A stretch of 64,000 nucleotides of DNA from Actinomucor elegans (taxonomy: Eukaryota > Mucoromycota > Mucoromycetes > Mucorales > Mucoraceae): positions 124,001 through 188,000 of the forward strand of contig JAMSLZ010000011.1 of assembly GCA_026027325.1 (NCBI GenBank), in the 5' to 3' direction. Every line of letters starts with the position of its first letter. The stretch's first letter is position 1. The notes beneath the pieces are model-generated. The model had not been told where the DNA came from, ran no database searches, and saw only the letters and a program-made list of their open reading frames with translations. Position numbers and translations under genes: made by a program. Below are positions 1 through 64,000 of the stretch, piece after piece.

Positions 1-70
1 CTGCTTTTTCTAAACAACAAAACCGCTATTCATTAATTCGATATATTTACTTGTTTTTACTTATCTTTAA

Positions 71-3043
71 ATGGGCAAAGTTTCCTCTTCTGCTACACCA
101 TATAAATATACTTGCGCTACTTGTTTGAGGCCATTCAAAACTGTTAAAGCTAGGAGTAATCACTATAGCCATAATCGTGATCATAGAAAACAAAGGGTCG
201 TCCAAACGCAAGAAGCTAGCATTCCTGTCCAAGGTGAGTTAACAGATATATTACTAAAGCTTTTAATTTAACAATATACCTTGTTTGAAATAGAGCCTAC
301 TCCAATTGCTTACAACGTCAAATCCTCGGATCAAAACCTTTTCACCAATACGGAATTAAATAGCATCCAATTGAGAGATATTTGCGACACGTATGGTATT
401 CCTCGAGAGGCTCAAAGAGAACTTGTCTATCTAATGCGTACCATAATCAAAAACAATGAAGAGAGCCGTAAAACCGATGGATTGGGTATGTATCTATTCA
501 AATAGAGTTAAAAAAAAAGTACTTATCAGCTTTTATTCCCATTATATATAGGTTACCTACCATCCACTCTCATGTTCCCTGATACCTTGGATCGTACTCT
601 TAAAGCAAAAACCAATATTCAATGTCATTTTCATGATGTCTGCGTCAATGGTTGCATGCTGTTTGAAAAGGAAGATATAGAGACTATTCAATGTAAAAAC
701 CCTGCTTGTAAAGAAAATCGCTTTGATGATCATGGTAAACCTCGTCGCTCTATGAAGATGCTTCCTATTGGTGAACAAGTCGCTCAAATGCTTGCGAATG
801 CAAAGACAAGAGACTTGATGAAATACCGCTACAACTATAAATCAACTGACGGTGAATATAAAGATTACTTTGATGGTGCAGCATACAAGTACTTTAAGGA
901 TAATAGCATTCTGTTTTCCGGTGAAGATGATGTCGCAATGGTTCTTTTTGTCGATGGTTTCTGTACTAGCAAGAATCATAAAGGGGACAAGTTAACAATC
1001 ATCCATCTCTTGAATATGAACATTCCCCCAGAATACCGCTACCAAGACGAATACATGCTTCAATTGGCGATCTTGCCAGGTCCAAACTACCCAAAGTACA
1101 TGCATACCTTTTTAAAGCCTATTATTGATGAGTTTCATGCTCTGTCTACCAAAGGCATGCTTGTACAAAAGGATGGTGTAATTGTTTGTCAAGCTAAAGT
1201 CAACTTGGTGATGGCTACTGGTGATCTTCCTGCTGCAGCTGAGCTTGCAAATCATATTGGTCATATGGCTACGTTTGGTTGCCGTATTTGTCGTGTCCAA
1301 GCTGAACGTCATGATTATCATAATTGTTTTTTAACGATCGACAATGAGATCAGAAGCAGAAACGATTTCATTTCCCCAGATGCAGCGAATGTAAGTACTA
1401 TAATCAGCATTAATCTTTACAAGTTTTTAACATTTCTTTTTCTTTTTACCTCATAGAGCTACAGTATCAAGTCTGCAACACCATTTGCAATACTTCCCAG
1501 TTTTACTGGCGCTACTTTTTTTGGTTTAGACGAAATGCATCTTCTCGGACAAGGTATCGCTCAACACGTATTCAATATGCTGACAGTCGACATGGGTAAA
1601 GAGTACAATGCAGCAAGAAAAACTCGATATAAGCCCAATGAAGATGAATTGAGTGATGCCCGATTGAAGTCTGCTGATGAATGGCCGTATACTTTCTATA
1701 TTCCAAAATTATCGCTCATCAAAATTGGTAAACTTGTTGAAGCTTCTAGAGCCACTGTACCGACATCCTTTTCATCCAAATGGGAAGATCCAATTATCAA
1801 GAGTGGTGGCAAACGTGCTGTTGACTGGATTGATATTTTCTTATATATGATTCCCACCTTGTTCGTTCCTGAATTGATTCAAGAATCCGCTAAGAAACCA
1901 TTGATTCATCTGACAAAAGCTGTCGCATTGGCTCTTAAATGGGAACTTTCTATTGAAGACCTTATTCTGATGGAAAGGTAAATATATTTTTTTTGTACTC
2001 ATAAATCTAGTTTACTTACATACTTTCCAAAGATATATCAAAGAATGGCAAGAATTTTTGTTGGCAGAAATCAAGGCAAAGCGTATTCATTCCGGTGTAT
2101 TCAAGCCTGTTCAACACTACCTTTCGCATATAGTCTATATGATCAAACAACAAGGTGTGTTGAGAGCATATTCCGCCCGATCAATGGAAAGAAGCATCGG
2201 AAAATACAAAAAGCTCATCAAGTCAAAGGTTGATGCTGGCGCAAACGCTGGTAATATCTTGGAAAGACTCATAACGCGTAATCATATAAACAGCCAGACT
2301 TGGGATGTTCATACTGAGCTTGACCTGATCACTCCTCGAAAATACAGCGAATCCACTTTCAGGAATAACCCTTCTGGTGATGCTAGTGATCCACAATTAT
2401 GGGCTCCCTTTAGTAATATTTCAGTGGATACTCTTCCCTTTGGTGTCTCCACTCAAACTTTTTTGAAGGCGCTATTGCATTACTATCGCCGTACTGAAGC
2501 AAATGGTGTAAATATTGCTGAAATTGATTCGTTGAATAGTATTTCCATCGCTGGTCGTGCCTGGGCATATGGCAATGTATATACGTCTACCATGTATAAA
2601 AGCCATATAAATGAATATCGTCGAGGAAACAATTACGTGATGATCACTGCCAGCTACTTGAAGTAAGTAATTAGCTCAAGAACAAAAACCTCTTTGATTA
2701 ACCAACCTTTGTTAATAGTCGAAATAATTCCATTCGTGAAAGCTGGTTCATTGGTTCTATCGTTTTCTTTTTCGAGCATTCATTCAATGGTAGACCACAG
2801 TATTTGGCTTTGGTTGATTTAGCGAAAAAGAATGCAACTACCAAATATGACAAGACTATTGCTTTGGTTGAGCTGCACAGTAGCGGTGCACACAGTTACG
2901 CTGTCTGTCGGTTTGAAGATATTGTTGCCAGTGTATGTCTTGTGCGTTCAAGTGAATCTAATGAGAAAGAGTTCAAGATCATCTCTCATCATATATTTAA
3001 ACAAGATCTAGAGCAAAATGCTGGCATATTAAGTCGTTTGTAA
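71..3043 (+). CDS. Tnp2 (CACTA/EnSpm-type) transposase-like gene, six exons
   Basis: Joined exons 71-233, 294-485, 552-1390, 1457-1977, 2033-2662 and 2719-3043 give one uninterrupted reading frame of 889 aa. All five introns are 55-66 bp with GT and AG ends, and the frame is kept at every junction. The N-terminus has a C2H2-like finger (CATC followed by HYSHNRDH). Exon 3 carries the Tnp2 signature: VDGF near aa 253, the NIPPEYR stretch, then LPGPNYPK and the FLKPIIDEF motif; exon 4 has GLDEMHLLGQG. Tnp2-family proteins are DDE-type nucleases that cut CACTA element ends. No terminal CACTA repeat is seen and the left end lies off the window, so it may be a mobile copy or a stranded or domesticated gene. 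Family assignment is by motif recognition; the exon model is seen directly. Confidence 0.8.
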
Positions 3044-4126
3044 ATAGCATGAAGACAAGAGCAAAAAGCGTTTTATTTTGAAATAAAATTGTTCTCTGAA
3101 TTGATTATGTATTTAAACCACCGAAAATAATATAAAGCTTCCCTCCAAAAGGACTTCATCATAATATAGCAAAAGTAAAATAGGTATTTACACTTTCTGT
3201 AGTAGATATAAACTATAGATAATTTAACTCGTTTTTATATATCATGTTATTAATTCGAGAGAAAGGTATTAGCAATCTTGCAACAGAATGTAAAAACATT
3301 TCTTAATCAAAAATTTAACCCATTTCCCTGATGTTTAAGAAATTATTTCATAATATCAGAAATATAGAACCAGGATAACCCAAGTTATACAGTTCTATAT
3401 TCATCATTCAATAATGTTAATTGACTATTTAGTTGCTCCAGTTAATCTTTAAAACCAAATGTAAAATATGATTAATGCTCTTGTTTATCTTTATAGTAAA
3501 ATTAGTTTATTATCAAGCAATGCGGATTAATTTTCCAACAGACAGCAAAAATGTTCATCGATTGTAGTTTTCTAGCACCTAAAAAAACGTGCATGTTTTT
3601 GAAGCTTTCGATCGTCATTAAGAATTCTATCATAATCATCAATTACTCGAAAGTCCAAAAACGAACGCGTTTTTTTGTAGTTTGAGAAGTGGATATATGA
3701 TTTTGACAATAAATCATCTAGTTAAATAACCGCCTAGCAATAATGACTAAGATTACTGGCAATTAATAATCGCTACTTGACCTATTTTTTTTTTACACAA
3801 TAATTTATCTCTTTTTTTACGCAATATATTTCTTTTTTTTTACGCAATGTATTTCTTTTTTTTTACGCAATGTATTTCTTTTTTTTTTTAACGCAATGTA
3901 TTTTCTTTTTTTCTTTCTTTATTCTATAGTTTTACTAAACATAAAATTGAGTAAATTAGACACTTAATGGCAGCTCATTCTTAATGTCATTCAGCATTTT
4001 AAATACACAGCTATTAGCCAAAGGCTAAATCACGGCAATGAAAGTGCTCAGCTTATTAAATGGAACTAGCGATTCGTTCTTGTTTCCAAAAGAGTAATTT
4101 ACAAGAGAATTTTTTGCAACCTGACC
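3044..4126. other. AT-rich non-coding stretch
   Basis: No open frame worth calling. It is rich in A and T tracts and holds the T-rich tandem repeat at 3785-3925. It may be the 3' flank of the Tnp2-type gene, but no inverted end could be matched. Confidence 0.6.
3785..3925. repeat. T-tract tandem repeat, about five units of 21-27 bp
   Basis: Each unit is a run of 7-11 T followed by ACGCAATGTATTTC or a close variant. The first unit is the most diverged (ACACAATAATTTATCTC). Unit length varies mainly through the T run, as expected for slippage. Confidence 0.85.
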
Positions 4127-4129
4127 TGT

Positions 4130-4530
4130 GAGCAACGTTAAAAATAAAAAAAATAAAAATTAGTTTTTAAATTAAATAGTGTTTTTTGTAATTATATTTT
4201 TTTTTGTTTAACACTTTTTTATTGTAATTTTTGAAAGTTTGGTAATTAACGTAAAAATAAGAAATTGCAATAATTATGCAAAACTTATAAAGATTAAACT
4301 TTTATATTACTTTTCAATACAATTAAACTTTTTTTTTTCATAATATTTCACACCAGATCGAAACCCTGTTGTGCGACAATTTTTTTCTTTTAAAATTGAT
4401 TAAAAAGCACGCCGTAAGTTTTTTAGCAACTTACAACTTGATAAATAAAGAAAGCTATATAATTTTAATTTAATAATATGAAAATAATTATAATATATAT
4501 ATTAATTATTAATGATATGTAATGTAGCTC
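4130..4530 (+). repeat. Left long direct repeat of element A
   Basis: It is 401 bp, AT-rich and non-coding, with a more GC-balanced core (ACACCAGATCGAAACCCTG). It differs from the right copy by two compensating 1-nt indels in homopolymer runs near the left end, so divergence is very low. Confidence 0.9.
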
Positions 4531-4672
4531 TTATATAAAAATTGCTCTTTGTTTTTGATTCATAGTATCAATTTTTATTTTTTTTTTGCCAAATGTTTGA
4601 ATGTTTAATATTAAAATAATTATAATTATAATCATTTCTGTAACATTAATTCAAACTCAATTACTTTTTTCT

Positions 4673-4685
4673 AAAAAATTGAATT
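4673..4685 (+). promoter_or_regulatory. AAAATTGAATT motif upstream of transposase A
   Basis: AAAAAATTGAATT ends 28 bp before the ATG at 4714. The same core sits 15-50 bp before the start of the transposases of B (27272-27284, minus strand), C (34552-34563), D (62948-62959) and Merlin 1 (50249-50260). Recurrence at this spacing in different families suggests an initiator or other core promoter element; this is inference. Confidence 0.45.
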
Positions 4686-4713
4686 ATTATATAAATAAAA
4701 ATAAGAACATCTT

Positions 4714-6165
4714 ATGACAATTGAAATAGAGGAACTATTAGAAAATGAATATGAAGAGATTAAAACAAATTATTGGAAATTTTTAGATAATACATATAAA
4801 TCTAATATTGAAAAACAATATCATAGAAGTAAAATAGGAAATTTTATTAACATTCAAAATATAAAAAAAGAATTATATGAACTATTAGGTGCAATTCCTA
4901 TATTTGTATTTTTAACAGAAATTTGTAGTAAAATTAAAATGCCATCACCAGTATATAATGTAGAAAAAGGAATTTTGATTTTAAAATTATTAGTAGATGG
5001 TTGTTCCATTAATGATATGAAAATTTATGATGAGAATGATTCTTTTTATAGAATTTATAAATCTGTTTTTATTGATAATATAGATTTTTTAGAAAATTGG
5101 GTTAATAATACGATGTTTTATTGTTTTAGCAACAGCATTACTAGATTATTATATAGTAAATTATACAATCCTAAAAATTTTGAACATTGTACATTACTTT
5201 TAGATGGAAGACATAATAGAATAGTAATTGAAGATATTGATTTAAATAAAAAAGATTTATATTCTTATAAATTAAAGAAAAATGCATTAAACACCCAATT
5301 TATTATAGATTCAGCAGGATATATCATCTATGTTTCAGAATCATTACCGTGTAAATTTAATAATGACGATAATATGTTTATTAATAATATAAATTTAATG
5401 AAATTTTTTAAACTAACAGATTGTTTATGCTATGATGGATTGTATGAAAATGTATTAGATGAAATTTTAAAAAAATATAATAATGTAGGATTACATATTA
5501 CAGAAAATAACTTTTGTTTTCCAATAAAAAAAGAAAAAAATATTGATTTAGATGTTGATGAATTAAATTTTAATAAACAATTAGGATCATATAGAAGTAC
5601 CATTGAAACTTTTTTTGCAAAATTTTCAAATATATTCAAAAGATTTAGCTACAAAGCCAATGCAAGAATTACAAAAGAAAAAACATATAACATTCAGATT
5701 AAATTAGCATTAGTTTTATTTAATATCAAAAACTTTGTAGAAAATAATAATATAGAAGAAAAATCTTATTATAAACTATGGATGGAAAAAGATTTTGATT
5801 TTTTTGATACTATTAAGGATTTTAATATCGAAACTAAATCAATAAAGGCGGTATATAAAAAAGAAAATATAATGAATATGAAAAGTTTACAGGATGATCT
5901 TCTAAATAAACTTTTATCTGATAATAATTTTAAAATCAGCTTAACTAAAAATAAAATGCAAATTGATAATGATGATAATAATACTAGTACTGATAAAAAT
6001 GTATATGAGATACAATATATAATACAACATAGAAAAATAAATAATGAATATGAATATGAGGTAAAATGGAGAAATTATAAAAAACAAGTAAACAGTTGGA
6101 TTAAAGAAAGTGACTTTCAAACAAAAGATATTCTAAAGAATTATTGGGATTCTATCAATGTCTAA
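4714..6165 (+). CDS. IS5/PIF-like DDE transposase with C-terminal chromodomain (element A)
   Basis: An intact 483-aa frame. The DDE core resembles the DDE_Tnp_4/HARBI1 group: LLLDGRHN (Asp about 164), the YSYKLKKN and ESLPCKFNNDD block, CYDGLYEN (Asp about 241) and YRSTIETFF (Glu about 298). An Asn/Asp-rich linker leads to a chromodomain from about aa 430 (YEIQYII, then YEVKWRNY and SWIKESDF). It would cut and rejoin the ends of its own element, with the chromodomain possibly steering insertion to methylated-histone chromatin. The stop codon lies directly against the right direct repeat, with no bases between. The start is supported by the conserved WKFL region near the N-terminus of copies B and D. 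Confidence 0.8.
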   Translation: MTIEIEELLENEYEEIKTNYWKFLDNTYKSNIEKQYHRSKIGNFINIQNIKKELYELLGAIPIFVFLTEICSKIKMPSPVYNVEKGILILKLLVDGCSINDMKIYDENDSFYRIYKSVFIDNIDFLENWVNNTMFYCFSNSITRLLYSKLYNPKNFEHCTLLLDGRHNRIVIEDIDLNKKDLYSYKLKKNALNTQFIIDSAGYIIYVSESLPCKFNNDDNMFINNINLMKFFKLTDCLCYDGLYENVLDEILKKYNNVGLHITENNFCFPIKKEKNIDLDVDELNFNKQLGSYRSTIETFFAKFSNIFKRFSYKANARITKEKTYNIQIKLALVLFNIKNFVENNNIEEKSYYKLWMEKDFDFFDTIKDFNIETKSIKAVYKKENIMNMKSLQDDLLNKLLSDNNFKISLTKNKMQIDNDDNNTSTDKNVYEIQYIIQHRKINNEYEYEVKWRNYKKQVNSWIKESDFQTKDILKNYWDSINV

Positions 6166-6566
6166 GAGCAACGTTAAAAATAAAAAAAAATAAAAATTAG
6201 TTTTTAAATTAAATAGTGTTTTTGTAATTATATTTTTTTTTGTTTAACACTTTTTTATTGTAATTTTTGAAAGTTTGGTAATTAACGTAAAAATAAGAAA
6301 TTGCAATAATTATGCAAAACTTATAAAGATTAAACTTTTATATTACTTTTCAATACAATTAAACTTTTTTTTTTCATAATATTTCACACCAGATCGAAAC
6401 CCTGTTGTGCGACAATTTTTTTCTTTTAAAATTGATTAAAAAGCACGCCGTAAGTTTTTTAGCAACTTACAACTTGATAAATAAAGAAAGCTATATAATT
6501 TTAATTTAATAATATGAAAATAATTATAATATATATATTAATTATTAATGATATGTAATGTAGCTC
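6166..6566 (+). repeat. Right long direct repeat of element A
   Basis: It is 401 bp in the same orientation as 4130-4530 and nearly identical to it. It starts on the base after the TAA stop of the transposase, so it must supply any 3' UTR and poly(A) signal. Confidence 0.9.
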
Positions 6567-7111
6567 TGTATAAGAGACTTTTCAACGAATAATAAACGCA
6601 TTTGAAAGACAATTGTTCAACATTATTTTTGACAAACGTTGAAATTAAACGTTTCTAGGAATTTACATAAAAGATCGTTGAAACGAAAAGCAGAGTTCAT
6701 TTTAGTAAATAAAATAAACGAGGATTATGTTGTTGCGTACAAGCATCAGAATTTCATGTACTCATTTATAAGAAGTTTGCAAGATTTGGCTTTCATTGGC
6801 AAAAGACAAGAATACATAAAAATTGTTTGCAAATAAAATGGAGTTCAGGCTTTTCTTTCTTATTGTCAATTTATGTTATAATATTGACTAAACCCATAAC
6901 ATTATTGTCTGCTTTCCACTAATATTAGGAGTAACCACTAATAAATGAGCAAAGCACTGTTAATTGCGCAGCCATAGAAAATAATTACTCTAATTTCATT
7001 GGTTCGCAGATTATTATTAGTAGGTAAATCTATAGTATTAGTAGGTAAATGATAATAAAATCGTCGCTTTACCACATAATATTATGGGTAGCACACAATA
7101 TTTTCGCCATA
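6567..7111. other. Unassigned non-coding stretch between element A and LINE fragment 1b
   Basis: The only frame is a basic 65-codon ORF at 6639-6836 with no recognised motif, so it is not called. There is a short palindrome (ACCACATAATATTATGGGT) near 7070. The origin of this DNA is not evident. Confidence 0.5.
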
Positions 7112-7925
7112 GTGCATGACTAGAATTGTCAGAATCACCATCACCACCATCAAAGAACAGAGCCACAGTCTTGTCCAGCAAAGCCAAGAACTCCGTGTCA
7201 TCGAGGAGTGTGGGATTAAACCGCCAACAACCTGGACCAATAGAGGCACGAGCAGGAAGAAGATCAACCGTCAAAAGACAGTGATCTGTCCACTTTGGGG
7301 GTACATATTGGACCAGAGCATTCACCAGGCGCGTAGCCAAAGACCGATGACCAAAGATGTAGTCAATGGTTGTGCCAGCTTGAGGGAAGGTAGCAGCCCC
7401 ATCCGGGAAGCAGTTGTCAAAATGAGTACATAGCCATTCATACCAAGGGAGCACGGCAGAATGACTAGTCTCGGCGGTAGTATGCAGGTGGATGTTGAAA
7501 TCACCTACCAACATCCAAGGCGTGTTGGACACCTCAGACCACAAAGCAAGAGAGAGAAAAGATTGTAGAAACAGTGGACGGTCCGAATTCTCAAAATTGA
7601 GGAGATTGAGCAAAAAAGTTTTTGAAATGTCGAAATTGGCGAATTGAGATGTCAAGATCGAGCGAGATGTAGAAGATGTTGGAGATTTGCAAAAATAATT
7701 ATACCACCAGAAGCGCAGCGACGAGTAGAAGACGAATACGAAACAAGCGGAGATGGATGGATTGAATTGAGCGAGATATCGACAAAAAACCAGACGGATG
7801 CAAAAATTTTTTGTAAAAAGTGATCTTTAAGCGAAAGAGCTTTCGACAAAAAACCAGACGGATGCAAAATTTTTTGTAAAAAGTGATCTTTAAGCGAAAG
7901 AGCCTGAAAAACAAGCGGAGATGGA
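7112..7925 (-). pseudogene. LINE fragment 1b: 5' UTR fused to interior of ORF2
   Basis: On the minus strand, LINE 5' UTR sequence (7586-7925) is joined directly to family 1 ORF2 sequence starting at the endonuclease stretch SDRPLFLQSF (7112-7585). All of ORF1 and about the first 127 codons of ORF2 are missing. The joint falls in a GAA shared by both parents, consistent with a microhomology deletion or template switch. The 5' UTR part carries a tandem duplication of about 65 bp (about 7785-7905, CAAAAAACCAGACGGATGCA in each copy). The 3' end stops at 7112, where unrelated sequence begins. Confidence 0.8.
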
Positions 7926-7978
7926 TTTTTTTTTTTTTTTTTTTTGTATGAAGTGTAACTTTATTAACAATTAGTATT

Positions 7979-10900
7979 CTAATTTAATTCTAACAAACTA
8001 GGAGATTCAGTGGCAGTGGATGTACTAGCCATGAATTCCGAAATTATAAGTGAATGGTCATGCTCGAATGCATTAATAGCATGAGCAGAGGACCAGGATT
8101 CATCATGAATCACGCATTTCCAATGCAAACGCCAAACTGTAGCTAAGCCGGCACCAAGGAGCACCAAAAGGTCATTCGAAAGAGGTACTGACTTGAGATC
8201 ACACAAGGTGACCAAGCCAGACCAAACAGAAGCAAGATCGCAGAGAGGTTCTTGGAGACAGAGCAACTGGATCATATCCATCCAAAAGATAGCCTTCATG
8301 GGACAGTATACGAGCATATGGCCAAGTGTTTCCACTTCACCACAGAGGCCACAGAGAGGAGACAGGTACACATTTGGATCCCACCGATGCAAGCGAGCAC
8401 GATAACCAATGCGGTCATGCAAGAGACGCCACCAAGGAGTGAATGCTTTTGCAGGCATAGGCAAAGACCAAAAGAGACGCCAAAAGAAGGGCCGAAGCAG
8501 AGCATGAGCACCCATAGTAGCAGGAGGTAGAGGACGGTGCATCACAAGTGATGCATACTCCGGATGCCAAGAGCGACGCAGAACACCAAGAGGAACCTTT
8601 CGAATCGAGACTACCGTTTTACTGGTAACCTGGATAGTCCAGTGGGCAGTAGAAGGCAGCCAAGAAGAAGCAGCAGGAGAACAGGGCAGAGCAGACAGTT
8701 CCGAAGAAGAGAAGCCAATCTTGGAACGGATTACCTCAGGCAAAGTTAGAGTCGGAGGACCATTAAATGGTTGGAAACCAGACCAGACTAGACGAACTTG
8801 CCTTTTCATGTTGTTCTTGAGACCAGCAGAGACCACACCGAGATGAGGAATCCAGAAACACAAGTCCGAGAGCAAATACCTTGGAGCCAGGGCAGCAGGA
8901 TCCAGAGGAGGAGGGTTACCCAGAGGATTCTCGCAAGGCGATACCACAGAACAAAGAGGAAGATCCAAAAACCAGCGAGGAGACCAACTTTCCGACACGA
9001 CCAGAGGAGGCAACCGAGAAAGCAACACCACCAAGTGAGAAACCACAGGAACACCCTTGAAAAGCGACTTGTACATGGCTGGATACATGAACCAGGGTAG
9101 GACCGAAGAGTGACCAGTATACACCTGAATACAATGCACCAACCAAGGAGAAACAAAGTCCACAGCAGAACGAGAAGGAAACAGCAATCGTTGGATGTAC
9201 ACCATATGGAGAGCCAGGCTTTGATCTTTGACATCAACAAGAGAGGCACCACCGAACTTCTTTGGTAGACACAAGGAAGACCAAGACACAGACGGGTTGA
9301 AAGGAACCATGAATTCACGAATGACCCTTTTGAGCTGGTCCAGCCAGGAAGTAGGAGCAGGAATCACCCGAAGAATATGGTACACCTTAGAGAGCAGCAG
9401 AGAGTTAGCCACAAGACTTTTACCACGGATTGACAGCTGTCGTTCCTTAAGCAGGTTGCTATGCCTTGTAACCTTGACCAAGATAGCATCCAGGTAGTCC
9501 AACAGTTGAGCTTGTGTACTGTACAGAGGATAGCCCAAGTACCGCACCGCACCAGAAGAAGAAGCATCATGCCATTCGATACCAGAAGAATCTGCCAGAG
9601 ACACCCATGAAGCATGAGAGACACCAGAGAGAGACACCAAGACCGTCTTGCTAAGATTGACTTTTGCATTGGAAGCGCGACCATAAAGATCCAAGAGAGA
9701 GAGTAGTAGAGACCATTCATCCGGAGAGGAGAGAAACACTTCAAGATCATCAGCATAACTTAGGAGCTTCACCGCTGGAGGAGGGGTTGAGCCACTGACA
9801 AAGTCAAGAGGCCAATTGCCCGTACCATCCTTTGGATCCACATGCACCGAGAGAGGAGAAGGCTTGAACCGAGGAGACATCATCACCGAACCAAGAGAGA
9901 CACCAGCCAAAGAAGACACCAGAAGAGAACGCAGCAGTGGCTCGAAAGCCAAGTTGAAGAGCAAAGGCGAGAGAGGATCACCTTGCCGTAAGCCTCGCTG
10001 TTGAGGTATTGGAGCCCCTAACCAACCATTGATGGACACCGAGATTTGGGTACCAAAAAGAGAGAAGAGAGGGAACTCACCAACGAAGCGGGAAAGCCAA
10101 AACGAAGTAGAACCAGTCGGAGGTATTCAGGATGAACCCTATCATAGGCCTTTTCTTGATCCAAGAGCACAGCCACCTGCGGTAACTCTGGAGAGACCGA
10201 GCGCAAATGAGACATCAGGAGCTGGTTGAGCCAGCCATTATCAGAGATCAACCGACGGGGCATAAAGCCAGTTTGGTACGGATTGATCAGACCAGGAAGC
10301 ACCTCATTGAACCGATTGGCCAACAGTTTTGTGAACAGCTTGGCATCCGAATTGATCAAAGAAAGGGGTCGCCAGTTAGAGAGCAGCTGAGGATCACCCT
10401 TCTTGTACAGCAGAACCATTCGAGTTTGTTGCCAAGATTGCGGAAACACACCTGAGAAAGCATCACCAAGAACCGATACTAAGAGATCAAGGAAAGGACG
10501 GGAGTTTGTAGCCAAGTATTGATACACCTCAAATGGAAGACCATCCAGACCAGGACTACGAGACTTGGGAGCATGAGCAAGCACAGAAAGCACCAGAAGA
10601 GCATTAGGCAAAGCCGTCAGCTTTTCCGCATCCGAAGATGAAAGCACCACCTCAGGAGGTATAGCCGCCAAAAGAGAATCTATAGCTTCCACATCGACAT
10701 CATCAGGAGTGTACAGCTTTTGGTAGAAACCTCGAGCTTCCTTCAGAATATCAGCCGCTTCCACCAAGACCTCACCAGTAGTAGAGCACTTTAAGGATTG
10801 GATAGTCATAGAAGACTGCCGCTCCTTGATGACCCGGTAGAAATACTTGTTATTGCGTTCCCCAAGTTCATGCCAACGAGTGGCCGAGCGAAGCATATGT

Positions 10901-12036
10901 TGGCGAGTTTCTTTTTGAATCTGACCATCGATCAATTTCTCTAGTTCATGCACCACCTGAAGAGGAAGTGAATCACCACTAGGTTGAATCGACGGTGTAG
11001 CATCACTAGTCCTAACACCTGACTCAACAGAGGAAACAGCCTTCATACGTTCCTTTTGCAACGCAGCAACTTTGTTCTTGAACCGAGCCTTCATGCTTCG
11101 AGAGTACGTCTGTGCACAGCACTTCAGTAGCATCTTGAAGGATTCCCAACGTTCCTGCACCGAAAGCGAAGGGTCTCCACCACTACCATGACTAGAATTG
11201 TCAGAATCACCATCACCAACATCAAAGAACAGAGCCACAGTCTTGTCCAGCAAAGCCAAGAACTCCGTGTCATCGAGGAGTGTGGGATTAAACCGCCAAC
11301 AACCTGGACCAATAGAGGCACGAGCAGGAAGAAGATCAACCGTCAAAAGACAGTGATCTGTCCACTTTGGGGGTACATATTGGACCAGAGCATTCACCAG
11401 GCGCGTAGCCAAAGACCGATGACCAAAGATGTAGTCAATGGTTGTGCCAGCTTGAGGGAAGGTAGCAGCCCCATCCGGGAAGCAGTTGTCAAAATGAGTA
11501 CATAGCCATTCATACCAAGGGAGCACGGCAGAATGACTAGTCTCGGCGGTAGTATGCAGGTGGATGTTGAAATCACCTACCAACATCCAAGGCGTGTTGG
11601 ACACCTCAGACCACAAAGCAAGAGAGAGAAAAGATTGTAGAAACAGTGGACGGTCCGAAGACTGTGCCGGTGCATAGATATTGGCCACACGACACAAGAC
11701 ATTATGCTGGGTATCCTTGACAGTAGCCACAACACAACGCTCATCCAGGAGAACTTGAGCAGCATCCAAAGAAAGACCAGGCTTGAGACAGACAATGGCA
11801 CAATGTTTGGACACCACAAAGGGACAGCGAGGAAAGAAGAAAGAGAAAGAGCGGATTTGTTGATCAGAAAGAACGGATTGAGAGTGAAAGTGAGATACCT
11901 CTTGCAAGCAAAGGATATCCACACCGAGAGAACGAGCGCGTAGGTAAGAAGCGAACTCCTTTTGTATGTTTTTATTGGACTCCATAAAAATGCTACGCAC
12001 ATTTAAGGAGCCAATTCGAATGTGTGAACCTAACAT
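7979..12036 (-). pseudogene. LINE 1a ORF2: AP endonuclease and reverse transcriptase, one frameshift
   Basis: It is homologous along its length to intact ORF2 of LINE 1c (1352 aa) but 1 nt shorter. An A run has five A at 10055-10059 where the intact copy has six, splitting the frame just after the SSLFFGT stretch of the RT. Upstream are endonuclease motifs (SLNVRSI, LQEV, GDFNIH, TDHCLL); downstream are RGLRQGDPLSPLLFN, YADD and the C-terminal CCHC knuckle (CGLCGEVETLGHMLVYC). The lesion removes the RT active site from the endonuclease product, so this copy should not retrotranspose unaided. Confidence 0.9.
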
Positions 12037-13143
12037 TACGCCCTATGGGCAGAACCAGATGACTTGGAAGGCTTGGGGGCCTTGATCGAAGAGCTACCAG
12101 AAGTCTTGGTTACGTTCGCAATGTTCTTTTTCAAAAAATCAATCTTGTTCTGAGTAGAAGAGTTGACCTTGGACAAATTCAACATCTCCTTAGGACTATC
12201 CACCTTCATTCCAACACCAGAAGCAAAAGGAGCATGCTTCGAAGCCAATGAACCGTATGGACTGTTGGGATTGTACTTTGAATTCACGCCGGAAGACAAA
12301 GGAGCACCCTCACCGTTTTCGGTCATCACCACATCTTGATCACCAGCACCAACACCAGCACCAACACCAGAGTCACCACCAGCACCAACAAAAGACACAC
12401 CAGAAGATTCCGGAACCTCGTCCTGATCAGCCAAATCAGTTGTAGCTTCCTCAACAACTACGTTATCTTCCATTGACTTGGAATCAGAACCAGTTCTCAT
12501 ACCATCAGACAAAGCAACATATTCATCAAGTTCGACCTCAAACGGCTTCACCTTGGACTTCTTAACTTTACAGAAACGCGCAGTATGACCATGCTCTTGG
12601 CAAGAGAAACACCTGCGCTTGGCCAATTCAGGACAGTCCTTGCGGACATGACCTGAACGGCGACAAAAGTGACACACAGGAGGAGCATTCTTGTACTGAG
12701 CGGGAGCAAAGTTGTCCCACGCACTCATGTAGAGCATTCTTGACAAAGGTTGAGGAGGAACCACCTCACCATCCTCATTCTTCATACCCACAGAAGTATC
12801 AAGCAACACCGACATCTTGCCCTCGAAATACCCTTTGCTGGTAAACTTTTTCAATTGGTACACCTTACCATAAAAAGCTAAAGAGTCAAGCAGGTCCACC
12901 AGGAAGGTATCCTCATTGGGAATAGCATTGAGCAGCGTAAACTGCACATGGGTCAAACTATTTCCCACGGAAGCACCAGAACCAGAAGAAGTTGAAACAG
13001 CCTTGTAGACAATACCATTCACCATAATACCAGAACCAACAGCCTTGAGAGCATCAGCCTTCAGCCTGAAAGTTGCTTCCACCAGAAGGTCACCACCGGC
13101 AGTTTTGCCCCAAGCACTAATAGGCCTAAACTGCACCTTACTA

Positions 13144-14760
13144 CAGTAGTTTTACTGGCCGGTGCACAAAACTTTTAATTGCTATTACTCCGTCAATTTT
13201 TAAATTTAACCAGATCAAGTAATATTGAGCTATAGCTCTAACATACTGCATGAAAATACTAAATGTTTAGGCTAGGGTTTATGTTACGTCATAGTGATAA
13301 AATGATGATAAACCGTTTTTTCAGCTTTTAAAATTTGAGGGCTTTTCCGTTTTATGACGTAAATAGACCATAATCACTAATAATAATTCCGTTTATCTAT
13401 TGATACTAATGAAACATTGCCTATGGCAACGGAAAATTATATAAAGAAGCCTATTCTGATTCATTTCAGCCATTCTCCTTTCTTCTTTCTTGACCATACT
13501 TCGTTCTATATAATGCCTTATAAAATCTCTCATAACAAGCGCGACAGCATCAAATCACTGGTACTAAAACAGGAGCCAACCAGTATTATTGCGCAACATG
13601 TAGGAGTTTCAAAATGGACAGTAAACCGAATGAAAAACGAAATAGACCCAGAATACGTTCGACCTACCGGTGGTGGCCGTAGAATAGTGCCTCAACGTAT
13701 TATGGTAACACTGAAATACAAACTTCGAAGCGGATACTTAAGGAATGGTCGAGATGCACACAAATATTTAAACTCCCTCGGCTATTCAATCAGCTATAAT
13801 GGGACTATAAAGTTGATCCATCAAACTGGACTTAAGGCTTATATTATGAAAAAGCGACCATATACCAAGGTTGATTATATGAAGGATAGACTCCAATACG
13901 CCAGAAAATACCATGGTTGGACTGTTGAGCAATGGAAGAAAGTTGTATTTTCGGATGAAACGAAAATAAACATGTGGCAGTCTGATGGAGCTATTTATAC
14001 ATGGAACAAGAGCCAGGCCAGAGAGATCTTCCTCATAATACTCGTATGACCAAAAAGTTTGGTGGCGGAAGCCTAATGATATGGAGCTGTATGACATCAC
14101 GGGGAGTAGGCTACGCTAGTCAAGTACTACAGAAAACTATGGATTCAGACTGTTATATTGAAATCTTGGGTACATCGTTTAAGGGTACTTTGGACTACTA
14201 CGGCTGCAATCCTGATGATGTGATTCTTCAGCAAGATGGCGACTCAAAACATACATCCAAAGTAACTAAAAAATGGCTTAAAGCAAACAACATACAGTAT
14301 ATGAACAAGTGGCCACCATATAGCCCAGACTTAAATCCGATAGAACATCTATGGCATCATGTTAAGTCAAAACTAGGCCAATATGACACCCCTCCAAAAA
14401 CAAAGCAAGAACTATTCAAACGATTTGAGACGGAGTGGTACAAATTTACCAAAGCAGACATGGAGCCGTACTATAACAGTTTACCTAAAAAAATAGAGCA
14501 AGTCCTTAGAGCTAAAGGTGGCTATACTCGATATTAAAAGACAGCACCTTTAATTCTCTCAGCCAAAAAATTCCAAAATATAATTTTAGTAAAGTTTCCA
14601 AATGTAGTTACTATACAGTTCATGTTTAAATTTGGCATATATCATTTAAATATACCAACAAACACACATTTAAAGTTTGGGCTTACTCGAGTGACTGTAC
14701 GTTAAGAAACATTAAAAAAAGCAAATTTATATTTTTGTGCACCGGCCAGTGTAACTACTG
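13144..14760 (+). mobile_element. Tc1/mariner DNA transposon in LINE 1a ORF1
   Basis: A 1617-bp element flanked by TA duplications (13142-13143 and 14761-14762). Its terminal inverted repeats are about 28 bp and begin CAGTAG; the two ends differ at two positions (TTT versus TAC, before TGGCCGGTGCAC). The uninterrupted target is present in LINE 1c. Confidence 0.95.
13513..14537 (+). pseudogene. Tc1-like transposase with a single frameshift
   Basis: The start is taken at MPYKISHNK (13513), where the helix-turn-helix begins; an in-frame ATG at 13417 would add a 32-aa extension without motifs. The N-terminal part has a homeodomain-like HTH and the first catalytic Asp (FSDETKI, about aa 148). Near 14004-14015 the frame shifts by a 1-nt loss, ending at 14049 after WNKSQAREIFL. 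The other frame continues with KKFGGGSLMIW, QQDGDSKH (second Asp) and PDLNPIEHLWHH (Glu, 35 residues later). It is non-functional as it stands. Confidence 0.9.
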
Positions 14761-15043
14761 TATCAATTTGGTCTTGAATCGCCTTGTAAGCAGCAAAACG
14801 ATCAGGAAACAACTTTCCAGGGAAAGAGAACAAAACAGAACCAGACGAGAGAGCTTGCTCCACCAAAGCAGCAGCCTTGCGAACCAAGATTTCAGATTTA
14901 AGGTCATCATCTTCGAAAATGACCTCACCAACAAGAGGAATTGCGGAATTGTCGACATTACGTCGACCAGGAGTAACAAGTACCTTCTTAGAGGCACCAC
15001 GAGCAACAATTGTTGTCCAGGACACGGCAGAATTTTCGGTCAT

Positions 15044-15405
15044 GTGCCAGATTTCTTGAAATTGGCGAGATTGAGAAAAAAGTTTTTGAAATGTCGAAAT
15101 TGGCGAATTGAGATGTCAAGATCGAGCGAAATGTAGAAGATGTTGGAGATTTGCAAAAATAATTATACCACCAGAAGCGCAGCGACGAGTAGAAGACGAA
15201 TACGAAACAAGCGGAGATGGATGGATTGAATTGAGCGAGATATTGACAAAAAACCAAACGGATGCAAAATTTTTGTAAAAAGTGATCTTTAAGCGAAAGA
15301 GCCCTTCCACCAGAAGCGCAGCGACGAGTAGAAGACGAATACGAAACAAGCGGAGATGGATGGATTGAATTGAGCGAGATATTGACAAAAAACCAGACAG
15401 ATTTC
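15044..15405 (-). promoter_or_regulatory. LINE 1a 5' UTR with duplicated segment
   Basis: Upstream of ORF1 this region carries the UTR common to both LINE families (about 265 bp, beginning GGCTCTTTCGCTTAAAGATC in sense). About 85 bp (CCAGAAGCGCAGCGACGAGT onward) is present twice, at about 15170-15255 and 15308-15395. Repeated 5' UTR units act as promoter monomers in some L1 elements; that role here is inference. Confidence 0.6.
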
Positions 15406-18400
15406 TTTTTTTTTTTTTTTTTTTTTTTGTATTAAATGTAATTTATTAATCTTAAAGTGGTTTTACAAAGCTAAATTACAATGGACTAATCTAATGTTGT
15501 GCTAGTAGACTCATCAGGAGTTCTACTATCTAAGAAAGTGGTGATAACAAGGCTGTTATCTGTCTTGAAGGAATTGAGGACCCAAGCTGAGGACCAAGTA
15601 TCGTCATGAATAACACATCGCCAATGTGCAGCCCATAGGGTATAGAAGATCGAACCCAAAATGGAAAGCACATCCACATCAAGCGGTTTACAATCGAGGC
15701 CACTTAGTGAGACAAGAGCAGCCCAGATGTTCGCATCAGACGGAAAGTCTTCACCCAAAGAGAGAAAGGCAAGAGCTTGACGCCAGTAGTCGGACTTTTG
15801 CGGGCAACCGACAGCAAAATGGTACAAGTCTTCATTAGCACCGCAAAGAACACAGAAAGGAGAAGGAAACTGCTGAGGAGACCAGCGATTCACCCGAGAG
15901 CGATAGCCAATCTTGTCGTGAAGCAGGCGCCACCAGGGAGTGAAAGCCTTGGCCACCATGGGGAGGGACCAAAACAAACGCCAAAAGAAAGGACGCAAAA
16001 GCAAGTGAGAAGCCACAGCCAAAGGAGGACCAGGACGAGCAGAAACAACAGAGTGATCAGCGTGCCAGAAGCGACGCAAGACACCAAGGGGGAGTTTGGC
16101 AACAGATACCACCGAAGAGGGACCAGAAGGAACAGTCCAATGGCGGGTCGATGGCATCCAGGAAGAAGCACCAGAACGAGAAACAGGAAGAGCACGCTGT
16201 TCATCGTAAGTGAAAGCCACTTTTGACCTGATCACCGGAGGGAGAGCCAGAGAAACAGGACCAAAAGGAGGACTTAAACCATAATAGACCGACTTGACAT
16301 GGCTGGAACTTGGCAGAGCCTTATTGGAGAACAGGGTACCAGAGTGAATATTCCAGTGGAATATGTCAGACATGAGATACTTGGGAGCAACAGACGAAGG
16401 AACAAAACCAGGAGACAGATCATGATCAACACCAGGAACAGAAGACACCACACAGCACAAAGGAAGATCCAGGAACCACCGAGAAGACCAAGAAGAATGC
16501 ACCACCAGAGGAGGCAGCCGAACCAGAAGCTTGGTTAGATGATCCAGGGTTGGAATGCTATTCAACCGAGGCTTGAATCGTGATGGATACATCAACCAAG
16601 GGAGAACCGAAGAATGACCAGAATAGGCTTGAAAGCAGAACACCAACCAGGGAGACACAAAATCCGAAGACACCAGAGGACGAAGCAGACGTTGAACATA
16701 CACAAGATGCAAAGCAAAGCTCTGATCTTGGATGTCCACCAGACCAACACCACCATACTTGCGAGGAAGACACAAAGAAGACCAAGACGGCGCGGGCCAA
16801 AACGATGCCACATACTTGCGCACTACTGCCTTGATATCCAGAAGCCACTTGCCAGGCACAGGAACCACACGAAGAAGATGATACACCTTGGAGAGCAACA
16901 GAGAATTCGCCACCAGACCAGTACCACGAATAGACAGGTGTCGTTCACGAAGCATGTTTGCATGCCTCTCCAACTTGACTTTGACACCATCCAGGAAATG
17001 CAGCAACTGAGCATCGGTATGATACAGCGGATAACCAAGGTAACGCACCGAGCCAACAGACGACGAATCATGCCACTCTACACCAGCAGCAGAAGCTATA
17101 TCAACCCAAGGCTGATGAGCCACACCAGAAAGAGACACCAGAACAGTCTTGCTGAGATTCACCTTGGCGTTGGAGGCACGACCATAGACCTCAAGAAGAG
17201 ACAGAAGCACCAACCATTCACCAGGCGAAGACAAGAACACCTCAAGATCATCGGCATAACTGAGAAGCTTGATAGGAGCCGGAGGAGAAGAACCACTGAC
17301 AAAATCAAGCGGGTAGTTACCCGTATCATCACCCAAATCAAGATGGACCTTTTGAGGGTTAGGGAGCCAAGTCCGAGGAACCACCACAGGAGCCAGAGAA
17401 ACACCAGACAGAGAAGAACAAGCCAAGACAGACCGCAACAGGGGTTCAAAAGCCAAGTTGAACAACAGAGGTGACAGTGGATCACCCTGCCTAAGGCCAC
17501 GCAACTGAGGAACAGCTGCTCCTAACCACCCGTTAATGGACACGGAGATCTTGGTACCAAAGAACAAAGAAGAGAGACAACCAACCAGACCAGAAGGAAA
17601 ACCAAAACGAAGCAACACACGGCGAAGATACTCAGGGTGGACCCGATCATAAGCCTTCTCTTGATCAAGTAACACCGCAACTTGAGGAAGGTTTGGAGCC
17701 ACCGACCGAAGATTAGCCATCAACGTTTGATTCAACCACCCATTATCCGAGATCAATCGATGAGGAAGGAACCCAGTTTGATAGGGATTGATCAGCTTGG
17801 GAAGAACACGGTTGAACCTATTGGCCAACAACTTGGTAAACAACTTGGCATCAGAGTTGATCAGAGACAGAGGACGCCAGTTAGCCAAGAGCAGAGGATC
17901 ACCTTTCTTGAACAAAAGCACCATTCGAGTTTGTTGCCACGAAGGAGGAAACACACCAGAGAAAGCACCACCAAGGACTGCCACCAGCAAGTCCAGAAAA
18001 GGTCGCGAACGACCAGCCAAGTAATGATATACCTCGAAAGGAATACCATCTATGCCAGGGGACCGAGACCTAGGGGCGTGAGCCAGTAGATCCAGCACCG
18101 TAACGGCATTAGGCAGAGCCATCAGATACTTGGCATCATCCGAAGACAACACCACTTCTTCAGGAATACCATTCAAAAGAGAATCCACGGCTTCGGCATC
18201 GATGTCGTCCGGGGTGTATAGCTTTTGGTAAAAACCGCGAGCCTCCCGAAGTATATCAGCCCCTTCCACCAAGACCTCACCAGTAGTAGAGCACTTCAAG
18301 GACTGGATTGTCTGTTGAGACTGGCGATCCTTGATGACACGATAGAAATACTTGTTGTTACGTTCACCCAGTTCATGCCAACGAGTGGCAGAGCGAAGCA

Positions 18401-19383
18401 TATTCTGGCGTGTTTCTTTCTGAATCTGACCATCAATCAATTTCTCTAGCTCATGCACCACCTGAAGAGGAAGTGAATCATCACTAGGTTGAATTGACGG
18501 TGTAGCATCACTAGCCATAATACCTGAGACAGAAGAGGAAGCAGCCTTCATACGTTCCTGTTGTAAAGCAGCAACCTTGTTCTTGAATCGAGCCTTAGCA
18601 CCCCAAGCGTACTTTTGCGCACAGCACTTGAGCAACAACTTGAAAGATTCCCATTGAGATTGGACCCTCAAAGGTTCACCCTTACCACCAGAGCTAGCAT
18701 TGTCACCATCACCACCAGAAGATTCGAAAAAGAGAGACACCGTCTTGTCCAGCAATAGGAGAAACTCTGAATCCTCCAGCAGAGTGGGATTAAAGCGCCA
18801 ACAGCCAGGACCAATACGAGCACAAGCAGGCTGCAGATCGATTGTCAAAAGACAGTGATCGGTCCACACACCAGGAACATAATGGACTTGACCATTCACC
18901 AACCGAGTCACCAGCGAAGTATGACCAAAGATATAATCAATAGTAGTACCAGCCCTAGGAAAAGTAATAGGACCGTCCGGGAAACAGTTGTTAAAGTGGA
19001 GACGAAGCCAATCATACAGCGGAGCCACAGAGGAAAGACTTGTCTCGGCAGAAGAGTGCAGATGAATGTTGAAGTCACCTACCAACATCCAAGGCGTGTT
19101 GGACACCTCAGACCACAAAGCAAGAGAGAGAAAAGATTGTATAAACAGTGGACGGTCCGAAGACTGTGCCGGTGCATAGATATTGGCAACACGACACAAG
19201 ACATTATGCTGGGCATCCTTGACAGTAGCCACAACACAACGCTCATCCAGGAGAACTTGTGTAGCATCCAAAGAAAGACCAGGCTTGAGGCAGACAATGG
19301 CACAATGTTTGGACACCACAAAGGGACAGCGAGGAAAGAAGAAAGAGAAAGAGCGGATTTGATGATCAGTGAGAGAAGATTGA

Positions 19384-19615
19384 GACGGATATCTACAATT
19401 AATATATCTTTTAAATCTATTGTATATGTCCTATTTTTTTTTAATATATCCATATATTTTATAATTTATAACTTTTTTTCATGAATTAAAATTATTATTA
19501 AGTATAATAAACATTATCAAGAAGGCAACTGTTCCATTTTGCATGAAAAAGCAATATTATATTTATGCTTTCTCCTAATATACGTACCAAATTTATATGA
19601 AACAAGATGTCCGTC
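19384..19615 (-). repeat. Long direct repeat of element B, 3' side of the gene
   Basis: 232 bp, apparently identical to 27661-27892 and to the solo copy at 61104-61335 (opposite strand). It starts 21 bp beyond the transposase stop codon. Confidence 0.92.
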
Positions 19616-20899
19616 TTCTATAACATTTTAAATTAGTTACTTACTATTCCAATATATATTAATACAATCAAAACTATTAAATTTACTGTAATGTATCCAT
19701 GAATTATCCTCATCACTGTAGTTTTGCCATTTCACAAGGTAATAACTATCTTCGACTATTAACCCTTTATGATCCAAAATAGTTTCAATTTCATAACTTT
19801 CATTATTATCTATATCTATTTCCAAGTCCATTTTCTCATTATTATAAATATTATTATTTTTAAAATGAGCAATATTTGATAATTCTAATCCTAAAAATTG
19901 TTGCTGTAATAATTTCATTTTATCTAAATTGTTTATTCTTTCATTTAACTTTGGAAGTGATTTATAATTTTCATTATTATTCAAAATATCATTTTTGTAT
20001 TTAAAATCAAAGCTATCATTAATCCAATATGAATGAAAATCACTATGTTCTATATTGTTTAGTTTAATATATTTTTTTAAATTAAAAAGGACACATGCAA
20101 TTTTTAGTTGAATATTATATATATTTATATTAGTAGTTAAAAAAGGTTTTTTGTTATTTAATCTTTTAAAGATACATCCCAAATCTGAGAAAGTTTTTTC
20201 CATTTTAGACCGAAAACTTCCAAATTGATCGTTATAATTTATTTCAATTTCATTTAAGTTTATATTTTTATCTTTTCTGATAGGATATACGAAGTTATAG
20301 TCATTTAGATCAGAACTATTTATTATATTATCTACGTATAGGCTATATCCTCCATCTAATGCAATACAATCCATCAAATTTAGTTTATTTTCAATATTCA
20401 TATTTATAAGCATAGATCCATCATTATTAGTACTACATGGTTGACTGTCTGATACAAATAATACCATACCATTTGTATCTATTGCAACTTGTGTTCTAAA
20501 CCCATTTTTTTTAAGTTTGTAACTATAATATATGGATTTATCTTCTGCACCATATACCATACCTCTTTTATCATGGCCGTCTAAATGTATTGTTACTTGA
20601 TTAAACAAATCTGGATTCTCTATCATTCCATTTAAAAGTCTAATTTTTATATTTGAAAACATGTTTTGTAAAGAAAAACTTAAAATCTTATTTAATTTTA
20701 ACATTCTATCTGATGAATAAAATTGTCTGTATATTTGATGAAAAGTACTTTTTGATATATAATCATCCATATCTTCAATTGATATATTCTCTACTATAAA
20801 ATATAATATCAATAAGCCTTTTTCTATATTATTATATGGTCCTCTATAATCTCTATCTCCAAATAATATAACTAGGAAGAAATAAACAGGTATTATTCC

Positions 20900-21405
20900 T
20901 GTTGTAAAGGTGGTAGATAAAGATTTTGGAAGATAGAAATACTTTTAAAACTGTGGATAGTTTTTTATTAGAGATCAAGAATTGATTAACTGGTCAAAAG
21001 GTGATAAAACGCATCTCTTATATACTTTTTCTCGGTCGGTACTTGATTCTAAATTCATATTACGATTTGCCAGGAACAAGGTTGGACTGCGTATAAAGAA
21101 GACCAGGGATAATAACCAAATGAGCGGACCAAGATTAGCGGCGAGGAGTGTCGGGATCAATATATCCAAAGGTAATAGTATTGAATGTAATATTTGGTGT
21201 GAGAGATAGTATTTATCAATTAGCGTCTACTTGCTCAGAGTGATATATAAATAAAGATATTTTAACATAATCAAATACAGTCATTTACATTCTGGTTCTT
21301 GGTAATAATGCTTTATACACTTCTGCAGCTATATATAAGGATATCTATACGATTTTCTATCTGTACAGTATTCTCTTATTAATATAATTATGAGCGTTTA
21401 CAACA
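20900..21405 (-). repeat. 3' LTR of the chromovirus
   Basis: 506 bp; the same as the 5' LTR apart from one extra TA (CTATATATAAGG versus CTATATAAGG). A short inverted repeat of 9-10 bp closes both ends. Confidence 0.95.
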
Positions 21406-21588
21406 TTATCCTCCACCAGAATCAAACAAACTTGTATTGATTCGGCAAGTGCGTCAGTTCCACCAAATAGTACATTCATGCGGCTGAGTTTTGATTAACA
21501 CGCTCAGGTATACCTCCTTTTACGCACCAATTCAGGGTCTTTTCTTGCATCGTGGCTTTTCTTGGTTCTTGTTTCATAACTTGCCTAC

Positions 21589-24500
21589 TTATTCTATCTT
21601 TCTTTTCTTGTTTGAACGTCTATTCAGTATTCTCTCTTCTCTACTCGTAGTGGCTGCAATATTTGCTCTTTTGTTTTTCGACATCTCGATCGCTACATTT
21701 GACATCTCATTCCCATTGCATTTAGGAATCTTGGAAGTTCCAACTTTTTTGCGTCTGTTAGGTTCAGAGTTTTGAATTGACTGTTCGACTCTAGTTTGCT
21801 CTAAACGTCGTAATTCTCTTTGCTTATTCCAGTACCGTTGAATGATAGTTGGATCGGTGAAATCACTTGCTTTTTGCCAAGTATTTTCTTTCTCAGAATA
21901 ACCTTTCCACTTAATCAAGTATTCTCGATGACCTTCTTCACCTCGATGATCACGGATACCTTCGACTTCGTAGTATTCTTCTTCGATACTAGACTCATCC
22001 AGGGTAACTACTTTCAATTCCGACGGTACATAGTTTCGGGATAATAATTCATTCTGTTCATCCTTTAGTTCATACGATCCACCAGTATTTCTTCGAACAA
22101 CAGTGTAAGGTCCCTCATAAATCGGAGCTAACTTACTAGATCGATTCTGTAATCTGATCATGACATGCGTTCCAACTGGAATGTCGACAAGAACACTCTT
22201 TTGATTGAACTTTTTGTTATATTCCTCATTTATCTTCTGAGTTCTTTCGAGGATGGCTGGGAATACGATCTTATCCATGTAATCTACGCGTTCTTCCAAC
22301 TCTCGCATGGTCATAGACTCAATGGGTAGTTTGAACTTCTTCTCGTTCCCGTAGTCATCAGGTAAGTTGACTCTACGTGCAAACATCAAGGAGAAGGGAG
22401 AACTCATAGTTTTTGCTTTAATGTGTCGGTTCATGCAGAGCTGTATGATAGGAAGATAATACGCCCAACTATGACTGTCTGACTTCATCATTTTTCTTAA
22501 CGTGTTAGTTGCGGTACGAACTGCATTTTCCGCTGCTCCATTTGCTCGAGGATGATATGGCGTAGTGTATCTTCTATCAATTCCTAGGTTCTTCGAAATA
22601 CTGTTCATCACAGCATTCTTGAACTCTAGACCATTATCAGACTGGCAAATACGTGGAACACCAAAATCACCATAGACTTTGACCAACTCTTTTGCAACAG
22701 TATCGGATTGTTTGTTCTTCAGAGGTCTGAGAATAACGAATTTCGAACAAATATCTGTTATAACCAACATGTAAACATATCCTTCTTCAGTTACGTCAAA
22801 AGGTCCAGCCAAGTCGATAGCAATATGATCAAATGGTCGGTTGGCTACAACATTAGATAATGGGTGATAACCTCTCTTACTGATGTTGTGCTTTTGACAT
22901 TCAACACACGAACTAACAATGTCTTTTGCTTCTGCGTAGATATTCGCCCAATGGAGACCTTGTGAATGTAAATCTCGCACAATTGCTTGCGATCCAAAGT
23001 GTCCAAATGCATGCGCTTCTTTCAACAGAGCATCTCTCTCTTCTTCAGGAGGAGTCATATAGTCAGTCAGCTCATCTTTTCTTTCAACTAGTTTAGTCGC
23101 GAGTACGTTAATCGTTTTATCTCGGCTAAATCGCTTTTTTCTAATGATGGCTTTCTTTTTAGGGCTTCGTCTGATGATTTTGCTCGTAACACTATCCTCC
23201 ACCAGTTTGTTTTCATCTTCTAAAGGTGAATACAAACGGCTCAGAATATCAGGCAATTTGTTCAATATACCGGGGATGTGCACTACATCAAAATCAAAAT
23301 CCAGAAGAGTCTCGATCCATCCAATTAACATGGGATTTGCGATCTTTTGCGTATGTAAGTATACTAGTGCCTTGTGATCTGTAAATACAGTGAACTTTTT
23401 GCCCCATATATACTTGCGAAACTTCAGTAATGCTAACACGACTGCATACAATTCTCTTTTAGTAGTGCTCCAACGGCGTTGTGAAGGTGACAAGGAGCTC
23501 GATACAAATCCTATGTAAAGATCTTGGCCGGCCTCATTCTTTTGAAACAACACTGCCGCGACACCATAAAGTGATGCGTCTGTAGCTACGTAAAACTGTT
23601 TTGACAAATCCGGATAATGCAGCATCATCTTCGACTGCAAAATCTCTTTGATAGTTTCAAAGCTCTTAGTGTGACGATCGGTCCACAGCTCTTCCACATT
23701 CTCTGCATTCACTAAACTGGTGAGTGGTTCTGCTACTCTGGAAATCATCGGAACGAATTCTCTCAGGTAATTGACCAAACCCATAAATTGCTGGATGTGT
23801 TTCTTATTTTTATTTGGAAGTGGCCACTTTGAAACATTGGTAAGTTTTGATTGATCCACACGAACTCCTGAAGCGTCCACTACAAATCCCAACATACGAA
23901 CTGAATGTTGAAACCATGAACACTTGGATTCTTTCAGGATTAAATTTGCGGAATTTAATCTGTCAATCACAAACTTTACATCTTTTGCATGCTGTTCGAT
24001 ACTTTCACTGGCAACAATACAGTCATCCACGAAGTTCTGAACGCAATCAATACCTTCAAACAAGGTTGCCATGACCTTTTGAAATTGCGAGGTTAGCATT
24101 TTCACTCCAAAGCACGCTTTTTGAAAGGAAAAGCCATTGCCATTATAAGTAAACGATAACTTGTGTACATCCTCGGGTGCCACTTTGAATCGATGATATG
24201 CATTCGACAAATCCAAAGTTGTAAACACTTTTTTACCGGCCAAGTTATCAAAGATATCCTTAACCAAAGGTACGGGAAAATTGAATGTTGGAGGTAGAAT
24301 TTGATTCAACGATCTCACATCTAAACACGCTCTATGGCTCACAATCTCACCATCTTTGTTACGTTTAGGAACAAGCAGTAATGGACTGTTGAATGACGTG
24401 TTTACTCGGGATCGAATGATTGTACCTGTTTCCAACCATTCTTTTATTTGCTTATCGAGAACTGGTCTTAATGCATAAGGGATGGGGTATTGACGTCTAT

Positions 24501-26514
24501 ACGCCGTTGCACCCTCTTTCGTAGGTAATCGAACAATGGATTCAGGCAAAGGACATGAAGATGTTATGGGTATGCTCTGATTAATCTCTAGTGATTCTTT
24601 AATTATACTCATGAACTCTGCTCTTTGCTCAGGCGTACCAGCAGGCGAATTGTCAGGTTCATGTTTTCTTTCACGTTCAATGTTCAAGTTTTCAAAAATA
24701 GCTTCATCACTCAAGGCAGCGTCAGAATGTGCATGATCATCTTTGATGCGAAAAGCCACTCCAGTTAATCCGATATTCATTTTGGGAAGAATATCTGTGC
24801 CAAGAAGAATATCAAACTCGAATCCGTCGTTAAAGTTCATTACTTCAAATGAGTGTTTGAACTTAATGCCATTTGCATACTTTATTTCCAAAGGATCGGT
24901 GATACCAATTCTCTTTGCAGTATTTTGATGAGACAAGAAATTATAAGAACCAGGTAATTTATGTACTTTATTTATATGAAGTTTATTCTTCAAAGAAGAC
25001 AAACTAACAAAGCTACAACTACTTCCTGTATCTACGCGTCCCAGGAGACGTTCAGACTCTACAATCAACGGTGTACATAAATTAAATGCGTCATTAGCCT
25101 TTAATTTGTCACTCTTCTTGTTCTCATTCAGGTACTTACATTGATAGCTCTGATTCTCAATCTCGGAGTCGGCCATCTCCAAGTCCTCTTGAACTTGCTG
25201 CTCAATTGACTTCTCACTCGAGGAAGCCGCAGGCATCACAGCCAAGACAGTACTGCTACTACTGCTTTCAGCAGCACCACAACGATGACCAGGACGCCAT
25301 GGAGACACACCACAAGTCCAACACTCTTTACCCTTCGCCTTCTTCACAGAAGGAGGGCGTTCAGCTCTTCTCTTAGCGAGAAAACAATCCTTGGTGTCAT
25401 GGGTCGCATTGTTACCATGATGGATGCACGAAAAGGGTTTCGCCACCTTACTCGCCTTTTGCACCCGACGAGCTGCATTCTTGTGATGATGGTGATAGGG
25501 GGCCTTTTCTTTGCGTCGCTCAACAACAGGCGCACCAGGAAGAAGAGAAACAGCCTCATTATACGACGTATGGTCGTCACCAAGAATATCACGACCAATC
25601 TGTGCGATTTGATCGACAGTGTATTCAGCATTCTCACCAGAAGATCCAGCCTTCACTGAATTCATTGCAACTCTGATCAGCGTCTGAACAGGTTTAGTCA
25701 GCGAGGCCAAAAAACGATCAGCTACTCTAGGACACTCTCTAGGTAGGCCTGCATCAAACATTGCTGTTTGAAAACGCTTAGCATAGTCGCCCACCGACTC
25801 ATTGTTTTCCATTACCATGGTAAACACAAGGTCAGTATATCTTCTCAACACAAGGGAAGAACCGTGCTGCTTCTTAAACTCTCTACGAGCATCTGCCCAT
25901 AGGGTACAACCTCTACTCAGCTCATCTTTCACCCATGCTTTATCGCCATGGGGAAGGCAAAGGGGTAAGAAGTTCTTCCACACCTCATCAATGGACATGG
26001 AAGAAGACTCAACTACATCCTCAAATTCTCTCAAAAAATGCTCAACAGACTCGAAGGCTTCGTAACCTGGAAAAGGTTTGACAGCCGAGGTCAAGAGTTG
26101 GAACTTGGGCAAGTCGCGACGATTCAATGTCAAACCAGTAGGTGGCTTAACACGATCAACCTCACCGATCAATGAACTGCACTCTTGGATCTCACGGAGC
26201 ATCCTCTTGGAGCGTTCAAGGGCCAACAAGGCTTCATCAGCCGCTACGTCATCTCTGACTACACGAGCACGACTAAACGCTTGAAGGTATCGGGTAATAT
26301 CTGCACGGAGCCCGGCGATATTTGTGTCAATCAGTTGTGGGTCAGTCATGTCAGCAACAGCATGCTCAGCCGACTCAGACAACAAAGAACTAGCACCAGG
26401 AGACTTGATAAACTCATCAAGGTTGCTTGACAAGGTCGATTCATCAAACATGGGGGTGTCAGGGTTAACACCACAGTTGGCAGAAGAAGAACCAGAAACG
26501 TTGTTGGAAGCCAT
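21589..26514 (-). CDS. Chromovirus Gag-Pol polyprotein, single frame
   Basis: An intact 1641-aa frame. Order: Gag-like region with a variant zinc knuckle (CWTCG then PGHRC, about aa 398), protease (VDTGSS, about 492), reverse transcriptase with FVDD (about 826), RNase H (ATDASLYG, FTDHKAL), integrase with an HHCC region (HAFGHFGS, CVECQKH), catalytic core (IDLAGPF, QSDNGLEF, GAAENAV), and a chromodomain (about 1510-1565, YLIKWKGYSEKENTW). This order (PR-RT-RH-IN-chromodomain) defines chromoviruses. Gag and Pol share one frame, as in the Tf1/sushi group. The start codon is 45 bp inside the 5' LTR. Probably functional. Confidence 0.95.
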   Translation of the reverse strand: MASNNVSGSSSANCGVNPDTPMFDESTLSSNLDEFIKSPGASSLLSESAEHAVADMTDPQLIDTNIAGLRADITRYLQAFSRARVVRDDVAADEALLALERSKRMLREIQECSSLIGEVDRVKPPTGLTLNRRDLPKFQLLTSAVKPFPGYEAFESVEHFLREFEDVVESSSMSIDEVWKNFLPLCLPHGDKAWVKDELSRGCTLWADARREFKKQHGSSLVLRRYTDLVFTMVMENNESVGDYAKRFQTAMFDAGLPRECPRVADRFLASLTKPVQTLIRVAMNSVKAGSSGENAEYTVDQIAQIGRDILGDDHTSYNEAVSLLPGAPVVERRKEKAPYHHHHKNAARRVQKASKVAKPFSCIHHGNNATHDTKDCFLAKRRAERPPSVKKAKGKECWTCGVSPWRPGHRCGAAESSSSSTVLAVMPAASSSEKSIEQQVQEDLEMADSEIENQSYQCKYLNENKKSDKLKANDAFNLCTPLIVESERLLGRVDTGSSCSFVSLSSLKNKLHINKVHKLPGSYNFLSHQNTAKRIGITDPLEIKYANGIKFKHSFEVMNFNDGFEFDILLGTDILPKMNIGLTGVAFRIKDDHAHSDAALSDEAIFENLNIERERKHEPDNSPAGTPEQRAEFMSIIKESLEINQSIPITSSCPLPESIVRLPTKEGATAYRRQYPIPYALRPVLDKQIKEWLETGTIIRSRVNTSFNSPLLLVPKRNKDGEIVSHRACLDVRSLNQILPPTFNFPVPLVKDIFDNLAGKKVFTTLDLSNAYHRFKVAPEDVHKLSFTYNGNGFSFQKACFGVKMLTSQFQKVMATLFEGIDCVQNFVDDCIVASESIEQHAKDVKFVIDRLNSANLILKESKCSWFQHSVRMLGFVVDASGVRVDQSKLTNVSKWPLPNKNKKHIQQFMGLVNYLREFVPMISRVAEPLTSLVNAENVEELWTDRHTKSFETIKEILQSKMMLHYPDLSKQFYVATDASLYGVAAVLFQKNEAGQDLYIGFVSSSLSPSQRRWSTTKRELYAVVLALLKFRKYIWGKKFTVFTDHKALVYLHTQKIANPMLIGWIETLLDFDFDVVHIPGILNKLPDILSRLYSPLEDENKLVEDSVTSKIIRRSPKKKAIIRKKRFSRDKTINVLATKLVERKDELTDYMTPPEEERDALLKEAHAFGHFGSQAIVRDLHSQGLHWANIYAEAKDIVSSCVECQKHNISKRGYHPLSNVVANRPFDHIAIDLAGPFDVTEEGYVYMLVITDICSKFVILRPLKNKQSDTVAKELVKVYGDFGVPRICQSDNGLEFKNAVMNSISKNLGIDRRYTTPYHPRANGAAENAVRTATNTLRKMMKSDSHSWAYYLPIIQLCMNRHIKAKTMSSPFSLMFARRVNLPDDYGNEKKFKLPIESMTMRELEERVDYMDKIVFPAILERTQKINEEYNKKFNQKSVLVDIPVGTHVMIRLQNRSSKLAPIYEGPYTVVRRNTGGSYELKDEQNELLSRNYVPSELKVVTLDESSIEEEYYEVEGIRDHRGEEGHREYLIKWKGYSEKENTWQKASDFTDPTIIQRYWNKQRELRRLEQTRVEQSIQNSEPNRRKKVGTSKIPKCNGNEMSNVAIEMSKNKRANIAATTSREERILNRRSNKKRKIE

Positions 26515-26559
26515 ATCGATAAAAGTAAGGAAAATAGGACAGTAATTAAAAGTAAAAAA
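26515..26559 (-). promoter_or_regulatory. Chromovirus leader and presumed primer site
   Basis: The 45-bp leader starts TTTTTTACTTTTAATTACTG and lacks any TGG-type tRNA match. Its complement (CAGTAATTAAAAG) loosely resembles CAGTTAATCAA near the expected transcript start, which would fit Tf1-like self-priming. Weak evidence. Confidence 0.3.
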
Positions 26560-27063
26560 TGTTGTAAAGGTGGTAGATAAAGATTTTGGAAGATAGAAAT
26601 ACTTTTAAAACTGTGGATAGTTTTTTATTAGAGATCAAGAATTGATTAACTGGTCAAAAGGTGATAAAACGCATCTCTTATATACTTTTTCTCGGTCGGT
26701 ACTTGATTCTAAATTCATATTACGATTTGCCAGGAACAAGGTTGGACTGCGTATAAAGAAGACCAGGGATAATAACCAAATGAGCGGACCAAGATTAGCG
26801 GCGAGGAGTGTCGGGATCAATATATCCAAAGGTAATAGTATTGAATGTAATATTTGGTGTGAGAGATAGTATTTATCAATTAGCGTCTACTTGCTCAGAG
26901 TGATATATAAATAAAGATATTTTAACATAATCAAATACAGTCATTTACATTCTGGTTCTTGGTAATAATGCTTTATACACTTCTGCAGCTATATAAGGAT
27001 ATCTATACGATTTTCTATCTGTACAGTATTCTCTTATTAATATAATTATGAGCGTTTACAACA
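26560..27063 (-). repeat. 5' LTR of the chromovirus
   Basis: 504 bp. On the minus strand it contains TATATAAG near 26678-26685, a likely TATA box, which would place transcription start near 26650. Confidence 0.93.
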
Positions 27064-27278
27064 ATTCCTAACTTTTCTAATAAAATCTTTTTAATTTCTT
27101 TGATCTTTTTAATAGATATAATCTTTTTAGTGTGATATTTTTTTTGTTCAATCTCTGGCCAACCATAATTTAAAAATTTCCAATAATCATTTGTTAGAAT
27201 CTGATACTCCATTAATAAAGTATCCTTAACATTATTAATATTATCCATTTGTTCTTTTTTATATTGAGATAAATTCAA

Positions 27279-27660
27279 TTTTTTATAACTTAAAATAAAA
27301 TTAATAATAATATATATACATTATTATGTTTTAGAAAACATTTTTTATTTTGAAAAGTTTGAAGTAATTCTAAAATTTATTAATTTTATATTTTGCTTAG
27401 TCAGCAAAATTGTAAAATCAATTATTTTTTTTGAACTTTTTATTAATAGACAGATTTATAAATATTTTGTGTTACACAAAATATAATAAATCCTAATTGT
27501 TTTAAAGAAATAGAAAATATAAAAAGTTCACAAATTGTGAACATTTTTAATTTTCATGGAATGACAAACAAATTGATAATTTGAAAAGAATTGTAGTGTT
27601 AAGCTGATTTTATAATTCAGAATTTTATAGCAACAGAAACATTTCTCTATGGTTATAGTA
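27279..27660. other. 5' non-coding region of element B with palindromes
   Basis: AT-rich. It contains two perfect short palindromes (ATTTTGTGTTACACAAAAT near 27458 and GTTCACAAATTGTGAAC near 27526) and a block also found in element D (63499-63728) and partly in C (about 36150-36235). The block lies in the opposite orientation relative to the transposase gene here. Confidence 0.5.
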
Positions 27661-27892
27661 GACGGATATCTACAATTAATATATCTTTTAAATCTATTGT
27701 ATATGTCCTATTTTTTTTTAATATATCCATATATTTTATAATTTATAACTTTTTTTCATGAATTAAAATTATTATTAAGTATAATAAACATTATCAAGAA
27801 GGCAACTGTTCCATTTTGCATGAAAAAGCAATATTATATTTATGCTTTCTCCTAATATACGTACCAAATTTATATGAAACAAGATGTCCGTC
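27661..27892 (-). repeat. Long direct repeat of element B, 5' side of the gene
   Basis: 232 bp, same orientation as 19384-19615 and apparently identical to it. Confidence 0.92.
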
Positions 27893-28049
27893 TGAGAATA
27901 GAAGTGAGATACCTCTTGCAAGCAAAGGATATCCACACCGAGAGAACGAGCGCGTAGGTAAGAAGCGAACTCCTTTTGTGTTGTTTTTTGGGACTCCATA
28001 AAAATGCTACGCACATTTAAGGAACCCAATCGAATGTTTTGACCTAGCA

Positions 28050-29537
28050 TTATACCCTATGGGCAGAAGAAGAAGACTTGGAAGACTTGGACGTCTTGAT
28101 AGCAGAAGCAGAAGCCTTGGTCTTCGCCACATTCACAATGTTCTTTTTAAGAAAGTCAATCTTGTTTTGTGTTTTAGCCTTGACTTTGCTCAAATCCATC
28201 ATCTCTTGCACCGTATCAACCTTCATAGTTGAAGCAACCTCGTAGTCAGCAAACTTGGAAGCTCGAGCACCAGTAGGACTGTTGGGATCGTACTCTACTC
28301 TCTCGCCAGAGAGCAGAGGATCACCCTCACCATCGAGCTCCATGACTTCAATGATTGAGTCATCACCAGGAACACCACCAGAGACACCACCAGCAACACC
28401 AGAGGCAACACCAGAGACACCAGAGACACCACCAGCAACACCAGAGACACCACCAGCAACACCAGAGACACCACCAGCAACACCAGAGACACCAGCAACA
28501 CCATCACAAACACCAACCAAGGGCTCAGAAGCCACATCCTGCTCAACCAGCACAATAGGTTCTTCAACAACGATATCAACATCGTTTGACGTAGTGTCAG
28601 GACCAGATTTCTTTGCACCAGACAAAGCCACATAATCATCGAGCTCTGCCTCGAAAGACTTCACCTGTTGTTTCTTGTCCTTACAAAACCTTGCGGTATG
28701 GCCTTTCTCACGACAAGAGAAACACGTACGCTTAGCCAACTCAGGGCAGTCCTTACGGACATGACCCGACAAGCGACAAAAGTGGCAAACTGGAGGAGCA
28801 TTCTTGAATTGAGCAGGGGCAAACATGTCCCAGGCACTCAAGTACAGCATTCTTGTTAAAGGCTGAGGAGGAACCACCTCACCATCCTCACCTTCCATGC
28901 CCACCGAGGTATCAATCAACACCGACATCTTGCCCTCAAAATAGCCCTTGCGTGTGTACTTCTTCAACTGGTACACCTTACCATAGAAAGCCAACGAATC
29001 CAGCATGTCAACCAAAAAGGTAGCTCTGTTGGGAGTACAACACACCAAATTAAACTGAACATGGGTCAGATTACCACCAACAGAAGAGCCAGAGCCAGAG
29101 CTAGTAGAAACGGCCTTGTACACAACACCATTCACAGTAACACCATCATTGACAGCTTTGGTAGCGTCCGCCTTGCTATCGAAATTAGCTTCGACCAGAA
29201 GATCACCACCAGCACTTGCACGCATAGAACTAATGTGTCGGAAGTCCACATTAGCACCAACTTGTTCTTCAATGACCTTATATGCGTCAGTACGGTCACC
29301 AAACAGCTTCCCAGGGAAGGAGAACAGAACAGAACTTGAACAAAGCGCCTGCTCCACCAGAGCAGCGGCTTTGCGCACCAACAGTTCGGACTTGAGGTCA
29401 TCATCTTCAAAGATGACCTCACCCACAAGAGGAACAGCAGAATTGTCGACATTACGTCGACCAGGAGTCAATGGAACCTTCTTGGAGGGACCACGGGCAA
29501 CAACAGTCGTCCAGGACACGGCAGAATTTTCAGTCAT
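28050..29537 (-). CDS. LINE 2a ORF1, CCHC protein
   Basis: Intact, about 495 aa. Start taken at MTENSAVSW (29537), conserved in all copies; an upstream in-frame ATG at 29651 lies in the 5' UTR. Two CX2CX4HX4C knuckles (CHFCRLSGHVRKDC, CFSCREKGHTARFC), then a long GVSGVAGGVSG-type repeat, then a Ser/Lys-rich tail ending AHRV. Likely RNA-binding partner of ORF2. The stop overlaps the ORF2 start (TAATG at 28048-28052). Confidence 0.9.
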   Translation of the reverse strand: MTENSAVSWTTVVARGPSKKVPLTPGRRNVDNSAVPLVGEVIFEDDDLKSELLVRKAAALVEQALCSSSVLFSFPGKLFGDRTDAYKVIEEQVGANVDFRHISSMRASAGGDLLVEANFDSKADATKAVNDGVTVNGVVYKAVSTSSGSGSSVGGNLTHVQFNLVCCTPNRATFLVDMLDSLAFYGKVYQLKKYTRKGYFEGKMSVLIDTSVGMEGEDGEVVPPQPLTRMLYLSAWDMFAPAQFKNAPPVCHFCRLSGHVRKDCPELAKRTCFSCREKGHTARFCKDKKQQVKSFEAELDDYVALSGAKKSGPDTTSNDVDIVVEEPIVLVEQDVASEPLVGVCDGVAGVSGVAGGVSGVAGGVSGVAGGVSGVSGVASGVAGGVSGGVPGDDSIIEVMELDGEGDPLLSGERVEYDPNSPTGARASKFADYEVASTMKVDTVQEMMDLSKVKAKTQNKIDFLKKNIVNVAKTKASASAIKTSKSSKSSSSAHRV

Positions 29538-29802
29538 GTGCCAGATTTCTTGAAATTGGCGAGATTGTGAGAAAAAGTTTTTAAGATGTCGAAATTGGCG
29601 AATTGAGATGTCAAGATCGAGCGAAATGTGCAAAAAGTTGGAGATTTGCAAAAATAATTATACCACCAGAAGCGCAGCGACGAGTAGAATACGAATACGA
29701 AACAAGCGGAGATGGATGGATTAAATTGAGCGAGATATTGACAAAAAACCAGACGGATGCAAAATTTTTTGTAAAAAGTGATCTTTAAGCGAAAGAGCCC
29801 GT
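29538..29802 (-). promoter_or_regulatory. LINE 2a 5' UTR
   Basis: A single full 5' UTR unit of 265 bp, ending (in sense, starting) at the target duplication. It is shared by both LINE families and faces the 5' UTR of 2b across about 48 bp. Confidence 0.7.
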
Positions 29803-29850
29803 CCAGACAGATTTCTTGAAATTGGCGAGATTGAGAAAAAAGTTTTTGAG
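29803..29850. other. Spacer between head-to-head LINEs 2a and 2b
   Basis: 48 bp, itself LINE 5' UTR-like (TTGAAATTGGCGAGATTGAG) and oriented like copy 1a. It carries the right-hand copy of the 13-bp duplication of 2a. Confidence 0.7.
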
Positions 29851-30112
29851 AAGCTCTTTCGCTTAAAGATCACTTTTTACAAAAAATTTTGCATCCGTCT
29901 GGTTTTTTGTCCATATCTCGCTCAATTCAATCCATCCATCTCCGCTTGTTTCGTATTCGTCTTCTACTCGTCGCTGCGCTTCTGGTGGTATAATTATTTT
30001 TGCAAATCTCCAACATCTTCTACATTTCGCTCGATCTTGACATCTCAATTCGCCAATTTCGACATTTCAAAAACTTTTTTCTCAATCTCGCCAATTTCAA
30101 GAAATCTGGCAC

Positions 30113-31600
30113 ATGACTGAAAATTCTTCCGTGTCCTGGACGACTGTTGTTGCCCGTGGTGCCTCTAAGAAGGTTCCATTGACTCCTGGTCGACGTAATG
30201 TCGACAATGCTGCTGTTCCTCTTATTGGTGAGGTCATCTTTGAAGATGATGACCTCAAGTCCGAACTTTTGGTGCGCAAAGCCGCTGCTCTGGTGGAGCA
30301 GGCGCTTTGCTCAAGTTCTGTTCTGTTCTCCTTCCCTGGGAAGCTGTTTGGTGACCGCACTGGTGCCTATAAGGTCATAGAAGAACAAATTGGTACTAAC
30401 GTGGATTTTAGACACATTAGTTCCATGCGCGCAAATGCTGGTGGTGACCTTCTTGTTGAAGCCAATTTTGACGCTAAGGATGATGCTACCAAGGCCGTTA
30501 ATGATGGTGTTGTTGTCAACGGTGTGGTGTACAAGGCTGTATCGACTTCTACTGGTTCTGGCTCTGGCTCTTCTGTGGGTGGTAATCTGACCCAAGTTCA
30601 GTTTAATTTGGTGTGTTGTACTCCGAACAGAGCTACCTTTTTGGTGGACATGTTGGATTCTTTGGCCTTCTATGGTAAGGTATACCAGTTGAAGAAGTAT
30701 ACCCACAAAGGCTATTTCGAGGGAAAGATGTCGGTGCTCATTGATACGTCGGTAGGCATGGAAGGTGAGGATGGTGAGGTGGTTCCTCCTCAGCCTTTGA
30801 CAAGAATGCTGTACCTGAGTGCTTGGGACATGTTTGCCCCTGCCCAGTTCAAGAATGCGCCCCCTGTTTGTCACTTTTGTCGCTTGTCAGGACATGTTCG
30901 TAAGGACTGTCCTGAGTTGGCTAAGCGTACGTGTTTCTCTTGTCGCGAGAAAGGCCATACGGCTAGGTTCTGCAAGGTTAAGAAACAAGCAGTGAAGTCT
31001 TTCGAGGCTGAACTGGACGATTATGTGGCTTTGTCTGGTGCAAAGAAATCTGGCCTTGATCCTACGCCAAAAGATGATGTTGTAGTTGTTGAAGAGGCTC
31101 CCATTGAACTGGTTGAGCAGGATGGCGATTCTGAGCCCTTGGTTGGTGTCTCTGGTGGTATCTCTGGTGTTGTCTCTGGTGTCTCTGGTGGTGTCTCTGG
31201 TGGTGTCTCTGGTGGTGTCTCTGGTGGTGTCTCTGGTGGTGTCTCTGGTGGTGTCTCTGGTGGTGTCTCCGGTGGTGTTCCTGGTGATGACTCAATCATT
31301 GAAGTCATGGAGCTCGATGGTGAGGGTGATCCTCTGCTCTCTGGCGAGAGAGTAGAGTACGATCCCAACAGTCCTACTGGTGCTCGAGCTTCCAAGTTTG
31401 CTGACTACGAGGTTGCCTCAACTATGAAGGTTGATACGGTGCAAGAGATGATGGATTTGAGTAAAGTCAAGGTCAAAACTCAAAACAAGATTGACTTTCT
31501 CAAGAAGAATATTGTGAATGTGGCGAAGACCAAGGCTTCTGCTTCTGCTATCAAGACGTCCAAGTCTTCCAAGTCTTCTTCTTCTGCCCATAGGGTATAA
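30113..31600 (+). CDS. LINE 2b ORF1, CCHC protein
   Basis: Intact, 495 aa. Two zinc knuckles at about aa 252-285, followed by an almost perfect 12-bp DNA repeat coding for Gly-Val-Ser-Gly units (about 31150-31285), more homogeneous than in 2a or 2d. It ends AHRV with the stop overlapping the ORF2 ATG (31598-31602). Confidence 0.92.
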   Translation: MTENSSVSWTTVVARGASKKVPLTPGRRNVDNAAVPLIGEVIFEDDDLKSELLVRKAAALVEQALCSSSVLFSFPGKLFGDRTGAYKVIEEQIGTNVDFRHISSMRANAGGDLLVEANFDAKDDATKAVNDGVVVNGVVYKAVSTSTGSGSGSSVGGNLTQVQFNLVCCTPNRATFLVDMLDSLAFYGKVYQLKKYTHKGYFEGKMSVLIDTSVGMEGEDGEVVPPQPLTRMLYLSAWDMFAPAQFKNAPPVCHFCRLSGHVRKDCPELAKRTCFSCREKGHTARFCKVKKQAVKSFEAELDDYVALSGAKKSGLDPTPKDDVVVVEEAPIELVEQDGDSEPLVGVSGGISGVVSGVSGGVSGGVSGGVSGGVSGGVSGGVSGGVSGGVPGDDSIIEVMELDGEGDPLLSGERVEYDPNSPTGARASKFADYEVASTMKVDTVQEMMDLSKVKVKTQNKIDFLKKNIVNVAKTKASASAIKTSKSSKSSSSAHRV

Positions 31601-34217
31601 TGCTAGGTCAAAACATTCGATTGGGTTCCTTAAATGTGCGTAGCATTTTTATGGAGTCCCAAAAAACAACACAAAAGGAGTTCGCTTCTTACCTACGCGC
31701 TCGTTCTCTCGGTGTGGATATCCTTTGCTTGCAAGAGGTATCTCACTTCTATTCTCAATCTTCTCTCACTGATCATCAAATCCGCTCTTTCTCTTTCTTC
31801 TTTCCTCGCTGTCCCTTTGTGGTGTCCAAACATTGTGCCATTGTCTGCCTCAAGCCTGGTCTTTCTTTGGATGCTACACAAGTTCTCCTGGATGAGCGTT
31901 GTGTTGTGGCTACTGTCAAGGATGCCCAGCATAATGTCTTGTGTCGTGTTGCCAATATCTATGCACCGGCACAGTCTTCGGACCGTCCACTGTTTATACA
32001 ATCTTTTCTCTCTCTTGCTTTGTGGTCTGAGGTGTCCAACACGCCTTGGATGTTGGTAGGTGACTTCAACATTCATCTGCACTCTTCTGCCGAGACAAGT
32101 CTTTCCTCTGTGGCTCCGCTGTATGATTGGCTTCGTCTCCACTTTAACAACTGTTTCCCGGACGGTCCTATTACTTTTCCTAGGGCTGGTACTACTATTG
32201 ATTATATCTTTGGTCATACTTCGCTGGTGACTCGGTTGGTGAATGGTCAAGTCCATTATGTTCCTGGTGTGTGGACCGATCACTGTCTTTTGACAATCGA
32301 TCTGCAGCCTGCTTGTGCTCGTATTGGTCCTGGCTGTTGGCGCTTTAATCCCACTCTGCTGGAGGATTCAGAGTTTCTCCTATTGCTGGACAAGACGGTG
32401 TCTCTCTTTTTCGAATCTTCTGGTGGTGATGGTGACAATGCTAGCTCTGGTGGTAAGGGTGAACCTTTGAGGGTCCAATCTCAATGGGAATCTTTCAAGT
32501 TGTTGCTCAAGTGCTGTGCGCAAAAGTACGCTTGGGGTGCTAAGGCTCGATTCAAGAACAAGGTTGCTGCTTTACAACAGGAACGTATGAAGGCTGCTTC
32601 CTCTTCTGTCTCAGGTATTATGGCTAGTGATGCTACACCGTCAATTCAACCTAGTGATGATTCACTTCCTCTTCAGGTGGTGCATGAGCTAGAGAAATTG
32701 ATTGATGGTCAGATTCAGAAAGAAACACGCCAGAATATGCTTCGCTCTGCCACTCGTTGGCATGAACTGGGTGAACGTAACAACAAGTATTTCTATCGTG
32801 TCATCAAGGATCGCCAGTCTCAACAGACAATCCAGTCCTTGAAGTGCTCTACTACTGGTGAGGTCTTGGTGGAAGCGGCTGATATACTTCGGGAGGCTCG
32901 CGGTTTTTACCAAAAGCTATACACCCCGGACGACATCGATGCCGAAGCCGTGGACTCTCTTTGAATGGTATTCCTGAAGAAGTGGTGTTGTCTTCGGATG
33001 ATGCCAAGTATCTGATGGCTCTGCCTAATGCCGTTACGGTGCTGGATCTACTGGCTCACGCCCCTAGGTCTCGGTCTCCTGGCATGGATGGTATTCCTTT
33101 CGAGGTATATCATTACTTGGCTGGTCGTTCGCGACCATTTCTGGACTTGCTGGTGGCAGTCCTTGGTGGTGCTTTCTCTGGTGTGTTTCCTCCTTCGTGG
33201 CAACAAACTCGGATGGTGCTTTTGTTCAAGAAAGGTGATCCTCTGCTCTTGGCTAACTGGCGTCCTCTCTCTCTGATCAACTCGGATGCCAAGTTGTTTA
33301 CCAAGTTGCTGGCCAATAGGTTCAACCGTGTTCTTCCCAAGCTGATCAACCGCTATCAAACTGGGTTCCTTCCTCATCGATTGATCTCGGATAATGGGTG
33401 GTTGAATCAAACGTTGATGGCTAATCTTCGGTCGGTGGCTCCAAACCTTCCTCAAGTTGCGGTGTTACTTGATCAAGAGAAGGCTTATGATCGGGTCCAT
33501 CCTGAGTATCTTCGTCGTGTGTTGCTTCGTTTTGGTTTTCCTTCTGGTCTGGTTGGTTGTCTCTCTTCTTTGTTCTTTGGTACCAAGATCTCCGTGTCCA
33601 TTAACGGGTGGTTAGGAGCAGCTGTTCCTCAGTTGCGTGGCCTTAGGCAGGGTGATCCACTATCGCCTCTGTTGTTCAACTTGGCTTTTGAACCCCTGTT
33701 GCGGTCTGTCTTGGCTTGTTCTTCTCTGTCTGGTGTTTCTCTGGCTCCTGTGGTGGTTCCTCGGACTTGGCTCCCTAACCCTCAAAAGGTCCATCTTGAT
33801 TTGGGTGATGATACGGGTAACTACCCGCTTGATTTTGTCAGTGGTTCTTCTCCTCCGGCTCCTATCAAGCTTCTCAGTTATGCCGATGATCTCGAGGTGT
33901 TCTTGTCTTCGCCTGGTGAATGGTTGGTGCTTCTGTCTCTTCTTGAGGTCTATGGTCGTGCCTCCAACGCCAAGGTGAATCTCAGCAAGACTGTTCTGGT
34001 GTCTCTTTCGGGTGTGGCTCATCAGCCTTGGGTTGATATAGCTTCTGCTGCTGGTGTAGAGTGGCATGATTCGTCGTCTGTTGGCTCGGTGCGTTACCTT
34101 GGTTATCCACTGTATCATACCGATGCTCAGTTGCTGCATTTCCTGGATGGTGTCAAAGTCAAGTTGGAGAGGCATGCAAACATGCTTCGTGAACGACACC
34201 TGTCTATACGTGGTACT

Positions 34218-34456
34218 GAGAAACGACCTAAATCATTTAAAATATTAAAACTAAATCAATATATCATTGTTAAGGACTAACACTTCATTTTTTGGATTAA
34301 AGAAAACCTTTTTATCTATTTTTTTGTTTTAAATATATGTTATAAATAATATATTATAAGATTTGAAGATAATAAAATATTTAAATATAAAAAATTAAAT
34401 AAATAAAAAAAAGGACTAAATTATTTTTAGATTAAAAACAAATAGAAACGTTTCTC
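34218..34456 (+). repeat. Left long direct repeat of element C
   Basis: 239 bp, apparently identical to 36378-36616; unrelated in sequence to the repeats of A and B. Confidence 0.92.
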
Positions 34457-34598
34457 TTAGAATCTATAATATAATACCATCACACTTAATTGCGCTGAGG
34501 GTTCAGTATTTTTAGATAACAAAATAAAATTATCCTACATACTTTTTTTATAAAAATTGAATTATGACATATATATAAAATGATTATTTATGATAAAT

Positions 34599-36043
34599 AT
34601 GAAAGATACAAATATCCAAAGTTTATTAGAAGGTGAATTTAAGAAAATATATGAATCTTATTGGATAAATATTTTAAAAAAAGATTATGGAATAATAAAA
34701 AATAAAAATACCATAGAACAGTAATTACTGATATATCAAATATTAAAAAAATTAAAGAAATTTTAATACAAAAGTTAGGATATATTCCGATTTATGTTTT
34801 TTTAACAAGTTTTTGTAATAATTATTATTTTCCTGGGCCCCATAATAATATAGATAAAATATTATTAGTATTATATCAGTTAATAGAAGGATACTCAACC
34901 CATCAGATGAATGATTTTATAAATGATACAACTTATTACAGAATATATGAAAAGTTATATATAAAACAAGAAAAAGAATTAGATAATTGGATAAATGATA
35001 TGTATAAAAATTATTTTTCAAATTTAAATATAAGATTATTAACAAGTTATATAAAAAATCCTGAATTATTAAAACAATGTACACTAATAATGGATGGTCA
35101 TCATAATAAAATTACATATGAAAATATTGATTTTGAGAAAAAGGATCTATACAGTTGGAAACTTAAAAAAAATGGATTAAACACACAAATTGTAATAGAT
35201 AACAATAATATGGTTTTATATGTGTCTGACAGTTTACCCTGTAAAAACAATAATGACGATGTAATGTTTATGAATAATGTAAAATTAAATACATTTATTA
35301 AATATGGTGATTGTTTATGCTTTGATGGATTATATACTAATACATTAGATGCAGTTATTAGCAAATATAATAATATAGAATTTAATATTAATGAGGATAA
35401 TTTTATTTTTCCTATTAAAAAAGAAAAGAATATAGACTTAAATATTGATGAACTTACATTTAATGATCAATTATCAGGATATAGGTCTAAGATAGAAACA
35501 TTTTTTTCAGAAATATCAAAAACATTTAAAAGATTTGACCCTCATAAAAATATTAGAGTAACTAAGCTTAAGACTTATAATTTACAATTAAAATTAGCGT
35601 GTTTATTGTTAAATATTAAAAAATTTATAGAATTAGGGAGTATTGAACCAAATACTTTACATAAAAGATGGATTGATGATAACTTTGACTTTCCAGAAGA
35701 AAAAATAAATATCACATCTAATACTGTTTCATATAAATTGGAAAACATAAAGAGAATTAGAAATTTTCAAAATGATTTGTTTTTAAAATTAAAAATTGAT
35801 AATAATAATGAAAATTCAAATAATAATATAATTGAAATAGATAATGACATATGTATGGAACAAGATAACGATAGCGATTTTTATGAAGTATCATATATTA
35901 TAAAACATAGAACTAATACAGATAGTAGTATAGATTATTTTGTAAAATGGAAAGGATATAACAAAAATAAGAATTCTTGGGTAAAAGAAGTAGATTTTAC
36001 TGATAAAGAAAAAATAAATTTATATTGGAGTACTTTAAAATAA
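34599..36043 (+). pseudogene. DDE-chromodomain transposase of element C, one frameshift
   Basis: It starts at the ATG at 34599 (MKDTNIQSLLEGEF), 35 bp after an AAAAATTGAATT motif. A 1-nt loss in the A-rich stretch at 34695-34711 ends that frame after NTIEQ; the other frame continues KYHRTVITDISN and is open to 36043. Motifs: IMDGHHNKI, YSWKLKKNG, DSLPCKNNNDD, CFDGLYTN, YRSKIETFF and a C-terminal chromodomain (YEVSYII, YFVKWKGY, SWVKEVDF). The catalytic core is complete; only the N-terminal DNA-binding part is out of frame. Confidence 0.85.
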
Positions 36044-36377
36044 TTCTAAATATTAATAATAAATATAAGACATTGATAATTAACTGTAAAGCAGTAATAG
36101 ACATATAAATTAAGATTTATATTTTATTATTTTTATTAATTTTTTAAAGTTTGTGTAACAATAATGATCACGTAATCTTAATTACTAATCAATTATTTGA
36201 GCTCACAAACATTAATCGTTTTAAAAAGAAAATATAGAAACAATATTAAGATATTTTTATTATTTTCTGTAAAAAAAAACAATTAAAAGAAAAGAAAAAC
36301 ATAAATATTTGTAATTAATTCTTGATTATACAATTTTTATTGTTTTTTAAGGAAATGATATATTCGACATAAGATAA
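36044..36377. other. 3' non-coding part of element C
   Basis: 334 bp of AT-rich sequence without a frame. About 36150-36235 resembles the block seen in B and D (GTGTAACA, then CATTAATCGTTTTAAAAAGA). Confidence 0.5.
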
Positions 36378-36616
36378 GAGAAACGACCTAAATCATTTAA
36401 AATATTAAAACTAAATCAATATATCATTGTTAAGGACTAACACTTCATTTTTTGGATTAAAGAAAACCTTTTTATCTATTTTTTTGTTTTAAATATATGT
36501 TATAAATAATATATTATAAGATTTGAAGATAATAAAATATTTAAATATAAAAAATTAAATAAATAAAAAAAAGGACTAAATTATTTTTAGATTAAAAACA
36601 AATAGAAACGTTTCTC
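36378..36616 (+). repeat. Right long direct repeat of element C
   Basis: 239 bp, same orientation as the left copy, ending at the ACT duplication. Confidence 0.92.
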
Positions 36617-38170
36617 ACTGGTCTGGTGGCGAATTCTCTGTTGCTCTCCAAGGTGTATCATCTTCTCCGTGTGGTTCCTGTGCCTGGCAAGTGGCTTCTG
36701 GATATCAAGGCAGTAGTGCGCAAGTATGTGGCATCGTTTTGGCTCGCGCCGTCTTGGTCTTCTTTGTGTCTTCCTCGCAAGTATGGTGGTGTTGGTCTGG
36801 TGGACATCCAAGATCAGAGCTTTGCTTTGCATCTTGTGTATGTTCAACGTCTGCTTCGTCCTCTGGTGTCTTCGGATTTTGTGTCTCCTTGGTTGGTGTT
36901 CTGCTTTCAAGCCTATTCTGGTCATTCTTCGGTTCTCCCTTGGTTGATGTATCCATCACGATTCAAGCCTCGGTTGAATAGCATTCCAACCCTGGATCAT
37001 CTAACCAAGCTTCTGGTTCGGCTGCCTCCTCTGGTGGTGCATTCTTCTTGGTCTTCTCGGTGGTTCCTGGATCTTCCTTTGTGCTGTGTGGTGTCTTCTG
37101 TTCCTGGTGTTGATCATGATCTGTCTCCTGGTTTTGTTCCTTCGTCTGTTGCTCCCAAGTATCTCATGTCTGACATATTCCACTTGAATATTCACTCTGG
37201 CACCCTGTTCTCCAATAAGGCTCTGCCAAGTTCCAGCCAAGTCAAGTCGGTCTATTATGGTTTAAGTCCTCCTTTTGGTCCTGTTTCTCTGGCTCTCCCT
37301 CCGGTGATGAGGTCAAAAGTGGCTTTCACTTACGATGAACAGCGTGCTCTTCCTGTGTCTCGTTCTGGTGCTTCTTCCTGGATGCCATCGACCCGTCATT
37401 GGACTGTTCCTTCTGGTCCCTCTTCGGTGGTATCTGTGGTCAAACTCCCTCTTGGTGTCTTGCGTCGTTTCTGGCACGCTGATCACTCTGTTGTTTCCGC
37501 TCGCCCTGGTCCTCCTTTGGCTGTGGCTTCTCACTTGCTTTTGCGTCCTTTCTTTTGGCGTTTGTTTTGGTCTCTTCCAATGGTAGCCAAGGCTTTCACT
37601 CCCTGGTGGAGGCTACTCCATGACAAGATTGGTTACCGCTCTCGGGTAAATCGCTGGTCTCCTCAGCAGTTTCCTTCTCCTTTCTGTGTTCTCTGCGGTG
37701 CCAATGAAGACTTGTACCATTTTGCTGTCGGTTGTCCTCATAAATCCGACTACTGGCGTCAAGCTCTTGTTTTCCTCTCCTTGGATGAAAACTTTCCCTG
37801 TGACGCGAACATCTGGGCTGCACTGGTCACTCTATGTAGTCTAGATTGCAAGCCGCTTGACGTGGATGTGCTTTCCATTTTGGGTTCGATCTTCTATACC
37901 CTATGGGCTACACATTGGCGATGTGTTATTCATGATGATACTTGGTCCTCAGCTTGGGTCCTCAATTCCTTCAAGACAGATAACAGCCTTGTCATCACCA
38001 CTTTCTTAGATAGTAGAACTCCTGATGAGTCTACTAGCACAACATTAGATTAGTAATTTGTAATTTAGCTTTGTAAAACCACTTTAAGATCAATTTTTTT
38101 TTTTTTTTTTTTTGTATTAAATGTAATTTATTAATCTTAAAGTGGTTTTACAAAGCTAAATTACAATGGA

Positions 38171-41100
38171 CTAATCTAATGTTGTGCTAGTAGACTCATC
38201 AGGAGTTCTACTATCTAAGAAAGTGGTGATAACAAAGCTGTTATCTGTCTTGAAGGAATTGAGGACCCAAGCTGAGGACCAAGTATCATCATGAATAACA
38301 CATCGCCAATGTGCAGCCCATAAGGTATAGAAGATCGAACCCAAAATGGAAAGCACATCCGCGTCAAGCGGTTTACAATCGAGGCCACTTAGAGAGACAA
38401 GAGCAGCCCAGATGTTCGCATCAGACGGAAAGTCTTCACCCAAAGAGAGAAAGGCAAGAGCTTGACGCCAGTAGTCCGACTTTTGCGGGCAACCGACAGC
38501 AAAATGGTACAAGTCTTCATTAGCACCGCAGAGAACACAGAAAGGAGAAGGAAACTGCTGAGGAGACCAGCGATTCACCCGAGAGCGATAACCAATCTTG
38601 TCGTGAAGCAGGCGCCACCAGGGAGTGAAAGCCTTGGCCACCATGGGAAGGGACCAAAACAAACGCCAAAAGAAAGGACGCAAAAGCAAGTGAGAAGCCA
38701 CAGCCAAAGGAGGACCAGGACGAGCAGAAACAACAGAGTGATCAGCGTGCCAGAAGCGACGCAAGACACCAAGAGGGAGTTTGACCACAGATACCACCGA
38801 AGAGGGACCAGAAGGAACAGTCCAATGACGGGTCGATGGCATCCAGGAAGAAGCACCAGAACGAGACACCGGAAGAGCACGCTGTTCATCGTAAGTGAAA
38901 GCAACTTTGGACCTAATCACCGGAGGGAGAGCCAGAGAAACAGGACCAAAAGGAGGACTTAAACCATAATAAACCGACTTGACATGGCTGGAACTTGGCA
39001 GAGCCTTATTGGAGAACAGGGTACCAGAGTGAATATTCCAGTGGAATATGTCAGACATGAGATACTTGGGAGCAACAGACGAAGGAACAAAACCAGGAGA
39101 CAGATCATGAGCAACACCAGGAACAGAAGACACCACACAGCACAAAGGAAGATCCAGAAACCACCGAGAAGACCAAGAAGAATGCACCACCAGAGGGGGT
39201 AGCCGAACCAGAAGCTTGGTTAGATGATCCAGGGTTGGAATGCTATTCAACCGAGGCTTGAATCGTGATGGATACATCAACCAAGGGAGAACCGAAGAAT
39301 GACCAGAATAGGCTTGAAAGCAGAACACCAACCAAGGAGACACAAAATCCGAAGACACCAGAGGACGAAGCAGACGTTGAACATACACAAGATGCAAAGC
39401 AAAGCTCTGATCTTGGATGTCCACCAGACCAACACCACCATACTTGCGAGGAAGACACAAAGAAGACCAAGACGGCGCGGGCCAAAACGATGCCACATAC
39501 TTGCGCACTACTGCCTTGATATCCAGAAGCCACTTGCCAGGCACAGGAACCACACGAAGAAGATGATACACCTTGGAGAGCAACAGAGAATTCGCCACCA
39601 GACCAGTACCACGAATAGATAGGTGTCGTTCACGAAGCATGTTTGCATGCCTCTCCAACTTGACTTTGACACCATCCAGGAAATGCAACAACTGAGCATC
39701 GGTATGATACAGTGGATAACCAAGGTAACGCACCGAGCCAACAGACGACGAATCATGCCACTCTACACCAGCAGCAGAAGCTATATCAACCCAAGGCTGA
39801 TGAGCCACACCAGAAAGAGACACCAGAACAGTCTTGCTGAGATTCACCTTGGCGTTGGAGGCACGACCATAGACCTCAAGAAGAGACAGAAGCACCAACC
39901 ATTCACCAGGCGAAGACAAGAACACCTCAAGATCATCGGCATAACTGAGAAGCTTGATAGGAGCCGGAGGGGAAGAACCACTGACGAAATCAAGCGGGTA
40001 GTTACCCGTATCATCACCCAAATCAAGATGGACCTTTTGAGGGTTAGGGAGCCAAGTCCGAGGAACCACCACAGGAGCCAGAGAAACACCAGACAGAGAA
40101 GAACAAGCCAAGACAGACCGCAACAGGGGTTCAAAGGCCAAGTTGAACAACAGAGGTGATAGTGGATCACCCTGCCTAAGGCCACGCAACTGAGGAACAG
40201 CTGCTCCTAACCACCCGTTAATGGACACGGAGATCTTGGTACCAAAGAACAAAGAAGAGAGACAACCAACCAGACCAGAAGGAAAACCAAAACGAAGCAA
40301 CACACGCCGAAGATACTCAGGATGGACTCGATCATAAGCCTTCTCTTGATCAAGTAACACCGCAACTTGAGGAAGGTTTGGAGCCACCGACCGAAGATTA
40401 GCCATCAACGTTTGATTCAACCACCCATTATCCGAGATCAATCGATGAGGAAGGAACCCAGTTTGATAGCGGTTGATCAGCTTGGGAAGAACACGGTTGA
40501 ACCTATTGGCCAGCAACTTGGTAAACAACTTGGCATCCGAGTTGATCAGAGAGAGAGGACGCCAGTTAGCCAAGAGCAGAGGATCACCTTTCTTGAACAA
40601 AAGCACCATCCGAGTTTGTTGCCACGAAGGAGGAAACACACCAGAGAAAGCACCACCAAGGACTGCCACCAGCAAGTCCAGAAAAGGTCGCGAACGACCA
40701 GCCAAGTAATGATATACCTCGAAAGGGATACCATCCATGCCAGGAGACCGAGACCTAGGGGCGTGAGCCAGTAGATCCAGCACCGTAACGGCATTAGGCA
40801 GAGCCATCAGATACTTGGCATCATCCGAAGACAACACCACTTCTTCAGGAATACCATTCAAAAGAGAGTCCACGGCTTCGGCATCGATGTCGTCCGGGGT
40901 GTATAGCTTTCGGTAGAAACCACGAGCCTCCCGAAGTATATCAGCCGCTTCCACCAAGACCTCACCAGTAGTAGAGCACTTCAAGGACTGGATTGTCTGT
41001 TGAGACTGGCGATCCTTGATGACACGATAGAAATACTTGTTGTTACGTTCACCCAGTTCATGCCAACGAGTGGCAGAGCGAAGCATATTCTGGCGTGTTT

Positions 41101-42223
41101 CTTTCTGAATCTGACCATCAATCAATTTCTCTAGCTCATGCACCACCTGAAGAGGAAGTGAATCATCACTAGGTTGAATTGACGGTGTAGCATCACTAGC
41201 CATAATACCTGAGACAGAAGAGGAAACAGCCTTCATACGTTCCTGTTGTAAAGCAGCAACCTTGTTCTTGAATCGAGCCTTAGCACCCCAAGCGTACTTT
41301 TGCGCACAGCACTTGAGCAACAACTTGAAGGATTCCCATTGAGATTGGACCCTCAAAGGTTCACCCTTACCACCAGGGCTAGCATTGTCACCATCACCAC
41401 CAGAAGATTCGAAAAAGAGAGACACCGTCTTGTCCAGCAATAGGAGAAACTCTGAATCCTCCAGCAGAGTGGGATTAAAGCGCCAACAGCCAGGACCAAT
41501 ACGAGCACAAGCAGGCTGCAGATCGATTGTCAAAAGACAGTGATCGGTCCACACACCAGGAACATAATGGACTTGACCATTCACCAACCGAGTCACCAGA
41601 GAAGTATGACCAAAGATATAATCAATAGTAGTACCAGCCCTAGGAAAAGTAATAGGACCGTCCGGGAAACAGTTGTTAAAGTGGAGACGAAGCCAATCAT
41701 ACAGCGGAGCCACAGAGGAAAGACTTGTCTCGGCAGAAGAGTGCAGATGAATGTTGAAGTCACCTACCAACATCCAAGGCGTGTTGGACACCTCAGACCA
41801 CAAAGCAAGAGAGAGAAAAGATTGTATAAACAGTGGACGGTCCGAAGACTGTGCCGGTGCATAGATATTGGCCACACGACACAAGACATTATGCTGGGCA
41901 TCCTTGACAGTAGCCACAACACAACGCTCATCCAGGAGAACTTGAGTAGCATCCAAAGAAAGACCAGGCTTGAGACAGACAATGGCACAATGTTTGGATA
42001 CCACAAAGGGACAGCGAGGAAAGAAGAAAGAGAAAGAGCGGATTTGATGATCAGTGAGAGAAGATTGAGAATAGAAGTGAGATACCTCTTGCAAGCAAAG
42101 GATATCCACACCGAGAGAACGAGCGCGTAGGTAAGAAGCGAACTCCTTTTGTGTTGTTTTTTGGGACTCCATAAAAATGCTACGCACATTTAAGGAACCC
42201 AATCGAATGTTTTGACCTAGCAT
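38171..42223 (-). CDS. LINE 2c ORF2: AP endonuclease, reverse transcriptase, CCHC knuckle
   Basis: Intact, 1350 aa. The endonuclease (about aa 1-235) has SLNVRSI, LQEV, GDFNIHLH and TDHCLL. The RT (about 450-800) has RSPGMDGIPFEVY, LLFKKGDP, QTGFLPHRLISDN, LLDQEKAYDRV, LRQGDPLSPL and YADD (about 761). The C-terminal zf-RVT-like region has HDKIGYRSRV and CVLCGANEDLYHFAVGC. Such a protein nicks target DNA and copies the element RNA at the nick. The start overlaps the ORF1 stop by one base (42221-42225). Confidence 0.95.
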   Translation of the reverse strand: MLGQNIRLGSLNVRSIFMESQKTTQKEFASYLRARSLGVDILCLQEVSHFYSQSSLTDHQIRSFSFFFPRCPFVVSKHCAIVCLKPGLSLDATQVLLDERCVVATVKDAQHNVLCRVANIYAPAQSSDRPLFIQSFLSLALWSEVSNTPWMLVGDFNIHLHSSAETSLSSVAPLYDWLRLHFNNCFPDGPITFPRAGTTIDYIFGHTSLVTRLVNGQVHYVPGVWTDHCLLTIDLQPACARIGPGCWRFNPTLLEDSEFLLLLDKTVSLFFESSGGDGDNASPGGKGEPLRVQSQWESFKLLLKCCAQKYAWGAKARFKNKVAALQQERMKAVSSSVSGIMASDATPSIQPSDDSLPLQVVHELEKLIDGQIQKETRQNMLRSATRWHELGERNNKYFYRVIKDRQSQQTIQSLKCSTTGEVLVEAADILREARGFYRKLYTPDDIDAEAVDSLLNGIPEEVVLSSDDAKYLMALPNAVTVLDLLAHAPRSRSPGMDGIPFEVYHYLAGRSRPFLDLLVAVLGGAFSGVFPPSWQQTRMVLLFKKGDPLLLANWRPLSLINSDAKLFTKLLANRFNRVLPKLINRYQTGFLPHRLISDNGWLNQTLMANLRSVAPNLPQVAVLLDQEKAYDRVHPEYLRRVLLRFGFPSGLVGCLSSLFFGTKISVSINGWLGAAVPQLRGLRQGDPLSPLLFNLAFEPLLRSVLACSSLSGVSLAPVVVPRTWLPNPQKVHLDLGDDTGNYPLDFVSGSSPPAPIKLLSYADDLEVFLSSPGEWLVLLSLLEVYGRASNAKVNLSKTVLVSLSGVAHQPWVDIASAAGVEWHDSSSVGSVRYLGYPLYHTDAQLLHFLDGVKVKLERHANMLRERHLSIRGTGLVANSLLLSKVYHLLRVVPVPGKWLLDIKAVVRKYVASFWPAPSWSSLCLPRKYGGVGLVDIQDQSFALHLVYVQRLLRPLVSSDFVSPWLVFCFQAYSGHSSVLPWLMYPSRFKPRLNSIPTLDHLTKLLVRLPPLVVHSSWSSRWFLDLPLCCVVSSVPGVAHDLSPGFVPSSVAPKYLMSDIFHWNIHSGTLFSNKALPSSSHVKSVYYGLSPPFGPVSLALPPVIRSKVAFTYDEQRALPVSRSGASSWMPSTRHWTVPSGPSSVVSVVKLPLGVLRRFWHADHSVVSARPGPPLAVASHLLLRPFFWRLFWSLPMVAKAFTPWWRLLHDKIGYRSRVNRWSPQQFPSPFCVLCGANEDLYHFAVGCPQKSDYWRQALAFLSLGEDFPSDANIWAALVSLSGLDCKPLDADVLSILGSIFYTLWAAHWRCVIHDDTWSSAWVLNSFKTDNSFVITTFLDSRTPDESTSTTLD

Positions 42224-43311
42224 TACGCCCTATGGGCAGAAGAAGAAGACTTGGAAGACTTGGACGTCTTGATAGCAGAAGTAGAAGCCTTGGTCTTCGC
42301 CACATTCACAATATTCTTCTTGAGAAAGTCAATCTTGTTTTGAGTTCGAGCTTTGACTTTACTCAGATCCAGCATTTCTTGAGCACTATCCACCTTCATG
42401 GTAGAAGCAACCTCGAAGTCAGCAAACTTGGAAGCATTCACACCGTACGGACTGTTGGGATTGTACTCCGCCTTCTGGCCAGAAGACGAAGGAGCACCCT
42501 CACCATCAACTTCCATTGTGTCAACAGCATTATCATTGTTGACTACACCAGTAGCATCACCACCTACAACACCAGCAGCACCAGAGACACCACCAGAGAC
42601 ACCACCAGAAACACCACCAGAAACACCACCAGAGACACCACCAGACCCAGAAACAGAGCTACCCACAGACACCATAGACACCACAGAGGCTTGGTCTTCC
42701 TCATCATCAGCTGTAGCTTCCTCTTGTACTACAATATCTTCTGAATCAGAGCTTGGACCAAGCTTCTTACCACCAGACAGAGCAACGTACTCACTTAGCT
42801 CTACCGCAAACGACTTGTCCTTATCCTGTTTGGTCTTGGACTTGACCTTACAGAAGCGAGCCGTGTGACCATGCTCTCGACACGAAAAGCACACGCGCTT
42901 GGCTAACTCGGGGCAATCCTTACGGACATGACCGGATAAACGGCAGAAATGACAAACCGGAGGGGCGTTCTTGAACTGAGCAGGCGCAAAACTATCCCAG
43001 GCATTCAGATACAGCATTCTTGATAAAGGCTGAGATGGGAGCACCTCTCCATAGTACGCATCAACACGGTCACCAAACAATCTTCCGGGAAAAGAAAAGA
43101 GAACAGAACCAGAAGAGAGAGCTTGTTGCACAATAGCAGTAGCCTTGCGCACCAAAATTTCAGATTTGAGGTCATCATCTTCAAAGATGACCTCACCAAC
43201 AAGAGGAATGGAGGAACTGTCGACATTGCGTCGAGCAGGAGTAACGAGTACCTTCTTAGAGGCACCACGAGCGACAATAGTCGTCCAGGACACGGCAGAA
43301 TTTTCAGTCAT
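42223..43311 (-). CDS. LINE 2c ORF1 with in-frame internal deletion
   Basis: Open, 362 aa against about 490-495 in the other copies. About 125-130 residues between DRVDAY and GEVLPSQPL are missing without loss of frame. The zinc knuckles (CHFCRLSGHVRKDC and CFSCREHGHTARFC) remain. The N-terminus (TIVARGASKKVLVTP) and the LSSGSVLFSFPG stretch match family 1 better than family 2, suggesting a mosaic copy. Possibly defective. Confidence 0.85.
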   Translation of the reverse strand: MTENSAVSWTTIVARGASKKVLVTPARRNVDSSSIPLVGEVIFEDDDLKSEILVRKATAIVQQALSSGSVLFSFPGRLFGDRVDAYYGEVLPSQPLSRMLYLNAWDSFAPAQFKNAPPVCHFCRLSGHVRKDCPELAKRVCFSCREHGHTARFCKVKSKTKQDKDKSFAVELSEYVALSGGKKLGPSSDSEDIVVQEEATADDEEDQASVVSMVSVGSSVSGSGGVSGGVSGGVSGGVSGGVSGAAGVVGGDATGVVNNDNAVDTMEVDGEGAPSSSGQKAEYNPNSPYGVNASKFADFEVASTMKVDSAQEMLDLSKVKARTQNKIDFLKKNIVNVAKTKASTSAIKTSKSSKSSSSAHRA

Positions 43312-43433
43312 GTGCCAGATTTCTAGAAAATGGCGAGATTACGAAAAAAAGTTTTTGAGATGTCGAAATTGGCGAATTTTTTTTTTTTTTTTTTTTTTTG
43401 TATGAAGTGTAACTTTATTTAACAATTAGTATT

Positions 43434-46400
43434 CTAATTTAATTCTAACAAACTAGGAGATTCAGTGGCAGTGGATGTACTAGCCATGAATTCCGAAATT
43501 ATAAGTGAATGATCATGCTCGAATGCATTAATAGCATGAGCAGAGGACCAGGATTCATCATGAATCACGCATTTCCAATGCAAACGCCAAACTGTAGCTA
43601 AGCCGGCACCAAGGAGCACCAAAAGGTCGTTCGAAAGAGGTACTGACTTGAGATCACACAAGGTGACCAAGCCAGACCAAACAGAAGCAAGATCGCAGAG
43701 AGGTTCTTGGAGACAGAGCAACTGGATCATATCCATCCAAAAGATAGCCTTCATGGGACAGTATACGAGCATATGGCCAAGTGTTTCCACTTCACCACAG
43801 AGGCCACAGAGAGGAGACAGGTACACATTTGGATCCCACCGATGCAAGCGAGCACGATAGCCAATGCGGTCATGCAAGAGACGCCACCAAGGAGTGAATG
43901 CTTTTGCAGGCATAGGCAAAGACCAAAAGAGACGCCAAAAGAAGGGCCGAAGCAGAGCATGAGCACCCATAGTAGCAGGAGGTTGAGGACGGTGCATCAC
44001 AAGTGATGCATACTCCGGATGCCAAGAGCGACGCAGAACACCAAGAGGAACCTTTCGAATCGAGACTACCGTTTTACTGGTAACCTGGATAGTCCAGTGG
44101 GCAGTAGAAGGCAGCCAAGAAGAAGCAGCAGGAGAACAGGGCAGAGCAGACAGTTCCGAAGAAGAGAAGCCAATCTTGGAGCGGATTACCTCAGGCAAAG
44201 TCAGAGTCGGAGGACCATTAAATGGTTGGAAACCAGACCAGACTAGACGAACTTGCCTTTTCATGTTGTTCTTGAGACCAGCAGAGACCACACCGAGATG
44301 AGGAATCCAGAAACACAAGTCCGAGAGCAAATACCTTGGAGCCAGGGCAGCAGGATCCAGAGGAGGAGGCTTACCCAGAGGATTCTCGCAAGGCGATACC
44401 ACAGAACAAAGAGGAAGATCCAAAAACCAGCGAGGAGACCAACTTTCCGACACGACCAGAGGAGGCAACCGAGAAAGCAACTCCACCAAGTGAGAAACCA
44501 CAGGCACACCCTTGAAAAGCGACTTGTACATGGCTGGATACATGAACCAGGGTAGGACCGAAGAGTGACCAGTATACACCTGAATACAATGCACAAACCA
44601 AGGAGAAACAAAGTCCACAGCAGAACGAGAAGGAAACAGCAATCGTTGGATGTACACCATATGGAGAGCCAGGCTTTGATCTTTGACATCAACAAGAGAG
44701 GCACCCCCGAACTTCTTTGGTAGACACAAGGAAGACCAAGACACAGACGGATTGAAAGGAACCATGAATTCACGAATGACCCTTTTGAGCTGGTCCAGCC
44801 AGGAAGTAGGAGCAGGAATCACCCGAAGAATATGGTACACCTTAGAGAGCAGCAGAGAGTTAGCCACAAGACTTTTACCACGGATTGACAGCTGTCGTTC
44901 CTTAAGCAGGTTACTATGCCTTGTAACCTTGACCAAGATAGCATCCAGATAGTCCAACAGTTGAGCTTGTGTACTGTACAGAGGATAGCCCAAGTACCGC
45001 ACCGCACCAGAAGAAGAAGCATCATGCCATTCGATACCAGAAGAATCTGCCAGAGACACCCATGAAGCATGAGAGACACCAGAGAGAGACACCAAGACCG
45101 TCTTGCTAAGATTGACTTTTGCATTGGAAGCGCGACCATAAAGATCCAAGAGAGAGAGTAGTAGAGACCATTCATCCGGAGAGGAGAGAAACACTTCAAG
45201 ATCATCAGCATAACTTAGGAGCTTCACCGCTGGAGGAGGGGTTGAGCCACTGACAAAGTCAAGAGGCCAATTGCCCGTACCATCCTTTGGATCCACATGC
45301 ACCGAGAGAGGAGAAGGCTTGAACCGAGGAGACACCATCACCGAACCAAGAGAGACACCAGCCAAAGAAGACACCAGAAGAGAACGCAGCAGTGGCTCGA
45401 AAGCCAAGTTGAAGAGCAAAGGCGAGAGAGGATCACCTTGTCGTAAGCCTCGCTGTTGAGGTATTGGAGCCCCTAACCAACCATTGATGGACACCGAGAT
45501 TTGGGTACCAAAAAAGAGAGAAGAGAGGGAACTCACCAACGAAGCGGGAAAGCCAAAACGAAGTAGAACCAGTCGGAGGTATTCAGGATGAACCCTATCA
45601 TAGGCCTTTTCTTGATCCAAGAGCACAGCCACCTGCGGTAACTCTGGAGAGACCGAGCGCAAATGAGACATCAGGAGCTGGTTGAGCCAGCCGTTATCAG
45701 AGATCAACCGACGGGGCATAAAGCCAGTTTGGTACGGATTGATCAGACCAGGAAGCACCTCATTGAACCGATTGGCCAACAGTTTTGTGAACAGCTTGGC
45801 ATCCGAATTGATCAAAGAAAGGGGTCGCCAGTTAGAGAGCAGCTGAGGATCACCCTTCTTGTACAGCAGAACCATTCGAGTTTGTTGCCAAGATTGCGGA
45901 AACACACCTGAGAAAGCATCACCAAGAACCGATACTAAGAGATCAAGGAAAGGACGGGAGTTTGTAGCCAAGTATTGATACACCTCAAATGGAAGACCAT
46001 CCAGACCAGGACTACGAGACTTGGGAGCATGAGCAAGCACAGAAAGCACCAGAAGAGCATTGGGCAAAGCCGTCAGCTTTTCCGCATCCGAAGATGAAAG
46101 CACCACCTCAGGAGGTATAGCCGCCAAAAGAGAATCTATAGCTTCCGCATCGATATCATCAGGAGTGTACAGCTTTTGGTAGAAACCTCGAGCTTCCTTC
46201 AGAATATCAGCCGCTTCCACCAAGACCTCACCAGTAGTAGAGCACTTTAAGGATTGGATAGTCATAGAAGACTGCCGCTCCTTGATGACCCGGTAGAAAT
46301 ACTTGTTGTTGCGTTCCCCAAGTTCATGCCAACGAGTGGCCGAGCGAAGCATATGTTGGCGAGTTTCTTTTTGAATCTGACCATCGATCAATTTCTCTAG

Positions 46401-47492
46401 TTCATGCACCACCTGAAGAGGAAGTGAATCACCACTAGGTTGAATCGACGGTGTAGCATCACTAGTCCTAACACCTGACTCAACAGAGGAAACAGCCTTC
46501 ATACGTTCCTTTTGCAACGCAGCAACTTTGTTCTTGAACCGAGCCTTCATGCTTCGAGAGTACGTCTGTGCACAGCACTTCAGTAGCATCTTGAAGGATT
46601 CCCAACGTTCCTGCACCGAAAGCGAAGGGTCTCCACCACTACCATGACTAGAATTGTCAGAATCACCATCACCACCATCAAAGAACAGAGCCACAGTCTT
46701 GTCCAGCAAAGCCAAGAACTCCGTGTCATCGAGGAGTGTGGGATTAAACCGCCAACAACCTGGACCAATAGAGGCACGAGCAGGAAGAAGATCAACCGTC
46801 AAAAGACAGTGATCTGTCCACTTTGGGGGTACATATTGGACCAGAGCATTCACCAGGCGCGTAGCCAAAGACCGATGACCAAAGATGTAGTCAATGGTTG
46901 TGCCAGCTTGAGGGAAGGTAGCAGCCCCATCCGGGAAGCAGTTGTCAAAATGAGTACATAGCCATTCATACCAAGGGAGCACGGCGGAATGACTAGTCTC
47001 GGCGGTAGTATGCAGGTGGATGTTGAAATCACCTACCAACATCCAAGGCGTGTTGGACACCTCAGACCACAAAGCAAGAGAGAGAAAAGATTGTAGAAAC
47101 TGTGGACGGTCCGAAGACTGTGCCGGTGCATAGATATTGGCCACACGACACAAGACATTATGCTGGGCATCCTTGACAGTAGCCACAACACAACGCTCAT
47201 CCAGGAGAACTTGAGTAGCATCCAAAGAAAGACCAGGCTTGAGACAGACAATGGCACAATGTTTGGACACCACAAAGGGACAGCGAGGAAAGAAGAAAGA
47301 GAAAGAGCGGATTTGTTGATCAGAAAGAACGGATTGAGAGTGAAAGTGAGATACCTCTTGCAAGCAAAGGATATCCACACCGAGAGAACGAGCGCGTAGG
47401 TAAGAAGCGAACTCCTTTTGTATGTTTTTATTGGACTCCATAAAAATGCTACGCACATTTAAAGAGCCAATTCGAATGTGTGAACCTAACAT
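43434..47492 (-). CDS. LINE 1c ORF2: AP endonuclease, reverse transcriptase, CCHC knuckle
   Basis: Intact, 1352 aa. Same domain order as family 2 ORF2: endonuclease (LQEV, GDFNIHLH, TDHCLL), RT (RSPGLDGLPFEVY, LLYKKGDPQLLSNWRPL, RGLRQGDPLSPLL, YADD near 761) and the C-terminal knuckle (CGLCGEVETLGHMLVYC, about 1231-1247). The first 170 or so residues are nearly identical to family 2, while the RT and C-terminus are clearly diverged, so the two families have exchanged sequence. Confidence 0.95.
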   Translation of the reverse strand: MLGSHIRIGSLNVRSIFMESNKNIQKEFASYLRARSLGVDILCLQEVSHFHSQSVLSDQQIRSFSFFFPRCPFVVSKHCAIVCLKPGLSLDATQVLLDERCVVATVKDAQHNVLCRVANIYAPAQSSDRPQFLQSFLSLALWSEVSNTPWMLVGDFNIHLHTTAETSHSAVLPWYEWLCTHFDNCFPDGAATFPQAGTTIDYIFGHRSLATRLVNALVQYVPPKWTDHCLLTVDLLPARASIGPGCWRFNPTLLDDTEFLALLDKTVALFFDGGDGDSDNSSHGSGGDPSLSVQERWESFKMLLKCCAQTYSRSMKARFKNKVAALQKERMKAVSSVESGVRTSDATPSIQPSGDSLPLQVVHELEKLIDGQIQKETRQHMLRSATRWHELGERNNKYFYRVIKERQSSMTIQSLKCSTTGEVLVEAADILKEARGFYQKLYTPDDIDAEAIDSLLAAIPPEVVLSSSDAEKLTALPNALLVLSVLAHAPKSRSPGLDGLPFEVYQYLATNSRPFLDLLVSVLGDAFSGVFPQSWQQTRMVLLYKKGDPQLLSNWRPLSLINSDAKLFTKLLANRFNEVLPGLINPYQTGFMPRRLISDNGWLNQLLMSHLRSVSPELPQVAVLLDQEKAYDRVHPEYLRLVLLRFGFPASLVSSLSSLFFGTQISVSINGWLGAPIPQQRGLRQGDPLSPLLFNLAFEPLLRSLLVSSLAGVSLGSVMVSPRFKPSPLSVHVDPKDGTGNWPLDFVSGSTPPPAVKLLSYADDLEVFLSSPDEWSLLLSLLDLYGRASNAKVNLSKTVLVSLSGVSHASWVSLADSSGIEWHDASSSGAVRYLGYPLYSTQAQLLDYLDAILVKVTRHSNLLKERQLSIRGKSLVANSLLLSKVYHILRVIPAPTSWLDQLKRVIREFMVPFNPSVSWSSLCLPKKFGGASLVDVKDQSLALHMVYIQRLLFPSRSAVDFVSPWFVHCIQVYTGHSSVLPWFMYPAMYKSLFKGVPVVSHLVELLSRLPPLVVSESWSPRWFLDLPLCSVVSPCENPLGKPPPLDPAALAPRYLLSDLCFWIPHLGVVSAGLKNNMKRQVRLVWSGFQPFNGPPTLTLPEVIRSKIGFSSSELSALPCSPAASSWLPSTAHWTIQVTSKTVVSIRKVPLGVLRRSWHPEYASLVMHRPQPPATMGAHALLRPFFWRLFWSLPMPAKAFTPWWRLLHDRIGYRARLHRWDPNVYLSPLCGLCGEVETLGHMLVYCPMKAIFWMDMIQLLCLQEPLCDLASVWSGLVTLCDLKSVPLSNDLLVLLGAGLATVWRLHWKCVIHDESWSSAHAINAFEHDHSLIISEFMASTSTATESPSLLELN

Positions 47493-47494
47493 TA
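47490..47494 (-). promoter_or_regulatory. TAATG stop-start overlap between ORF1 and ORF2
   Basis: The ORF1 stop TAA shares its last A with the ORF2 ATG. The same pentamer is at 12034-12038, 28048-28052, 31598-31602, 42221-42225 and 57293-57297, so all six preserved junctions have it. In the SART1 LINE of Bombyx, UAAUG drives ORF2 translation by termination-reinitiation; the same mechanism is likely here. Confidence 0.75.
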
Positions 47495-48964
47495 CGCCCT
47501 ATGGGCAGAACCAGAGGACTTGGAAGGCTTGGGGGCCTTAATCGAAGAGCTACCAGAAGTCTTGGTTACGTTCGCAATGTTCTTTTTCAAAAAATCAATC
47601 TTGTTCTGAGTAGAAGAGTTGACCTTGGACAAATTCAACATCTCCTTAGGACTATCCACCTTCATTCCAACACCAGAAGCAAAAGGAGCATGCTTCGAAG
47701 CCAATGAACCGTACGGACTGTTGGGATTGTACTTTGAATTCACGCCGGAAGACAAAGGAGCACCCTCACCGGTTTCGGTCATCACCACATCTTGATCACC
47801 AGCATCATCACCAGCACCAACACCAGAGCCACCACCAGCACCAACACCAGCACCAACACCAGCACCAACACCAGCACCAACACCAGAGTCACCACCAGCA
47901 CCAACACCAGAGTCACCACCAGCACCAACAAAGGACACACCAGAAGATTCCGGAACCTCGTCCTGATCAGCCAAATCAACTGTAGCTTCCTCAACCACTA
48001 CGTTATCTTCCATTGACTTGGAATCAGAACCAGTTCTCATATCATCAGACAAAGCAACATATTCATCAAGCTCTACCTCAAAAGGCTTCACCTTGGACTT
48101 CTTCACTTTACAAAAACGTGCAGTATGGCCATGCTCTTGGCAAGAGAAACACCTGCGCTTGGCCAATTCAGGGCAGTCCTTGCGAACATGACCTGAACGG
48201 CGACAGAAGTGACACACAGGAGGAGCATTCTTGTACTGAGCGGGAGCAAAGTTGTCCCAGGCACTCATGTAGAGCATTCTTGAAAGCGGCTGAGGAGGAA
48301 CCACCTCACCATCCTCATTCTTCATACCCACAGAAGTATCAAGCAACACCGACATCTTGCCCTCGAAATACCCTTTGCTGGTAAACTTTTTCAATTGGTA
48401 CACCTTACCATAAAAAGCCAAAGAGTCAAGCAAGTCAACTAAGAATGTATCCTCATTGGGAATAGCATTGAGCAGCGTAAACTGCACATGGGTTAAACTA
48501 TTTCCCACGGAAGCACCAGAACCAGAAGAAGTTGAAACAGCCTTGTAGACAATACCATTCACCATAATACCAGAACCAACAGCCTTGAGAGCATCAGCCT
48601 TCAGCCTGAAAGTTGCTTCCACCAGAAGGTCACCACCAGCAGTTTTGCCCCAAGCACTAATTGGCCTAAACTGTACCTTACTATCAATTTGGTCTTGAAT
48701 CGCCTTGTAAGCAGCAAAACGATCAGGAAACAACTTTCCAGGGAAAGAGAACAAAACAGAACCAGAAGAGAGAGCTTGCTCCACCAAAGCAGCAGCCTTG
48801 CGGACCAAGATTTCAGATTTAAGGTCATCATCTTCGAAAATGACCTCACCAACAAGAGGAATTGCGGAATTGTCGACATTACGTCGACCAGGAGTAACAA
48901 GTACCTTCTTAGAGGCACCACGAGCAACAATAGTTGTCCAGGACACGGCAGAATTTTCGGTCAT
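47492..48964 (-). CDS. LINE 1c ORF1, CCHC protein
   Basis: Intact, 490 aa. N-terminus MTENSAVSW, two zinc knuckles at about aa 248-282, then an acidic segment and a Gly-Ala-Gly-Val repeat (47810-47930) that is longer than in copy 1a, and a basic Ser/Lys tail ending AHRA. Likely binds the element RNA. Confidence 0.93.
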   Translation of the reverse strand: MTENSAVSWTTIVARGASKKVLVTPGRRNVDNSAIPLVGEVIFEDDDLKSEILVRKAAALVEQALSSGSVLFSFPGKLFPDRFAAYKAIQDQIDSKVQFRPISAWGKTAGGDLLVEATFRLKADALKAVGSGIMVNGIVYKAVSTSSGSGASVGNSLTHVQFTLLNAIPNEDTFLVDLLDSLAFYGKVYQLKKFTSKGYFEGKMSVLLDTSVGMKNEDGEVVPPQPLSRMLYMSAWDNFAPAQYKNAPPVCHFCRRSGHVRKDCPELAKRRCFSCQEHGHTARFCKVKKSKVKPFEVELDEYVALSDDMRTGSDSKSMEDNVVVEEATVDLADQDEVPESSGVSFVGAGGDSGVGAGGDSGVGAGVGAGVGAGVGAGGGSGVGAGDDAGDQDVVMTETGEGAPLSSGVNSKYNPNSPYGSLASKHAPFASGVGMKVDSPKEMLNLSKVNSSTQNKIDFLKKNIANVTKTSGSSSIKAPKPSKSSGSAHRA

Positions 48965-49060
48965 GTACCAGAATTCTCAAAATTGAGGAGATTGAGCAAA
49001 AAAGTTTTTGAAATGTCGAAATTGGCGAATTGAGATGTCAAGATCGAGCGAAATGTAGAA
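48965..49060 (-). promoter_or_regulatory. Truncated LINE 1c 5' UTR
   Basis: About 96 bp of 5' UTR remains upstream of ORF1 before the poly(T) of LINE 1d. It has the GAATTCTCAAAATTGAGG variant also seen in fragment 1b. Confidence 0.7.
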
Positions 49061-50308
49061 TTTTTTTTTTTTTTTTGTATGAAGTGTAACTTTATTAACA
49101 ATTAGTATTCTAATTTAATTCTAACAAACTAGGAGATTCAGTGGCAGTGGATGTACTAGCCATGAATTCCGAAATTATAAGTGAATGGTCATGCTCGAAT
49201 GCATTAATAGCATGAGCAGAGGACCAGGATTCATCATGAATCACGCATTTCCAATGCAAACGCCAAACTGTAGCTAAGCCGGCACCAAGGAGCACCAAAA
49301 GGTCATTCGAAAGAGGTACTGACTTGAGATCACACAAGGTGACCAAGCCAGACCAAACAGAAGCAAGATCGCAGAGAGGTTCTTGGAGACAGAGCAACTG
49401 GATCATATCCATCCAAAAGATAGCCTTCATCGGACAGTATACGAGCATATGGCCAAGTGTTTCCACTTCACCACAGAGGCCACAGAGAGGAGAGAGGTAC
49501 ACATTTGGATCCCACCGATGCAAGCGAGCACGATAACCAATGCGGTCATGCAAGAGACGCCACCAAGGAGTGAATGCTTTTGCAGGCATAGGCAAAGACC
49601 AAAAGAGACGCCAAAAGAAGGGCCGAAGCAGAGCATGAGCACCCATAGTAGCAGGAGGTTGAGGACGGTGCATCACAAGTGATGCATACTCCGGATGCCA
49701 AGAGCGACGCAGAACACCAAGAGGAACCTTTCGAATCGAGACTACCGTTTTACTGGTAACCTGGATAGTCCAGTGGGCAGTAGAGGGCAGCCAAGAAGAA
49801 GCAGCAGGAGAACAGGGCAGAGCAGACAGTTCCGAAGAAGAGAAGCCAATCTTGGAACGGATTACCTCAGGCAAAGTTAGAGTCGGAGGACCATTAAATG
49901 GTTGGAAACCAGACCAGACTAGACGAACTTGCCTTTTCATGTTGTTCTTGAGACCAGCAGAGACCACACCGAGATGAGGAATCCAGAAACACAAGTCCGA
50001 GAGCAAATACCTTGGAGCAAGGGCAGCAGGATCCAGAGGAGGAGGGTTACCCAGAGGATTCTCGCAAGGCGATACCACAGAACAAAGAGGAAGATCCAAA
50101 AACCAGCGAGGAGACCAACTTTCCGACACGACCAGAGGAGGCAACCGAGAAAGCAACACCACCAAGTGAGAAACCACAGGGATGTATCCCAAAGGAACTC
50201 TCAGGTCCATATTGAAACTCCTACTACCACAAATTTTATTGTTATATGAAAAATTGAATTTTTTTACAAATTAAAATTAAAAATAAAAAGGATTTAATAA
50301 AATTGCAG

Positions 50309-51189
50309 ATGTTTATAGAACCATATAAATCTTTAAAAAAAATATTCGACGATGAAAAAGAAGCACTATTATATTTAATTAGTAATGATTACGTTAATAA
50401 ACATATAAAGTGTAATAAATGTGAACATGAAACTAAATTAAACTTAAATAAAAAATTATATGTTTGTAGATATTATAAATGTAGGAAAGCAATATCACCA
50501 TTGAAAGGAACAATTTTTAATAATTTAACTTTACCTTTAAATACTCAATTACACATATTATATCTTTTTCTTGGAAAAGCACCTTCTTCCTTTATAGCAT
50601 CAAGTTTGCAAATTAGCAAAAATACAGTGTCATCATACAATAAAATATTCAGAAAATACTTGAAAAATAAACAATTGTTAGGTAACAGAAATATTAAAAT
50701 TGGAGGTAGAAATAAAATTGTAGAAATCGATGAAAGTAAAATTGCAAAAAGAAAATATAATAAGGGGCATAAGGTAGAAGGTGCTTGGGTAATTGGTGGT
50801 ATCGAAAGAAGTATGCTAAAAAATAAAATAAAAAATGAAAACAAAAAAATGTTTTTATTACCCATTGAAGAAAGAAATGTTGATAATATTGATTTAATTA
50901 TAAAAAGATATGTAAAAAAGGTACAACAATATATACGGATTTATGGAAAGGGTATAATAACTTGAAAAATATAGGATACAAACATTTAACTGTAAATCAT
51001 TCAAAGCATTTTAAAGATCCAAATACAGGTGTGCATACAAATACAATTGAAGGCACATGGAATGGCTTAAAGCAAAGTATAATACCACGAAATAGAAATA
51101 AAAAAGATATAGTATTGTATTTAAAAGAATATCAATGGCGTAAGAAAAATAGAGAGTATAACGTATGGAAAAAGTTTTTAAAGGATTAA
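50309..51189 (+). pseudogene. Merlin 1 transposase, frameshift at an A6 run
   Basis: The first ATG of the frame is at 50309. An N-terminal zinc ribbon (CNKCEHE then CRYYKCRK) and the ISXO2/IS1595 core (IVEIDESK with Asp near aa 141, WVIGGIER) are in frame. At the A6 run 50914-50919 the frame must shift: the other frame gives TIYTDLWKGYNN (second Asp, 50938), HSKHF and NTIEGTWNGLK (Glu, 51049), to a stop at 51189. A missing A is the simplest cause; programmed slippage on the A run cannot be excluded. Confidence 0.85.
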
Positions 51190-51459
51190 TTTTAATTTAC
51201 ATAAAAAATGCAAAAAATTGAATTTTTATATTTATTAAAAATATGATAGAAAATATATTGATAGTTATAAATGTGAAATGCATATTTGATATTCATTATT
51301 CTTATTACAAGGACCTGACTAAGTCAGTAAACTAGCCTATTTAAGACACAATGATTATGTAATAGATCAGAGACAATTGGGTATTACATTATGAGTGGGA
51401 TTAAATATATCTATTATAAAAAAATAAAAAAAATTGAAAAAGTAATAATATAAAAAGAA
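51190..51459. other. Non-coding spacer in Merlin 1
   Basis: AT-rich. AAAAAATTGAATTTTTATA near 51214 repeats the motif seen before transposase genes; a related AAAAAATTGAAAAAG lies about 25 bp upstream of the following ORF. Confidence 0.5.
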
Positions 51460-51756
51460 ATGGATGAAATATTTAATATTATTGTAGATGATAAATATAA
51501 ATACAATATTAAACGAAGTATAATTATAAAAGATATGAAAAAATATGATTTAGCAGAATACAAAATAAAGCAAAAAGATGGGTGTTATGAAATCTACATG
51601 AAAAAAAATGGTTCAAATAAAAGATTAAGAAAAGTATATGAATTTAAGACATATAATAAAGATAAAAACAAAGGTATAAAAAGAAAAACATTAGATAATA
51701 AGAATAATATGATACTTGATGAAATCGCACCCATCATGAAAAAACTTAAATTATAA
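51460..51756 (+). CDS. Small basic ORF in Merlin 1, function unknown
   Basis: 98 codons, Lys/Asp-rich, starting MDEIFNIIVDD and ending MKKLKL. No known motif is recognised. It lies downstream of the transposase on the same strand inside the transposon ends, so it may be an accessory protein or captured sequence. Base composition matches the transposase, so chance openness in AT-rich DNA is possible. Confidence 0.4.
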   Translation: MDEIFNIIVDDKYKYNIKRSIIIKDMKKYDLAEYKIKQKDGCYEIYMKKNGSNKRLRKVYEFKTYNKDKNKGIKRKTLDNKNNMILDEIAPIMKKLKL

Positions 51757-52258
51757 TTTAAATATATTTTCTAAATTAAATTTTTCAATATATATTCCAT
51801 TAATTTTAACATTTATATCATGCTGATAATTATTATCTAAATTAAATTTTTATTTTCTAAGTTTTTTATTTCTTCCTTCACAATATCTATTTCTAATAAA
51901 TTTTCATTATATTCATCATATGAGAAACATTTTAAATATAATTTTATTGTTATTATATATTTTTAATTAATATTTTTATTATCTATTACTTGATATATAA
52001 AATTAAATAGTTTTAATAGAAAAACAAAATAAAATATTGAAAATAAAGGAAAAAGTAGAATTTATGATAAAAATATGAAAAAAAGAATTATTTTAGAAAT
52101 TAGTAATAGTAATTATTTAAATACTTTTTGATATATTTATTGGTCATATTAAAAGCTTAAAAAACAAAAAATGTTAAGCATTTCCCTATGAAGTGTAAAA
52201 TAAAATATTATGTATTATTAGTATAAATTAAATCTGAGACCTCGTTTGGTAATCACCC
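51757..52258. other. 3' non-coding region of Merlin 1
   Basis: About 500 bp of AT-rich sequence without frames, ending in the right inverted end (CGTTTGGTAATCACCC). Confidence 0.6.
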
Positions 52259-54699
52259 AACCACAGGAACACCCTTGAAAAGCGACTTGTACATGGCTGG
52301 ATACATGAACCAGGGTAGGACCGAAGAGTGACCAGTATACACCTGAATACAATGCACCAACCAAGGAGAAACAAAGTCCACAGCAGAACGAGAAGGAAAC
52401 AGCAATCGTTGGATGTACACCATATGGAGAGCCAGGCTTTGATCTTTGACATCAACGAGAGAGGCACCACCGAACTTCTTTGGTAGACACAAGGAAGACC
52501 AAGACACAGACGGGTTGAAAGGAACCATGAATTCACGAATGACCCTTTTCAGCTGGTCCAGCCAGGAAGTAGGAGCAGGAATCACCCGAAGAATATGGTA
52601 CACCTTAGAGAGCAGCAGAGAGTTAGCCACAAGACTTTTACCACGGATTGACAGCTGTCGTTCCTTAAGCAGGTTGCTATGCCTTGTTACCTTGACCAAG
52701 ATAGCATCCAGATAGTCCAACAGTTGAGCTTGTGTACTGTACAGAGGATAGCCCAAGTACCGCACCGCACCAGAAGAAGAAGCATCATGCCATTCGATAC
52801 CAGAGGAATCTGCCAGAGACACCCATGAAGCATGAGAGACACCAGAGAGAGACACCAAGACCGTCTTGCTAAGATTGACTTTTGCATTGGAAGCGCGACC
52901 ATAAAGATCCAAGAGAGAGAGTAGTAGAGACCATTCATCCGGAGAGGAGAGAAACACTTCAAGATCATCAGCATAACTTAGGAGCTTCACCGCTGGAGGA
53001 GGGGTTGAGCCACTGACAAAGTCAAGAGGCCAATTGCCCGTACCATCCTTTGGATCCACATGCACCGAGAGAGGAGAAGGCTTGAACCGAGGAGACACCA
53101 TCACCGAACCAAGAGAGACACCAGCCAAAGAAGACACCAGAAGAGAACGCAGCAGTGGCTCGAAAGCCAAGTTGAAGAGCAAAGGCGAGAGAGGATCACC
53201 TTGCCGTAAGCCTCGCTGTTGAGGTATTGGAGCCCCTAACCAACCATTGATGGACACCGAGATTTGGGTACCAAAAAAGAGAGAAGAGAGGGAACTCACC
53301 AACGAAGCCGGAAAGCCAAAACGAAGTAGAACCAGTCGGAGGTATTCAGGATGAACCCTATCATAGGCCTTTTCTTGATCCAAGAGCACAGCCACCTGCG
53401 GTAACTCTGGAGAGACCGAGCGCAAATGAGACATCAGGAGCTGGTTGAGCCAGCCATTATCAGAGATCAACCGACGGGGCATAAAGCCAGTTTGGTACGG
53501 ATTGATCAGACCAGGAAGCACCTCATTGAACCGATTGGCCAACAGTTTTGTGAACAGCTTGGCATCCGAATTGATCAAAGAAAGGGGTCGCCAGTTAGAG
53601 AGCAGCTGAGGATCACCCTTCTTGTACAGCAGAACCATTCGAGTTTGTTGCCAAGATTGCGGAAACACACCTGAGAAAGCATCACCAAGAACCGATACTA
53701 AGAGATCAAGGAAAGGACGGGAGTTTGTAGCCAAGTATTGATACACCTCAAATGGAAGACCATCCAGACCAGGACTACGAGACTTGGGAGCATGAGCAAG
53801 CACAGAAAGCACCAGAAGAGCATTAGGCAAAGCCGTCAGCTTTTCCGCATCCGAAGATGAAAGCACCACCTCAGGAGGTATAGCCGCCAAAAGAGAATCT
53901 ATAGCTTCCACATCGACATCATCAGGAGTGTACAGCTTTTGGTAGAAACCTCGAGCTTCCTTCAGAATATCAGCCGCTTCCACCAAGACCTCACCAGTAG
54001 TAGAGCACTTTAAGGATTGGATAGTCATAGAAGACTGCCGCTCCTTGATGACCCGGTAGAAATACTTGTTGTTGCGTTCCCCAAGTTCATGCCAACGAGT
54101 GGCCGAGCGAAGCATATGTTGGCGAGTTTCTTTTTGAATCTGACCATCGATCAATTTCTCTAGTTCATGCACCACCTGAAGAGGAAGTGAATCACCACTA
54201 GGTTGAATCGACGGTGTAGCATCACTAGTCCTAACACCTGACTCAACAGAGGAAACAGCCTTCATACGTTCCTTTTGCAACGCAGCAACTTTGTTCTTGA
54301 ACCGAGCCTTCATGCTTCGAGAGTACGTCTGTGCACAGCACTTCAGTAGCATCTTGAAGGATTCCCAACGTTCCTGCACCGAAAGCGAAGGGTCTCCACC
54401 ACTACCATGACTAGAATTGTCAGAATCACCATCACCACCATCAAAGAACAGAGCCACAGTCTTGTCCAGCAAAGCCAAGAACTCCGTGTCATCGAGGAGT
54501 GTGGGATTAAACCGCCAACAACCTGGACCAATAGAGGCACGAGCAGGAAGAAGATCAACCGGGTTAAATGCTAATATAAGGACACCAGGTGGATTTGGAC
54601 GAATTGAGACCCTAAGGGGCTTTCCTAATTTGGACGAGGTCACGTGGTTTAAACTCCGGTCGGTAGGGGCAAAAATTATAAGTTTTAAAAATATAAAGT

Positions 54700-54790
54700 T
54701 GCGCACTTAGTAAAGTGGTAGTAATGCAATCTGACGCTGATGAGGCCTTAGGTTCAATACTGGCTCAAGTCAGTTGTATTTTTTTAGTAG
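54700..54790 (+). other. tRNA-like (pol III box) sequence inside the left end of Merlin 2
   Basis: TTAGTAAAGTGGTAGT resembles an A box and GGTTCAATACT a B box about 45 bp later; a T7 run follows. The T stem does not pair well, so it is not a working tRNA. A related sequence with a better A box (TGGCCTAGGTGTAGG) lies in mirror position on the minus strand near 56735-56818. Confidence 0.4.
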
Positions 54791-54952
54791 GTGGTAGTGC
54801 ATGTAGTCAACATTATTATTGTGAAAGTCTATGAAAATGGATATTGTTTTGTATTTTATAAGACTTAAGATGCTGTACTTTGATTAGTAACTTAAAGTGT
54901 CATATATACATATATAAGTTGAATTTTAACATACAAATTTATTAATTTTAAT

Positions 54953-56484
54953 TTAATTTAGCCTTCTTCTTCTATGGCGTCGTCTTTCAATTGGTATATC
55001 TTCTTCTGTTTCACGTTCTTCTATTACTTGAGTATATACTGGAGGATTGAACTCCCTACGGTTGAATTCAACCTCTCTCAAAGTCTTCAGAAGCCCTCCA
55101 AATATGTCGGCGTTGTATTTTCGACGCCACATAAACTCGAGCAATATCCAAGGCATTTCTTCAGCGGTACGTTGGCGTGGTTTTGCATGGAGTTTAATAC
55201 CATTCCAATTACCTAAAGTTTATAAATTGTGTTAATTAGGCGAGTTTATATTAATGTATTAATAAAAATACCTTCAATTACTTGAGTATGCACCCCAGTT
55301 CTTGATACAAATTCCGCTGAATGGTTTACTGTTTCATGCGAAAAGTCACCCCATTGAGGAATATTGTTATATGCCCTCCAGCAGTCTGAGTGGATAATCG
55401 TACCTGGTTTTATAAACCTTTGGATGATAACCTTCATCGTTTCAGCACTACGATTTGGTACTGTCACCATAAAACATCTTCGTTTGTTGGTGATCTCTAC
55501 ACCACCAACAACCCAAATACCATCAACTCGGTGGCCTCGATTATATTTTCGTTTACCAAATTTGGATTCGTCAATTTGGACGATAATGGGATTTCTATTA
55601 TCGTCCAGACCTCCTAAGGAGTTAATTTAATGTAAGTAACGTAAATTTATCTCGCTTCCTTAGCTGGTACACTTACCAATTTTAAGATCTTCTTCCGTTT
55701 GATTACCAGATAAAAAGTCCTCTTGCATTATCTGGTAAAAATCATCTATTACGCCTCTAATGGTGTCAGGATGGATACCAGTAGATAGAGTAATTGTATT
55801 ACGAGGAGCCTTACAGCATAGCCAGTAATACAAAACAATAAACTGATCACGGAGAGTGCTTTTACGTTCAGCAAAGAACGATTGAAAAAGAACCGAACAT
55901 CTACTTTTGTTGCAGCATTTGCTCTTGTGACAACGCCAAACATAGCCGCGATCGCTATTAAAGGTTAGTTTCATGGTGATACCATTAGGACACTTTATTC
56001 CTGTGTGAGTATAGTCATAAAGTATTTTTTGTTCCATGAGATAACTAAATAAAATGAATTCAGTTAATTATACTTTATGCTAGGTGAATGTATATACGTA
56101 CCGCACTGTACTATTGTCGTCTTTTAACTGATTTCCAATAAGTTCAAAGATAGTGATCATTTTAGTGGTAGGTTTTCTAGACCAAAGCTCTATTTCACCA
56201 AGCTGACTAAGAGGCAAAGCCGTTGGGAGAGAAACGCCACTAAATGTACTTGGTTCAACTTGCTGAGGTTGAAGACTATCCAAATAAGCCAAATAAGCAT
56301 CACCATCATCCTCCTCGTCGCCAGAGGATCTGGTTGAAGTCACAGTATTCTGCTCCAGACTTAGGTCATCCAATAATTGAGGACTAGTCGAGCGAACTTC
56401 AATAGAAGAAGTAGGAATAGGAGTTGAGAGAGAACCAGAAGCGTTGGTAGAACTGGAATCAAAAGCATGGAATGAGGAGAACAT
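54953..56484 (-). CDS. Merlin 2 transposase, four exons
   Basis: Exons 56484-56102, 56044-55677, 55613-55272 and 55212-54953 (minus strand) join into an open frame of 450 aa. The three introns are 57-63 bp with GT/AG ends and correct phase. Exon 1 codes for a Ser/Thr-rich acidic N-terminus. Exon 2 has a Cys-rich zinc ribbon (WRCHKSKCCNKSRC). Exon 3 has IVQIDESKFGKRKYNRGHR (Asp), WVVGGVE, HSDCWRAYN (Asp) and the start of GVHTQVIEGNWNG (Glu), which crosses the last intron. The tail is Arg-rich (RRRHRRRRLN). Probably functional, and a possible source for other copies. Confidence 0.88.
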
Positions 56485-56878
56485 CTTGACAAGAAGCTTA
56501 GATAAAATGAAGATAGTAAATACTTGATAAAAGAGATAAAGAAAGGGGAGAAGGTGGAAAAAGGCACCTTTTTATTACTTTTTTTCTACAACTAGCAGTC
56601 ACAATGAGTCATAATATGTCATACTGAGCTATATAAGCCAGCCAATTACTAACTACAAAAGAAAATGAGTCATTAAGACTCAAAATTGATGAGTAAGCCA
56701 GATAAAAGACTACATACACTACAGAGCAATGGAAAAATAATAATGTTGACTACTAGTATTGAACTCCCAACCGTTTCAATATAACTGAACCGAGCCTACA
56801 CCTAGGCCAAATGCGCACTCTTTTACAAATAAAAAAATGGTAACAGCCCAACAAGGACATATATTAATCACGTGACCA
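56485..56878. other. 5' region of Merlin 2
   Basis: About 390 bp between the transposase start and the right inverted end. It holds the mirror tRNA-like sequence (minus strand, about 56735-56818) and otherwise no frame. Confidence 0.5.
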
Positions 56879-56964
56879 TCACGTGGTCTCATCCGAATTA
56901 GGTAACCCCCTTATGGTCTCAATTCGTCCAAATCCACCTGGTGTCCTTATATTAGCACTGATCC

Positions 56965-57295
56965 GCTGGGCATCCTTGACAGTAGCCACAACACAACGCT
57001 CATCCAGGAGAACTTGAGTAGCATCCAAAGAAAGACCAGGCTTGAGACAGACAATGGCACAATGTTTGGATACCACAAAGGGACAGCGAGGAAAGAAGAA
57101 AGAGAAAGAGCGGATTTGATGATCAGTGAGAGAAGATTGAGAATAGAAGTGAGATACCTCTTGCAAGCAAAGGATATCCACACCGAGAGAACGAGCGCGT
57201 AGGTAAGAAGCGAACTCCTTTTGTGTTGTTTTTTGGGACTCCATAAAAATGCTACGCACATTTAAGGAACCCAATCGAATGTTTTGACCTAGCAT
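56965..57295 (-). pseudogene. LINE 2d ORF2, N-terminal fragment
   Basis: It begins MLGQNIRLGSLNVRS and ends at ATVKDAQ within the endonuclease, where Merlin 2 sequence follows. It lacks the endonuclease active-site half and the RT. Confidence 0.9.
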
Positions 57296-58764
57296 TATAC
57301 CCTATGGGCAGAAGAAGAAGACTTGGAAGACTTGGACGTCTTGATAGCAGAAGCAGAAGCCTTGGTCTTCGCCACATTCACAATATTCTTCTTGAGAAAG
57401 TCAATCTTGTTTTGTGTTTTAGCCTTGACTTTGCTCAAATCCATCATCTCTTGCACCGTATCAACCTTCATGGTTGAAGCAACCTCGTAGTCAGCAAACT
57501 TGGAAGCTCGAGCACCAGTAGGACTGTTGGGATCGTACTCTACTCTCTCGCCAGAGAGCAGAGGATCACCCTCACCATCGAGCTCCATGACTTCAATGAT
57601 TGAGTCATCACCAGGAACATCACCAGAGACACCACCAGTAACACCAGAGACACCACCAGTTGCACCAGAGACACCACCAGTTGCACCAGAGACACCACCA
57701 GCAACACCAGAGACACCAGGTACACCATCACAAACATCAACCAAGGGCTCAGAAGCCACATCCTGCTCAACCAGCACAATGGGAGCCTCTTCAACAACTA
57801 CATCACCGTCGTTTGACGTAGTGACAGGACCAGATTTCTTCACCCCAGACAAAGCCACATAATCATCGAGCTCAGCCTCGAAAGACTTCACAGCTTGCTT
57901 CTTAGCCTTACAGAATCTTGCAGTGTGGCCTTTCTCGCGACAAGAGAAACACATACGCTTAGCCAACTCAGGGCAGTCCTTACGGACATGACCCGACAAG
58001 CGACAAAAGTGGCAAACAGGAGGAGCATTTTTAAACTGAGCAGGAGCAAACATGTCCCAAGCACTCAAGTACAGCATTCTTGTTAAAGGCTGAGGAGGAA
58101 CCACCTCACCATCCTCACCTTCCATGCCAACCGAGGTATCAATCAACACCGACATCTTGCCCTCAAAGTAGCCCTTACGAGTGTATTTCTTCAGCTGGTA
58201 CACCTTACCATAAAAAGCTAATGAATCCAACATGTCAACCAGAAAAGTAGCTCTGTTGGGAGTACAACACACCAAATTAAACCGAACATGGGTCAGATTA
58301 CCACCAACAGAAGAGCCAGAGCCAGAGCTAGTAGAAACGGCCTTGTACACAACACCATTCACAGTAACACCATCATTGACAGCTTTGGTAGCGTCCGCCT
58401 TGCTATCGAAATTAGCTTCGACCAGAAGATCACCACCAGCACTTGCACGCATAGAACTAATGTGTCGGAAGTCCACATTAGCACCAACTTGTTCTTCAAT
58501 GACCTTATACGCGTCAGTACGGTCACCAAACAGCTTTCCAGGGAAGGAGAACAGAACAGAACTTGAACAAAGCGCCTGCTCCACCAGAGCAGCGGCTTTG
58601 CGCACCAACAGTTCGGACTTGAGGTCATCATCTTCAAAGATGACCTCACCAACAAGAGGAACGGCAGAATTGTCGACATTACGTCGACCAGGAGTCAATG
58701 GAACCTTCTTGGAGGCACCACGGGCAACAACAGTCGTCCAGGACACGGCAGAATTTTCAGTCAT
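57295..58764 (-). CDS. LINE 2d ORF1, CCHC protein
   Basis: Intact, 489 aa, with two zinc knuckles and a Gly-Val-Ser-Gly/Ala-Thr repeat that differs in unit number and composition from 2a and 2b. TAATG joins it to ORF2 (57293-57297). Confidence 0.9.
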   Translation of the reverse strand: MTENSAVSWTTVVARGASKKVPLTPGRRNVDNSAVPLVGEVIFEDDDLKSELLVRKAAALVEQALCSSSVLFSFPGKLFGDRTDAYKVIEEQVGANVDFRHISSMRASAGGDLLVEANFDSKADATKAVNDGVTVNGVVYKAVSTSSGSGSSVGGNLTHVRFNLVCCTPNRATFLVDMLDSLAFYGKVYQLKKYTRKGYFEGKMSVLIDTSVGMEGEDGEVVPPQPLTRMLYLSAWDMFAPAQFKNAPPVCHFCRLSGHVRKDCPELAKRMCFSCREKGHTARFCKAKKQAVKSFEAELDDYVALSGVKKSGPVTTSNDGDVVVEEAPIVLVEQDVASEPLVDVCDGVPGVSGVAGGVSGATGGVSGATGGVSGVTGGVSGDVPGDDSIIEVMELDGEGDPLLSGERVEYDPNSPTGARASKFADYEVASTMKVDTVQEMMDLSKVKAKTQNKIDFLKKNIVNVAKTKASASAIKTSKSSKSSSSAHRV

Positions 58765-59030
58765 GTGCCAGATTTCTAGAAAATGGCGAGATTACGAAAA
58801 AAGTTTTTGAGATGTCGAAATTGGCGAATTGAGATGTCAAGATCGAGCGAAATGTGCAAAAAGTTGGAGATTTGCAAAAATAATTATACCACCAGAAGCG
58901 CAGCGACGAGTAGAATACGAATACGAAACAAGCGGAGATGGATGGATTGAATTGAGCGAGATATTGACAAAAACCAGACGGATGCAAAATTTTTTGTAAA
59001 AAGTGATCTTTAAGCGAAAGAGCCTAAGAG

Positions 59031-59034
<4 letters not shown>
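58765..59034 (-). promoter_or_regulatory. LINE 2d 5' UTR
   Basis: A 270-bp unit as in 2a, ending (5' side) AGCCTAAGAGCCT before the T run of 1e. Confidence 0.7.
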
Positions 59035-59065
<31 letters not shown>

Positions 59066-59097
59066 TATGAAGTGTAACTTTATTAACAATTAATATT

Positions 59098-62000
59098 CTA
59101 ATTTAATTCTAACAAACTAGGAGATTCAGTGGCAGTGGATGTACTAGCCATGAATTCCGAAATTATAAGTGAATGATCATGCTCGAATGCATTAATAGCA
59201 TGAGCAGAGGACCAGGATTCATCATGAATCACGCATTTCCAATGCAAACGCCAAACTGTAGCTAAGCCGGCACCAAGGAGCACCAAAAGGTCGTTCGAAA
59301 GAGGTACTGACTTGAGATCACACAAGGTGACCAAGCCAGACCAAACAGAAGCAAGATCGCAGAGAGGTTCTTGGAGACAGAGCAACTGGATCATATCCAT
59401 CCAAAAGATAGCCTTCATCGGACAGTATACGAGCATATGGCCAAGTGTTTCCACTTCACCACAGAGGCCACAGAGAGGAGACAGGTACACATTTGGATCC
59501 CACCGATGCAAGCGAGCACGATAGCCAATGCGGTCATGCAAGAGACGCCACCAAGGAGTGAATGCTTTTGCAGGCATAGGCAAAGACCAAAAGAGACGCC
59601 AAAAGAAGGGCCGAAGCAGAGCATGAGCACCCATAGTAGCAGGAGGTTGAGGACGGTGCATCACAAGTGATGCATACTCCGGATGCCAAGAGCGACGCAG
59701 AACACCAAGAGGAACCTTTCGAATCGAGACTACCGTTTTACTGGTAACCTGGATAGTCCAGTGGGCAGTAGAAGGCAGCCAAGAAGAAGCAGCAGGAGAA
59801 CAGGGCAGAGCAGACAGTTCCGAAGAAGAGAAGCCAATCTTGGAGCGGATTACCTCAGGCAAAGTCAGAGTCGGAGGACCATTAAATGGTTGGAAACCAG
59901 ACCAGACTAGACGAACTTGCCTTTTCATGTTGTTCTTGAGACCAGCAGAGACCACACCGAGATGAGGAATCCAGAAACACAAGTCCGAGAGCAAATACCT
60001 TGGAGCCAGGGCAGCAGGATCCAGAGGAGGAGGCTTACCCAGAGGATTCTCGCAAGGCGATACCACAGAACAAAGAGGAAGATCCAAAAACCAGCGAGGA
60101 GACCAACTTTCCGACACGACCAGAGGAGGCAACCGAGAAAGCAACTCCACCAAGTGAGAAACCACAGGCACACCCTTGAAAAGCGACTTGTACATGGCTG
60201 GATACATGAACCAGGGTAGGACCGAAGAGTGACCAGTATACACCTGAATACAATGCACCAACCAAGGAGAAACAAAGTCCACAGCAGAACGAGAAGGAAA
60301 TAGCAATCGTTGGATGTACACCATATGGAGAGCCAGGCTTTGATCTTTGACATCAACAAGAGAGGCACCCCCGAACTTCTTTGGTAGACACAAGGAAGAC
60401 CAAGACACAGACGGATTGAAAGGAACCATGAATTCACGAATGACCCTTTTGAGCTGGTCCAGCCAGGAAGTAGGAGCAGGAATCACCCGAAGAATATGGT
60501 ACACCTTAGAGAGCAGCAGAGAGTTAGCCACAAGACTTTTACCACGGATTGACAGCTGTCGTTCCTTAAGCAGGTTACTATGCCTTGTAACCTTGACCAA
60601 GATAGCATCCAGATAGTCCAACAGTTGAGCTTGTGTACTGTACAGAGGATAGCCCAAGTACCGCACCGCACCAGAAGAAGAAGCATCATGCCATTCGATA
60701 CCAGAAGAATCTGCCAGAGACACCCATGAAGCATGAGAGACACCAGAGAGAGACACCAAGACCGTCTTGCTAAGATTGACTTTTGCATTGGAAGCGCGAC
60801 CATAAAGATCCAAGAGAGAGAGTAGTAGAGACCATTCATCCGGAGAGGAGAGAAACACTTCAAGATCATCAGCATAACTTAGGAGCTTCACCGCTGGAGG
60901 AGGGGTTGAGCCACTGACAAAGTCAAGAGGCCAATTGCCCGTACCATCCTTTGGATCCACATGCACCGAGAGAGGAGAAGGCTTGAACCGAGGAGACACC
61001 ATCACCGAACCAAGAGAGACACCAGCCAAAGAAGACACCAGAAGAGAACGCAGCAGTGGCTCGAAAGCCAAGTTGAAGAGCAAAGGCGAGAGAGGATCAC
61101 CTTGACGGACATCTTGTTTCATATAAATTTGGTACGTATATTAGGAGAAAGCATAAATATAATATTGCTTTTTCATGCAAAATGGAACAGTTGCCTTCTT
61201 GATAATGTTTATTATACTTAATAATAATTTTAATTCATGAAAAAAAGTTATAAATTATAAAATATATGGATATATTAAAAAAAAATAGGACATATACAAT
61301 AGATTTAAAAGATATATTAATTGTAGATATCCGTCCTTGCCGTAAGCCTCGCTGTTGAGGTATTGGAGCCCCTAACCAACCATTGATGGACACCGAGATT
61401 TGGGTACCAAAAAAGAGAGAAGAGAGAGAACTCACCAACGAAGCGGGAAAGCCAAAACGAAGTAGGACCAGCCGAAGGTATTCAGGATGAACCCTATCAT
61501 AGGCCTTTTCTTGATCCAAGAGCACAGCCACCTGCGGTAACTCTGGAGAGACCGAGCGCAAATGAGACATCAGGAGCTGGTTGAGCCAGCCATTATCAGA
61601 GATCAACCGACGGGGCATAAAGCCAGTTTGGTACGGATTGATCAGACCAGGAAGCACCTCATTGAACCGATTGGCCAACAGTTTTGTGAACAGCTTGGCA
61701 TCCGAATTGATCAAAGAAAGGGGTCGCCAGTTGGAGAGCAGCTGAGGATCACCCTTCTTGTACAGCAGAACCATTCGAGTTTGTTGCCAAGATTGCGGAA
61801 ACACACCTGAGAAAGCATCACCAAGAACCGATACTAAGAGATCAAGGAAAGGACGGGAGTTTGTAGCCAAGTATTGATACACCTCAAATGGAAGACCATC
61901 CAGACCAGGACTACGAGACTTGGGAGCATGAGCAAGCACAGAAAGCACCAGAAGAGCATTAGGCAAAGCCGTCAGCTTTTCCGCATCCGAGGATGAAAGC

Positions 62001-62667
62001 ACCACCTCAGGAGGTATAGCCGCCAAAAGAGAATCTATAGCTTCCGCATCGACATCATCAGGAGTGTACAGCTTTTGGTAGAAACCTCGAGCTTCCTTCA
62101 GAATATCAGCCGCTTCCACCAAGACCTCACCAGTAGTAGAGCACTTTAAGGATTGGATAGTCATAGAAGACTGCCGCTCCTTGATGACCCGGTAGAAATA
62201 CTTGTTGTTGCGTTCCCCAAGTTCATGCCAACGAGTGGCCGAGCGAAGCATATGTTGGCGAGTTTCTTTTTGAATCTGACCATCGATCAATTTCTCTAGT
62301 TCATGCACCACCTGAAGAGGAAGTGAATCACCACTAGGTTGAATCGACGGTGTAGCATCACTAGTCCTAACACCTGACTCAACAGAGGAAACAGCCTTCA
62401 TACGTTCCTTTTGCAACGCAGCAACTTTGTTCTTGAACCGAGCCTTCATGCTTCGAGAGTACGTCTGTGCACAGCACTTCAGTAACATCTTGAAGGATTC
62501 CCAACGTTCCTGCACCGAAAGCGAAGGGTCTCCACCACTACCATGACTAGAATTGTCAGAATCACCATCACCGCCATCAAAGAACAGAGCCACAGTCTTG
62601 TCCAGCAAAGCCAAGAACTCCGTGTCATCGAGGAGTGTGGGATTAAACCGCCAACAACCTGGACCAA
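59098..62667 (-). pseudogene. LINE 1e ORF2, interrupted twice
   Basis: Coding parts are 59098-61103 and 61339-62667. The solo repeat of family B sits between GLRQG and DPLSPL of the RT, and removing it with one CTT restores the frame. YADD and the C-terminal CCHC knuckle are intact. The upstream break at 62667 is the end of transposon D in the endonuclease (GPGCWRFNP). Confidence 0.9.
61104..61335 (+). repeat. Solo long repeat of transposon family B
   Basis: 232 bp, apparently identical (reverse complement) to the two direct repeats of element B at 19384 and 27661. It is flanked by the 3-bp duplication CTT (61101-61103 and 61336-61338). It starts GACGGACATC and ends GATATCCGTC. No transposase is present: either the product of recombination between two direct repeats or a repeat that moved on its own. 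Confidence 0.93.
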
Positions 62668-62899
62668 GAGGGATATCTTTTTTTATATGAATTTAATATA
62701 TATATTAGTAGAAAACATAAATATAATGTTGTTTTTTCATGCATAATGGAACAGTTGCCTTCTTGATAATGTTTATTATACAGAATAATCATTTTAATTT
62801 ATAAAAAAGGTTATAAAGATATAAAAACTATGGATATATTAAAAAGTTTAAATATATATAGAAAAGATAAAAATGATGTAATGTCTGTATATATCCGTC
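62668..62899 (+). repeat. Left long repeat of element D
   Basis: 232 bp, the same length as the B repeat and alignable throughout with many substitutions (both contain GGAACAGTTGCCTTCTTGAT). It ends ATATCCGTC. It is an older relative of B. Confidence 0.85.
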
Positions 62900-62974
62900 T
62901 ACTATAATAATAATAACAGATTATTACTAATTTTTTCTCTAATATACAAAAATTGAATTTTCTAACTAATAAAA

Positions 62975-64000
62975 ATGGAAACTATTAATATTAAATATAA
63001 TTTACTAAGAGAATATCAAACTTTAACAAATGAATATTGGAAATTTTTAAATTATGGTTTGCCAATTATTAATCAAAAAAAATATCATACAAAAAGGCCA
63101 ATTCCTATTAATAAAATCAAGGAAATTAAAAAGGTTTTATTTGAGAAGTTGGGAATTATACCAGTTTATTTCTTTTTAGTTACATTGTTTGGTGATGGAA
63201 ACTATAGAGGATATAGTTTATATGTGGAGCCAATAATAAATAATTCAGAATTAAATGATTTTAACTTTGTATATCTTATTAGAAAAGATAAAAATATAAA
63301 TTTAGATGATGTTGAATTAAATTATAATGATCAATTTGGTAGTTTTAGATCAAAAATGGAGAAAGTTTTTTCTGATATTGGATTCATATTTCAGAGATTA
63401 AATAATAAAAAATCATTTTTAACATCTAATATAAATATATATAATATACAATTAAAAATTGCATCTGTACTTCTAAATATTAAAAGATATGTAAAATGGA
63501 CATGTTTATGTAACATTATAAATCATGTGATTTATAATTGTGTAACCAAACATTAATTGTTTTAAATAGAAAATAATAAAAATATAAAACACTTTTTAAA
63601 AAGTGTTCTAAATTGTTTTAAGAAGAAAATATAAATTATTAAAAAATGTTGACATGAATGGCAACTTTTTAATTTTTATTATTTTCAAATGACAAACAAT
63701 TTGATAATATTTTTTATATTTTCAGAAAGACAAACAATTAAATAATATAGAACATTACAGTTTTCAATCAAATTGGATGAATGATAACTTTGATTTCGAA
63801 TATAAAAATAATTTAACTAGTAATATAGATAGCTATAGTGCACCTCCAAAATTAAATGATAGAATAAATAATTTAGATAAAATGAAATTGTTACAACATC
63901 AATTTTTAGGATTACAATTATCAAATGTTATAAATGATTTAATAATAATATGGATTTAGAGATAGTTGTAAATGATGATGAAAATATTTATGAGATTGAT
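62975..64000 (+). pseudogene. Transposase remnant of element D
   Basis: It starts METINIKYNLL, 15 bp after CAAAAATTGAATT. After GDGNYRG it jumps in frame to YSLYVEP, losing about 170 residues including the first catalytic Asp. A further 230 bp of foreign AT-rich sequence (63499-63728) splits the C-terminal part, and a frameshift lies near 63935-63950 before the chromodomain (NIYEID at the window edge). It cannot encode an active enzyme, but its termini may still be mobilised by a related one. Confidence 0.85.
63499..63728 (+). repeat. Inserted AT-rich block in element D, also present in B and C
   Basis: About 230 bp interrupting the transposase frame. It has a palindrome AACACTTTTTAAAAAGTGTT and the segments ATTAATTGTTTTAAATAGAA and AATGACAAACAATTTGATAA. 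Similar segments occur at about 27480-27590 in B (opposite orientation relative to the gene) and 36150-36235 in C. Exact ends were not determined. Confidence 0.5.

Follow-up and report, generated by a model that had tools for sequence, protein, structure and literature searches.

KolobokP, described from animals in 2022 as a member of the Kolobok superfamily, has a long terminal direct repeat (LTDR) on either side of an internal region (INT), giving LTDR-INT-LTDR, and also occurs as solo repeats and multimers (PMC9587614). That paper describes this body plan as unlike that of any other DNA transposon, proposes an endonuclease to counterbalance its loss, places a C/DxxH motif between the second D and the E of the Kolobok transposase, and gives targets of 3–4 or 4–5 bp for KolobokP itself (PMC9587614). 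The target of Kolobok elements is TTAA. No second case of the plan was found in the open-licence literature. PIF/Harbinger transposons prefer TWA targets and have a second, Myb-like protein.

The lineage of families A to D described here from Actinomucor elegans is a second, separate case of the paired-direct-repeat plan, in a superfamily other than that of KolobokP. The first-pass annotation of this DNA had held that no described superfamily has such a form, which was mistaken as to form, as KolobokP follows the same plan (PMC9587614).

Paired-repeat elements in the 64-kb window

The window, meaning the whole 64-kb stretch of DNA analysed, contains element A complete at positions 4130–6566 (+ strand), where two LTDRs of 401 bp apiece (4130–4530 and 6166–6566, both +; 99.5% identical) enclose an INT of 1635 bp, with an outer 3-bp duplication of TGT. 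The A INT carries one gene, of 1452 bp (4714–6165, +), encoding an intact transposase of 483 aa with a DDE_Tnp_4 domain at residues 164–337 and a C-terminal chromodomain at residues 431–479, and the right LTDR begins directly 3' of the transposase stop codon. Element B (19384–27892, − strand) has LTDRs of 232 bp at its low-coordinate (19384–19615, −) and high-coordinate (27661–27892, −) ends that are 100% identical, and an outer duplication of TGA. Its length of 8.5 kb is due only to a nested Ty3/gypsy retrotransposon with a chromodomain and direct terminal repeats of ~505 bp (20901–27063, −), which is separate from the present finding; a B copy without interruption measures 2340 bp. The C-terminal 377 aa of the B transposase, including DDE_Tnp_4 and the chromodomain, are encoded at 19637–20770 (−), and the N-terminal part lies on the far side of the nested insertion. 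Element C (34218–36616, +) has LTDRs of 239 bp (34218–34456 and 36378–36616, both +; 100% identical) on either side of its INT, an outer duplication of ACT and a transposase gene at 34907–36043 (+), encoding 378 aa counted from the first ATG, again with DDE_Tnp_4 and a chromodomain. The open frame of this copy is 445 long, and those of the other three C copies are 486, 486 and 291.

Coordinates, repeat lengths and outer duplications for A, B and C agreed throughout with the first-pass annotation, as did its report that each repeat has short inverted ends of its own (GAGCAACGTT/AATGTAGCTC in A, GACGGATATC/GATGTCCGTC in B and GAGAAACG/CGTTTCTC in C) and that empty sites for B and C are visible in other LINE copies. 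The joined flanks of B matched unbroken LINE copies in the window, for example at 98.8% over 600 bp at 31455–32054, and those of C matched such copies at 99% over 600 bp in two places; an empty site for A was looked for in the window and none was found. Overlooked until now were a solo family B LTDR within LINE ORF2 (61104–61335, +), which is 100% identical to B, bears a 3-bp duplication of CTT and has a matching empty site in other LINE copies, and the first part of an element D (62668–64000, +), which continues past the window to contig position C3:188908 and whose left LTDR (62668–62899, +) is 82% identical to that of B.

DDE_Tnp_4 was matched in the A, B and C proteins with E values of 2e-9 to 1.8e-10, over the Pfam cut-off, and DDE_Tnp_4 and Chromo were the only Pfam families over cut-off in these proteins; no reverse transcriptase or retroviral integrase domain exceeded it. 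Residues D164, D241 and E298 (A numbering) were invariant across 22 aligned proteins, and the chromodomain Y/W/Y was present in A, B and C. Apart from the transposase gene, an ORF scan of the A INT and the C INT detected no ORF of 150 aa. The gene was present only as fragments in the D copy read, yet 16 paired D copies were found among the best 40 of 108 candidates, which argues that element D was probably mobilised in trans.

Census of copy forms and target sites

Across the 36.5-Mb genome, 202 repeat copies of families A to D were sorted into 139 loci, family D being represented in this and the following A–D counts by the best 40 of 108 candidates and family C by 8 matches. Matches were defined by one-end patterns with up to two mismatches for B, F4 and F7 and up to three for A, and because the census was built on one-end patterns and limited match sets, truncated and old copies were missed. 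After merging of shared flanks there were 60 repeat-gene-repeat units, 54 of them with an outer duplication, and 60 unique solo repeats, of which 53 had a duplication of their own, while flanks of different insertions, taken as a control, agreed at 4.65%. A duplication around one repeat of a paired unit, which the first-pass annotation had named as grounds for refuting its proposal, was seen in 1 of 125 cases. A D dimer was found at one unique locus with its outer duplication present, and five unique loci held incomplete copies (duplication in 0/5); four of these were examined and had been broken by truncation or nested insertion, none having one repeat cleanly removed, and the fifth lay at a contig start. 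The proposal of a mobile repeat-gene-repeat unit with a DDE transposase and chromodomain thus holds genome-wide, but the repeat may be a mobile unit in its own right, since duplications bracket solos at nearly as many unique loci as full units (53 versus 54).

Spacing of neighbouring repeats was 2034–2038 bp in 20 pairs of family A, 2104–2108 bp in 19 pairs of B, 2159–2162 bp in 4 pairs of C and 2008–2011 bp in 16 intervals of D (best 40 of 108 candidates). Spacing so fixed in each family indicates pairing beyond chance, and the inner junctions were constant between copies. The same plan was present in three more families, F2, F4 and F7, with within-element repeat identities of 99.7%, 100% and 98.7%, respectively, in the one copy of each that was read. 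F4 and F7 contributed 60 and 7 loci, counted by spacing alone without flanks, which together with the 139 loci of A to D gives ~200 repeat-bearing loci in seven families. One relative bears long inverted repeats and another is without detectable repeats. Loci were clustered, with 92 of the 139 lying within 20 kb of another locus in comparison to 19.6 expected.

The 108 target sites followed a 3-bp Y-WWW-R pattern, with TAA or TTA at 10 of them. This pattern was much alike for full and solo insertions, so that one type of enzyme is probably behind both.

Repeat identity and modes of movement

The two repeats of an element were without substitution in 19/20 A, 20/22 B, 4/4 C and 15/15 D elements (family D limited to the 40 best of 108 candidates), A/T-run length differences, found in many pairs, being set aside as error-prone. 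Four SNPs of family A were concordant between left and right repeats in 20/20 elements, one alignment gap aside. Within-element substitutions are therefore rare although families differ, showing that the repeats evolve in concert. Homogenisation and youth had been offered earlier as alternative reasons for the identity, and both apply, as it reflects youth together with concerted evolution.

Solo and full copies of family A were unevenly distributed among haplotypes, with solo/full counts of 11/0 for CGGG, 12/9 for CGGA and 0/10 for TAAG (Fisher p versus CGGA of 0.013 and 0.004, for haplotype classes picked after data inspection); the remaining haplotypes were solo only (TAAA 7, TAGA 4, CAGA 2, TGGA 1). 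CGGG and CGGA solos are each nearly uniform internally and lie one substitution apart. The occurrence of a young solo-only haplotype alongside a full-only one suggests two mobile units.

We consider it probable, judging from sequence, that these are Harbinger/IS5-like DDE_Tnp_4 transposons with composite-like ends, in which either the whole unit or the repeat would be mobile and recombination would homogenise the pair. Each end in this family-rich lineage is a repeat of ~220–400 bp that is itself bounded by short inverted termini, 5'-GA...TC-3'. A transposase from between the repeats, acting in cis or in trans, would link the two outer termini of the pair to a Y-WWW-R target cut with a stagger, so that the whole unit moves and a 3-bp duplication arises, or would act on both termini of one repeat, which then moves by itself in MITE-like fashion. 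Recombination between repeats would outpace mutation and convert them, keeping the pair identical and also giving rise to solos and dimers, and the chromodomain probably directs insertion into methylated, repeat-rich chromatin. Recombination seems a likelier homogenising force than copying at insertion, and the D dimer with its outer duplication and an F4 triple detected by spacing support recombination between repeats. Against this reading, excision of single repeats should leave elements lacking one repeat, and none was present among the incomplete copies examined.

Alternatively, whole units may be cut and pasted and every solo be a deletion through repeat-repeat recombination, as with solo LTRs, the repeat never moving alone. 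The dimer and triple do reveal unequal recombination, the lack of precise single-repeat losses agrees with it, and in families A, B and D solo repeats had on average diverged further than full copies; in family A 12/53 solos were without substitution in comparison to 39/40 repeats from full copies. This divergence and the four solo-only minor A haplotypes are consistent with older full copies having decayed through recombination and so also speak against the favoured reading. We nevertheless judge deletion alone unlikely, as it sits poorly with 11 near-identical, independent CGGG solos without a full copy beside the 12:9 of CGGA, one substitution off.

Equally unlikely in our estimation is duplication of the repeat at each insertion, an LTR-like cycle without RNA in which both ends would start out identical. 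When the two repeats recombine, a one-repeat circle would be excised and a solo repeat would stay behind between its duplicated target bases; the transposase would nick the circle at both repeat ends on opposite strands and join both 3' ends to the target; gap filling would then copy the repeat. Such a cycle accounts for the within-element identity and SNP concordance, for solos with duplications and outer-only duplications, and for the absence of insertions in which the gene has one repeat alone, yet the young all-solo and all-full haplotypes are unexpected if solos are by-products of full copies. The A T-run was one shorter in the left than in the right repeat in six elements and the reverse in none, which hints that two distinct repeats are inherited (two-sided sign test ~0.03, uncorrected, with several runs inspected and run lengths error-prone). 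To our knowledge, repeat-copying insertion from a circle has never been observed for a DDE element. If each insertion remade the pair from a circle with one repeat, through staggered transposase nicks and gap filling, a DNA transposon would have evolved an LTR life cycle that needs no reverse transcription; we hold this to be slightly less likely still.

An RNA-mediated origin, as a non-autonomous or unusual LTR retrotransposon served by reverse transcriptase in trans, is very improbable: the outline is LTR-like and a Ty3 element with a chromodomain resides in the same genome, but the ends are GA...TC, duplications are of 3 bp in comparison to the 6-bp target overlap of the Ty3 element nested in B, and the gene inside is for a DDE transposase whose protein has no reverse transcriptase domain. 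Chance pairs of MITEs flanking a transposase gene, suggested by repeats with inverted ends that also occur alone with duplications, are refuted by the duplication counts (54/60 outer, 1/125 own), the fixed spacing in each family counted and the constant inner junctions.

Relation to described transposons and significance

The plan is shared with KolobokP in the LTDR-INT-LTDR order, short inverted ends on each repeat, a duplication that brackets the unit as a whole, solos and dimers flanked by target duplications (here 53/60 solos and the 1/1 D dimer), non-autonomous derivatives and the mobility attributed to solos (PMC9587614). KolobokP differs in its transposase type (C/DxxH was found in 0/24 proteins here), its target (TTAA for Kolobok, 3–4 or 4–5 bp for KolobokP itself) in comparison to the 3-bp, W-rich Y-WWW-R of our 108 sites, its LTDRs of ~450 or 660 bp in comparison to ~220–400 bp, its His-Me finger endonuclease, none being seen here as a second ORF of 150 aa in the A or C INT, and its animal hosts; the chromodomain is an addition here, and multimers are rare, with one dimer in 139 loci (counting the top 40 of the 108 D candidates).

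With PIF/Harbinger and IS5-like elements the lineage shares the DDE_Tnp_4 domain, short inverted ends and a 3-bp target duplication, but differs in its long direct repeats, chromodomain and the single gene seen; a Myb-like second protein has no counterpart as a second ORF of 150 aa in the A or C INT, and the WWW targets depart from the TWA preference. LTR retrotransposons share the outline, solo repeats and identical ends, and differ in lacking the DDE_Tnp_4 gene, the GA...TC ends and the 3-bp duplication, and in encoding reverse transcriptase. In bacterial composite and IS26-type pseudo-composite transposons, two mobile end units likewise carry the segment between them, and one-unit circles may likewise occur, as discussed in PMC9587614; in bacterial composite transposons the transposase lies inside the end units, whereas here it lies between repeats that are outside the gene.

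In summary, the paired-direct-repeat plan exists with a second type of transposase and, in the A and C INTs checked, lacks the endonuclease proposed for KolobokP. For annotation pipelines these elements mimic LTR elements, and in chromatin targeting the chromodomain of the transposase may parallel that of chromoviruses. A single genome holds seven families along with relatives that lack the plan, solo repeats, a dimer and one derivative whose gene is broken, and such variety makes it testable how a DNA transposon keeps two separate ends identical.

Paired-repeat elements and their genomic distribution

Analysis of the window bore out the anatomy first described for elements A (4130-6566), B (19384-27892) and C (34218-36616), each having two equal direct repeats and a 3-bp duplication around the whole unit, with repeats of 401 bp in A (99.5% identical; outer duplication TGT), 232 bp in B (100%; TGA) and 239 bp in C (100%; ACT). 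The reported empty sites of B and C were also recovered, as their flanks once joined corresponded to uninterrupted LINE copies in the window, while none was found within the window for A. A solo B repeat with a CTT duplication was located at 61104-61335, and a fourth element, D, begins at 62668, with only its first part inside the window. Nested in B is a chromodomain Ty3/gypsy element (20901-27063) with a single 1641-aa frame; another B copy, on contig C21, had a span one base longer and carried an insertion elsewhere along its length. LINE copies were numerous between window positions 7000 and 63000; they fell into two types, with an ORF1 bearing zinc knuckles and, in whole copies, an ORF2 of ~1350 aa, and formed a landing ground for the transposons. 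Two overlapping frames at 13423-14537 were taken to be a Tc1-like transposase remnant, and a 218-aa frame at 50309-50965, with no Pfam match above cut-off, resembles the start of an IS1595/ISXO2-type transposase.

Pattern and DNA searches of the source genome (36.5 Mb in 27 contigs) identified 202 repeat copies (A 95, B 59, C 8 and D 40, with the 40 of D chosen as the best among 108 candidates), and flanks were inspected for all 202. With D limited to these 40, the copies grouped into 139 loci: 20 full (repeat-gene-repeat), 53 solo and 2 incomplete for A; 22 full, 12 solo and 3 incomplete for B; 4 full for C; and 15 full, 7 solo and 1 dimer for D. An outer 3-bp duplication was present in 54 of 61 full copies, 64 of 72 solos, the single dimer and none of 5 incomplete copies, and, after merging of loci with shared flanks, in 54/60, 53/60, 1/1 and 0/5 unique loci, respectively. 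Chance pairs of MITEs, in which each repeat would carry its own duplication, were excluded by these counts, by the occurrence of such a duplication in only 1 of 125 single repeats of paired units (flanks of different insertions agreed at 4.65%) and by the constant distance between paired repeats within each family. This group of paired-end DNA transposons is real and abundant in the genome, and the sameness of its copies suggests recent activity.

The target consensus from 108 sites with a duplication was Y-WWW-R, nearly alike for solos and full copies. With segmental duplicates included in both counts, 92 of 139 loci were <20 kb from another, where chance would give 19.6. On the 21 contigs of known length, zones <60 kb from a contig end made up 7.7% of the length and contained 59 of 137 loci. 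This clustering fits chromodomain targeting, and removal of insertions from gene-rich regions could explain it equally well. A solo A with duplication TCT recurred near the ends of contigs C4, C10, C12, C15, C22, C24, C26 and C27 with flanks identical between contigs (on C12 the right flank only), which we interpret as subterminal segmental duplication. A full B at C4:172161 and a solo B at C11:338097 shared the same position in two 85%-similar flanks with different duplications (CAA and CTA), and are probably independent hits at one preferred site.

Concerted change of paired repeats and the origin of solos

Excluding run-length differences, zero substitutions separated an element's own repeats in 19/20 A, 20/22 B, 4/4 C and 15/15 D elements, the two B exceptions having a truncated or diverged right repeat. 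Within-element pairing in A was tighter than in 5000/5000 shuffles; B, C and D copies were too alike for this test to discriminate. Four SNPs divided A elements 10:10, with left and right repeats matching in 20/20, one gap aside, and B and D repeats differed by 18% yet were uniform within each family. Taken together, these sequence comparisons indicate that the two repeats of one lineage change in concert. A strict copying rule is opposed by one T-run in A that was shorter on the left in 6 elements and on the right in 0, although run lengths are error-prone and little weight was given to this difference.

Haplotypes at the four A SNPs, counted over unique loci and including only solos with a duplication, gave solo:full ratios of 11:0 for CGGG, 12:9 for CGGA and 0:10 for TAAG, with TAAA (7), TAGA (4), CAGA (2) and TGGA (1) seen as solos only. 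Solos were nearly identical within both CGGG and CGGA (mean 0.17 and 0.15 substitutions), and age would therefore not readily explain the contrast between these classes, which to us suggests that solo repeats multiply on their own. Against such multiplication, solos appear on the whole to be older than full copies, being substitution-free relative to the nearest full consensus in 12/53 cases in comparison to 39/40 full-copy repeats for A, 4/12 to 42/44 for B and 4/7 to 30/30 for D (best 40 of 108 candidates). The minor solo-only haplotypes also fit older solos, and loss of exactly one repeat was seen in no copy among A-D loci, a contig-start copy not being judgeable. The D dimer, together with a triple in a further group (F4), shows recombination between repeats, and recombinational deletion and solo movement probably both occur.

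Related families and known transposons

Scoring of 150 out of 157 candidates yielded 131 Pfam DDE_Tnp_4 matches across the genome, including several equal-score groups, and one copy was examined from each of five further groups. Paired repeats were found in F2 (292 bp; outer duplication ATA), F4 (221 bp; ATA) and F7 (223 bp; CTT). Classed by spacing only, repeat ends formed 34 pairs, 1 triple and 25 singles in F4 (n=96) and 4 pairs and 3 singles in F7 (n=11). The F3 copy (L201; C5:18720-21100) had 218-bp inverted, not direct, repeats around its DDE/chromodomain gene, and no repeat was seen across 4.25 kb in F1; the plan is thus common among DDE_Tnp_4 relatives, but probably not universal. Further inverted segments lie alongside F3, an architecture deserving separate study. 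On the tree of relatives the plan requires two changes, compatible with gain or loss of repeats.

Harbinger elements have a TWA target preference and a second protein. The A. elegans elements share the Harbinger domain and 3-bp duplication but showed neither of these features, and are therefore called Harbinger/IS5-like without assignment to Harbinger. The first-pass annotation knew of no described superfamily with this form, a claim that is overturned by the animal transposon KolobokP, for which the published account describes the paired-repeat plan, solos, dimers and non-autonomous forms, all common to the A. elegans elements, and presents it as unlike any other DNA transposon at the time, its authors also considering solo mobility and circles (PMC9587614). 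Among open-licence papers, full-text search listings showed no second published case of a KolobokP-like plan. The A. elegans elements have neither the transposase motif nor the target of Kolobok, and an endonuclease gene, a KolobokP feature, was not seen in them; they are therefore not KolobokP, but work similarly. The high interest of these elements is that the paired-repeat plan is thereby separated from the Kolobok lineage and that homogenisation of the two repeats becomes a testable question.
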